From the NCBI GenBank assembly GCA_002104905.1, contig MCFE01000622.1:1-51964 (forward strand): 51,964 nucleotides of DNA, read 5' to 3'. Positions within the stretch are counted from its first letter, which is position 1; each line of letters opens with the position of its first letter. A program made the position numbers and the translations under genes. This document shows positions 1-51,964 of the stretch, in pieces. The stretch comes from Basidiobolus meristosporus CBS 931.73 (lineage: Eukaryota; Basidiobolomycota; Basidiobolomycetes; Basidiobolales; Basidiobolaceae). The notes under the pieces were generated by a model, which was not told the origin of the DNA, ran no database searches, and was given only the letters and a program-made list of their open reading frames with translations.

Positions 1-165
1 TAAACAGGGCTGTAAACCATTACAGCAATGTCATCAGCTAATATCCTGCATTCCGGGAAGTATTTGTGTATCTTTCTCCGGGTACCCAGGTGATGTACGC
101 GACATCGTTTTCAGCGTGACCACAACAAAAAAGGGCTGTCAGATAGACAGCCTAAGCTATCAAAC
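1..165. repeat. Spacer direct repeat, left copy
   Basis: This stretch recurs at about 2735-2895 in the same orientation with a small number of substitutions (both contain the GGGTACCCAGGTGATGTACG stretch and the AAGGGCTGTCAGATAGACA stretch). The spacing of ~2.73 kb is about one gene plus its spacer, so the array appears to have grown by tandem duplication including intergenic DNA. The left end is cut by the window edge. No gene is seen in 1-410. Confidence 0.85.
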
Positions 166-410
166 AATTGGCACTAATATTGATGGGCTCCCTTTTGGCC
201 TAATCATTGTATTTCCAAGTTTTCAATGGGCGATGTGCAGGCTATAATACGGCATTGCAAAAGCCTCATCGTCTGACATCCCGCAATTTGTGAAATATTT
301 GAATATCCTTCACCAGTTGGTTTTGTGCCATATTTGTGAATACCTAAATCTGGACAATCTTGGTTACCCATTTGGCGCTGATTTCCATCAGCATTTATCC
401 CGCTTGCGTG

Positions 411-485
411 CAATACCATAGAGATAAAAGTTTAACCATCAAATAGTATTCGATATCATCCAAATCTAGGAATGTACCGAGAGAA
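411..485 (+). promoter_or_regulatory. Family upstream element of the 649 gene
   Basis: A conserved block seen before most members of the membrane-protein family. The core here reads AGTTTAACCATC, then TATTCGATATCATCC, AAATCTAGG and AATGTACC. A TATAAA box follows at 598-603, 46 bp before the ATG. The closest relative is the block at 10940-11012. Whether it is a protein-binding site or merely duplicated spacer cannot be decided from one window, but it is better preserved than the DNA on either side. Confidence 0.65.
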
Positions 486-648
486 ATTCTCTAGACCTCA
501 ACAACCACGGCAGATGACAGACATGATTTATCACTATTGAAGGTACCTCAATGGCATTGGGGTTCAACAATCCCTGATCAAACCACTACGTTGCGAATAT
601 AAATGCATCGAAGCTGCTCATCTTGCCTTCACCTTCTAGAATCAATCA

Positions 649-1815
649 ATGGCGGTTGTTTACGAACTGAACAACACAGTATTTTTAGTGTTGTGTGGAC
701 TTTCTGGATTCTGCAGCATAATACTCGGTTCCTCTCTTGCAGGAACTTTGGATATTAGGGATGTGGACCATCCTGAAAATACTCACAATAGTAACATCAA
801 AATGGATATGATATTACCATTATCTGTAATGCGACACTTCATCACACAGCTTATTGGGATCGAGTTGATCAAAACCAACAAAAAGTCTTTGAAAACGGTG
901 GTTCAGTCTGTCTTCGAGGGAAGCGCTTACTTGGTGAATCCCCTGGTGCAAAATAGCAATATAGGAATATCAGTTAGCGCCGAGAAATATGAAAGTAAAC
1001 CGAATCCATCCAAGAAACTTGAGTTGTCGCTAATAGATCACCCGGATATACGCATGGCAGTGGAATCTGGATGTCTAACAAGAGTGAAGGAAAAAGACGT
1101 ACCTTTGCTGATGCGCAGAGATCTAGCGGTGTATCGTATATCAGGGAACAGATTTATCTCTTACCTGGGAAGTATAACCGCACTGTGTGTGACCTCCCTG
1201 TGGATTCATTGCATCTATGTAGTTACTCGAAACTTGCAGAATCATAATGGCACACCTGGAGCTAAGAGGATCATGGTTCTAACGATTCCGTTGCTTTTTA
1301 TCCCACTACTCTGTAGAACATCATTATATAAGGGTCCTGTAATTGTCCATGTCGAGGATGATGATGGTTGTTCCAAAAGCATAAATTTCACTGAGTCAAA
1401 AATCCGTGGCAATGAATCCGATGAGAGGAACACAAGAGACGGCTCTGACGTAGGCGATTTGATTTATCAGAAGATGCTCATCCGTTATAGGATTCAGCGA
1501 ATCGTGGGCTCACTGTTCTTTATGCTGCTATTTTATGCAGTATACTTTGCGATATCTGCAATAGCTTCTATGGATACTGATACCGATTCGACAGATCAGA
1601 ATTCGTACTGGTATATATTTGGTTATTATGTTATAACTTTCACCAAACTCTGCAGACTTGCGGAACCAATGGTCCATTGTCTTTTGTGCTACATTTCGCT
1701 AGGTAAAGTCGTTTTTCATCAGCGAAAACCATTGCAAGTACTCTCGATGTGTGAGAAAATCTTAACAGTGATATATTATGTAGTTACCCCTTCGGCAAAT
1801 TTTAGCGCAGTGTAG
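649..1815 (+). CDS. Subtelomeric multi-pass membrane protein family, member A
   Basis: Single-exon gene of 388 residues; function unknown. An N-terminal hydrophobic segment (~8-32) is followed by a soluble stretch with the family motif RHFITQLIG (~62-70), a 'SKKLELS' block (~121-127) and 'VYRISGN' (161-167), then hydrophobic segments at ~170-193, ~210-222, ~290-312 and two or three more to the C-terminus, including CRLAEPMVHCLLCY. The start is fixed by the TATA box 46 bp upstream and by alignment with the other copies. Closest paralogue by eye is the gene at 11163, which shares 'HPEN' after TM1 and a very similar upstream region. A downstream AATAAA-like signal follows at ~1819. I know no named family with these motifs; a membrane location is inferred from hydrophobicity only. 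Confidence 0.85.
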   Translation: MAVVYELNNTVFLVLCGLSGFCSIILGSSLAGTLDIRDVDHPENTHNSNIKMDMILPLSVMRHFITQLIGIELIKTNKKSLKTVVQSVFEGSAYLVNPLVQNSNIGISVSAEKYESKPNPSKKLELSLIDHPDIRMAVESGCLTRVKEKDVPLLMRRDLAVYRISGNRFISYLGSITALCVTSLWIHCIYVVTRNLQNHNGTPGAKRIMVLTIPLLFIPLLCRTSLYKGPVIVHVEDDDGCSKSINFTESKIRGNESDERNTRDGSDVGDLIYQKMLIRYRIQRIVGSLFFMLLFYAVYFAISAIASMDTDTDSTDQNSYWYIFGYYVITFTKLCRLAEPMVHCLLCYISLGKVVFHQRKPLQVLSMCEKILTVIYYVVTPSANFSAV

Positions 1816-1845
1816 GAAATAAAAGGCAATTTCTGTATACTTCAG

Positions 1846-2146
1846 ATGTATACACCACGCTCATATTTGTCACAGTCAAAGCTGGTGATAATCCAGTAAA
1901 TGAAGACCAAGTTCCAAAACCCAGGCAGGAAGTTTTATCTGCATTTGTTACCGGCCTGGGTGGGTAGATAGAATTATCTGCTACGGTGACTATGCAGAGC
2001 CAGCAGTACATTGTCTAGAATGTCTGTTCCGACTGTGCATGGCGACTTTCTCCAATAGTCGTATCTTGAAAGCACTTTCGTATTGCGAAAATGGCTTGCA
2101 TTATATAGATCTCCTTCTATTACCTATGGCATTCTTTACCTTTTGA
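1846..2146 (+). pseudogene. Family C-terminal remnant
   Basis: Translation gives SDVYTTLIFVTVKAGDNP, matching the family's 'SVYKGPVFVTV' segment. After a stop and a gap it resumes in frame as YGDYAEPAVHCLECLF and continues to LLLLPMAFFTF followed by TGA. This aligns with the family C-terminal 'RLAEPMVHC...LSICEKIL...LPIANF' block. The N-terminal two thirds are missing and the join is internally deleted. It lies just 30 bp behind the intact copy at 649. Confidence 0.75.
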
Positions 2147-2734
2147 AAAAGCATCAGCATTAAATATAAGACCTGTAGATCTATGTTGCCGCGATGGTAC
2201 CTTCGGGAACCCTAATGATCATTAAAGGCTTCGATTGCGATCTACCATCATTAATATCGCATCACTCTCGTACATATCAATACCACGAATGTTGAAAAAC
2301 ATGCCCTAATAATGAGCCACAAGTTCGTTTTATTTGCATCATATTGTTTCATTCATTAATATAGTAAAGGGCTTCAGAAAATAGCATACAAAGGTTTCTC
2401 TTCTACAATAACGATGCCACGAATGGAAATGGATTGTACTTGAGTAAATTCATAAAATCGGTGAACTAACATCAACGCTCCACTCAAACAATGTGACCAG
2501 TATACTATGATGGTCACAAACACTTTCAGGAGTATTCATGTATATATATATGGTTGCACGCAATGGTGTGGTAATACTAGCTATATGGTATGTTTGAAGT
2601 GGACTATATAATAGCTTATTTCAGCACACTGTCTGTGATGTATCTGGACAAGTATGATGCAACGTATATCGTGGTAGTGGTTAAGAGGCCAAAATCGTTC
2701 GGTAATCCTATTCTTTCGACTGTTCAAAATATAA
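2147..2734. other. Gene-free spacer
   Basis: AT-rich DNA between the remnant at 1846-2146 and the spacer repeat. It contains a short (TA)n run near 2540. I see no family relic, RNA gene or convincing open reading frame here. Confidence 0.5.
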
Positions 2735-2895
2735 ACATGGCTATAAATCATTACCGCAACGTCATCAACTAATATCCTGCATTCCGTGAAGTATTTGTGT
2801 ATCTTTCTCCGGGTACCCAGGTGATGTACGCAACAACGTTTTCAGCGTGACCACAATAAAAAAGGGCTGTCAGATAGACAACCCAAGTTATCCAA
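2735..2895. repeat. Spacer direct repeat, right copy
   Basis: Second copy of the block at 1-165, same orientation. It lies about 0.4 kb upstream of the member at 3304; the left copy lies about 0.5 kb upstream of the member at 649. This fits a duplicated 'spacer plus gene' unit. Confidence 0.85.
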
Positions 2896-3104
2896 TATAA
2901 GGCTTTATAATTTCTGGCCTTCCTATTGAATGATCCTGTGATTTCCAGAATACTTAGCTGGCCAATACATCCTACACGTATGAATATTGTTGTGTAAGGC
3001 GGATCGGTATGGTAAAATATGAGTATCATTATTCATGTGCTATCCGCCTGGCTCTGATAAGTCTATGGGCTGTCCACATGGTACTGGTAAATCCTAACAA
3101 TATA

Positions 3105-3187
3105 TCAATACCACACTTCGCGGGGTAGAAGTTTATCCATCAACGAATGTTCGATAGCATACAAATCTAAGAATGAATGGATAAAAC
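3105..3187 (+). promoter_or_regulatory. Family upstream element of the 3304 gene
   Basis: Variant of the shared block: TCAATACCAC, then GTAGAAGTTTATCCATC, GTTCGATAGCAT, AAATCTAAGAATG and GGATAAAA. A TATAAG box lies at 3254-3259, 45 bp before the ATG at 3304, the same spacing as at the 649 and 19401 members. Confidence 0.65.
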
Positions 3188-3303
3188 AGTTTCCGATTCG
3201 AACAGGCACATGATATGTTATTCAATTTACAGATAAATCCATTTGATTACGAGTATAAGAGCTCTCACATACTCTGGCATTTACGATACAACCTGATTTA
3301 ATT

Positions 3304-4422
3304 ATGCTTGACTACGTTTTGAAAGACACCACATTAAAAGTACTGTTTTCGCTTTCTTCGTCCTCATCCTTGATACTCCTACTCTTTTTTGGGGCGAAAC
3401 GCATTGTTTTCGAAGCAAGTTATGGTAAAAAAAGCGCCACTGGCGACTATGAGAGGGCTATAACATTCCCATTATTTGCGGTTCGATACTACATCACACA
3501 GTTGGTGGGAATTAAGTTGGTCAAAACTGATCAAAAATCGGTGAAAATGGTGATTCAGTCCGTCTTCTCAGGAAATGCCTTCTTGGTGAATCCTCGCCCC
3601 CAAAATCGCACAAGTACTGCAGTTGCCATTAAGAAGCTTGAGTTGTCACTGCTGGATCAACCGACCACTCGCATAAAACCAGAATACAGATCCTTGATCA
3701 GGGTAAAGGAAGAAGACGTACCCTTGCTACTGCAAAGTGATCTATCGGTGTATCGCATACCCAAAAACAAGATTGTTTCTTACTTTGGAGGTATAGGCGC
3801 CCTGTGCGTGATATCCCTGTGGATATATAACCTTTATATAATTATACGAAGCCTGAAAAGCCTTGGCTACATACCCGGAGCTAATGCGAACACAAACCTA
3901 ATGTGGCCGACCATGTTCATTCCTCTTCTATGGAATACCTCAGTATATAAGGGCCCGGTGTTTGTCGCAGTTAATAGCTGTCCCAAGAATTTGGATTTCA
4001 TTGAGCCACAAGCCCATAGCAACGGATCCAATGTAAGGTGCACCACAGAAAGCACAGACATAAGCATTTCGACTCAAAAAATACTCGTTCGTTATAGAAT
4101 CCAGCGACTCTTGGGCTCGCTACTTTATATGATCTTGTATTATGCAGTATACTTTGTAATAGCCGTATTAGCTACTATGGACACTATCATCGATACTGCA
4201 GATGAGAACCCACACCTTACTATGTTTGTTAACGGTTGTCTCGTTTTTCTCAGTTTCTGTAGACTTGCGGAGCCGATGGTACATTGCATTTTAAGCATCA
4301 TTTTATTAGGTCAAGTGGTCATTCATCACCAAAAACTATTACTAGTTCTCTCGATATGTGAGAAGATCTTATCAACGATCTATATTTTCGTTTTGCCTAT
4401 TGCAAATTTTGCCGTGGTATAA
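3304..4422 (+). CDS. Subtelomeric multi-pass membrane protein family, member B
   Basis: Single-exon gene of 372 residues, function unknown. I use it as the layout reference. TM1 is ~11-30. A soluble segment of ~39-157 contains RYYITQLVG (61-69), KTDQKS (74-79), IQSVFSGNAFLVNP (84-97), KKLELSLLDQP (110-120) and RVKEEDVPLLL (133-143). TM2 is ~158-182. SLGYIPGA (186-193) is followed by a semi-hydrophobic stretch at 199-214 and YKGPVF (215-220). RIQRLLGSLLYM (265-276) opens TM4 (~267-291). RLAEPMVHC (320-328) lies inside the hydrophobic stretch 306-338. The last segment is ~346-370. That predicts five to seven membrane crossings. The ATG is supported by TATAAG 45 bp upstream. Confidence 0.85.
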   Translation: MLDYVLKDTTLKVLFSLSSSSSLILLLFFGAKRIVFEASYGKKSATGDYERAITFPLFAVRYYITQLVGIKLVKTDQKSVKMVIQSVFSGNAFLVNPRPQNRTSTAVAIKKLELSLLDQPTTRIKPEYRSLIRVKEEDVPLLLQSDLSVYRIPKNKIVSYFGGIGALCVISLWIYNLYIIIRSLKSLGYIPGANANTNLMWPTMFIPLLWNTSVYKGPVFVAVNSCPKNLDFIEPQAHSNGSNVRCTTESTDISISTQKILVRYRIQRLLGSLLYMILYYAVYFVIAVLATMDTIIDTADENPHLTMFVNGCLVFLSFCRLAEPMVHCILSIILLGQVVIHHQKLLLVLSICEKILSTIYIFVLPIANFAVV

Positions 4423-4749
4423 TATAATAAATGGTCTCAAAAACCGGTAAATAAAGTTTGGACTCTTACTATACAAGAATATAAGGGATATATACAACTC
4501 AATTTGAATACGTACACCTATTAGCACATGCAGTCACTCGATCATGTTAAGATCCATTTCCAGAAATCCGGAATCTCGGAAACCCATAAACCAACGCCCA
4601 CATGGTTCGAATATCTCACCTAATTAATTCTTTTACGCAGGGAAAGTTATCCAATACTAGCAAGATAAAAGAAAACGTGACTTTGGCGTATGCACGGACT
4701 GTCCGAATGACTGTGTTTAGTCTCAATGATTGAGAGATAAATTATTGGC

Positions 4750-4885
4750 CACCAAGGAATATTCGATACCCTTTAATCTAAAAATGTACGAATAAAGTTA
4801 TGCTGTTCTTTTGGAGGTGAAGGTGAACCTGCAAGGAATATTCGATACCTACACACAAGAATGCACAGAAAAAATTGGTTCGATT
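4750..4885 (+). promoter_or_regulatory. Two tandem upstream elements before a dead copy
   Basis: GGAATATTCGATACC occurs at ~4755 and GGAATATTCGATACCTAC at ~4835, each followed by degenerate 'aATGtACgaATAAA' or 'AATGCACAGAAAAAATTGGTTCGA' tails. The element is duplicated here, ahead of the pseudogene that becomes recognisable at ~4921. Confidence 0.55.
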
Positions 4886-4920
4886 TCAAAACACACGGCA
4901 TATGATTAATGGATGCTATA

Positions 4921-5873
4921 GCTGTGTTGGGGGTTTTATTCATTTCGCGGTATATGTGAGATCAGTTTAGACCAATATCGAGCTATTGCCTTTCCATTGT
5001 TTGCAGTCTGACTTCTTGTCACAGAGTTTGTGGGGATTGAGTCAATCAAAACCGGTCAAGAATGTACGAAAATGGCGATTCAGTCTGTCTTCGAGGGAAA
5101 TGCATTCTTTGTTGATCCTCGTACGCAAAGCGACATGACAAGCATTAAAAATGGCGCTGGGAAAGATCAAAGCAAACCAAACCCATCGAAGAAACTTTTT
5201 AGTATCAATTGATGAACCGAATGCTCGCATAACAACAGAATATGAATATCTGACAAAGGTGAATGAAGAAGGTATCTATCTGCTACTACAAAGTAATTTA
5301 TTGGTGTATCGTATAACTGAAAACAAGACTATATCCTACGTGAGCAGTATTGGTGTTCTCTGTATGACGTTCTTCTGGATGTATAGTATTTATGTAATTA
5401 CATGAAGCCCGATGAACGTTGGTTACATAAGTGGAGCTAAAAAGATCAGTATAAGGACATTAATCACTGTGAATGCAGATGATTGTCCTATTAGTATATA
5501 ATATATAGAATCATCCAATGTAAACAAGAAAATATGGAATTCCAACACCGATAATTTGACTCAAAAAGAAGCTCTCATTCATGTTCTCGGCTCATTGTTC
5601 TATATGATCTTGTTCTATTCAGCATACTGTAGATATGCAGTATTGGTTGTTCCTGAGGTCAATGCAGAATCCACAGAACAGAAAATGATCGGTTTCCCAG
5701 CGTTTTTTCGGTACAGTGCATGTCTAGAGCCAGCGACGTATAGCATTCGATGTTTGATCTCCTTGAGTCAAGCAAAATTCAGTCGACCTCAATTATCGCT
5801 TTGGCGTGAGTTTGTTATTTCACTCATACATGCCATTCTCATACCCGCGACAAATTTACTTCCGTCGTTGTGA
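4921..5873 (+). pseudogene. Broken family member
   Basis: Family homology starts around 4965 (YRAIAFPLFAV, then a TGA in place of the usual Arg). It continues with FVGIESIKTGQE and IQSVFEGNAFFVDP, frameshifts near 5195 into SIDEPNARITTEYEYLTKVN and LVYRITENK, hits a stop at 5403 after the TM2 region, loses most of the KGP loop, and resumes at 5556 with LIHVLGSLFYMILFYSAY to a natural-looking stop at 5873. TM1 is unrecognisable. At least two in-frame stops, one frameshift and one deletion make expression of a full protein implausible. Confidence 0.85.
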
Positions 5874-5997
5874 AAGAACGTGTTGCCAAGCAAATTAATT
5901 ATAGAGAACCCAATCACTAACTCAACGCTACGATCTAGTGATCGGAGAGTGAATAAAGAGCGATGAAAAGCTTTGAAATGAGTGACCCGTTTCTCGT

Positions 5998-6141
5998 ACG
6001 GGGCTGTTGGTGCATTGCATATTACTAGGTCAAGCATTTTTTCGACACCAAAAACTGTTGCATCTTCTCTCAATTTGTGAGAAAATTTTAACAGGGGTTC
6101 ATCGAATTGTTTACCCTCTTGCAAATGCAACCGCACTATAA
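5998..6141 (+). pseudogene. Family C-terminal fragment
   Basis: In frame this reads LLVHCILLGQAFFRHQKLL, HLLSICEKILTGVHRIVYPL and ANATAL, then TAA. It is a clean copy of the family's last ~45 codons without upstream gene. It lies 125 bp behind the pseudogene at 4921-5873, so two C-termini sit in tandem, which implies an unequal exchange or an internal deletion of a neighbouring copy. Confidence 0.8.
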
Positions 6142-6203
6142 AGCATTAATGGACTTCAAGTATTAGAATACACAGTTCTTAAAAACGTTATATATATATA
6201 CTG

Positions 6204-6252
6204 ATTTTGTGCCACTGTAGCTTGTTTCTGTGTATTCCAAGAGTTGGCACCA
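6204..6252 (+). repeat. Conserved 3' flank, copy 1
   Basis: TTTGTGCCACTGTAGCTTGT and TCCAAGAGTTGGCACCAC closely match the sequence at about 12386-12434. Both lie 60-70 bp after a family stop codon (6141 and 12317), so it is probably a shared 3' UTR or terminator region. Confidence 0.6.
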
Positions 6253-6588
6253 CTACGTATACAATGTTCTGACTTCACTCTTGTACAGGAATGTGTAACC
6301 GTGAAGTTGATAGCTTAGCACCCAACTTACGCGATTAGCATATATAGAAGTGCTATACACAAGGTTGTATTTAGCACTTTATCATGATCTGCCAAGACGT
6401 AATAAGATTTTCAATTCTTGAAGTGCATACACTCTGCTGTACGAATACTCCCATATGAAATAGAACAATAAATGCTTTGAATACAAATTTGACAGAGGCT
6501 GAGAAGCCAATACTATGTAAGGTAATGACTGCGACATTTTCCCTGATTGTGTATTTCAATACAACTAGCCCAAGAATCTAAGTCTAAA

Positions 6589-6660
6589 ATGGCAATAAGC
6601 GCATGTGTAGTTTTGTGCCTATGCTGAGCACAGGCAGCCACAGGCATGGTCAATGTTTAT
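6589..6660 (+). other. Spacer block that reads like a signal peptide, copy 1
   Basis: This block and 10767-10835 are related. Both start ATGGCAAT and read MAISACV followed by a Cys/Leu-rich hydrophobic run. The first copy has a stop after 12 codons (CLC then TGA); the second continues to codon 29 (ends EISR). They could be relics of a small secreted-protein gene dispersed with the array, or chance. Low confidence. Confidence 0.25.
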
Positions 6661-6796
6661 TCAATGAGATCACCTATGAATACTTGGCAGTTTAAATTTC
6701 AAACGATCCACAAGGTTCTGAGATTGACCTATATTTGAATGAGACTGTTTAAGGCATATCAGAATGGGCCTAGTAGAAATTGTTATGAAATTTGCC

Positions 6797-6985
6797 ACTA
6801 CCACACCTGTGAGGGTAAAAGTTCATCCATTGGAGAGAATGTTTTACCTTCCCTAGCATTGAATAGATGCGTATTTTAGGACCTGATAGGTATTGGATAT
6901 AAAGTACTCTGAGTACTCTGCTTCACATATTTCCGGATAACAGCATTATTATCTGATATGTGTAGGAGAATCAACAAATATAAAA
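6797..6985 (+). promoter_or_regulatory. Degenerate upstream element and TATA box of the 7034 gene
   Basis: ACCACACCTGTGAGGGTAAA and GTTCATCCATTGG are recognisable at 6797-6840, with the GATATCATCC core lost. A clean TATAAAA lies at 6979-6985, 48 bp before the ATG at 7034. Confidence 0.5.
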
Positions 6986-7033
6986 CCTTTCACATGCCTG
7001 CTCCTGACTTTGAACTTCAAGCCTGCAGTTAAT

Positions 7034-8188
7034 ATGTTTGACTCGGAGTTAAGTGAATATGTGCTTTTGGTGCTTTTTTGCCTTGTTGCTTTCTTTAGCT
7101 TGATGCTTCACTTTAACCTCATAGTGAAAAAAATCGTTTTCAATAGAAACCGGCGGGAGAAACCAACCTGCAGGGATTATGATCTAGCAGTTGGATTTCC
7201 GATATGTGCACTTCGACACTACATCACACAGCTTGTGAATATCGAGCTGATCCCAACTAACCAAAAAGTCCTGAAAGAAGTTATTCGATCTGCCATAGAG
7301 GGTAGTGCTTACTGGGTTAATCATCCCGAACGAGATAATGCTGCAAATGCCTCAAGTAGCACCGAGAATACCGACATTGAATCAAAATCATCCAAGCTGG
7401 TCCTATCGCCAGTAGATCAGCCAGACATTCGCATATCCACAGAATATGGACCTCTGATCAAGGTGAAGGATGAAGACATACACTTGCTATTGGAAAACGA
7501 GATATCGATATCACATGTACCAGAATCGAAGCTGCTTTCTTACCTGAAGAAATTGGGTTTTTGGTGTGCACTACTCTACTGGGTGTATGTAATTCACGAG
7601 ATTTTCCAGAGCTGGCTGAGCCTCGGCTACGTAACCGATGGTCAGATCCTCACAAATCTAACGAATCCATTCTTCCTTATTCCGCTTCTGCACAACACCT
7701 CGGTGTATAAGCCGATGCTATTTATCACCGTAGAAACTGGTGATTTTCCTCCAAGCATGGCTTTTGCTAAACTGGATGCACGAGATGAAAAATCCAATAC
7801 TTGTGATGCAAGCAATACACCGGAAATTCCTGGTTCAAGCAAATCAATGCAGAGGGAAGCCCTTATCCGATATAGCATTCAGCGAATTTTGGGATCCATA
7901 CTGTACATGATCCTATATTACCCACTATATTTTGGATTGGCTGCATTGACTACTTCGAGAGCCGATACTGCCTTTAGCCAAGTGGAATTGACCTACCTAA
8001 TATTCATCAGGTACTGTCTACTTGCAGAACCGATTGTGCCTTGCATCCGTAGCTTAGTTACATTAGGGCAAGTAACGTTTTATCATCCAAATGTATTACG
8101 ACTACTCTCATGGTGTGAATTTATCTTAATGCATGTACATGCCATTCTTTTACCTATTTCATCTATACTATGGATTTTCTTAATTTGA
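7034..8188 (+). CDS. Subtelomeric multi-pass membrane protein family, member C
   Basis: Single-exon gene of 384 residues, function unknown. The frame is open from 7010, but I choose the ATG at 7034 because MFDSELSEYV aligns with the N-terminus of the other copies (MFDYRLDDTAF) and because the TATA box at 6979 is then at the usual distance. It has RHYITQLVN (an Asn where Gly is usual), ELIPTNQK in place of KTDQK, SPVDQPDIRI, KDEDIHLLL, SVYKPM instead of YKGP, and the C-terminal LAEPIVPCIR (Pro where most have His). It is the most diverged intact plus-strand copy, so it is an older lineage within the array. Membrane location is inferred. Confidence 0.85.
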   Translation: MFDSELSEYVLLVLFCLVAFFSLMLHFNLIVKKIVFNRNRREKPTCRDYDLAVGFPICALRHYITQLVNIELIPTNQKVLKEVIRSAIEGSAYWVNHPERDNAANASSSTENTDIESKSSKLVLSPVDQPDIRISTEYGPLIKVKDEDIHLLLENEISISHVPESKLLSYLKKLGFWCALLYWVYVIHEIFQSWLSLGYVTDGQILTNLTNPFFLIPLLHNTSVYKPMLFITVETGDFPPSMAFAKLDARDEKSNTCDASNTPEIPGSSKSMQREALIRYSIQRILGSILYMILYYPLYFGLAALTTSRADTAFSQVELTYLIFIRYCLLAEPIVPCIRSLVTLGQVTFYHPNVLRLLSWCEFILMHVHAILLPISSILWIFLI

Positions 8189-8500
8189 GAAATGAACTAT
8201 TATCAAATGCTCTCAATGCTGGCGAACCATAGCTTAATAAACAGAGGCATTGAAATTATGTAAAGTAAATAAAGAGCACTAGCTAGTTTGACGATATGTA
8301 TAGAAAATGGATAGTAGTTGTAATTATCGACTGTGAGTGTTCCAAGTTTTCAGCATACTACAAAAGATCTTCATGATGTATGTGGTAGATTCAACGGAAG
8401 TAGCGATGTAAATCATTTTGACAGAAGGATCACTAAATCACAAATTCACTTTAACTGTTGCGAAAGGTTTAAATGATTTAGTGCATCAGTCAATATCTTT

Positions 8501-8873
8501 ATGACTGATATTTTAGGCGACTACAGGAATGCCAAAGATAGATTGATATTTTCTGTGTACAGCATCCTTATATCAGGGCCTCCTGTCGCCATGGACATTG
8601 ATGATTGTCCCTTTGGCATGGAGCTTGGCACCTGTATCAATGAATTCAATATATGCAAGACAAAAGCAAATCCTGTTATTGGCGATTTGAATCGAGTTAT
8701 TTATCCACACTAGCTACTATGGCTTTTGTGACTGTATCTACAGCTCAGCAACTGAAACACTCCAATTTTTTTATTTCATACCTCGAATTAGAGTCAGTAG
8801 ACTTGCGGAATATAATGCATCATGTAGTATTGTTCACTAGATACAATATCAGCCCTTTTATACCAACTATTTA
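8501..8873 (+). pseudogene. Very degenerate family remnant
   Basis: One frame contains SGPPVAMDIDDCP, which matches the family's 'YKGPVFVTVEVDDCP' loop. A shifted frame further on contains SSYLSTLATMA (compare 'YFAIAALATMD') and SVDLRNIMHHVVLF (compare 'CRLAEPIMHCVLCF'). The order and spacing match the C-terminal half of the family, but stops and frameshifts are frequent. Confidence 0.6.
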
Positions 8874-8959
8874 ATTGTGCTTAAATGGGGTTGTAAATAC
8901 TTTAATACTACTTCTTACTTGGTATCTCGCAAAAAGAAGATACCATATAAACTGTATTT

Positions 8960-9070
8960 GAAGATGACACACCAAAATCATCCAAGAAACTTGAAATGTC
9001 GCCGATAGATATGTCGAACGCTTGCATCATGAAAAAAATCGATATTTGACAAAGATGAAAGTTGGCACAT
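8960..9070 (+). pseudogene. Family middle-domain fragment
   Basis: In frame: PKSSKKLEMSPIDMSNACIM, then, in a shifted frame, RYLTKMKVG. This equals the family's 'SKKLELSPIDQPDIRI...RYLTKMKEE' block. About 35 codons remain. It is separated from the remnant at 8501-8873 by only ~90 bp, and the two fragments are in reversed N-to-C order relative to an intact gene, so they come from different copies. Confidence 0.65.
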
Positions 9071-9214
9071 TGAGAAGATATCGAAATATCGGGCCATTGT
9101 TTGAAGCACCAATGATGAACATGTTTTACGATCCCAAAAGATGGGACCTAATCAATATAGAATATTAGTCCACTGGCCCACCACATGACTTTGGTAAGCT
9201 TCGGGAACAGATCA

Positions 9215-9373
9215 ATCAATGCCATATTCCAGGGAGGTAAACATTCAACCTTTGAAGAACATCCGATATCATCCAAATCTGAGAATCCACGGTTAATATT
9301 ATATTCGATTTGAACGGGTATGGAACGCTTGCAAGCTGGTGTTGTGGGTGCTTCAACTGAATTCCATATAAAT
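9215..9373 (+). promoter_or_regulatory. Upstream element and TATA box of the 9437 copy
   Basis: One of the best-preserved elements: TCAATGCCATATTCCAGGG, AGGTAAACATTCAACC, AACATCCGATATCATCC and AAATCTGAGAATCC, followed by ATATTCGATTTGAACGGG. TATAAAT lies at 9367-9373. About 260 bp here (from ~9170) matches 18120-18380 closely, so that whole 5' region was copied with the gene. Confidence 0.7.
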
Positions 9374-9436
9374 CCCGTGGAATTGAAATAACGAAGTCCT
9401 CAAACAACCACTTTCGCATTTAACTCTAGGTTGAAT

Positions 9437-10595
9437 ATGTTCGACTATCGTCTGGACGACACTGCATTTGGAGTGTTGCTTCTACTCTCAGGATCCACTA
9501 GCCTGCCTCTCTTCTTCTTCCTTCTAGTGAAACGCAAAATATTCAACAACGATGAATTCATCTCCCATGTCAATTGCTTTTGCTATTCAATTTCCAGTAC
9601 TTGGAGTGCGGCATTTCATCACACAGCTTGTGGGAATTGATTTGGTCAAAACTGACCAGAAAATCAGGGGAATGGTGGTTCAGTCCGTCTTCGATGGCAA
9701 TGCCTACTTGATTGATCCTCAGGCGCTAAATAGCAGCACAGACATTGCAGATGGCACTGAGGAAGTCAAAGGTGAACCAAAAGCATCCAAGAAGCTTGTC
9801 TTATCAGCGGTTGATCAATCTGCAACTGGCATGACCATAAACTCGAGATATTTGACGAGGATGAAAGAAGAAGATGTACCCCTGATACTAAGCAGTAATC
9901 TATCGGTGTATCGCATACCAGAATCCAAGGTTATCACCTACTTGGGAAGTATAGGCTCGCTGTGCGTAGCTTCTCTGTGGATATATAGCATTTGTGCAGC
10001 TAAACGAAGCCTGCAAAGCCTTGGTTACATACCTGGAGCTAGCATGATCGAGTTTCTAATGTGCCCGGTGCTCTATTATCCATTTCTGTGTAAAAACTCA
10101 TTATACAAGGGTCCCGTTTTTATCAATGTGAAAGTTGGCAATTATCCCTCCAGAAGGGATTACTTAGAGCCTGACACAAATAGTAATGGACCCGGTGTGT
10201 GGAAGTCATAAGTAAGTGCTGACGTTCTCGATTTAACTCATCAGAAGTTGCTCCTCCGCTATAGGGTTCAATGAGTTGTAGGCTCGCCCGTCTATATGTT
10301 ACTATATTATCCAGTATACTTTGCAATAGCCGCACTAGCTACTATGGATACTGGCACTGTTCCTATAGCTTGTGGACCGTTATTATCCAAGTTCAATTAT
10401 TGGTTTAATGCTTATATCACATTCTCTAGACTTGCGGAGCCGGTAGTGCATTGCCTTGTATGTTTCATACTATTAGGTCAAGTAGTCAATCGTCATCCCA
10501 AGCCGTTGAAAGTACTCTCGATATTTGAGAATATCCTCACTGTGATATATGTTTTGGCTTTAGCTGCTTCAAATATTTTAGCTATAAGACATTAA
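9437..10595 (+). pseudogene. Nearly intact but broken family member
   Basis: It starts MFDYRLDDTAFGVLLLLS at 9437. A frameshift between ~9545 and ~9590 separates TM1 and 'DEFISHVN' from 'AIQFPVLGVRHFITQLVG'. The rest stays in a single frame to 10595, but has two nonsense codons: TAA at ~10209 (after GVWKS) and TGA at ~10273 (where paralogues have CGA for Arg in RIQR). The stretch ~9580-9998 is nearly identical to the gene at 15611-16771. The C-terminal fifth is clearly less similar. If read-through and frameshift were corrected the length would match the family; as it stands it is a recent pseudogene. Confidence 0.85.
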
Positions 10596-10766
10596 AGTGT
10601 CTCAAAACAATATGTTGACAGCGATAAGTCTCACAATCACAACAATTAGAATTCTTCATTTTCTATGCAGTGGTTGACTATTTCATATATCTGATGTATG
10701 GCAATATTATGACGTCATAATATTACATCATCTATGTTAACAAATATGATCAGTGCGTGTTTGGAA

Positions 10767-10853
10767 TGGCAATCAGTGCATGTGTACTTTCATGCCTATT
10801 CTGTTCACAGTCAGTCACTGGCATCACATATGAGATCTATGAAATATCTCGAT
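10767..10853 (+). other. Spacer block that reads like a signal peptide, copy 2
   Basis: Reads MAISACVLSCLFCSQSVTGI and ends after 29 codons (stop at ~10851). Paired with 6589-6660. I do not claim it is expressed; it is listed because both copies keep the same start and hydrophobic run. Confidence 0.25.
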
Positions 10854-10939
10854 AAATTATGATTCAGGCAGTTCACTCTACAATCCAGGGAGCGCTTACT
10901 TCGTTATATGACGAATATTCAACTAGACTAGGGCTCTCG

Positions 10940-11012
10940 GTAATGCGCCACAGAGATAAAAGTTTAACCATCGCATGATATTCGATATGATCCAAATCTA
11001 GGAATGTACCAA
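10940..11012 (+). promoter_or_regulatory. Family upstream element of the 11163 gene
   Basis: GATAAAAGTTTAACCATCG, ATATTCGATATGATCC, AAATCTAGGAATGTACC. Almost the same as the block at 421-478. I find no clear TATA box between it and the ATG, unlike most other members. Confidence 0.65.
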
Positions 11013-11162
11013 CAAATTTGCTCTCGACCTGAACAGCCACGGCTAATGATAATCATAGTTCATCTCTATTAAATATGCTTCAATAGTGTTCAGCGAACTC
11101 CTGCTGAAACCACTACATAGTGTACCTCTGAAAATCTTGCTTCTACGTTTTTACATAACTCA

Positions 11163-12317
11163 ATGATGAGTGACTATAGACTGGACAACACTGCATTTAA
11201 TGTGTTATATGGCATTTCTATATTCTCCAGTGCAATACTCAAAATAACTTGGGATAGTCGCAGTGTAAATCATCCTGAAAATTACCTCAATAGCGACTAC
11301 GAAATGGCTATGGTATTTCCATTATACGCCATCCGTCACTATATCACGCAGCTTGTGGGCACTGAGTTGGTCGATATTGATCAAAAATCATTGAAAACGG
11401 TGATTCAGTCTGTCTTCGAGGGACGTGCTTACTTGATTACTCCTATAGTGCAGAGTAGTAAAATAGGCACCGCAGAAGGCACTGAGAAGGTTGAAAGTGA
11501 ACGAAACCAGTCCAAGAAGCTTGAGCTATCACTTTTAGATCACCCGGATACTCGCATGACAGCAGAATACAAATCTTTGATGAAGGTGAAGAAAGAAGAC
11601 ATACCCTGGCTACTGCAATGTGATCTATCGGTGTATCGTATGCGAAAAATCAAGATTATCTCCTACTTTGAAAGTGTAGGTGCACTCTGTGTGACATCCC
11701 TGTGGATCCATAGCTTATATGTAGTTGCACAAAGCTTGCAGAATCAGATTGGCTTACCTGGAGCTATGAAGATCACACGTCTAATGATTCCGTTGCTTTT
11801 TATTCCACTCCTATGTAAAACCTCATTATCGAAGGGCCCCGTATATATCACAGCGAAAGTTGATGGTTCCCTCAAAGGCAAAGGTTTCATTGAGTCAAAC
11901 ATTCGTGGCAATGGAATCAATGCGCAGAAGGCAGCAGATAGTTCCGAAATAGGTGAATTAACTCCTCAGAAAATACTCATCTGCTATAGGATTCAACGAC
12001 TCTTGGGCTCACTACTCTATATGATTTTGTACTACGCAGTGTACTTCGTAATAGTCACATTAGCTACTCTTGATACCGACCCTGACTCTACAGACCTGCT
12101 TATGTATATTTTTAGGCTTTCTTATTGTCTTGTATTTATCAGCAAATCCTGCATTCTTGCGGAGCCAATGGTTCATTTCCTTTTGTGCTCTACTTTGCTC
12201 GCCAAAGTAGTTTTTCATCAGCAAAAACTATTGCAAGTACTCTCGATATGTGAGCTGATACTAACAAGGATACATCTTATTATTCTTCCTTTTGTAAATG
12301 CTACTGTACCGATATAG
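11163..12317 (+). CDS. Subtelomeric multi-pass membrane protein family, member D
   Basis: Single-exon gene of 384 residues, function unknown. Two adjacent ATGs (11163 and 11166) both fit; MSDYRLDNTAF aligns to the family start. Features in order: a short TM1, SRSVNHPEN, RHYITQLVGTELV, IQSVFEGRAYLITP, SKKLELSLLDHPD, KKEDIPWLLQ, VYRMRKIK, TM2, SLSKGPVY (Ser where most have Tyr), ICYRIQRLLGSLLYM, and ILAEPMVHFLLC. It is paired with the member at 649 by sequence and by promoter region. A conserved 3' block (12386-12434) follows ~70 bp after the stop. Confidence 0.85.
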   Translation: MMSDYRLDNTAFNVLYGISIFSSAILKITWDSRSVNHPENYLNSDYEMAMVFPLYAIRHYITQLVGTELVDIDQKSLKTVIQSVFEGRAYLITPIVQSSKIGTAEGTEKVESERNQSKKLELSLLDHPDTRMTAEYKSLMKVKKEDIPWLLQCDLSVYRMRKIKIISYFESVGALCVTSLWIHSLYVVAQSLQNQIGLPGAMKITRLMIPLLFIPLLCKTSLSKGPVYITAKVDGSLKGKGFIESNIRGNGINAQKAADSSEIGELTPQKILICYRIQRLLGSLLYMILYYAVYFVIVTLATLDTDPDSTDLLMYIFRLSYCLVFISKSCILAEPMVHFLLCSTLLAKVVFHQQKLLQVLSICELILTRIHLIILPFVNATVPI

Positions 12318-12385
12318 TTATCGGCTTTACGATCCCAGTGTATCGTACCTAACCATGATACATATAATCTTATTGCCTATTGAAA

Positions 12386-12434
12386 GCTGTGCCACTTTAG
12401 CTTATTTCTTTATATTCTAAGAGTTGACTCCACC
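12386..12434 (+). repeat. Conserved 3' flank, copy 2
   Basis: GCTGTGCCACTTTAGCTTAT and TTCTAAGAGTTGACTCCACC match 6204-6252. See that entry; shared position after family stop codons suggests a 3' UTR or termination role. Confidence 0.6.
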
Positions 12435-12784
12435 TCGGTTCATAAAGGTGTGTCTGTTTGCTATTTATCATAACAGCTGGCAAGATATCACAGGGTTGTG
12501 TTGTACAATCTCTCAAAGTACGACCTACTATGTGGATATTCCAATACGAAGTAGTACATTAGATGCCATTAGATTCATGATACAGGTTGAGAAGCCTAAA
12601 TCATCTAGTATAAACCAGAGTTGCAAGCGGATGTAAGTTACATGAACAAAACAATTGGACATGAGTTATCCGAAATACATAAACCGGGTACCAATCAGAT
12701 GGGATTATATGAAACCAGGCTCAAGAGTTTAATCCCAGATTGTCAACGTGCCACCCGCATGGTTCTGGTTAACCCCGAGTGATA

Positions 12785-12875
12785 ATCAATGCCATTCATA
12801 GAAGGCAAATGTTAGCCCATTAAAGAATAGTCGATATCATCCACATGGAGGAATGCACTGATAAAATCGTATTAG
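12785..12875 (+). promoter_or_regulatory. Orphan upstream element
   Basis: TCAATGCCATTCATAGAAGG, TTAGCCCATTAAAGAATAG, TCGATATCATCCACATGGAG and GAATGCACTGATAAAATCGT. No family start codon follows within 300 bp; only the relic at ~12975 does. It marks a member that has been lost. Confidence 0.6.
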
Positions 12876-12974
12876 GCTTTATCACGTATAGAATTTCTCT
12901 CACGTATTAGTTGGATACATGTATTGTCATTATGAAATACGCGAGATTCTTTCATCATCCACATCATAACTCCA

Positions 12975-13050
12975 TACATTCGTCTCCCATATTGTGCAAT
13001 ACCTGGGTGTATACGTCACTTGAATTTGTCACGGTAAAATTTTATTATTT
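12975..13050 (+). pseudogene. Short family relic
   Basis: Reads SSPILCNTWVYTSLEFVTVK in one frame, matching the family's 'IPLLCNTSVYKGPVFVTVK'. It is ~22 codons with nothing recognisable before or after. It sits between orphan upstream elements. Confidence 0.6.
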
Positions 13051-13082
13051 TCCCCCATACGAATTTTACAGGGCAAGGTGCC

Positions 13083-13235
13083 ATCAATCCCATACTTCAG
13101 AAGGTAAACGTTTAGCCTTGTGAGAATATTCAATAGCATCCAAGTCAAAGTATCCACCGATAATATTGTATTCAGAACAAACGATGATTGATAGCAACTA
13201 AATCTAGGAATATACGGATAAAATCACTTTTGAAT
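13083..13235 (+). promoter_or_regulatory. Two tandem upstream elements before a truncated copy
   Basis: The first is TCAATCCCATACTTCAGAAG, GTAAACGTTTAGCC, GAATATTCAATAGCATCC, ACCGATAATATTGTATTC (13083-13175). The second, partial, is TAGCAACTAAATCTAGGAAT then ACGGATAAAATCAC (13188-13230). The truncated gene start follows at 13369. Confidence 0.55.
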
Positions 13236-13368
13236 TCAGCAGGTACACCATATGGTTAATATCATTCGTTGCTTTGTACATAATTCTACCCACTCCCGCA
13301 TTCACTATCCAATGTCCATCATACTTTTAATACATTTTATTGTTTTGGCAGCTGCCAATTTTACCAAA

Positions 13369-13657
13369 ATGCAAGAATATGAAGAGCTAGACTATGATTT
13401 TTACGGCACTATATTTGCAGTGTTACTCGGACTTTCCTTGTCTTTGAGTCTAATATTCTTGAACAAACTTTTCAAGAGACCCGATGCTTTCAAAATACTA
13501 AATTATCGTCTAATAATAAGAATAATAATCCTGATAAGCGAGTCGCTTTCACACAGAGCAATCTCTCTCTTGCTATGGCATATTCATTAGCCGGAGTCCG
13601 ACACTATATCACGCAGCTTGTAGGAATCGACTTGGCCAAAACTGACAACAAATCTTT
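13369..13657 (+). pseudogene. Truncated N-terminal family fragment
   Basis: Starts MQEYEELDYDFYGTIFAVLL, aligning with the family N-terminus and TM1. It frameshifts before ~13560 into LAYSLAGVRHYITQLVG and GIDLAKTDNKSLL. Homology stops abruptly at ~13657, where minus-strand family sequence begins. About 95 codons remain. Confidence 0.8.
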
Positions 13658-13905
13658 ATTGAGTCAGATCTCCACCGGTAGGACTTGCTTTTGACTTCCT
13701 CGTATTGACTCCATTACTATAGGTGTCAGACTCAATTTAATCCGTGCTGGAGACATAATCATCTCCTTCCACAGCGACAAACACAGGGCCCTTATATAAG
13801 AAGGTTTTACATAACAGAGGGGGAAAGATAAGCGTGTTCATTAGAAACATGATCCCATTTGCTCCATTTGCTCCAGGTATGTAGTCTTAGTACTGACAAG
13901 CCTTT
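13657..13905 (-). pseudogene. Inverted middle fragment of a family member
   Basis: On the minus strand it reads DYIPGANGANGIM, LLCKTFLYKGPVFVAVEGDD, SSTD, a stop, IESDTYSNGVNTRKSKA and GDLTQ. These are the family's 'LGYIPGA...LLCKTSLYKGPVFV...' loop and the following region. It directly abuts the plus-strand fragment ending at 13657, so this is a rearrangement junction inside two family copies. Confidence 0.8.
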
Positions 13906-14053
13906 TATTAGTTGCACATACAACATGCTGAAATTCCCTACAAGTCCATATCAACATCCATGTGGGCCACGGCGCATTTCTAATAGATTTGAATTTAACA
14001 GATGGGATATGGTAGATGATGAGCAAGATGATATGTATATATATATATATATT

Positions 14054-14100
<47 letters not shown>

Positions 14101-14275
14101 CATAATGAAAATGAGAGAATACAGCCATTGCTAAACTTGGCAAATCCTAATCCATTTTCTCGTTATGCTTGTCACCTATCCACCAGGACCATGTCATGCA
14201 GAAAGAATAATTATGCATCAATTTCAGAAGCAAATAGCCAAGCGAGAGCATCATCGATGCCCTCCAACGACGAAT
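13906..14275 (+). repeat. Inverted repeat, left arm
   Basis: About 370 bp matching the reverse complement of ~17178-17515. Shared landmarks are TGCACATACAACATGCTGAA, CATCCATGTGGGC, GATGAGCAAGATGATATG, the TG microsatellite, CATTTTCTCGTTATGCTTGT and CCACCAGGACCATGTCATG. The arms bracket the two minus-strand family genes. The inner part of this arm is also the last ~40 codons of the gene at 14147-15280. Confidence 0.85.
14036..14097 (+). repeat. (TA)n(TG)n microsatellite
   Basis: A run of alternating TA, TTTA, then about 21 TG units. The equivalent position in the right arm (17347-17368 on the plus strand as CA) has about 11 units, so the tract has changed length since duplication. Confidence 0.95.
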
Positions 14276-15280
14276 TATTTCTTCATCTGAGGCAATGTAG
14301 CAAAGAATACAATACAGAACTGGTTCTGCAAGCAAACAGTACCAGTAAAATACCCCCAAACGAGTCGTTTGCTGCCATTTAGCTAGGGAACTTAATCCAA
14401 AGTATGCTAGATAAAATGGAATCATGTAGAGGAACGAACCCAGGAATCGTTGAATCCTATACCAAGTGAGCACCTTCTTTGGGTTTGGAACGTCTACCCC
14501 AGGGTGTTCTTTTGACCGAATCTCATTAAACATGAACTCTTCGTCCGGCTTAACTGAAGATTTACTCAAGCAAGGATCATCACCAGTTTTCAGAGTAATA
14601 AACACGGGCCCCTTGTATATGGAATTGTTATAGAAAAACGGAATAAACAACGCCGGACGCATTAGATCTATAGCATCCCGACATTCAGGTATGCAACCCA
14701 AGCTCATAAAGCCATGAACTATTACATAAGCTTCAAACAACCAGTAGGAAAGTACGCACAGACAGCCCAACTTCGAGAGATAATACAAGACTTTTGAATC
14801 GGGCAGATAATATACGGATATATCATTCTCTAGCAGCACGGGTATGTCTGCTTCCTTCACTTTTGTCAAATATGTATAATCTGTTGTTACGCGAATGCCT
14901 GGCTGATCGATTGGCGACAATTCAAGCATGTTGGATAGTCGAGATTTGGAATCTTCAATCACAATTTTTCCCGTATCGCTTTCTTGAGTGAGAGCACCAA
15001 CCCAGTAGGCAGTACCGTCGAGGGCTGAGCGAAGAATCACATCCATGGATCTTTGGTCTGCTTTGGTCAACTTACTACTCATGAGCTGTGTAATATACCT
15101 TCGGACTACGGTCGCTGGATTTAGGGTAACTAGATCAATGCATTCTCTAAACGTGTAATACCGTGTAGTGGCGATATTAAACCTGACAACAGGACTGCAA
15201 AGCCACAAAAAGTACGAAATAAAGATGGCAGAAGATCTTAACACAGTATTTGTAGTGCCGTTCAGTTGTAATTCAATCAT
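14147..15280 (-). CDS. Subtelomeric multi-pass membrane protein family, member E (inverted)
   Basis: Single-exon gene of 377 residues if started at 15280. The frame is open from 15331, but MIELQLNGTTNTVL is the part that aligns with other family starts, and TATATAAGG at 15320-15328 lies 40 bp before 15280. Motifs: RRYITQLMS, LRSALDGTAYWVG, ELSPIDQPGIRVT, KEADIPVLLEND, VYYLPDSK, SLGCIPE, NNSIYKGPVF, YRIQRFLGSFLYM, LLAEPVLYC. The last 25 residues (SFCMTWSWWIGDKHNEKMD end) are unlike the usual LPIANF-type terminus and lie inside the inverted repeat; the fragment at 17173-17295 encodes the same tail, so the tail is a subfamily trait. I see no clear upstream element. Confidence 0.8.
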   Translation of the reverse strand: MIELQLNGTTNTVLRSSAIFISYFLWLCSPVVRFNIATTRYYTFRECIDLVTLNPATVVRRYITQLMSSKLTKADQRSMDVILRSALDGTAYWVGALTQESDTGKIVIEDSKSRLSNMLELSPIDQPGIRVTTDYTYLTKVKEADIPVLLENDISVYYLPDSKVLYYLSKLGCLCVLSYWLFEAYVIVHGFMSLGCIPECRDAIDLMRPALFIPFFYNNSIYKGPVFITLKTGDDPCLSKSSVKPDEEFMFNEIRSKEHPGVDVPNPKKVLTWYRIQRFLGSFLYMIPFYLAYFGLSSLAKWQQTTRLGVFYWYCLLAEPVLYCILCYIASDEEIIRRWRASMMLSLGYLLLKLMHNYSFCMTWSWWIGDKHNEKMD

Positions 15281-15610
15281 TAGTAAGGACTGATGTCCAA
15301 CAAACTGCCATGAAGTCGGCCTTATATACATCGATTTCCTACCACCTGTTACATTTCCGTGTCTGGATTTGGATATAGGTGAGCCACACGATTAACCCAT
15401 TTCCATCCACCCATTCCTGAGTCTCAACTGAAAAAACATTCCCTGATAGTCGAAATCTCACATATCCAATTACGCAATTCGTGAGCCTTACCGCTGCCAA
15501 TGTATTACTACAGGCTTTACGAATTTATACTCATATCTGAGTGGAGCGGCGAATATTGTTATTGCAACGGACCACACTCTGTACGCCAATTTTTGAGACA
15601 CTTTAATGTC

Positions 15611-16771
15611 TTATATAAATAAAGCATTTGTAATAGACAAAACAAAACAGTATATCGGAGTGAGGGTATTCTCAAATATCGAGAGTACTTTCAACAGCTT
15701 GGGATGACGAATGACTACTTGACCTAATAGTATGAAACATGCAAGGCAATGCATTACTGGCTCCGCAAGTTTACAGAATGCGATACTAGCATTAAACCAA
15801 TAAATAAACTTAGATAATCGCGGCCCCAGAGCTATAGGAACAGTGTCAGTATCCATAGTAGCTAGTGCGGCTATTGCAAAGTATACTGCATAATACAATA
15901 ACATATAGATGAGTGAGCCTACAACTCGTTGAATCCTATAGCGGAAGAGTAACTTCTGGTGAGTTGAATTGATAATATCAGAGCTTGATTTTGCCTTCCA
16001 CACATCGAGTCCATTGCTCTTGATATCAGACCCGATGTAATCCTTACTGAATGGGCCATCATCACCTTTCACATCGACAAACACAGGGCCCTTGCATAAT
16101 GAGGTTTTACACAGAAGGGGGATAAACAACCCTGGTAATATTACGTGTCTGATAAGTTTAGCACCAGGTATGTATCCAAGGCTCCTCAGGCTTTGTGTAG
16201 CTGCACAAATGCTATATATCCACAGAGAAGCTACGCACAGTGAGCCTATACTTCCCAAGTAGGTGATAACCTTGGATTCTGGTATGCGATACACCGATAG
16301 ATTACTGCTTAGTATCAGGGGTACATCTTCTTCTTTCATCCTCGTCAAATATCTCGAGTTTATGGTCACGCCAGTTGCAGATTGATCAACCGCTGATAAG
16401 ACAAGCTTCTTGGATGCTTTTGGTTCACCTTTGACTTCCTCAGTGCCATCTGCAATGTCTGTGCTGCTATTTAGCGCCTGAGGATCAATCAAGTAGGCAT
16501 TGCCATCGAAGACGGACTGAACCACCATTCCCCTGATTTTCTGGTCAGTTTTGACCAAATCAAATCCCACAAGCTGTGTGATGAAATGCCGCACTCCAAG
16601 TACTGGAAATTGAATAGCTGAACGGTAATTGATATGGGAGATAATTTGACGCTCATCTATCTTGAAACTTGCACGTTTCAATACAAGAAAGTAGATGATC
16701 AACAGGTTGAGACATAGTGGGAGTAGAAGTAACACTCCAAATGTAGTTTCATCCAGACCGTAGCTCATCAT
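15611..16771 (-). CDS. Subtelomeric multi-pass membrane protein family, member F (inverted)
   Basis: Single-exon gene of 386 residues, function unknown. MM start at 16771 (second ATG at 16768), then SYGLDETTFGVLLLL as TM1. Motifs in order: RHFITQLVGFDLVKTDQK, VQSVFDGNAYLIDP, SKKLVLSAVDQ, KEEDVPLILSSN, VYRIPESK, TM2, SLGYIPGAK, SLCKGPVFVDVKGDD, RYRIQRVVGSLIYML, KLAEPVMHCLAC, LSIFEN. TATAAAAG lies at 16813-16820 on this strand and the shared upstream element at ~16840-16925. About 400 bp of its middle is nearly identical to the pseudogene at 9437, and part of it to the pseudogene at 18383, so it appears to be the functional donor or sibling of both. Confidence 0.85.
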   Translation of the reverse strand: MMSYGLDETTFGVLLLLPLCLNLLIIYFLVLKRASFKIDERQIISHINYRSAIQFPVLGVRHFITQLVGFDLVKTDQKIRGMVVQSVFDGNAYLIDPQALNSSTDIADGTEEVKGEPKASKKLVLSAVDQSATGVTINSRYLTRMKEEDVPLILSSNLSVYRIPESKVITYLGSIGSLCVASLWIYSICAATQSLRSLGYIPGAKLIRHVILPGLFIPLLCKTSLCKGPVFVDVKGDDGPFSKDYIGSDIKSNGLDVWKAKSSSDIINSTHQKLLFRYRIQRVVGSLIYMLLYYAVYFAIAALATMDTDTVPIALGPRLSKFIYWFNASIAFCKLAEPVMHCLACFILLGQVVIRHPKLLKVLSIFENTLTPIYCFVLSITNALFI

Positions 16772-16812
16772 GATAAGAGTTGGAGTTCAATACAAAAGCA
16801 ATTGTGTGGGTG

Positions 16813-16925
16813 CTTTTATATTCAGATTCCATTATCCGTAACTGCTGAAATCGAATACGATTTTTTCCGTGGATGCTTTGATTTGGATGATTTCGAATAT
16901 ACTACAATGGGTAAACATTTACTTC
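16813..16925 (-). promoter_or_regulatory. TATA box and upstream element of member F
   Basis: Reading the minus strand: CCATATTCCAGGGAAGTAAA, TTTACCCATTGTAGTATATTCG, AAATCATCCAAATC, AAAGCATCCACGGAAAAAAT, then TATTCGATTTCAGC and TATAAAAG. It is the same module as at the plus-strand genes, in inverted orientation, so gene and promoter inverted together. Confidence 0.65.
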
Positions 16926-16949
16926 CCTGGAATATGGCGATATCCACAT

Positions 16950-17012
16950 TTCAAGGTGGTGATTGTTGATGATGCTATATCAATGTTTTCCGCAAAATGC
17001 AGGACAACTTAT
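16950..17012 (+). repeat. Spacer inverted repeat (partner 17998-18060)
   Basis: GGTGATTGTTGATGATGCTA through GTTTTCCGCAAAATGCAGGA matches the reverse complement of 17998-18060. A third, weaker copy lies at ~17085-17130 (TTTTTTGCGAAATATAGAAC). No coding content recognised. Confidence 0.6.
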
Positions 17013-17172
17013 AAGGGGACCCAGATATTGTTGAGCTCACTATCAAGTGTGCGGTTTATGATGACATTCAAATAGCAACTTGGCGTCATAACAATATTTT
17101 TTGCGAAATATAGAACAATACAGGGGGATTTTGTAGAAAGCCCATAAATTGCTTAACTCGATATTGAGTGTG

Positions 17173-17295
17173 TGTTGGAGGACATCAATGATGCACTCGC
17201 TTGGCTATGTGTTTCTGAAATTGATACATAATTCTACTTTCTTCATGACATGGTCCTGGTGGATAGGTGACAAGCATAACGAGAAAATGGATTAG
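17173..17295 (+). pseudogene. Solitary C-terminal fragment of the member-E subfamily
   Basis: Reads CWRTSMMHSLGYVFLKLIHN, STFFMTWSWWIGDKHNEKMD, stop. It matches the end of the gene at 14147-15280 nearly residue for residue. No upstream gene body is present; it is the coding edge of the right inverted-repeat arm. Confidence 0.85.
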
Positions 17296-17515
17296 GATTT
17301 GCCAAGTTTAGCAATGGCTGTATTCTCTCATTTTCATTATGATTTACACACACACACACACACACACATAAATATATATACATATACATATCATCTTGCT
17401 CATCATCTACCATATCCCATCCGTTAAATTCAAATCTATTAGAAATGCGCTTTAGCCCACATGGATGTTGATATGGACTTGTAGGGTATTTCAGCATGTT
17501 GTATGTGCAGCTAAT
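17178..17515 (-). repeat. Inverted repeat, right arm
   Basis: Reverse-complement partner of 13906-14275 (see there). Its CA tract is shorter. Between the arms lie both minus-strand family genes and the promoter of member F, so the arms delimit a ~3 kb segment that is inverted relative to the rest of the array. Confidence 0.85.
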
Positions 17516-17997
17516 AAACAGCCTACCAGTGTTGTGTTGCGAGTAGTAGGATGTTAACTTTCAAAATAACACAACGGCCTTAACTAAGGAATGTATCCTG
17601 TTTGCAGCATGATATAGCTCGCCTTTACACGTCACAATCGAATTGAAGCTGAATAGCGTAGCAGGTTTTTTTTGCCATAGTTTTCTACGACCACTTACAT
17701 TGTGCTATAGTTTAGAGGCTTTTGAAACTTGCAATACCAATGATGTGGTCAACTTAACCCAAACGGGATGTGCATCCGATGCAATGATCAGTAAGCTATG
17801 GGTTCGCAATTGTTCATTATCTGAAGGGATATAGCATACTTGAGACAAGCCACATTGGCTACATTAGAGGTTGATGCCGAATCCACAAATTAGAATAGAT
17901 AGATAACCTCACCTTGATTGTATTATACTCTATGGAAGTTGTTACGATGTATAATATACATTCACTTGTTAACCGCTCAACTCCTGAACTCTCTTTT
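17516..17997. other. Gene-free spacer
   Basis: AT-rich spacer after the right inverted-repeat arm. I recognise no family fragment or other gene. Sequence homologous to the 5' flank of the 9437 copy begins at ~18120. Confidence 0.45.
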
Positions 17998-18156
17998 AAA
18001 TTGTTCTGCATTTTGGAGAATATATTATTGTAGCATCATCGACAATCACCATTTTGCCATGTGAACATGGCTGTGTTAGACAAATCAATATAGCAGATTG
18101 CGAAAATAGAGTTCGTTGGTCCACCGCATGACTTTGGTAAGCTTCGTGAACTGCTC

Positions 18157-18318
18157 AATCAATGCCACATTCCAGGGAGGTAAACATTCAACCTTTGAAG
18201 AACATCCGATATCATCCAAATCTAAGAATCCACGGTTAATATTGTATTCGCCTTGAACGGGTATGGAACGCTTGCCAGCTGGTGTGTAGGTGCTTAACTA
18301 AATTTCATATAAATCCCC
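18157..18318 (+). promoter_or_regulatory. Upstream element and TATA box of the 18383 pseudogene
   Basis: TCAATGCCACATTCCAGGGA, GGTAAACATTCAACC, AACATCCGATATCATCC, AAATCTAAGAATCC, then TATAAAT at ~18308. Nearly identical to 9215-9373. The promoter is intact although the gene is dead. Confidence 0.7.
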
Positions 18319-18382
18319 TGGAATTGAACTAGCAAAGCCCTCAAATAACCACTTTCGTAGTTAACTCCAGCCTTACGTGATT

Positions 18383-18995
18383 ATGTTCGACTATCGTCTG
18401 GACGACACTGCATTTGGAGTGTTGTTTCTACTCTCAGGATCCATTAGCAAAAGCATCCAAGAAGCTTGTCTTATCAGCGGTTGATCAATCTGCAACTGGC
18501 ATGACCATAAACTCGAGATATTTGACGAGGATGAAAGAAGATGTACCCCTGATACTAAGCAGTAATCTATCGGTGTATCGCATACCAGAATCCAAGGTTA
18601 TCACCTACTTGGGAAGTATAGGCTCACTGTGCGTAGCTTCTCTGTGGATATATAGCATTTGTGCAGCTACGCAAAGCCTGAGGAGCCTTGGATACATACC
18701 TGGAACTAGCATGATCGAGTTTCAAAAGGGCCCGGTGCTCTATTATCCATTTCTGTGAAAAACCTCATTATACAAGGGCACCATTTTTGTCAATGTGAAA
18801 GTTGGTAATTATTCCCCCAGAAGGGATTACTTTGAGCCTGACACGATATTCGAGAACATCCTCATACTGATGCATGCTATATTTTTACCTGCTACAAATA
18901 TGATTATGACAAGCCATCAAGATGCTTCAAAAATTGGCTTACAAAGTGTGGTCTGTTGTGTTGCAATCGCAATATTCGCAGTTCCACTTAGATAG
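18383..18995 (+). pseudogene. Mosaic, internally deleted family pseudogene
   Basis: Starts MFDYRLDDTAFGVLFLLSGS, then jumps out of frame at ~18445 directly to KASKKLVLSAVDQSATG, deleting ~115 codons. It continues through VYRIPESKVITYLGS and SLRSLGYIPG to YPFL, a stop at 18756 (TGT to TGA), then VNVKVGNY and DYFEPDT. A second deletion joins it to IFENILILMHAIFLPATN, followed by an unrelated tail to 18995. The middle matches member F at some variant positions and the 9437 copy at others. Confidence 0.85.
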
Positions 18996-19228
18996 GAGTG
19001 TATTGATCTAATCTCCATATAGTAGATATAGAGAGAATTGATGATACTTGTGACTTCGGAACTTCTCACGTCTGAGAGTTCGCCTGGATACTCATTTAAT
19101 AATCGGTCAAGCTTATTTGTAAAAGGTTACATTATGCTACTCCAGTTATATATCAGTAGTATTCATGGATATGAATATGGGGTTATAAGGATTATCCAAG
19201 TGGTCCTGGTAGGATCCAACAAAAGATC

Positions 19229-19354
19229 TATCAATGCCGTTTTTAGAACGGTAAAGGTATAGCCGTCAAAGAACATCCGATACCATCCTTTAACGATGAT
19301 ATATAGAATCAGCAAGCACGCCATATGATTGCTGTGCTAAGGATAGGATATAAA
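19229..19354 (+). promoter_or_regulatory. Upstream element and TATA box of the 19401 gene
   Basis: TCAATGCCGTTTTTAGAACG, GTAAAGGTATAGCCGTC, AACATCCGATACCATCC, then TATAAA at 19349-19354, 47 bp before the ATG at 19401. The A+T tail after the core is diverged. Confidence 0.6.
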
Positions 19355-19400
19355 CCACTCATACGCCATTCTTGTGTACCATTTCCAGCACTTATTCATT

Positions 19401-20534
19401 ATGGTCGACCTGGGGCTAAATGGAACTGCATTTGCAGCGCATTCTATTCTTGTTTTGCTCTTAACCTCGATACTTCACGCCATCCATTTAGACAAACGTA
19501 TTGTGATGGCAATGACATATTTATCCAGCCGGCCTATGGATTCTACCATTAGCGACTACGCTCTAGCTATTCGGTATCCATTATGTGCAGTCCGATACTA
19601 CATCACCCAACTAGTGGATATTGATCTGATTAAAACCAGCCGGAAGCCCTTGAAAATAGTGATGCAGTCTATTTTTGAGGGTAGTGCTATCTGGGTTAAC
19701 CCCCTCGCACTTCGTGGCATAAAAAGTGTTGCAAGTAGTCATGAGATAGACGATCGTGAGCCAAAATTTTACAAGAAGCGTACCCTCTCGCTGATAGTTC
19801 GACCAGATAATCGCATAACAATAAAACACGGACCATGGGAGCAGGTAAATGCCGGATCCGTATCTTTACTAGTGGAAAGCAAGCTGTCAGCGAGTCATAT
19901 GCTGGAAACGAAGCTCACCTATTACCTGAGACGTATAGGTTGTCTGTGTGTTACTTCATACCTGATACATGGCATCTATGCAATTATTCAAAGCTTAAGG
20001 AACTTTGGCTATATACCTGGGGCTCACAAGATCATGGGTTTGATATCGCCGTTTCTTTTTGTTCCTTTTCTATGCAATACATCAGTATTCCAGGCCCCTG
20101 TTCTCGTTACGGTGGAAGTCGATGACTGCTCCGTGCACAATCAGGGTCAAGGATCCAATTCAAGCAAGACAGAAGAAAGCTCCAAAATGGATAGCTCAAC
20201 TCAACGGGCGATGCTCATCCGCTATAGGATCCAACAACTCGTGGGCTCGCTACTCTTCATGTCCCTGTACTATGCAGTATTCTCGCTAACCTTATCATTA
20301 TCTGCTATGGATAATGATTCTGACGCAATAAGTCATGTACTTTACTATTATTTAATGCTTGGCAGATTCAGTAAGATTGCGGAGCCAATGGTCCACTGCT
20401 TTTTATGCTTCATTTTATTAGGACAAGCAGTCTTACATCAAGGACAACTATTACAAGTACTCTCAATGTGTAAGTATGTCCTAATAAGGATACATACTAT
20501 TGTTTTGTTCGGGGCATACTTTGCCCTTCTTTAA
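19401..20534 (+). CDS. Subtelomeric multi-pass membrane protein family, member G
   Basis: Single-exon gene of 377 residues, function unknown, last of the array. The frame is open from 19374, but the first ATG is 19401 (MVDLGLNGTAFAAHSILVLL), which aligns with other starts and sits 47 bp after TATAAA. Motifs: RYYITQLVDIDLIKTSRK, MQSIFEGSAIWVNP, KKRTLSLIVRPDNRI, SHMLETKLTYYLR, SLRNFGYIPGAHK, NTSVFQAPVLVTVEVDDC (QAP in place of KGP), IRYRIQQLVGSLLFM, KIAEPMVHCFLCF, LSMCKYVL. It is diverged and seems not to have taken part in the recent exchange among the 9.4, 16 and 18 kb copies. Confidence 0.85.
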   Translation: MVDLGLNGTAFAAHSILVLLLTSILHAIHLDKRIVMAMTYLSSRPMDSTISDYALAIRYPLCAVRYYITQLVDIDLIKTSRKPLKIVMQSIFEGSAIWVNPLALRGIKSVASSHEIDDREPKFYKKRTLSLIVRPDNRITIKHGPWEQVNAGSVSLLVESKLSASHMLETKLTYYLRRIGCLCVTSYLIHGIYAIIQSLRNFGYIPGAHKIMGLISPFLFVPFLCNTSVFQAPVLVTVEVDDCSVHNQGQGSNSSKTEESSKMDSSTQRAMLIRYRIQQLVGSLLFMSLYYAVFSLTLSLSAMDNDSDAISHVLYYYLMLGRFSKIAEPMVHCFLCFILLGQAVLHQGQLLQVLSMCKYVLIRIHTIVLFGAYFALL

Positions 20535-21669
20535 AATATTAAATGATTCCAATATTTCTGAACATCCCAGTCTCCTGCGTGGTTAACTGTAATCGAATAC
20601 CTGTTGGTAGATATTGTGGAATGGTCATAATGAATTTGTCTATCTGAGTAGAACACAACAGGAATGTCATTTAATATGATCGATGTTCGGCTAACCTTGT
20701 TTCTACATCATAGGAAATGCTGCGAATACTCAGATCAGAACAACCTCTAGTGTCCCATTTGGTATTCAATAACTTTCTTAAAGAGAGCTAAAAGGGGAAG
20801 GTATGGTTGACCACTACATAAGCCCTTGCCAATAGGGATTTTAGTAGTGAGTTCCGTTAAGGCTATCACCACCTTCGATATTCCGAGTAAATTACCTGTT
20901 GGTTACTTTAGGACTATGTAAGCAAGCATTGATGAACTTCTCATCTGGATCGTCAATATCATATATTCATAAACTCAGGCGGCCAATTTAGACTATCTTG
21001 GTGTAACGTGCCTGCAAATATTAAAATACAGACTACCGGGAATATACTGTGATCTACCGGGATGCCAACATGGCACTGTATGGACATTAGAGTGGCTTGA
21101 TTAAAATGTGATTTGACCTCAGCATAATCAAATCACACAGGGAGTAATCCGTATGTATAAAATAATACCAGTTTGTGGGATATTAACTGATATTGATTCA
21201 CTTTTGTTATATGAAGAGACACTGCAACCTTCATCGAATCTTCCGGTCAGTAAAGGCTAAGGCATGTTGGGTTGAATCGCAGTATGCACATTTTTGTTGA
21301 CTATTTTGCCTAAAAGGTGGTAAGTGGACAGTATACTATTGTGAATGAAAGCTTACCCATGGTCTACAAATACCTTGATCTACACGATTAGCCTTTTATT
21401 GGATTCGAAAGTCTTGAAACTGTCAGTAACAACTTACAAGTGACTTACTATAGTGGGTTAGTGAGTAAATATATTAAATTTCAGTACAAACTTTACAAAT
21501 ATATAAGATAATTGTGATCAAGGTATGGAATTTGTGTAAATAATATCTAGCCTATTGAGTGTAGTCAAAGTATTGGACTTCATTCAGTACTTTCGTAATG
21601 TCTGAGTCAGAGTGTACCATATGCACTTCATTGAAGGTACATTTGCATTTACAGTTTATTTTGAATGTG
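20535..21669. other. Gene-free spacer
   Basis: No open reading frame with recognisable content, no family relic and no tRNA found by eye. It separates the membrane-family array from the repeat elements. Confidence 0.45.
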
Positions 21670-22315
21670 TTGTAAAAATTTGTAATTGCACCTAAATATT
21701 CACCTAGCTTAGTCACTTAGATCATTACCTACAAATCTTTGAGAATTCTGAGCAAGTTCCTTGTTGGGATATACTTGGAATATTTTCACCAAAACACCAG
21801 GTACCCAGAACATGAAATTTCGATAAGTTGTCCAAACAGCCCCAAACTTTGCACACATGTACTTGAGACATTCCTAAACATATTCTGTGAGTTTTTTGCC
21901 AAGACCGTGTAAAAGTATAAATACTACTTTTCCATTCAATAAATCATTAAGTGAGAGCTGCTGTAATATTCTGAGGAGTATTGGAAGTGATGTGGAGAAC
22001 TAGAGGATTTACTTATTATTCACTTGTAGATTTATTGATCAAAACTACGGTATATATACTTTTGATAAAGTAGGGCAAATAAGCTGGTAAAGTTTGTTAA
22101 GGAAGCTCTCAAAAACAAGTGTGTAAAGTTTGGGGTTGTTTGGGCAACATTGAGAAAAGTCATAATCTGGGTACCTGATAATTTGGTGGAAATATTCTAA
22201 GTAAATCCCAACAAGATATTTGGTCAGGACAGAATGCTAATCACAGAATAAGATCTCTGTGACTAAGTTAGCATGAGTATTTAGGGGACAACTTAATAAT
22301 TACAACAAAAACCAC
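21670..22315. mobile_element. Fold-back (MITE-like) element
   Basis: Two long imperfect inverted arms of about 270 bp. Left-arm landmarks are TTGTTGGGATATACTTGGAA, CAGGTACCCAGAACATGAAA and CAAACAGCCCCAAACTTTGC. The right arm has the complements (TTTGGGGTTGTTTGGGCAAC, ATCTGGGTACCTGATAA, AAATCCCAACAAGAT). The centre (~21945-22025) is also partly palindromic (AATAAATCATTAAGTGAG against CACTTGTAGATTTATT). There is no coding capacity. A non-autonomous hairpin transposon is the best explanation; target-site duplications could not be defined. Confidence 0.7.
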
Positions 22316-22539
22316 ATAATCTACTTGCACTCCTTATCACTTCCAATATCTCCAAACTCCTACAACAAAATGTAGCGAGATATACTTGGAGTTTCAAGCT
22401 CAAATAGTTATTTGTCACAGTATCCAGTGTTAATCATCAATCAAAGCATATGCTTCATACATTGACAGTGTTGTGGAGGGATAGGAAATGATTTCAAAAA
22501 CCGGTAAAGGTTCCCACATAAAAATTTACTAGTTGCAAA

Positions 22540-22950
22540 AATAGTATTTATGCTTTACAGGCTTTGATAACATGAGCATGTAGAAAGTGTTCCAAGTGTC
22601 TTGGCAATATGGGGAGTGATTGGGAAAACAAGTCAATTATGAGGCATTCACTTAATGATTTATCAAATGCAAATGCGGTATATATATTTCTACAAGGTCT
22701 TAGCAAAAAAACCCAATCGAATATGCCTGAAAGTTTCTCAAAAGCATGTTTGCGGTGTTAGGGGGCTTTTGGACTACCTTGAAAATTTTCATGTGCTGGG
22801 CACACGACATCTTGGTGAAAGTATTTGGTGTATATCCCAACAAGGAATAGGAGCAGGAAACAGCAAAAATCATAAACTATGACCAAAGTGAATAAGTTAA
22901 TATAAGTATCTGGGTGTAAATACAAAACTTGCAATAATTAGAAATGGTAT
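22540..22950. repeat. Single-arm relative of the fold-back element
   Basis: Collinear with the right arm of 21670-22315: GGGGAGTGATTGGGAAAACA, TCACTTAATGATTTATC, AAAGTTTCTCAAAAGCATGT, TTTTGGACTACCTTG, ATATCCCAACAAGGA, ending near TAATTAG. A third copy is at ~50480-50745. It shows that the arm also exists alone. Confidence 0.7.
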
Positions 22951-23369
22951 TTGGCTTACATTTATAACTATCAAGCCTATCTACTAGCTTATGTGCCTGT
23001 ACTTAGTACTCCAGATTTTGAGTTGTTAAAAGCCAAAACTATATTCACCCCCAAAATCCGGTACTATTGATACGTGAGATAGGCTTTATTTAATGTTTTG
23101 GGGATCCTTGAAGAACAGATTCCATGTTGCATTCATAAATTCACTGAAGTAGATTGGTCAACAGTGACTACATGACCTATCGATTGTTGATTAGACCAGA
23201 CGGAAATTTGCCACCAGCTGAAGGGACTTTTAATCCGATGCAGACGAACAATGTCCACAGGCATAATGGAACCTAGTGCCCCGAATGAAATGTCCCAAAC
23301 ACTATATCTAGGAAGAACATGGCAACACTCGATCTTAGGTATCATCTCTACTCATCGGGGAGCGTCATC

Positions 23370-24369
23370 ATGAAGTTTCTTCTCCTCTCTGGTCTGATAT
23401 TAGGTTGTAAGGCCAATCATTTCATACGTCCTGATTCAGGGATCTTTGGCGGGACAGAGGTGTACCCGCCGTTCAGTTATCCCTGGATGGCCATGATATT
23501 GACTCGCACGTCTGCAACCCAGGCCACGCTCTGTGGAGGAACTCTCATTGACCGGGAAACCATATTGACCGCCGCTCATTGCGTAGATATGGCCGCTTCC
23601 CCCGATATAGTGATGATACAACTACACCGTCACAACCGGTCCCGAACGGTGCGCGAAGAAAACGGCTTTGTGTCTGGCGTCAAGTCGATCATCATTCACC
23701 CGGAATGGGAGAGGGAGAAGCTGGTAAACGACTGTAAGTGATTGACCACACTGAGCTTCCTATGCGTGACCACTCATTCTGCAACTCCCTAGATGCCATA
23801 TTGAAGCTGACTTCCCCCGCACCGCACGAACCAGTAATTACCTTGGATGATGGGACAATGTCAGTGGCAGGTAGTAATGTACGTGCACTCGGGTGGGGAA
23901 GGATTGACGAACAGCGAGCGGCAGATACACTTCAACAAGTGAATCTACAAATCTTCCCCCACAAGAATTGTGAGAGGCGCCTCCGAGGGTTCGACGCGCG
24001 GTATACCCTCTGCGCGGGAACGAAAGACGGAGGAGAAAGTAAGTGGGCCGGATTCCAGTCAATGCAACACCATACGTTTCTATCCTAACCTCAACCCAAC
24101 AGATATCTGCTTTGGAGATAGCGGTGGCCCGTTGATACAAATGAACGAGAACGGTCCACCGATATTGGTGGGGGTGACAAGCTTCACTCGAAATTGCGAG
24201 CCGGACTTTCCATCAGTAAGTGGGCACCCCAATACTCCTCGGATGTGATTGCCTGACAACGTCCGTCTAGGGATTCGCCAGGGTGGCTGCTCGCAAAGCG
24301 TGGATAGAAGGCCATCTCACTCCGCGCACATCCAACTCGCCGTTGGCGAGGGAGATCTCTGAATCGTAA
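23370..24369 (+). CDS. Secreted S1-family serine protease (chymotrypsin fold)
   Basis: Four exons: 23370-23733, 23793-24038, 24103-24215, 24271-24369 (introns 59, 64, 55 nt, all GTAAG...AG, frames close exactly), 273 residues. The signal peptide is ~1-15 (MKFLLLSGLILGC). A short propeptide ends before the new N-terminus IFGG (25-28; usual IVGG). The catalytic triad is His70 in LTAAHC, Asp121 in NDYAILKL (codon 122 spans intron 1) and Ser210 in CFGDSGGP (codon 204 spans intron 2). The residue equivalent to trypsin Asp189 is Asn204, and the SWG strand reads TSFT, so trypsin-like Arg/Lys specificity is not expected. Probably secreted and activated by N-terminal cleavage. The start at 23370 is chosen because the signal peptide begins there. 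Confidence 0.9.
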
Positions 24370-26212
24370 ATATACCACAGAAAATCGGCAATGTAACTTG
24401 TGACTAGGGACACAGCAGGAAGTCCACCAATCACCCAAACCAAGTCTACCATCAGCACATACCAGTCCAATATCAACTGTTCGTGTCACTGTCCTCGCCG
24501 CTGCTTGATTCTTGGGCAATTCCAGGTGCGAAGATCTATTCGCAAAATCTATAATTAGTCGGAATCCGAAATCATCTGCCCCTGTACCACATGAACGAAA
24601 CCCACCCTTCCCCTAATCAACCATCATGTTGTCTATAGAAGCCTAATATAGCGATTCCAATTTGAGCTCCGTTTGTGTTGGGTGGTTCCCACGGATTTCT
24701 CTCCATATTGGAGGGTACTAGAGTGAGCGATAGAGATGTGCCTGGTTGACTCATAATTGGACATCCTGAAGAGATGATCGCTTATTTTTGCCCGGACCAA
24801 TATAGTAATATAGTGTTGGTTGCAGTAACTCGAGTGTTACGGACAATAACACCGCGCTACAATCTGAGTGGTGGAAATGATGGGCGGCTTTTCTTGCCCA
24901 AAAGATCCTTAACCTGTTGACTTCAGATAGTTGGCCATGGTGGTTTCTCCGCCAAGTATTTTCACGAACCACGTCTTGTAGAAACCTGGCAAATCAAGGT
25001 CCATCGATTAGGAAGATCCTATTTTGGCAAAGGAGACTACACTAGAAATCACCACCCCAATAACACTACCGGTCAAACTGGCTCTGGCATACAATCCCGA
25101 TATCCATCTAGTTCCAAATTGATATATTTATGGATCAGGTGATACTTCATGATCCTTAAAGATTCCTTAACAGATTTGTCAGACTTGGTGTACAGGAGTG
25201 GACGAAGAGGCTACCTGGCAAATGCACGCGCATGCGTCACTCCCCATCTATGGAATGCAGATGTGGTCTGAAAAGAGCATATTGCGGGATTCAAACAAGC
25301 CCGAAATGCGCAGTAACTGTTGAGAACGTACTTTTGCATGATGAGTAATACCTACGTCAGTGTGAAGTGGGTTGGAATTAGCAGGCTAGGCAAGTGGATA
25401 CAGGTGTTGGTTAAATCGATTGCCAAGACCACCTAAAGTCCATTCAGCTTCAACCGAGCGAATGCAATGTATGGCATCTCCCAGTCTATGGTATACGGGA
25501 GCTGGGGTACCGTGACACTCTTGATGCTAAATCTCTCCATCGAGCTAATGCGGTGCATTAAAAGCCAATGACTGGGATGGTGACCCTTTGAATATGAAAC
25601 ACCCGTGATATTCAAACATCCATGACAGCTGAATGTCAACTGGCATACACGAGCATGCCTGATTTCGATACTCGCCTGCGGTTTCAAATACTGCAATGTA
25701 GAAATTAATCTTCATTTTGGTTTCCCTTTCTAAACCCGTTGCCGAGCTCCATTTGCTACAGATTTAAGTGGCTCTTATGGTGTGATATGGCTTAATGCCT
25801 TAGGAACGTTCTTCCTTTTGGAAGAATCAAACAGATTTCGTGATACATACTGACACTGTGCCCTTGGTGTATGGGTGAGTTGAGCAGAGGCCTGATATGG
25901 TCAACGGCGCATAGCGAGTGCTAAATGCTCCCAAGCATGAGTGACTCGAAAAAAACAACTAATACAGGTTTTTGTATTGCGAACGTGTTTGTCGTACGTA
26001 CCCGATTCGGAAACTTGCTGGATGTCGTCATTGGCAAGATTCCCACTAATTTTTATGGTCCAGCAACGAGCTGGTTGCTAGGCATGCGCCCTGATCCCAA
26101 AATCGAGTTGGGTGTTGGTGGCGCGCAAATACTGCATGGTCTACGATAAAAAAGCAGATTGCATGTTTATTTAGAATCCAGATTGATCGCGAGATAAAGC
26201 AACAAAGGCATT
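24370..26212. other. Intergenic, no gene supported
   Basis: About 1.8 kb. Short open frames exist (for example 25925-26149, plus strand, 74 codons, starting MLPSMSDSKK), but none has a recognisable domain, signal peptide or intron context. No tRNA was seen by eye. Confidence 0.4.
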
Positions 26213-26842
26213 TTAAGTGCTAGCTTGACATACAGTGGGTAATTGGCTTATGTATGGACATTGTTTAAGATCAGGATACTGTGGAGAATATTGGTTGTAT
26301 AAGTCTAACCAACCCTTTCCACAGCTCGTTGAGCAAGTTTCTTGGGTTGGGACAGGAGGCTGGAGATTGCTTGTGTCAACATTGGGATGCTGTTGCAAAT
26401 ACGCTTGGGCTTCTTCAACTGAACAATAGTTATTGCTGGCAGTATCTTTCAAACAAAGCATGGCTCGAGCAGGCGAATAGTTACGAATAAAGCTACTAAA
26501 TGCCTGAACCAATGGGTTCTGAGCATCACTTCCCTGGCAGCTGCTTTGAATATCTTGCTGAAGTTTAGTGAGAAAATCTGTCGAGCATGTTGGTGCTGTA
26601 CAGATGTCGTTTACAACTTGTGAGATCTGCTGTTGCGAGGCGGCTGGGTTTTGTTGGATCTGCTTGATCAAGGGCAACACCTGTGTGATTGGTAGACATC
26701 CTTGGTCGGAATGTGTTAGTTCGATCCCTAGAGCGACTTGCATACATCCAAATGACGGCAAGGGTAAGTTTGCATCTGCTATGGGTGCAGCGTTAATGAA
26801 ATTTAAGATTGGGATGATTACGGCGACAGTTGTGAATCTCAT
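26213..26842 (-). CDS. Small secreted cysteine-rich protein
   Basis: Single-exon gene of 209 residues. I start at 26842, where MRFTTVAVIIPILNF gives a signal peptide (~1-19, cleavage near INAAPIA), and TATAAAAG on the same strand (26905-26912) lies ~63 bp upstream. The mature protein has eleven cysteines (FGC, QGC, DIC, PTC, SSC, MLC, NYC, ETC, TSC, KQC, TVC), a Gln-rich helix region and a C-terminal CSTSCGKGW motif. The spacing resembles a fungal secreted Cys-rich domain I recall as DUF7729, but that assignment is from memory and unverified. Probably extracellular; role unknown. Confidence 0.75.
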   Translation of the reverse strand: MRFTTVAVIIPILNFINAAPIADANLPLPSFGCMQVALGIELTHSDQGCLPITQVLPLIKQIQQNPAASQQQISQVVNDICTAPTCSTDFLTKLQQDIQSSCQGSDAQNPLVQAFSSFIRNYSPARAMLCLKDTASNNYCSVEEAQAYLQQHPNVDTSNLQPPVPTQETCSTSCGKGWLDLYNQYSPQYPDLKQCPYISQLPTVCQAST

Positions 26843-28142
26843 GGTTACTTTTAGTGTGTACAAAGGGTTACGGTTTTTATGACTGGCCTTTGGAAGTAGC
26901 AAAGCTTTTATAGCTGCCGTAAATGTAGTTAGTCAAGGACTTGATCGTGACTCATTCAGGCCTTCAAATGCGCATATGTTGAATAGAATGCTGCATGACG
27001 TACGACCAAATTTACCAAACAAACGTTGGAACAGAAGCCCAAGAGGTTACTAATCAGTCGAATCATCAATCTTGGCATGCGAGAGAGCCAAGAATGCGGT
27101 AAATAGAAGGCGGGTTCCACCTACTCCAGTGCTGTACTATTCCGGCTGTTGTTGAGTATCCCATTACGTCTGGAGGGGTAAATGATGAGACACCAAGCTA
27201 ATCATCTTCTGCTCAGGAAAGCCTCAAACTATGAGGCCAATAGGGATGCTTCTTGCTCTCCAAAGCTATACCGAGGTACAGTCAAATATGCACTAAGCGT
27301 CAAATCGCAAATCGAATGACTCAGTACCATGGAATTATGCGATGCAGTATACTGACTCGGCCTCTCTGCCATCATCTGTATTGTCCAATACGGACTCTAT
27401 TTTGTACAGGATGCTTCGAGGTCGGTAAGGCACATCCAAACTGTCCCAAGGAATACTGGCAGAGTAAATGCCCTCTAGTTTCACCAATGTGTAGATGATC
27501 GGCTGAAAGTGCCCAAATGGGCTCAAGAGTAATATATTCTCTCAGCAATACTTGGCCTCTTGCAGGTCGCGATTCAACTCCGGGCTAGCTCTGCGACAAA
27601 ATATAGTATAGCGGTTCCACCCGTCCAATAGCAACGATACATCCTTCTGTTTATGGAATTGAGGTTGGGCAAAATGAACTTTAGTTATTACACGAGAGTG
27701 TAGATACAAATCCCAACCCCCAACCCATATTCATTTATCCATACGTATATAACAAATCGGGTTGGCGTTTCATTCGATATCGACTGAATATGGAATACTT
27801 GGTTAACGATCGAGGCCACCATTGTTACACAACAATTAAACATTCGTTTTTCATTTTCACGGGCACTTCAAGTTTCGAGTAATTGGAATCAAATATCTCT
27901 ATCAAACAATTTAGAAGTTAGAGCAGATTGGCAAATCAACTAAAAGATAAGTCCCACAAGATAACAATACCATTTAGGTACAATGTCCTTTCCATTGTTG
28001 TACAGCCAAGGCCTTTTCGATGGCAAAGGTTATTTACAGTTTTGTCTGCAATTCGAGAATTCTGCAAAGCTCAGATTATTTAAATAGTGGGGGCTAGCCG
28101 ACATTTAGAGCCATCACTCCATCCATTGCACCCTACCTTGCC
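26843..28142. other. Intergenic, divergent promoter region
   Basis: Lies between divergently transcribed secreted-protein genes and so should hold both promoters. The TATA box of the left gene is at 26905-26912 (minus). No TATA box is obvious for the right gene. Open frames around 27253-27526 lack any recognisable content. Confidence 0.45.
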
Positions 28143-28828
28143 ATGAAGTTTAACACCACCGTAGCTACTTTGGCTTTCATCGCCATCAGCGCCAACCAAG
28201 CCTTGGCTCAACAATCTCCCTGCGAAGCCAAGTGCGCTCCTGAGGATATGATTTGCCGTGCCAAGTGCTTCAATGTCCCTGCCCCTCAAGTATCTGACAG
28301 TAAGTTACCGCCTTGGTTATGGGTAACTTCGTCACATCTCTAACTTTCTTTACAGTTAATGCCACTCAAGAGTGCGTCTCTAAGTGTGTTGATCCTGCTA
28401 CAGCAGCTAAATGCTTCCAAGATTGTATTGGAAGCAACTGGGGTGAACTTCTTCCCACTGAGCCACCTGCCGAGAGCTCTGCTGCTCCCAGTAGCAAGCC
28501 AACTGATGCTAAGCCTAGCTCAGCCAACCCATCCCAAACCAATGGTGGCAGCAGCGCCAAGCCCACCTCCGCCGCTACCCAGGCTTCCTCTGCCGCCTCC
28601 CAAGCCTCTTCTGTTGCTTCCTCAGCTGCTACTCAAGCCTCTTCTGCTGCTTCATCTGTAGCTTCCCAACTTTCCTCCGCTGTCTCATCCTCGGTTGCCC
28701 GCCCATCCGCCTCTCCTGCTACACCCTCAGCAGGCCAAACACCCGCCCCCACTTCCGGCGCTAGCTCTGTTGTGCTCAGCGCTGGCCTCTTGTCAGCTGC
28801 TGGTGTAATTGCCCTTGCATTGTTCTAA
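28143..28828 (+). CDS. GPI-anchored Ser/Ala-rich cell-surface protein
   Basis: Two exons, 28143-28299 and 28356-28828; the 56-nt intron is GTAAGT...TTTACAG, the frame is preserved and the product is 209 residues. The signal peptide is ~1-22 (ends ANQALAQ). The mature N-terminus carries two Cys modules, CEAKCAPEDMICRAKC and CVSKCVDPATAAKCFQDC. A long low-complexity Ser/Ala/Pro/Thr stalk follows (probably O-glycosylated), with repeats of QASSAAS type. The C-terminus, SGASSVVLSAGLLSAAGVIA then LALF, is a classic GPI-anchor attachment signal. Likely at the plasma membrane or cell wall. An AATAAA is present at ~28852. Confidence 0.9.
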
Positions 28829-29595
28829 GTCTCATCAAATAATAATTAATGAAATAAACCCTGAAGCTCAGAAGGCTTAACGTTAACACACATGAACTCT
28901 CAATTCTATTTTATCGGATTTTAGTGGATTCTTCGGTCATGCTTTGCATAGCTTCGTTTCACTGGGTAGGTGATATGCAAGGTTGCGAATGGTAGCATCT
29001 CCGGGGAATCTAGCAACAATGTGATATGGTGTCAAGGATGCACACTTCACAGCTATTTTGGAAGGATGACCAGCTGATCTTTGCAGGCCACTTGTCGATT
29101 GAAACGGGTTTGATGTAGTGGGTAGAGCTAGCATACGCATTGGAGTTCCAAGAGCGCTGTCGGAAATTATGTAGGAGAAATAGTCTGGTAAATACGAATA
29201 AGCCGATTAGGCATAAGGTATACTAACGATGAATTCTTACTACAAGTCAAGGATGTGAAACAATGATTCTACGCGCTAGGTGCACACGTGCCTCGCATTC
29301 GCTTCAAACGGATTATACAATATAGTTTCCAGACAGGCCATTGTTTGTTTCCTTGGTGCTGAAGAGATGGAGAGTTTGTATGGCAGATATGAAACTACTG
29401 TTTATTACTTAAGCCCGTGGCCCTCCTCTATGCTCCCAAAATTAGCACTCCGATTCATCCAACCAAAGCTCAGGTCCTTGTAAGAATCACATCAGAACTA
29501 GTCACTTGCTGCTTATCTAGGCTAGACCCCACCGACTACAACTATCGTTTGATCCTACCTCCAACCTTCCCAGCATCAATCACAACAATCCGAAC
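28829..29595. other. Intergenic
   Basis: Contains the 3' end of the GPI protein gene and the 5' region of the MAP kinase. The last ~60 bp before the kinase are C/A-rich, like a fungal 5' leader. Minus-strand open frame 28937-29140 has no recognisable content. Confidence 0.4.
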
Positions 29596-30756
29596 ATGAT
29601 GGAGCAGAAATATCGTTATATCAGGGAACTTGGCAAGGGGGCTTATGGTCTAGTTAGGTCTGCAAAGTGTCTAGCCACTGGAGAGGAGGTTGCCATCAAG
29701 AAGGTGACCAAGATATTCGACAAAAAGCTTCTGGCCAAGCGGGCATTGAGAGAGCTGAAGCTGTTGAGGCACTTCAATGGCCATGAGAATGTGATCTCTG
29801 TGTACGATATGGAGCTGATGGACCCGACCAAGTTCCAAGAAATTTATCTAGTGCAAGAGTTGATGGAGGCTGATCTCCATCAGATAATCCGTTCTAAGCA
29901 GACCTTGACCAATGCACACTACCAATACTTTGTTTATCAGATTTGCCGCGGCCTCAAGTATATTCATTCTGCCAATGTTCTCCACCGGGACTTGAAGCCA
30001 GGGAATCTCTTGGTCAATCGGGATTGCGAGTTGAAGATATGTGATTTCGGACTGGCCAGGGGATTTGTGGATGCCACCAAAAATGAGACCGGCTTTATGA
30101 CGGAATATGTTGCCACTCGTTACTACAGAGCGCCGGAGATAATGCTCTCCAATCAATCCTACACCAAGGCGATTGATTTATGGTCGGTGGGCTGTATTTT
30201 CGCGGAGTTATTGGGGGGCAAACCTTTATTCAAAGGAAGAGACTATGTGGACCAACTGAATCAGATTCTCGGAATCCTAGGCACTCCGGACGATGCCGTT
30301 TTAGAAGGGATGGGTAGCGAGCGAGCCAGGAACTACATTCGCAGTTTGCCCAAAATGGCCCGGATCCCATTTGCTCAACTATTCCCAAAGGCTACTCCAT
30401 TGGCGCTGGACCTTTTAGATAAATTCCTAAAGTTCGATCCCAAACAGCGAATCACCGTAGAGGAAGCACTGGCCCATCCCTATCTAAAGGCTTATCACAA
30501 CCCCAGCAATGAGCCAGTTCACAGCCAGGAATTTGACTTCTCCTTCGAGACTGTAGAGGAGATGGCAGATATTAGACAGCTGATTGTTATGGAAGTTGAC
30601 TCATTCAAATCAGAGTTGAGCAGTGCCCACGACGACCAATCATCCTCCAGCAGTGATGATTTCTCGGCAGTCACCATAAGCGAACCAGTCTTCATGAACG
30701 CCAAAGGCCACCCACAAGACAGTTCATTCGTTCAGCAAATACCTACACACGTATAA
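29596..30756 (+). CDS. SLT2/MPK1-like: MAP kinase, Slt2/Mpk1 cell-wall-integrity type
   Basis: Single exon, 386 residues. The protein kinase domain starts almost at the N-terminus: glycine loop GKGAYG (13-18), Lys35 in [12 protein letters not shown] with Asp132, DFG 150-152, activation loop with TEY (169-171) then YRAPE. The TEY motif and [12 protein letters not shown] wording are those of the fungal cell-wall-integrity MAP kinase, the terminal kinase phosphorylated by an Mkk-type MAPKK. After the kinase domain (~300) comes a Ser/Asp-rich tail. Two features are unusual: no introns, although most neighbours of this size have them, and an N-terminus lacking the ~20 residues usually found before the glycine loop. 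ATG at 29596 or 29599. A retrocopy or secondary paralogue is possible. Confidence 0.92.
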
Positions 30757-31925
30757 TTACCGATGTGCCTGGTCAGCCATATTGGTTTTCTTGGCGATAT
30801 CTATTGAATGCTGAATGTGGTTGTTAATTATTCTGCCTCTTACGCCTGCACCAACATATTTAGTTATTCTACATAGATGCAGTGTTACGACATTTAGAGC
30901 TACATTAAATATACTGAACTTTTCATCACGGATATTGTATTGTTCCCCACGATTAGTAGACTTGGCCAAGTAGTTGAGTTCGTATCGAATCTATCAAGTT
31001 GAGCATTGGGCTGAGTGTTGGAAAGGATTTGGAGAACCAAATGTTGTGTTTCTCCTGTTGACGGAATGTGGTCTAACTAAGGATTTATATGCTTTGGAGA
31101 ACATAGTAAAATCAACGAAAAAAATGGTTTATTTAGGCATGTTTGGAAACTTTGAATACTCCATAGTCTCAATAATACAATGGGCGAGTTGGAAAGTTTC
31201 GACAACTTCCACCAATTTAAGTTGGTAAATGTTTGGTGAATTAAATTAAAAGTCACTTTAGATAGGTGAATAATTCTCTGGGGTGCTGAACAAATACATG
31301 GTAATTTCTTACCTCCTCAATGACATGTTGCGCAGTAATGAGCGAGATTCAATGCTCCCAAGGTATCCTCAGGATTCCACGGACTCGCTAAAATGGAGTG
31401 CATTTATTTATCGAGTTCTTACACTGCCTCCATTTGAGGCATTAATCATATGGGATCTATTACTATAAATGTTAAGAAGGCTACAGTACTGCTCTCATTT
31501 TGAGTGCTTCAGGGTATGCTTGAGTGAGAGTGTTTTCCTGCCCACGCCTCAACGGCAACCTTATCTCGACGGTGGACATCTCGGACAGGGGATAATTCCC
31601 CTCTTGTAACGTAAGCTAGATTGATGCCACGAGCGATCCGAACGCCACGGAGCCTTTCGCAGGCGCTGAGTCTACCAGCAAGATGATATCCCATGTATGG
31701 AGCTGGCTGGAAAAGGAAATCTGGTCACGTTATCAACAGATTATTCGGGTCAAGGGAGGTTGAAAATCCCACTTCGGTGTTCCTTTGGTAACTTCTATGA
31801 TGTCGGATAGAACATGGAAATTTCTTTGGATGGCGGGGCTGTTGCGTAAGCACGATGGAATTTATTTTTCACGAATGTTCCGAGCATGAATGACTTGTGG
31901 GATAGGGTTGGTTGGCAATGAAGGT
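30757..31925. other. Intergenic
   Basis: Convergent 3' ends of the MAP kinase and the LACTB-like gene. Only short open frames without recognisable content (for example 30974-31228). No repeats identified. Confidence 0.4.
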
Positions 31926-34296
31926 CTACATGTTCAATATTACGATGTTATAGCTAACACAGAAGAGGAGTAGCACCACCGATGCCACGAGAACACATAG
32001 GAACCAAATGTGTTGGCGCTTGTATCCAGGAATCTCGCCCCACCACCAAAACAAATGCTGGGCGAATGCTACGCTAATCATTAGATTAATGAATGGGAAC
32101 AAAAACACCAAACGTACTGGGAGTGGTAGCCTATGGTAGCTAGCCAACTCGATACAACCGTATCGGTAAATCACAAGTCCAATTAAAGTGGCAAATCCCA
32201 TGTATGACCACGCCAGTAAGCCTGGTACATGTGGGAGTAGCTGGAACGAGAAATTGTCCTCCGTCTTCTCGTAATCCTCTAGGACAGCATCATCTGGGAT
32301 GACATACTTCTTCTTCAACTCCTCCAGACGTTCCCGCTTTCTCTTTTCCTCCTCGGTTTTGCTTTGGATTTGTTCGAGTGTGTCGTCCTCTTCTTCATCA
32401 TCCGAGTCCTTGGCCTTTTTACCCTTCTTAGGCTTCGCGGATTTCTTCTTGGCTTGCTGATCGGTTTTCTTGGTGCTATCCTTGGGCTCTGGAGGGGATA
32501 TAACACTTACTACCATACAAATGGTGTAGTAGATACCCTGCACCAGCATAATACCACAGGCCATGACGAAGGCGGTTATTTGGAAGATTCTTCTCTCTTG
32601 CACCTCAAGGCGTTCAAACACAATTGGGTGATCAAAGGCACCTCCGTACAAATAGGTAACTTCACCAAGTGAGCGGTCATATTTGAAAGTGAAATGGCGT
32701 TTGCTCATGTAACCAGGAGAAGCAGGATCAAAGACCTTGAAAGTGTGTTGGGCAACCTCAAGCAACTTGATTTCACGTGTTCCGAAGATTGGTTCTAACG
32801 ACTCAGGAATCAGAATGCCAATGATATTATCGGCATAGGCCTTGACCTTGACCTGCTGGTTGAGAGCAGCCAGTTTCTCAAAGGAAGAATGGGAGATACT
32901 GATAGGCTTGAAACTGGCTATGTACACATCAGCACGGTTGTCCCAATGGGGTACAAGACTGAAAAACTCCTCGTCGTAAAGATTTTCTTCGGCGGCAGAC
33001 TCATAGAAATAGTTTAGGAATCCCTCGATAAAATTCTTGCGGATGGTGTTGTTGTTGGTGTTGTATGATAAGAATATGCCAAGATTTTGCTCCGGGAATA
33101 GAGAAAGCTGGCTGCTGTGACCAACCAACTCACCACTCTGAGAGATCATTCTCAATCCTTTTCCATAGTTTGTTTCGAAGAAGCCGTAGCAAGTGCCATC
33201 AATGGCATCGTGATGTGCGAATTGACGGGCGTGCATCATTTCGACAGTATCAGAGTCAAGAAGGCGGCGGTTTTCGGATATCTTTCCATGGTTCAGGTGA
33301 GCAATCATGAATTTGGTGATATCGTCAGCGGTACTGGCCAAAGAGCCTGCTGGAATAAGCGCAGAATAAAGATCAGGATTTCTCTCGAATTCCCCGGTCT
33401 TCGGGCTCTTACGATAGCTCTTCGACATACTGTATTTGTCAGAAGAGCTCAATTTTACCATCGTGGGATCAGAAGCATTGTGAGGAGCAAAGGTACTGTC
33501 GCTCATTCCCAAAGGCTCCAAAACATTGAGGCGAACATACTCGGTGAAAGGAAGTTGAGTTATCTTGCTGATAGCATGTCCAAGTAAAAGATAGCCATGG
33601 GGTGTATAACTTTGAGCCAAATCGAGTTCGCGAACTCTAATCGGGAAGTTCTCGAGAGCAGGGAGCAATGAAGCCTTAATCTAGAATCAATTACTTAGTA
33701 AAAGAAATCGCACTTGGGCACGGTGTAAGTGGCCTTACGTTTTGAGGTTGATTAGTCACCGCCCCGAGTAACTTGCCATCCAAGCCAGAAGTATGTGTAA
33801 GCAGATTAGCTGCGGTTACGTTTCCAGGGTAGTTGTTTGAGTAAAGCACGAATTTATCCTCATCCCCTTTCGTCAAGTATACGTTGATATTTTGATTCAG
33901 ATCAAGGTGGCCGCTTTCGTAAAGCTGTAGCAACGAGGTCGCGGTAAAAGCCTGTGAAACTGGGCCGACCTGAACAACGGTGTACGATGGATCAGAGGGG
34001 ATACGCTCCTCCAAGTTGGAATAGCCATATCCTCCTTTGTATAGTACGGTGCCGTCTTTGACAATCGACACAATCGCACCTGTGAAAGTAGGAAGCAAAA
34101 ACAAGATTGAGTACAACGTTTGACAAGAATTGAGATCTGTTGGGCTAAACTAACCGGGAAGTTCACCCTGTTCAACTAGTTGATTAAAGAACTCATCAGA
34201 GTACTTCTTCACTTCATCTAAGGTTATTTCACGTGAAGCAGCTTGCCCGAGTAAGATAGACCCGAGAGCAAGTAATGTAGGTGTGAGGAAAAGCAT
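31926..34296 (-). CDS. Beta-lactamase/LACTB-like membrane protein, probably catalytically inactive
   Basis: Three exons on the minus strand: 34296-34155, 34079-33739, 33680-31926 (introns 75 and 58 nt), 745 residues. Signal peptide ~1-20. A serine beta-lactamase/PBP-type domain covers ~25-400 (GAIVSIVKDGTVLYKGGYGY, LLTHTSGL, GYLLLGHAI). All three active-site motifs are altered: the SxxK box is P-V-S-Q (87-90), the Y-x-N box is YTP (186-188), and the third box is QSG (342-344). A second domain (~400-520) follows, then TM ~526-555, a Lys- and Asp/Glu-rich linker ~557-622, and three more TM segments (~647-668, ~683-705, ~719-742). The start at 34296 gives the signal peptide. Role unknown; probably membrane-anchored in the secretory pathway. 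Confidence 0.85.
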
Positions 34297-35557
34297 GTTC
34301 TCTCTACCAAAGAAAAGGCTAGAGATTACAAGAAAATGGTGCGAAATTTGACGCGTTCGGTGATTATTTAATGCTGTAGCCTAACTTTCGAAACAGTCAC
34401 GATTCCATGCAGACTTTCGATGTGCTGACCAATGCCTAGATTCATTTTGTCCAGAATGACGGTAAATGGTAGCACTGGAATGGATTTTTATTTGTTGAGG
34501 AACGTTCTGTGTAAACTAGGCCATATATTGGCTTGGAATAGAATAAAGTTTTCAATTGGCTGGCTTGGACGGAGTTCCGAAATTATACATGAAAGCCCGA
34601 AATGTGTGTTGTGATCCTCAAAAAGAATTAGGAGAATATCAGTCAAAGGGCTGGATACTGATTAGTGCACTCGGAGTATGAGACTTCATGTACGGCCGAG
34701 CACGATATGAGCCAGAGTTGATGCCCTAAGCCACAATTCTGAGAACAAATAAGGGCACCTGGTGAGATTCATTGGTATCCACCATCCAATGATTCTTTTT
34801 ACTGTTTCTGGGAGGTGAGTCGTCGACATCCAAATCCTATCAATGCCCACCAATCACACTTACAACGAAGGTGTATGTCCAATACTGCTATTTCTAGCAA
34901 CTGAGAGATAGTGCGCGCCACACCACACAATCATAGTTAGTTACGGGTTCACTAAACCAACTCTAGTCACAATCACTAAAGTCATGAGTCTTATAGTACG
35001 AGCCAAAGACCATATACAGGCATATTTGATCCAGCAGCTTTAACATACATAAGTTCATCTCGTTTGCTACGGAATCCTATGACTGTCATGCAGCCCATAT
35101 CCGTCGGCCAGAGGAGTTCCATCTACGCTCCATTCTCATGAGCCACTGTAATTGCAGTTCAATTTGAGATGTGCAGGCTGAATGTTAAGCCGCCTCAAAG
35201 GATTGAATGTTGCGCATAGAAATATCATTGCATAGGGTTAGCCACGTATGGGAAGCATAGGAAGCTTCTAGATGGGATCTTCGATCCCGATCGAAGGTGA
35301 CCTACTGACAAAAACCCCGGGAATTATGGGATCAAGACGTCTGATCTGAATTTCGATTGGAAGTAGAAGGCGTGCCCTAATTTGCGCGGATCTCAAGGTG
35401 ATACTGTCCTAAAAAGTGTCCTCAGCCTATCTTGCAGGTATATGTGTATATGGATTTGTCTGCAAAGCCAAGCCGTAAGCCCACTTGAACCTGAGCTATA
35501 TAAGCCATAAAATGGTAGATGCCCTCATAAAACTACCTGTAGATAAAGGCATCATCA
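34297..35557. other. Intergenic, divergent promoters
   Basis: 1.26 kb between divergent genes. I find no open frame with recognisable content, no RNA gene and no repeat. TATATAAG-like sequence at ~35496 lies ~60 bp before the gene at 35558. Confidence 0.45.
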
Positions 35558-36269
35558 ATGACTACTCCTTATAACCACGGACAGTATCCAGCAGGCGGTG
35601 CTTCTTATATCCCACCGCCGGGATACGGCATATATCCCTCGTATGGTGAGCAAAATCCTAAAGCATTGGCCTTTTCATCCACAAAAGCGCTTCAATCTCA
35701 ATACAAAAATATATCCTATATGCTGCTCTGTCTGCAGATTGTATGGCCGTATTTGATTGGAATACCTATTTGAATCCCCATCAATTAATATGCCTTTATT
35801 TAGGCATCAAGCTTGCTGAATATATTGACTCTCTATAGATCCATATCGGCCACTCAGCAGATTCCTCTACACCTAGCATTAAGTATACTGCTTCTGTGTG
35901 CGAGTGGATTGCGTTTACTGGCATGTGTCTTTGGGATTGTGGGGATATATAGGGTAGGTGGACATATCGTACATAGGTGATGCGATTTTTCTTATCTTTT
36001 GAGTCTTAGGAATCGTACAGATACCTCTACGCTTATTTGGCTGTGATTGGGATTCAATTGGTTCTATCAGTGGCCTGTATTGTGCTCTCTTTCATTGTGG
36101 GTAATGTTGGCACTGGGGTGTCCATAACAGTCCAAGTAAGTGCGACCTTTCCAAGTATATTTCATCGCATAAGTACTAACTGGTTCGAATGCAGATCCTG
36201 ATAGACAGCTATTTCTTATATCTATTTTACCATCAGCTAATCTATTACCAGTCTAATAGAGCCATCTAA
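35558..36269 (+). CDS. Small four-transmembrane protein
   Basis: Four exons: 35558-35740, 35804-35953, 36010-36135, 36195-36269 (introns 63, 56, 59 nt, all phase 0), 177 residues. The cytosolic N-terminus is Pro/Gly/Tyr-rich (PPPGYGIYPSYGE). TM segments are ~52-72, ~81-110, ~116-145 and ~154-171, with a short tail. The layout resembles fungal tetraspan/MARVEL-like proteins, but I see no signature that fixes a family. Only the first exon is visible as a conventional open frame; the rest was found by splicing. The donor of intron 1 (GTATGG) is weaker than the others. Membrane location is inferred. Confidence 0.75.
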
Positions 36270-36868
36270 ATGTCTATATAATATGTTGAGAATATCCGTC
36301 TCACTCTTTACATGTGGACTCCTAACATACACCTGTATTGTGAATTCATAGTGGTTTGCTACCTAGCAATGCTAATTATATCATTTCCAATCAATATTTC
36401 ACAAATCACACATGTAATTAAATTCAAGGTTATCATGGCTAGGTTACAGGTGGATCACAAATTCACAGTACTTCTACGGATTACGATCAGTCCCGGGAAA
36501 CACAACGTAGTTGGGCCAGATCATGTTTGATAGAAGGAGAATCTTAACGATATGGTTTTATATAGGGTGCCAGCATTATTACTGATCTGTGCTCCACATC
36601 TCAATGGAGTTGCGCTATCCTGCCATGAAAGTTTGGTATCATGATTTTGAGAGCTCATTCAAACAGAACGCCGATATTTGTCCTAAATACAATCAGTCAC
36701 TAAATGCACCCTTTGTGATTGCTCATTAGTAATGATAAATTGTATAATGGTTACTTTGCATAGCTCATCACAGGGCCGTGAGAACGTTGTGTGACGTAGC
36801 CTTGCAGCCTTCTTAATAGATGCCATGCTGTAAACTCGCACTTGAAGCTTCCCAACACTCTCTAAATC
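36270..36868. other. Intergenic
   Basis: No recognisable gene. The open frame 36312-36530 has no domain or signal and overlaps the expected promoter region of the thioesterase. Confidence 0.4.
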
Positions 36869-38539
36869 ATGTACCGATATGGTTTTAGCAAATCTTGTCC
36901 TGAACTCGTTTCAAGAATCCACACTCCGTTATTTCAGCAAAGGAACTGGTCCCGTAGTTTAACAACGGCGAAAACAAACGTCGTGGCAAAAAAACCTGCT
37001 TACGAATCAAGGTAGCACCACTTTCTAGAGTTCTTTTGGAAACCCTCTCCATTGTTAAGCCCACGTCGCAACATAACAGGACCACCTTGACGGAGACTAT
37101 TCTTCCAAGCCATACTGATGATCGTGGTTTTGCGTATGGCGGCCAGATACTAAGCTGGATAGATATTGCTGCAGGGATTGCCGCAAAAAGGCACGCCTCT
37201 GTGTTTAGTGTACGTGTGTTTGTTCTAGCCAATCATTATACCCAAACACTAACTTGAGGGCTATCTTAGGTCACCAGAAGCATGGATAGTGTTCATTTCT
37301 TGCATCCAGTAAGCCAAGGGGATATATTGATTCTGAATGCTTCCGTCAACAGAGCTTGGAATACTTCTATGGAGGTAAGTGAATGACTATTTCGACGGCG
37401 TTGAGTTTTCATTAATTTAAACCATTACAAGGTTGGAGTTAGAGTGGAGACCGAAGACCTCGTTACTGGAAAAAGAACGCATTGTAAGAACGCTCAAACA
37501 TTTCATATATTGCCCATATTCATATACTTCTAGGTTGCTACGCGTACTTGACATTTGTGGCTTTGAACCCAGAGACTGGGAAGACTACTACCGTCCCGAA
37601 AATCATCCCTGAAACTGAATCAGAGAAAAAGAGATATGAACAAGCTGAAGAGCGACGCCAGCGACGACTATCTCGCTTCCAACCACGGGATAACGAAGAG
37701 AAACGGGAGATCATGAACTCCCTTGCGAAAGAGGAATGGAAAAACGAGGACCTTTTGAGTAATGATATTCCCTGACTCCAATGCTCACCCACCCATTCAT
37801 TCTTTTATGAAAAACAGTTCAGTCGCCAGAATCCAAGGGCTGCGTGTGCTCCAAGCCCAATGTCTTTACAGCAAGCAAGACCATTCAGGATTCGTACTCC
37901 GAAGTAGTGGAGCTTGTTTTACCCCAAGATGCCAATACCCTACAAATCACATTTGGTGGCAAGATAATGCAGTGGATAGAGTATTGTGCGATTATAAGCG
38001 CCAGTCGTCATTCCAGATCTTACCTCATAACTGCGAGGTAGGTTGAAGCATTGCTGTTTGACGCTCCAAAGCCAGCGCTGCTAATGCATGCATCAAATGT
38101 AGTGTGGACACATTGCAATTCTACAATCCTACTTATGTCGGCGATATCATCACAATCCGCTCATTCGTGTCTGGCGTATTTAATTCGAGCCTGGAAGTAT
38201 CCGTAGTCGTTGAAGCTGGTAAACACATTCAGACAAATATAATCAGTTATTTAAGAATGACTTCATGAACCCCATATCTAGAGAGTCCACTCGATTCGAC
38301 AAAGCGGATCTTGACCAACGACGCTTATGTAACAATCGGTAATCCCAGCTTGTATTGCACATTATCGGAAGAGTCTAATGAATCCTATTACAGTTTCCGT
38401 TGATAAAGCCAACTACCCATATGGTGGATTGCCTGCACTAAAGCCAAGAAACGAGAAGGAGGAAAGGTATATTGCTAAAAGTGTTGAGCGAAGGGCAAAC
38501 AGACTTCAAGAAAGACTGATGATATCCAAAAATCACTGA
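36869..38539 (+). CDS. Acyl-CoA thioesterase, double hotdog, probably mitochondrial
   Basis: Exons 37029-37209, 37270-37374, 37432-37483, 37534-37758, 37818-38037, 38103-38218, 38282-38338 and 38394-38539, with introns of 50-65 nt. The first exon 36869-37011 encodes a basic, Ser/Arg-rich leader (MYRYGFSKSCPELVSR) like a mitochondrial presequence. Joining it requires removing only 17 nt (37012-37028, GTAG...CTAG). The whole model is then 414 residues with every frame closed. The first hotdog has TDDRGFAYGGQILSWIDIAA and RSMDSVHFLHPV; the second has LQITFGGKIMQWIE and VDTLQFYNPTYVGD. This is the arrangement of ACOT7/11/12-type enzymes that hydrolyse acyl-CoA to free acid and CoA. A charged linker joins the domains (EEKREIMNSLAKEEWKNEDL). 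The start is the weakest part; a shorter cytosolic form is the alternative. Confidence 0.82.
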
Positions 38540-38804
38540 TATTGAACCATTGGTAAAGTAACACAGAATGATAACTATTCTCGAACCCAATAAACCACAG
38601 AGCAAAGCACAGCTTTGCTATTCCTCAAAACAAACGAAATCAAGAGCAAGTCTGTTGGTCATATGGATCACTGCAACCTACGAACTCTGCTTCTGTGAGT
38701 GGTGCCGGGATAGTGCACGTGACAAGTTCCCTTTATTACATATCAGAAAATTTGATCAATAGTAAAATATGAAAATAAACTCTAATGGGATAACAATCAG
38801 TGCG

Positions 38805-40581
38805 TTAAGCTTGAGGCTTTTCGTATGCAGCATTGTGCACTTTTTGTGCGCGACCTGAAGGATCCGCAGGGCATCCCCAATCTCCACGGGGGATCCATCT
38901 AACTACAGACTCTGTACAAGCATCTTGAGGGAAGTGTTGCTCAAAAATCTCACGATACCAGTATGCTTCCTTGGTCTGAGGGGTGTCCTTTGGCCATCTC
39001 TTAGCAGCGTTAGCAAACTTCTCATCGCTAACCAATTCTTCGGCTTTTGATTTCAATGAATCAATCCAACTGTATCCCACCCCGTCCGAGAATTGTTCTT
39101 TTTGACGCCACAGGATGCTATCGGGAAGGTATGGTCTGAGATGTGGGTCATCGGAAGTATCGAAGGCTTTACGGATGATGAATTTCTCCATACGCCTAGT
39201 ATCTCCCCCGAATAGTTTCTCATTAGGGTCAACGTTCATAGCTATCTCCAAAAACGATTTGTCTAAGAAGGGAACTCTAGCTTCAACCCCCCAGGCCATT
39301 GTAGACTTGTTCGCACGCAGGCAATCGGATGTATGAAGGTTCTTTACACGTGCAACAGTCTCTTCGTGGAAAGAGGCAGTGTCTGGAGCTGCATGGAAAT
39401 AAAGATATCCACCAAATACCTCATCAGACCCCTCACCAGAAAGCACCATCTTTACGCCCATGGCTTTGATCTTGCGGCTTAACAAATACATTGGAGTGCT
39501 GGCACGAACAGTAGTAACATCGTATGTTTCAAGATGGTAAATGACATCAGCAATGGCATCATGACCCTCTTGAAGGTTGAATGTATATTCGTGATGGACA
39601 GTTTTCAAGAACTTCGCTGCCTTCTTAGCAGCAATCAAGTCTGGTGAGCCAGGAAGTCCAATCGAGAATGAATGCAGACGAGGCCAGGTGTAGAGGCCAC
39701 TTGGATCCACATCGTCGTCAACTTCAATAGCTCTCTCCACAGCTAGTTTAATCGACTCACGACAAGCAATTGAGGCAATAAGACTTGAATCCAAGCCACC
39801 ACTGAGAAGAACTCCATATGGCACCTCACTCATCAGTCTCTTACGAACAGCCTTCTCTAAACCTTCTCTCAGTGCTTTGTAGTCAATTGGGTTTGTAGGA
39901 ATTTTCTTGCCATCCCACCAGGAAGGAGTGAAATAGCGAGTTGTTTCCCCGGTGGCGGAATCGTAGATGTGTCCAGGAGGGAAAGCGATGATTCTGTCAC
40001 ATTCTTCGTTAAGAGCTTTGAGTTCGGAAGAAAAGTAAACAGTCTCAGGATAGGCCGAGTTCCAGCCTTGGTAGAGGGTAGTGATACCAATAGGATCACG
40101 AGCAGCGATGAAGCGATTCTTTTTGGTATCCAGAAGAACGAAGCTGAACATACCGTCAAGCTTCTTTACTACCTCAGCATCAATCTCGTTATAGAGATGA
40201 AGAATAACCTCGCAGTCAGAACGGGTCTTCATCTCAGTAGCATTCTTCAAGCTCTTTTCCAAAGCTTTGTGGTTGTAGATCTCTCCATTGACAGATAGAA
40301 TGAGTGTTTCATCATCATTCACAATTGGTTGAGCACCAGAGTCAACACCAACAATGGCCAAACGCTCATGGCACAATATATGGTTATTCTTGATTACGCA
40401 TCCGTTCCAATCAGGACCACGGTGTCTAAGTCTGTGAAGGCAAGATCATAGGCAGTCAATAGGGATACATGTCTACCATGTTGATTATAACATGCACGTA
40501 CTTCTTTGAAAGCTGAAGGGCACGTTGGCGGTAGGCTTGGACATCGCCTTGGTAGTTGAAGACAGCGAAAATGCCGCACAT
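38805..40581 (-). CDS. ASN1/asnB-like: Asparagine synthetase (glutamine-hydrolysing)
   Basis: Two exons, 40581-40502 and 40431-38805; the 70-nt intron is GTACGT...TTCACAG, and the product is 568 residues, the usual length. Met1-Cys2-Gly3 gives the N-terminal nucleophile of a class II glutamine amidotransferase. RHRGPDWNG (29-37), RLAIVG (50-55) and NGEIYNH (75-81) complete that domain. The C-terminal ATP-pyrophosphatase domain has SGGLDSS (237-243), [11 protein letters not shown] and the substrate-side ARVPFLDK. It makes asparagine from aspartate, glutamine and ATP. It is convergent with the thioesterase (266 bp between 3' ends). Confidence 0.97.
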
Positions 40582-42352
40582 TATGAGTTACTATTTAAAG
40601 AGACGGAGTTTAGTCAATGATGGAAAAGCTCAAAGATTAAGCGCAAGTTTTGCGCTATATATGCCAAAACTGACCTAATCTTTCGGCTCGACTAGGGATG
40701 CGACGATTGTGGATGCCTCCGGTATGGCCTGCTTTATGTATAATTTCCAACCAGGCAATGCCCATGTAATCGTCCCAAGATGACCAAGATCCATGCTATC
40801 ATGAACTGATTGGAGTGTCGGAATTAGCTACAATCAGATATATCAATTAGCTAGAATCAACATAAAATCTAGCTGGAAAGACTCAATCCAACAGATCACT
40901 GATGAACTATCTAAAATAGAAATGTCTGTTAATTGTACTCTCACATCTTGGAAACCGGCAGACAAATATGGTAATCAAATTTACCACCCAAGAGCATATT
41001 TCTATCCAACCCAATTATAATCTGATTGATAGGCTCATGTAGAAGCGATGAGATCAAGACACTAGATCGCAATGATGCAAGCATTACAATTGAGGGATAA
41101 AATGTGAATATCTCCAAGAAGCATGGAGGAAGCTAACCATTGCTGCTAAGCCCTAGCCTCGCAGAAAATCAAATGCTGCCCACGTTGAACTTGGTCATTG
41201 CAGTGTATGGCTACTGTACATTATTGCGGAGAGCATCACTTCAATATGAGTCATCTTTCATGCTCATGCTTCCTAATGACTCATATTCTGTAGAATCTAC
41301 AACTAGATCTTCATACCATAGTAGCATAGCGGCAGGCAGGTATCACAAAGAATCCCAATCTACATGCTCGTTCATCGGGACTGGGTAGAGATGCTCGAAA
41401 ATCCATGCATCATTGGCATTGTAAACATAGGGAGACGTGAGAAAATCTTCTGCTGATGAAGGTGGTGCCGTAAAAACTATCTTTAAAACCGTTGGTAGAT
41501 CTATTCTCAAGTACCATCATCGGTGGAGCAACAAATGACCAATCGGAGGGGCGTATTTGGTCCTTTCAGGCTTACTTCATGTATATTAAACAGATAATCT
41601 ACGAAGAACCAGATCGTTAGCAGGTGGCGGCTTTTCGATAATTTGTACATTCGAATGCAACTTGGGCGGAAATAACTAAACTAGTACAAGTATTTAACCC
41701 AACTACAACGAGCCCTTTGCATGTAATTGTATGTTGCTACGACTTTGATGCTTTGAACAGCACTTTGTGGGTTGTTATTACTATATGATTCGATACATTA
41801 TGCTGTCGCATAAAGGTATCCTAGGGGTCTTGTGTACGCTCACAATTACTCTAAATGCAGCAGGCCCTATGCTTCAATGACGAAGATACATGTTTTGTGA
41901 TGATTTCTATTCAACCATCATTAGTCACATCAGAAACTGTTCATATACTAAGCCCTTTCAATTATTGACATATTGCTCAGTAATTATACCCACGCGGGTT
42001 TTGTTTTTGAAAGATGGAAATTAGCTTCTTTATTAAACACTGTCTAATCTTCAATGATTTGTACAAGAGGTTCTCTTATTAGCGTTGCACAACCAGAGGA
42101 AACCCAAGAGCCAGTTAACTGGGATCTTGATTTCGACTTGAAGGTGCACTATGATTTTCTGTCAAACACTCATAGTACAGAGTTTGAGCGTCATATATAA
42201 ATAGTAGACAACCTGGATGATTTCAACAGTCCTGCCGAGATTGTGGATCCACATCACGGAACATTGTGGTCGACTGGTCTTTTCTCCAGTAGGGAATTTG
42301 GGATTTTATAATCGTTTATTAATATTCAGGTAGCAGAAGAGAGCCAACTTTG
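40582..42352. other. Intergenic with a possible dead secreted-protein gene
   Basis: 1.77 kb between the asparagine synthetase promoter and the 3' end of the enoyl-CoA isomerase. Apart from the candidate at 41785-42310 I see no gene, RNA or repeat. Confidence 0.4.
41785..42310 (+). pseudogene. Possible degraded secreted-protein gene
   Basis: MIRYIMLSHKGILGVLCTLT and ITLNAAG look like a signal peptide (41785-41870), but the frame ends at once. The next frame reads ALCFNDEDTCFVMISIQPSL to a stop. Further on MICTRGSLISVAQPEETQEP leads to a TAA at 42198, and the same frame continues VDNLDDFNSPAEIVDPHHG to 42310. The acidic, non-repetitive composition suggests former or split coding sequence. I found no intron set that joins the parts convincingly. 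A real gene with introns I missed remains possible. Confidence 0.3.
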
Positions 42353-43147
42353 CTACATTTTGGGCTTACGGAGGCGCGCAAATACTCCATCCAAAGCTTT
42401 AACGGTGCGGGGTAGCGATAATAGCTCGAAACCACCTTCTGCTTCTTTGGTGAGCCTCTCCTCGTTACCCCAGACATCTGCAAATTCGTTACGTAAGAAA
42501 CCTTTGGTGACCTGTCTACCAGCATCAGGTGTCTTTAATAGCTGCTTCATAATGCCCTCTGCTGTTGGCAGAACCTGATCATGCTCCTTGACAATTTCAT
42601 CAATTAGTCCAATCTCCTTTGCTTGCTTTGTATCTAGTAGTACTGCGAACTGAAGGATTTTGTCTGCTTTTCCTTGGCCGATAATCGAGGACATAAGCTT
42701 GATCCATATATTGGGGACAGAAATACCAAGAGCAACTTCGTTTAAGCCTATGTATCCGTCCTCAGACATTACCCGATAGTCACAACACATTGACAAGCAA
42801 CAACCACCAGCTGGGCAAGCACCCTTGATTGCAGATATGGTGATAAGTTTGGAACGGTACAGTCTAGCTAAGAATTGATTCGAAATCTTCCAGAACTTAG
42901 TATACCGTTCTTTAGAAGTCTTGGGGGCGTAAAGCTCCAGTAAGTCATTTCCGGCGGTAAAAATAGGACGGCTAATGCCAGATTGGAAAATAACGCCACG
43001 GACTTTGGGATTGTTCTCCAACTCATCTAAAGCAGAAAGAAGTTGCACCCAAACGTCCATATTCATAGAGTTTACAGGCTCGCGCTTGATAGTGATAACA
43101 GCATACCCATCCGATTTGATATCGGCAGTAACATATTGAGAAGGCAT
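42353..43147 (-). CDS. ECI1-like: Delta3-delta2-enoyl-CoA isomerase (crotonase fold)
   Basis: Single exon, 264 residues. The crotonase-fold motifs are FTAGNDLLELY (63-73) and CPAGGC (111-116) forming the oxyanion hole. IGLNE at 133-137 places Glu137 where ECI1-type isomerases have their single catalytic acid, and the wording EPVNSM, SAIKGACPAGG and GLNEVALGI is that of the mitochondrial ECI1/DCI group rather than hydratases. It moves the double bond of 3-enoyl-CoA to the 2-trans position for beta-oxidation of unsaturated fatty acids. I see no clear mitochondrial presequence. The C-terminus is PKM, a poor match to a peroxisomal targeting signal. Its location is therefore uncertain. Confidence 0.9.
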   Translation of the reverse strand: MPSQYVTADIKSDGYAVITIKREPVNSMNMDVWVQLLSALDELENNPKVRGVIFQSGISRPIFTAGNDLLELYAPKTSKERYTKFWKISNQFLARLYRSKLITISAIKGACPAGGCCLSMCCDYRVMSEDGYIGLNEVALGISVPNIWIKLMSSIIGQGKADKILQFAVLLDTKQAKEIGLIDEIVKEHDQVLPTAEGIMKQLLKTPDAGRQVTKGFLRNEFADVWGNEERLTKEAEGGFELLSLPRTVKALDGVFARLRKPKM

Positions 43148-43295
43148 GGCTTAGGGAAAAAGCTGAGGGTTAACGTACAGATTTCTTGCAAAGGAATATT
43201 TGGTATATATATGCTACTGTCAACTCTTCCCCTAGTGAGTCACAAACATTGGAACACATGAAATCAATGTCCTTCGGCGATTTCATCATCAGAAA

Positions 43296-43631
43296 CTAAG
43301 CCTCAGTAACCATGGGTAAATGAAGAAAATCCCTACAATATCCATGCTTAATCATGGGAATTTTGTGAGAAAAAGCCAGAAAAATTCCCACATATTGAAA
43401 ATAGGCGTGTTGCAACAGTTGAGTAGCCAATAAAGGTAATTCGTATTGGTCAGCCAGAAAACCCTCATTCGATTGCACGTATATCAATTGCATGTGTGAT
43501 TCTTCATCACCCAACTTCAGGTCTAGGGTTTTGACAGCAAATGGGCGATCCGAATTAAAGGAAGGATCAAAGCCATATTCAGTGTGCATATGACATGAGG
43601 CCGAATCTAAGATCTCTGAAAGCTTGGCCAT
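43296..43631 (-). CDS. Hypothetical protein, 111 residues
   Basis: Begins MAKLSEILDSASCHMHTEYG at 43631 and ends FLHLPMVTEA. Composition is balanced and acidic, with no signal peptide or transmembrane segment. I do not recognise it. It is close to and co-directional with the isomerase (149 bp between its stop and the isomerase ATG). It may be one exon of a longer gene or not a gene at all. Confidence 0.4.
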   Translation of the reverse strand: MAKLSEILDSASCHMHTEYGFDPSFNSDRPFAVKTLDLKLGDEESHMQLIYVQSNEGFLADQYELPLLATQLLQHAYFQYVGIFLAFSHKIPMIKHGYCRDFLHLPMVTEA

Positions 43632-43726
43632 TTTCACATAATTTTACCACGACAATTTTAATCCCGATTATCACGAGGGCAAAGCTTCAGAGTAACCGCT
43701 AGAGCCGCAATATACTTTGATAACTG

Positions 43727-44086
43727 ATGTATCTTGGCACTGTAACCGATCAGTGGACACTTGCTACACTAACATGTCTAATCGTACTCAGTACCCAAAA
43801 CGACCCTACATACACCCGCCTTCGTATCATCTGTACAGACATACCACAAGTCGGAATCCCAATAGGTATTGTTTACCCCAAAGTCAACGAGGAGCAAATA
43901 GCTATGTATGGAGGAAATACAAAGGCTGTATTCGCAGAGTGTGTTTATTCACACCTGACCACTGTTGCATTCAGTAGCAAGGTTGGTCACAGGTTGAAGA
44001 TTAAGCCTGAGTGTGATTTTCACATGAGAGCAGAAATTGATAAAGACATTTGTTTCACTGTAATTTTAACTCAACAAGTTGGATAA
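43727..44086 (+). CDS. Hypothetical protein, 119 residues
   Basis: ATG at 43727 (MYLGTVTDQW), ends ILTQQVG. Contains LRIICTDIPQVGIPIGIVYP and a mildly hydrophobic N-terminus. It is divergent from the ORF ending at 43631, with 95 bp between starts, which would form a compact bidirectional promoter. I recognise no family. It could be an exon of a longer gene. Confidence 0.4.
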   Translation: MYLGTVTDQWTLATLTCLIVLSTQNDPTYTRLRIICTDIPQVGIPIGIVYPKVNEEQIAMYGGNTKAVFAECVYSHLTTVAFSSKVGHRLKIKPECDFHMRAEIDKDICFTVILTQQVG

Positions 44087-45080
44087 GGATAATATGGTTT
44101 GAGTACCTGAGTGACGCCTATAATTAGTGCTCCACCAGATGGGTATTGATGCGGGTACATATTGATTTCAGTGAGAAAACCAAGCTGTAAGGGAGACTCA
44201 GCTATTAGAAGGTTCTACCTGGCCATGCGCCCGAATCTGCTGGAGCATGCTGAGCTCCTAATAGTGCCGTTTCTGGAAAATACCTCGCAAACCATGAGAT
44301 CACCAACCTCTTGGTCATATTACGAGATTGCTCAGGTTTCTGGGCATATATGTTCAGGTGAGACCGTCTGAAGAAACACAACCAAGTCGAGTAACTGTGT
44401 CTGTTCCAAATTGGTCACATTCAATTTAAACAGTTCATGCTTGGTCATCTGACCCAAGCAGAATGCATGGTTGGAATTGTTCGAAGATATTAATCTAGTA
44501 GGGGGATTATGCCATGTTGAACTGCGCATCTATCAGCGATGGAGGTGATTGGTAACGCTAAACGTCGTCACCAAATGCGGGGTATTGTTTGACCTTGATG
44601 GAGCTTATAGGTAAGAAAATAGTTATTTTGGTTGGATAACAGTAAAATATTGAGCACGCATGGAAGGTAGAAGCGTTTAAACTTCCGAGGAATATCTATA
44701 CCTTGCTCTTGTTGCTATTGATTGCCAGTTGGCTAAGTGATGCGAAACCTGTACTACCTGCGAAAAAGGTCACCGTCAGAGGGCAACCTCATTAGCGTAA
44801 GGAATGCATTAATCAGTGTATTTTTGGAATTCGAGGGGTCATTAGGTGAGACCAAACTATCCAAAAATAATGCCAAACAATTGGTGCTACGATTGGTAAA
44901 CATTTTAAACAGTGGACCAACTTTTTTCGTTTAAAGCAGACTATCGTCCGGCATTGTTCGGTGACAATTCTACACTTCAACTCTGGAAGGCTATTATCGG
45001 TTAATTGTTTGCGTGTGCATCTTTAGCATTCCCTCTCACTTTGCCTGTTCTTTTAACAATACTTGCAACAAACATATTCA
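44087..45080. other. Intergenic
   Basis: Contains open frames of 65-70 codons (44162-44371, and 44737-44934 starting MMRNLYYLRK) with protein-like composition but no recognisable motif and no splice sites tying them to a neighbour. Otherwise empty; includes the promoter of the bZIP gene. Confidence 0.4.
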
Positions 45081-46305
45081 ATGCTGTCTCCGTTAGCGCA
45101 GTTCGACAACACATATGAAACCCCCAAATATAGCTATCAGGATTTTTCGAGTGAAGGTAAGGTGTTATACCGGTTCAAACACAGTCTACGCTGCTTTAAC
45201 GAACAGTGAAGAGTCCCCAGGTAGCCCGGAGGAACAATACCCTTCCCCACCAGTTGAACAATTGCCTCAAAAGAAGAAGCCAGGAAGAAAGCCGAATCCT
45301 GCCTCCCCAGCTGTACGTAAAGCACAAAATCGTGCAGCCCAAAGAGCCTTTCGCGAGCGAAAAGAGAGGCACCTCAAGGAGTTGGAGGTGTGTGTGAAGG
45401 AGCTGCGCGACAACCAACATAATGTTCATAGTGAGCTTCAACGAGAAAACCAAAAATTACGTTATCTGATTCAAATACTGAAGAACGATAACGTACAATT
45501 ACGCAGCATTATATCCGGATTTGGATCTTTGACCGAAAAAGCATCAAGTAGGGAAATGATTTCACCTGCAAATGGTATAGCGGCTTCCTCCTTTATACCT
45601 TCAAGTGGGACAAGCATGGAAGGCTCCATTATCACGCCGGTTCCTTTAGCTAGAGGTTACCTTACCCCGACTTATCAGGAAGAACCAAATACCTTTTCTG
45701 GATTATCATCGGGCAACGGTTCAGACCCTGGATTATACGGCAGCCCTTGTGCATCTAGGATGGATTGCTATACACCAGCGTCTTTTACATCTTATACCCA
45801 CTTTGATTCCGAAACCTGCTCGTTCGACAGTAGCGAGAGATCCTTGGGCTCACAGACGGAGGATGATCTTCAGCAGGACATGTTAGATGGTAATATACAT
45901 ACTGTGTTTCCCGACGGAATTACTCTCACTATTCCTCCGCCTGACTTCGGTCGCCTTAGTGGTGGAGTTGCCATTAGCTTGATACCCGAAGTCCGAGAGC
46001 CTAAATATATGTTCAAACACTACGATTCCAGGATTGACAAAGTTCCCAGTGAGAAGTTGAAGGAATTGATGATAGAGCAACAGGGTAATTACGATCTTGA
46101 TGAACTCTGGGATCTCTTTATGACCAAAGCCATATGCCATGGCGATCCTCAAGACCCTTCAGCCTGGGAATTGCCTGATGAATTCTATACAAGATTCCCA
46201 ATGCTGGTAGATCCTGCTCTGAAGGCAAGAGAGAGAATGCGGACTGCATGGTGGCGTTTGAATGGGAGGATCAAAGCTGGTGACAAGATTCGTAGCTTTG
46301 TCTAA
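45081..46305 (+). CDS. AP-1/Yap1-like bZIP transcription factor
   Basis: The preferred model starts at 45081 (MLSPLAQFDNTYETPKYSYQ), removes a 28-nt GTAAGG...CACAG intron (45157-45184) and ends at 46305, giving 398 residues. An uninterrupted alternative begins at ATG 45115 with a different N-terminus. Basic region RKAQNRAAQRAFRERKE (~71-86), with the QNRxAQRxFR signature of fungal AP-1-type (Pap1/Yap1) factors, preceded by KKKPGRKPNP. A leucine zipper covers ~90-130. A Ser/Gly-rich middle follows, then a conserved-looking C-terminal block (LDELWDLFMTKAICHG, WELPDEFYTRFPMLVDP). Yap1-type redox cysteine pairs are not obvious, so oxidative-stress sensing is not assured. Nuclear DNA-binding regulator. 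Confidence 0.88.
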
Positions 46306-47491
46306 TACTGAATCCAATTATGTTTCTTGCTATCGATTTCAAGACATTCCAGTCATCATCACTTTAGATCCACTTGGCCTTATCCTTTGTAAACCCTCAT
46401 CGAACATCTCAATACCTCTACCGACCATCAGTTGTACAGCATCGACTATTCCTTGTATATTTTTGCAAATCAAGTTATCACCAGTATTCGTTTCCTTCAA
46501 CCGAAATCCCGTGAAAACATATGCCACTTTCAATAGCAGTTCAGCAATAAAAATGAAGTGTTACTTCACAAATATACACAGGGGGTTTCCACATGATCAA
46601 GCGCATCATATGCATCCTTCCTAAGCCAGTGCCCCTGGCTGAGCACATGAAATCATATGAACTCTCAAGATTCTGCTAACATTTAGTTGATTTGTTACAC
46701 TGTGAACACAGCAGTGCTGATATGTTGATCAAGCGACTGAAAGTTATCAGAAATTCAACTATTGCCATATATATCAATGGGAAGCAGAGTTACTCCTATT
46801 GGTATAGTGTTTCACAAGCACATTCCTATGACCATAACGTGCTTAGATTTGGTGAATCCAAATATGTTCCGTTGATTAGGCTTAGGCCCAGTTACTCCTG
46901 AGCCCAGTCCCAAGGAGACAACAGGTTGTGACTGGATTCCCAACTCGCCATAGTTAACTCGACCAAAAAAGATGTATTTCGCCATTCATCACAACGCATG
47001 ATTTTCGTGCTATGCATCTAGGTCATTTCTAACCTGGTATCAATTCGCTGAATAGTAATCGCTACAAAGATGTTCTCAACCTCCCGAAACAATCCTCATA
47101 ATACTGAACCGTTACCCAAGAGAAGATCCGTTTGAATTTAACCATATGCAGTATCTTACGGAAGGGCCACCTGTTCCATTCACCCATTGCGAGCTCCGAT
47201 TTACTAGTTGCTGTATATTTTGAGATTCTGGAGTCATCCTTGTTTATCAATCCAATAACTATGCTAAGAGTGCCAGTATCAAATGATAATACACTTGGGG
47301 AGAATGTACAGTGTGAGAACTAAATTATACGTAATACGATATATACTAATCAAGTGTTTGTATAAGAATTAGCGGAATAGCATAGGGTTGATGGGGGGGG
47401 GGAGCCTCCTAATACATATAGAAGATACCACCTGAAGGTGTGTTTAGACATAGTAACCCTGGATTAGTCGACAAGTCATCAGCTTGCCCGA
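46306..47491. other. Intergenic
   Basis: Convergent 3' ends of the bZIP and G-alpha genes. A run of ten G occurs at 47393-47402. No gene recognised in either strand. Confidence 0.45.
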
Positions 47492-48815
47492 TTACAGCAA
47501 GCCGCATTGCTTCAAGTTATCCTCAATCATGATGTCGTTCACTGCTGCCATCACAAAGCCAATCTGCTGAGTATCTGTGGCACACGTAAAGTGTGTATAT
47601 ATCTTCTTGCTACTTATATGATTGAGTGATTGGAAGCAGTTAGCGATGAATTCGCAGGCCTTGTCATAATCCTCTCCGCCTAGGTGTAGTATTAACTCAG
47701 TTAGTGAGGGAGAATACACAGAGCAACATGAGCCTGGATTTACCGTCGTAGTCCAGAAAATAATCACTCATTGGGGATGTTATCAGTTTTTCTCTGAACA
47801 GATCTATCTTGTTTAGGAACAACAGTACGGATGTTTTGGTAAACCATCGTGAATTGCAGATGGAATCAAATAATGTAAGCGCCTCTTGCATGCGATTCTA
47901 ATCCATACTACTGATAAATAAATAGACTCCGCATTGATTTGATGTATGCCTGAATACTTACCACAGTGTCATCCTCTATTAGATTCTGATCGTATTCACT
48001 TATAGCTACCATAAAGACGATTGCCGTTACATTTTCGAAGCAGTGAATCCATTTCTTGCGCTCAGATCGCTGCCCACCAACATCGAGTATGCGATATGTC
48101 ATCTCACCCATAGTGAAGGCAGTTTCTGTCATCCCTGTAGTTTTCACACGAGAACGTAGTACATCTTGATCATTGGGTATGTAGTTAGGCTGCCCTATCC
48201 GTTCAATACATTCAAAATAACTGGTTCCCGAATACAAATATTAGAAGGAGCGTGGTCAATGCGGATATTCTTTAAAAATCTTACTATCTGGCTGAGTCAT
48301 TCAGTTGATATTCTCGCGAGCGGTGAAAGCATTCCTGCACGCCCTTATCTGCCCAGAGACATTTGATGGCTTCCGTTATCTCGCTAGCAAGAGACTCTCC
48401 TTCGATTTGTTCAGGGAGCTCCATTATTATATCTACATGAGTTGAGTATTTTTCGTTTTCTAAGGAGATCTCCATGATTTCCATTGCTTCTAGTATAACC
48501 CTCATGGATTGGGCAGCGTTGGAGAAAATCACTTCTCTGTAGGCTTCTCGCTCGTCAACGCTGTAGCTTCCTTCATGGATTAGCTTCATTTGCTTGATTA
48601 AGGTGCTTTTTCCAGATTCACCAGCACCTAATAAAAATAAAGAGTTAATCTATCGTCTGCTCGGGAATGAGTCGAATGGCCGAATCGCCTAGAAAGCAAC
48701 CTAGAAGTAGCATTTTGACGTCGTTCTTGTGGGTAATACGATCATTTTTCAGTTGATTTTCAATCACATCATTGGTGTGTTTACCGTCAACTTCCTGACT
48801 GGCGCAACAACCCAT
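47492..48815 (-). CDS. Heterotrimeric G-protein alpha subunit
   Basis: Five exons on the minus strand: 48815-48701, 48627-48285, 48220-47962, 47897-47744, 47679-47492 (introns 73, 64, 64, 64 nt), 352 residues, the usual length. MGCCAS gives N-myristoylation (Gly2) and palmitoylation (Cys3, Cys4). P-loop GAGESGKST (39-47), switch I with Arg177 and Thr180 (RVKTTG), switch II DVGGQR with Gln203, NKID (268-271), TCAT (322-325). The C-terminus CGLL has the cysteine modified by pertussis toxin in Gi/o-type subunits. It transmits signals from seven-TM receptors at the plasma membrane. Each intron was placed by frame and by family sequence; all frames close. Confidence 0.95.
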
Positions 48816-50450
48816 TTCTATAGTACTAATCGAGTAAGAAGGTGATGATTCCAATGCTGTTAGCGGAAGCACAAATGCCTGCGTTGCCGTTTTGATGGAA
48901 GCCACATACCTCTCGTGTGTTGAAACTACTGTGGCGCCGGAGTTAAGGCAATTGGAACAAAAAGGTGGAATAACAGATCTTGGGAAAGTAACCTTAGGAG
49001 CAAGCTAAAGTTCAGATTGGAAATTTATAGAAACTGCGAGCAATTGATGCCACAACAGATATGGGGATATTGGATGATGATTTGGAGTAGCGATGTACTT
49101 GGAAGTAATGTTGCATACGAGGTTTAAATTGCCAACATACTAGAAGTTCAATGGCAGGGATGGTGAACCAAAAAAGACCATAATTACCTCACCGAGCCCC
49201 TCATTTTGCTAGCCATTAGTTATTGGATTCACACCTATTAATAGTTATGTCGCATTTTGATCTATGATAATCAAGTACAATTCCTCATGAAACATCATGT
49301 GAAATCGATCTTTGCCGTCATTAGCAACCTATTGGCGTGCTAATACACAGGGTGATCCCCAAACATTAGCTCGAAATCCACTCAATCCCCAACTAAAGCC
49401 AATATCAACATCTTGAAACTTCGATATGCGCTTCGCTGCTTTGGCCACTCCAGTCGGTAAGGAGGTCAGCTTGTAAATATCCTATAATACAAGTTTCTAC
49501 TGCACCCCATCTGATCCATCGGAGAGTCATGGCCACCCATGGATTGGTATGCATATGAAATGGACTGTTACTTGTATCGGCAATTACATTGCGTAGTAGC
49601 GGGCCTTGATAAAAGGTGCTATTGTACAAGAACAAGCGCAACGAGATCCCACGATAATGAAGGGCTGAGAATTCGGCTAGTACAGTGCGGAGAATAACCT
49701 GACACTAGGTTATTATGCTCGTCAGCAAAAATATTCTGTACTGGACTTTGCGTGCACTTGCTATGTGGCGCTATCGATTTAATATATACCAATCGGTTCC
49801 TTGAAATGTGTCGAGATCTGGATGCTTCTGAGGAACAATAGTGATCAGAGCTGTTTGGATATATTGACCATGTATTCCACATTTGCATTTTCTGCACACT
49901 GATTATGGGGCTAAATGGGTTAGACATTGGCATCAGAGATTGAAAGCCTATTTGACTAAATGTATTTTAGGGTGATCAATACTCTGCTCAGTCCTGTAAT
50001 TAAGCGTCAATGTGCTACTAGTTGGTAGATATGATTTGACTGGATGTCCTAAAAAGGTACATAACATTACGGTTTCATATTATATTGAGTGAGCCAGAAA
50101 TCAGTATGAGCCAGCTCACAGAGATGGTACTATATGAAGCACATATTTTTGGGAACAGGGGGCTTGGATAAATACTACGAAGTTGAGATTTGACTCCTGC
50201 TCCAAAACACTAAATTGAAATACTGTACGCACACTCCTGACAACCCAGAATCAAACTGGTATGAAATGGCCTGTGTAAGGTCTAACATGATTGGGTAGAG
50301 TTTGGGGCTTACCACAGTCATTGGAGTTGCCTCAAATATTCAGAGCTTTCATATCAGGTTCTGATTAATACTAGCCCAGGTAGAGTTGTTAAATAATACA
50401 AGCAGTATATTATCAATATCTACACAGTATTGTGATTCAAAAACTTCAAC
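48816..50450. other. Subtelomeric spacer with a doubtful ORF
   Basis: No recognisable gene. A minus-strand frame of ~100 codons (49405-49715) reads RLFLYNSTFYQGPLLRNVI, then PWVAMTLRWIRWGAVETC. The 'FLYNSTFYQGP' piece faintly recalls the array family's 'FFYNNSIYKGP', but the rest does not align, so I do not call it a relic. Confidence 0.35.
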
Positions 50451-50479
50451 AAATACTCAGAAAAGTGCTGTTAGGAACA

Positions 50480-50745
50480 ACACTACAGGAAAATATATTT
50501 AAGTGCCATATGTTGCAAGAATTTTGTAAATATTGGAAGTGATTAGGAGAACAAGTAAATAATGTGGTTCTCACTTGATTGATCATTGAATGCAAAAGTG
50601 GTGCTTATACTTTGACATGGTCTTGGCAAAATAAACATGCAGGATATACTTAGGAAAGTCTCAAGAGCATGTATGCAATGTTTGGGGCGGTTTGGACAAT
50701 CTTAAGAAATTTCATGTTCTAAGTACCTGCTGTTTTGGTTAGGTA
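50480..50745. repeat. Third copy of the fold-back element arm
   Basis: Collinear with 22540-22850 and with the right arm of 21670-22315: ATTGGAAGTGATTAGGAGAA, TTGATTGATCATTGAATGC, GAAAGTCTCAAGAGCATGTA, GTTTGGGGCGGTTTGGACAA, AAATTTCATGTTCTAAGTAC. It ends where the telomere-proximal tandem repeats begin. Confidence 0.7.
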
Positions 50746-50750
50746 AGGGA

Positions 50751-50888
50751 AGGGAAAGCCACTAAGGAAGGTGAAATCCTTGTTTGAATTCAGATAAGCT
50801 TAATGATAAACAAAGAAGCCAGCTGGGAATTTAAAGCTAACACAGTAAAGACTAAGCTGAATACAAATAATTCTAAGCTGAAGTTAGG
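50751..50888. repeat. Degenerate first subtelomeric unit
   Basis: AAAGCCACTAAGGAAGGTGAAATCCTTG and AAACAAAGAAGCCAGCTGGG are weak matches to the start of the units at 50889 and 51353; the rest of the unit is absent or diverged. Confidence 0.5.
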
Positions 50889-51352
50889 GGAGGGAAAGTC
50901 ACCAAGGTAGGTGAGGGTTAGGGGGGGAGACAGTCACCAACAGGTGAAATCTTTATTTCAGTTGAATCAAAGAAGCCAGCGCTCCTGTTGTAGCTTTGAT
51001 ACAAGAGTGTGTAGCTGAGGGGAATTTGTAGGTAAGTTAATAAGAAGTGATGATAGTTCTTCAGTGCTCAAGACACTGTTCAGTGGGAAGGGGGGTAGCA
51101 AGAGAGGTAAGAATGACTTGTGATCAACATTAATGAGGGGAATGTGATAAGGATTGATATTCATCATAAAGGGAGTGTGCTGCTGCAGATATTGCTGCCA
51201 AACATCTGTCAAGTACTTCAAGTAGGCCAGCTTGGGTTTTTCTGACTGCAGAATAAATTCAGCAAACTTCTTGACTTCAGGATCTCCAAGTATAGTTCTC
51301 CAGCAGGAGCCAGGTGTAGTGTGGTGTGTTCTCTTAGGGTTAGGGTTAGGGG
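50889..51352. repeat. Telomere-associated tandem unit 1
   Basis: About 464 bp. Begins GGAGGGAAAGTCACCAAGG, has the GTTAGGGG spacer and a TCACCAACAGGTGA palindrome, and runs to interstitial CTTAGGGTTAGGGTTAGGGG at 51332-51351. About 320 bp of it is nearly identical to unit 2. A minus-strand frame is contained in it. Confidence 0.85.
50967..51312 (-). pseudogene. Subtelomeric ORF fragment in unit 1
   Basis: On the minus strand the frame reads GDPEVKKFAEFILQSEKPKL, then KYLTDVWQQYLQQHTPF and NSVLSTEELSSLLINLP, ending SKLQQERWLL. Upstream the frame stays open through interstitial telomeric sequence. I do not recognise it. Most differences from the copy in unit 2 change the amino acid, and unit 2 has a stop (CAG TAG) where this has QE, so it is not under visible constraint. 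Probably a fragment of a telomere-linked gene. Confidence 0.4.
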
Positions 51353-51707
51353 GGAGGGAAAGTCACCAAGGTAGGTGAAATTTAGGGTTAGGGGGAGACA
51401 GTCACCAACAGGTGAAATCTTTATCTCAGTTGAAACAAAGAAGCCAGCGCTACTGTTGTAGCTTTGATACAAGAGTGTGTAGCTGAGGGGAATTTGTAGG
51501 TAAGTTAATAAGAAGTGATGATAGTTCTTCAGTGCTCAAGACACTGTTCAGTGGGATGGGGGGTAGCAAGAGAGGTAAGAATGACTTGTGAACAACATTA
51601 ATGAGGGGAATGTGATAAGGATTGATACTCATCATAAAGGGAGTGTGCTGCTGCAGATATTGCTGCCAAAGGTCTGTCAAGTACTTCAGGTAGGCCAGCT
51701 TGGGTTT

Positions 51708-51708
<1 letters not shown>
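51353..51708. repeat. Telomere-associated tandem unit 2, truncated by the telomere
   Basis: Repeats unit 1 from GGAGGGAAAGTCACCAAGG to GGCCAGCTTGGGTTTTT, where unit 1 goes on with CTGACTGCAG but this copy changes straight to TAGGGTTAGGG. The minus-strand frame (51450-51707) is cut by the telomere. Confidence 0.9.
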
Positions 51709-51742
<34 letters not shown>

Positions 51743-51964
51743 GGTTAGGGTTAGGGTTAGGGTTAGGGTTAGGGTTAGGGTTAGGGTTAGGGTTAGGGTT
51801 AGGGTTAGGGTTAGGGTTAGGGTTAGGGTTAGGGTTAGGGTTAGGGTTAGGGTTAGGGTTAGGGTTAGGGTTAGGGTTAGGGTTAGGGTTAGGGTTAGGG
51901 TTAGGGTTAGGGTTAGGGTTAGGGTTAGGGTTAGGGTTAGGGTTAGGGTTAGGGTTAGGGTTAG
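51709..51964 (+). repeat. Terminal telomere array, TTAGGG
   Basis: About 42 units of TTAGGG to the last base, with one TTTAGGG variant near the inner end. G-rich strand running to the right means that the physical chromosome end is on the right. Confidence 0.99.

Follow-up and report, generated by a model that had tools for sequence, protein, structure and literature searches.

A multi-pass membrane protein family, apparently undescribed, in a subtelomeric birth-and-death array of Basidiobolus

The wtf spore killers of fission yeast produce a poison and an antidote from one gene and act in meiotic drive. Subtelomeric surface-protein families of Pneumocystis jirovecii, as described in PMC5676039, combine many copies with pseudogenes near chromosome ends. 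Seven-transmembrane ion channels form the superfamily of insect odorant and gustatory receptors (OR/GR) and GRLs. According to PMC7746228 (companion paper, PMC9998090), from which we took the superfamily criteria, its members have about 350–500 residues, seven membrane segments, an intracellular N-terminus, intracellular loops longer than the extracellular ones and an Orco-like fold. A motif in TM7, (T/S)Yhhhhh(Q/K/E)(F/L/M), is diagnostic but not definitive, and the only fungal members given in PMC7746228 are chytrid GRLs. Here we compare these systems with a gene array of Basidiobolus.

The array and its chromosomal setting

Basidiobolus meristosporus is a gut fungus. The genome of strain CBS 931.73, sequenced with PacBio (PMC7466969), comprises 89.0 Mb in 1311 contigs (assembly GCA_002104905.1). 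The window, that is, the whole stretch of 51,964 nucleotides that was analyzed, is one entire contig (MCFE01000622.1; C894), and the array occupies its positions 649–20534. The initial annotation had assigned the array to a chromosome arm, a location that can now be sharpened to subtelomeric: a (TTAGGG)n telomere repeat is found at 51721–51960 (plus strand), at the right end of the contig, with the right edge of the array 31 kb and its other edge 51 kb from the chromosome end. Between the array and the telomere are genes for a protein kinase, a beta-lactamase-like protein, an asparagine synthase, an enoyl-CoA hydratase/isomerase and a bZIP protein.

All seven of the intact intronless genes proposed at the outset were found as full-length ORFs sharing the motifs named at the outset (RHYITQLVG, SKKLELS, VYRIPESK, YKGPVF, YRIQRLLGS and RLAEPMVHC), encoding 372–388 aa from their likely starts. 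Five are on the plus strand: W1 (649–1815, 388 aa), W2 (3304–4422, 372 aa), W3 (7034–8188, 384 aa, from the ATG at 7034), W5 (11163–12317, 384 aa) and W8 (19401–20534, 377 aa). W6 (14147–15280, 377 aa) and W7 (15611–16771, 386 aa) are on the minus strand. The likely starts of W3 (7034), W6 (15280) and W8 (19401) are favored over those of longer ORFs. The GTG start of W8 is probably not used, and neither is the upstream ATG of W6 (ORF 14147–15331, minus strand); a TATA box sits inside the extra 5′ part of that longer ORF. More generally, a TATA box is present at core-promoter distance in five of the seven window genes. Counting all 14 intact genes of the genome, TATAWA occurs at −75 to −40 in nine, against a mean of 0.61 and a maximum of 4 in 2000 shuffles. 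Elsewhere in these upstream regions, 10 of 84 stretches of 35 bases contain it as well.

A profile built from the seven window proteins was run against stop-to-stop frames, taken both from the window and from stretches around the other family loci. The window proteins themselves, all identified by ORF and profile search, scored 526–617 bits, values that are high by construction. Seven intact paralogs from outside the window, absent from the profile, scored 106–194 bits (one of them split by the ends of the searched stretches), whereas the top score in a reversed-sequence control was 9.3 bits, with nothing better than E 0.1.

Instead of the "at least eleven" broken copies first estimated, we count eight by tblastn and profile search, leaving aside two weak pieces at 8957–9031 (E 0.024) and 17747–17962 (tblastn E 0.002, missing from the profile search). 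C-terminal pieces are found at 1961–2143 (plus strand; tblastn E 1.5e-5, profile E 2.1e-9) and 6007–6138 (plus), two-frame pieces with stops at 4961–5861 (plus), an N-terminal piece at 13410–13724 (plus) and a middle piece at 13743–13868 (minus), all detected by both methods. W4 (9437–10592, plus) consists of pieces in different frames and shares 86% DNA identity with W7 in inverted orientation, the duplicate extending over 9450–10607 and 16758–15591. Another copy, with an internal deletion (18383–18920, plus), is 94% identical to W4 over 400 bases (9778–10177 versus 18448–18844). The weakest of the eight (17173–17292, plus; profile E 0.014) is the 3′ end of a W6-like gene, yet it matches the W6 end at 79% (E 6.6e-16) and belongs to a 90% inverted DNA duplicate (13904–14268 versus 17518–17174). 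Recent duplications in the window are both tandem and inverted, and copies have been lost by frameshift and deletion. Gene conversion among W1, W2, W5 and W7 was also considered but is not claimed, as the shifts in nearest partner are small.

Intact and broken copies are arrayed together, and the copy multiplication and decay that had been suggested are supported. The P. jirovecii surface families resemble this array in their high copy number, in the presence of pseudogenes and in lying close to chromosome ends, but the Basidiobolus array offers no evidence of switching or exclusive expression. As the evidence stands, the dynamics of the family are those of ordinary birth and death, and lineage-restricted turnover near chromosome ends is a familiar pattern. 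We presume that the P. jirovecii proteins are unrelated to the Basidiobolus family.

Relatives in the genome and in B. ranarum

Whole-genome searches with family proteins agree on 14 intact genes. Seven are those of the window, five lie on contig C412, and C381 and C397 carry a single gene each. C412 carries a second array, in which one of the five intact genes is on the minus strand and broken pieces are found at 116.4–117.9 kb, with a short one near 121.4 kb. The birth-and-death pattern of intact and broken copies side by side is therefore seen both in the window and on C412. Telomere proximity is clear at two of the four family loci, the window (31–51 kb) and C397 (about 7 kb). The C381 copy is about 148 kb from a telomere, at the other end of its contig, and on C412 no telomere was present in those contig-end stretches that were examined. 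The expectation of subtelomeric arrays is borne out by the window. A match on C558 (E 0.04) was dropped, as no family-like ORF of at least 150 aa was seen there. C480, considered as an allelic contig lacking the array, proved too diverged, its copies of two flanking genes being only 74% and 67% identical in DNA.

Protein searches covered 5.8 billion proteins from sources including NCBI nr and EukProt. They returned nine distinct matches at E up to 10, namely W7 itself, five named B. meristosporus proteins and three from B. ranarum (K7432_011300, K7432_001187 and K7432_005796). K493DRAFT_315229, K493DRAFT_21050, K493DRAFT_314992 and K493DRAFT_301710 are letter-for-letter identical to four of the 14 intact genes, the only ones for which a correct public gene model was returned. 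K493DRAFT_307493 (671 residues) combines the initial portion of W5 with the broken copy just before it in a single model, and for nine of the 14 no public model of any kind was returned. The four correctly modeled B. meristosporus proteins and the three from B. ranarum are public hypothetical proteins of the same family as the window genes, to which they are 20–25% identical. None carries a name, except for the label "Odorant receptor" on one.

No family match outside Basidiobolus was returned by these protein searches, whose reach was limited: they were word-based, and two of the three scored only about 8000 candidates with the most shared words. One search even missed the B. ranarum relatives recovered by another. 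Absence beyond Basidiobolus is therefore weak evidence, and of the lineage specificity first put forward we retain that all returned matches are from this genus. Within the same limits, neither a known single-copy family nor an ortholog in distant fungi appeared. A viral or prokaryotic origin was also considered; B. ranarum protein P0008, the one protein used, had no relative in viral or prokaryote contigs in a search for close relatives.

The suggestion that no named family accounts for these proteins held up. Pfam scans of the window proteins and other members gave no family over the cut-off, and NCBIfam gave no match better than E 0.013. A PDB sequence search found no relative at E 0.001. 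Searches of open-licence papers for Basidiobolus and the K493DRAFT loci turned up no description of the family, and the words "transmembrane" and "telomer" are absent from PMC7466969. Apparently, this is a multi-pass membrane protein family so far undescribed and known from two Basidiobolus species.

Phylogeny and selection among the copies

In a tree of 17 proteins, those of the window split from the remaining ten, B. ranarum included, with support of 100/100. Of the three B. ranarum proteins that the limited searches returned, two join the C381 and C397 copies (100/100) and the third joins the C412b–e group (89/89); the seven public hypothetical proteins of the family listed above all fall in this second clade. 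Within the clades, dN/dS could be computed for 27 of 42 pairs and ranged from 0.23 to 0.75: from 0.37 to 0.75 in all 21 window pairs (W6 being counted with its longer ORF start), and from 0.23 to 0.37 in the six of 21 second-clade pairs that were not saturated. Across 13 segments of the window clade the ratio was 0.20–0.82, with none above 1. Nonsynonymous changes per site were fewer than synonymous ones in each of the seven pairs tested (P ≤ 3.1e-4). Judged by these substitution rates, the copies evolve under purifying selection, albeit relaxed, and "fast-evolving" in the sense of diversifying selection is not upheld. By predicted part of the protein, dN/dS was 0.67 (0.44–0.93) in outer loops, 0.48 (0.40–0.58) in cytosolic parts and 0.43 (0.32–0.56) in membrane segments. 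The outer-loop excess over the cytosolic parts is suggestive; the ranges overlap, and synonymous sites are near saturation.

These rates bear on whether the copies are mostly decaying, with little function, the outcome of a neutral birth-and-death process close to a telomere. Such decay would fit the eight broken versus seven intact copies, the nine of 14 intact genes without a public model in the protein searches, and the higher dN/dS of the window clade. Against it, seven full-length frames have been kept despite synonymous distances of 0.64–1.67 between window pairs, and both the significant constraint in all tested pairs and the TATA boxes of five window genes speak against it as well; we regard predominantly neutral decay as quite improbable. 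By analogy with wtf spore killers, the copies might also be selfish poison–antidote genes, given that they encode multi-pass proteins and turn over quickly in an array close to a chromosome end. With relatives in two species and purifying selection, and with no alternative start or two-product gene having come to notice, this reading appears extremely unlikely.

Predicted architecture and candidate roles

Five to seven membrane segments had been predicted initially. Hydropathy gives four to six peaks per window protein (four to seven across 14 proteins), and our best estimate is six. The count is unsure because the second hydrophobic stretch scores above the first in the C397 protein and in two B. 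ranarum proteins. Two AlphaFold2 models, built from 14-row alignments with each clade placed first once, suggest six segments, possibly seven, and show the same order of elements. This order begins with helix 1, short helices around FPxxxVRxYITQ, a helix and strand, and a low-confidence linker. It continues with a strand–helix–strand unit, a long helix, a short helix, the PVFV strand and three long helices. Model confidence was modest (mean pLDDT 64 and 70, pTM 0.62 and 0.70).

Lysine and arginine reach densities of 0.134 in loop 1 and 0.121 in loop 3, against 0.022–0.055 in the predicted outer parts, which suggests that these two loops are cytosolic. On the other hand, in loop 3 acidic residues outnumber basic ones, and its identity of 0.31 in the window clade makes it no less variable there than an outer loop. 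The charge rule favors an outside N-terminus in 12 of the 13 usable rows (of 17; W6 was left out, as were C397, P0008 and P0009, in which another segment had been taken as the first). If this topology is correct, the cytosolic loops average 135 and 50 residues and the outer ones 17 each. In each of the two clades, the predicted outer loops TM2–3 and TM4–5 show lower identity than loop 1, the long one assigned to the cytosol; their density of glycosylation sequons is no higher.

Because UniRef labels K7432_005796 "Odorant receptor", we compared the family with the criteria of the insect-receptor superfamily. Fungal members of that superfamily would form a chemoreceptor repertoire, and several features agree with the accessible account in PMC7746228: all 17 proteins are 358–388 aa long from likely starts, helix-rich and multi-pass, with long cytosolic and short outer loops on the predicted topology. 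By contrast, profiles for GRL, 7tm_6, 7tm_7 and DUF3537 gave no match for eight window sequences and four proteins in a Pfam scan at E up to 10, in which HMMER filters discard most matches above E 0.1. The 7tm and DUF3537 families were likewise absent when 14 members were scanned up to E 1. None of the 17 proteins has the TM7 motif, the best matching three of its four positions in two proteins. The charges favor an N-terminus that is outside rather than intracellular. Foldseek with the two modest-confidence models returned no match at E 0.001, and the Orco-like fold was missing among the structure matches. Lacking both the profile match and the TM7 motif, the family is not placed in the superfamily on present sequence comparisons. 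That the copies nonetheless act as chemoreceptors at the cell surface seems very unlikely; in that case they might be ligand-gated channels, either sharing ancestry with the odorant and gustatory receptors of insects or resembling them by convergence.

A different possibility is a membrane enzyme, modifying lipids or glycans, in lineage-specific copies. It is favored by polar residues that lie within or close to the membrane and never vary: all 16 aligned proteins keep R and G in the RxYITQ...G region as well as the E of AEPxxH. But only seven columns are invariant among these proteins, R and E being the sole charged ones, and neither Pfam nor NCBIfam (best E 0.013) gave an enzyme match over the cut-off. 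We place the enzyme second and consider it unlikely.

The reading that we tentatively prefer takes the protein to be a membrane sensor or of a transport type, with about six passes and a conserved cytosolic module. In its favor, the same family is present in two clades and two species, all seven tested pairs show constraint, and the two models agree in their order of elements. The lower identity of the predicted outer loops, the basic residues of loops 1 and 3 and the TATA boxes of nine intact genes also speak for it. The protein would sit in the plasma membrane or an internal membrane. After the first membrane helix, an alpha/beta module of roughly 130 residues with the motifs FPxxxVRxYITQ and GxAYWVN would face the cytosol. 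The GPVFV strand, the RYRIQR-LGS helix and the AEPxxH helix may form a constant membrane core, with the short loops that face outward differing between copies, as would the first helix and the last. In such an arrangement the outer side would vary, while the core and cytosolic module would couple to a common partner.

Basidiobolus diverged early among the fungi, and some members of the genus are opportunists in humans. If a surface or sensory role is correct, the family would provide a lineage-specific and directly testable interface with the gut or host. Should the copies prove to be chemoreceptors, they would represent a repertoire that has multiplied in a fungus without flagella whose passage leads through the guts of vertebrates.

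Repeat and gene model in and beside the array

Outside the family ORFs, window positions 1–197 and 2732–2928 are 86% identical; one of these segments lies upstream of the intact gene W1 (649–1815, + strand) and the other upstream of the intact gene W2 (3304–4422, + strand). This repeat is an additional trace of unit duplication. Further along the array, the public gene model K493DRAFT_307493 (671 aa; 9552–12317) joins W4, a broken copy, to the first part of the intact gene W5, the junction between the two being made via supposed introns.

Neighbors of the family loci

Directly to the right of the array lies a trypsin-like serine protease exon (23289–23738; Pfam Trypsin, E = 5.6e-14). Next to the remaining family loci, stretches of contigs C412 (130001–137095 and 100001–110000) and C397 (132001–142000) together carry an M13 metallopeptidase gene accompanied by another ORF with the same start, as well as subtilase and copia-type reverse transcriptase (RVT_2) ORFs.

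The protein kinase and beta-lactamase-like genes at window 26213–34000 have diverged counterparts on contig C480 (141084–142102 and 175615–177008), with DNA identities of 74% and 67%. The two copies on C480 are spaced ~34 kb apart and perhaps represent an old segmental duplication.

Telomere repeat orientation

Across the whole genome, a 35-base telomere pattern gave 6759 matches on the + strand versus 68 on the − strand: telomere arrays almost always have one orientation. The contigs look as if they had been oriented by their telomere arrays.
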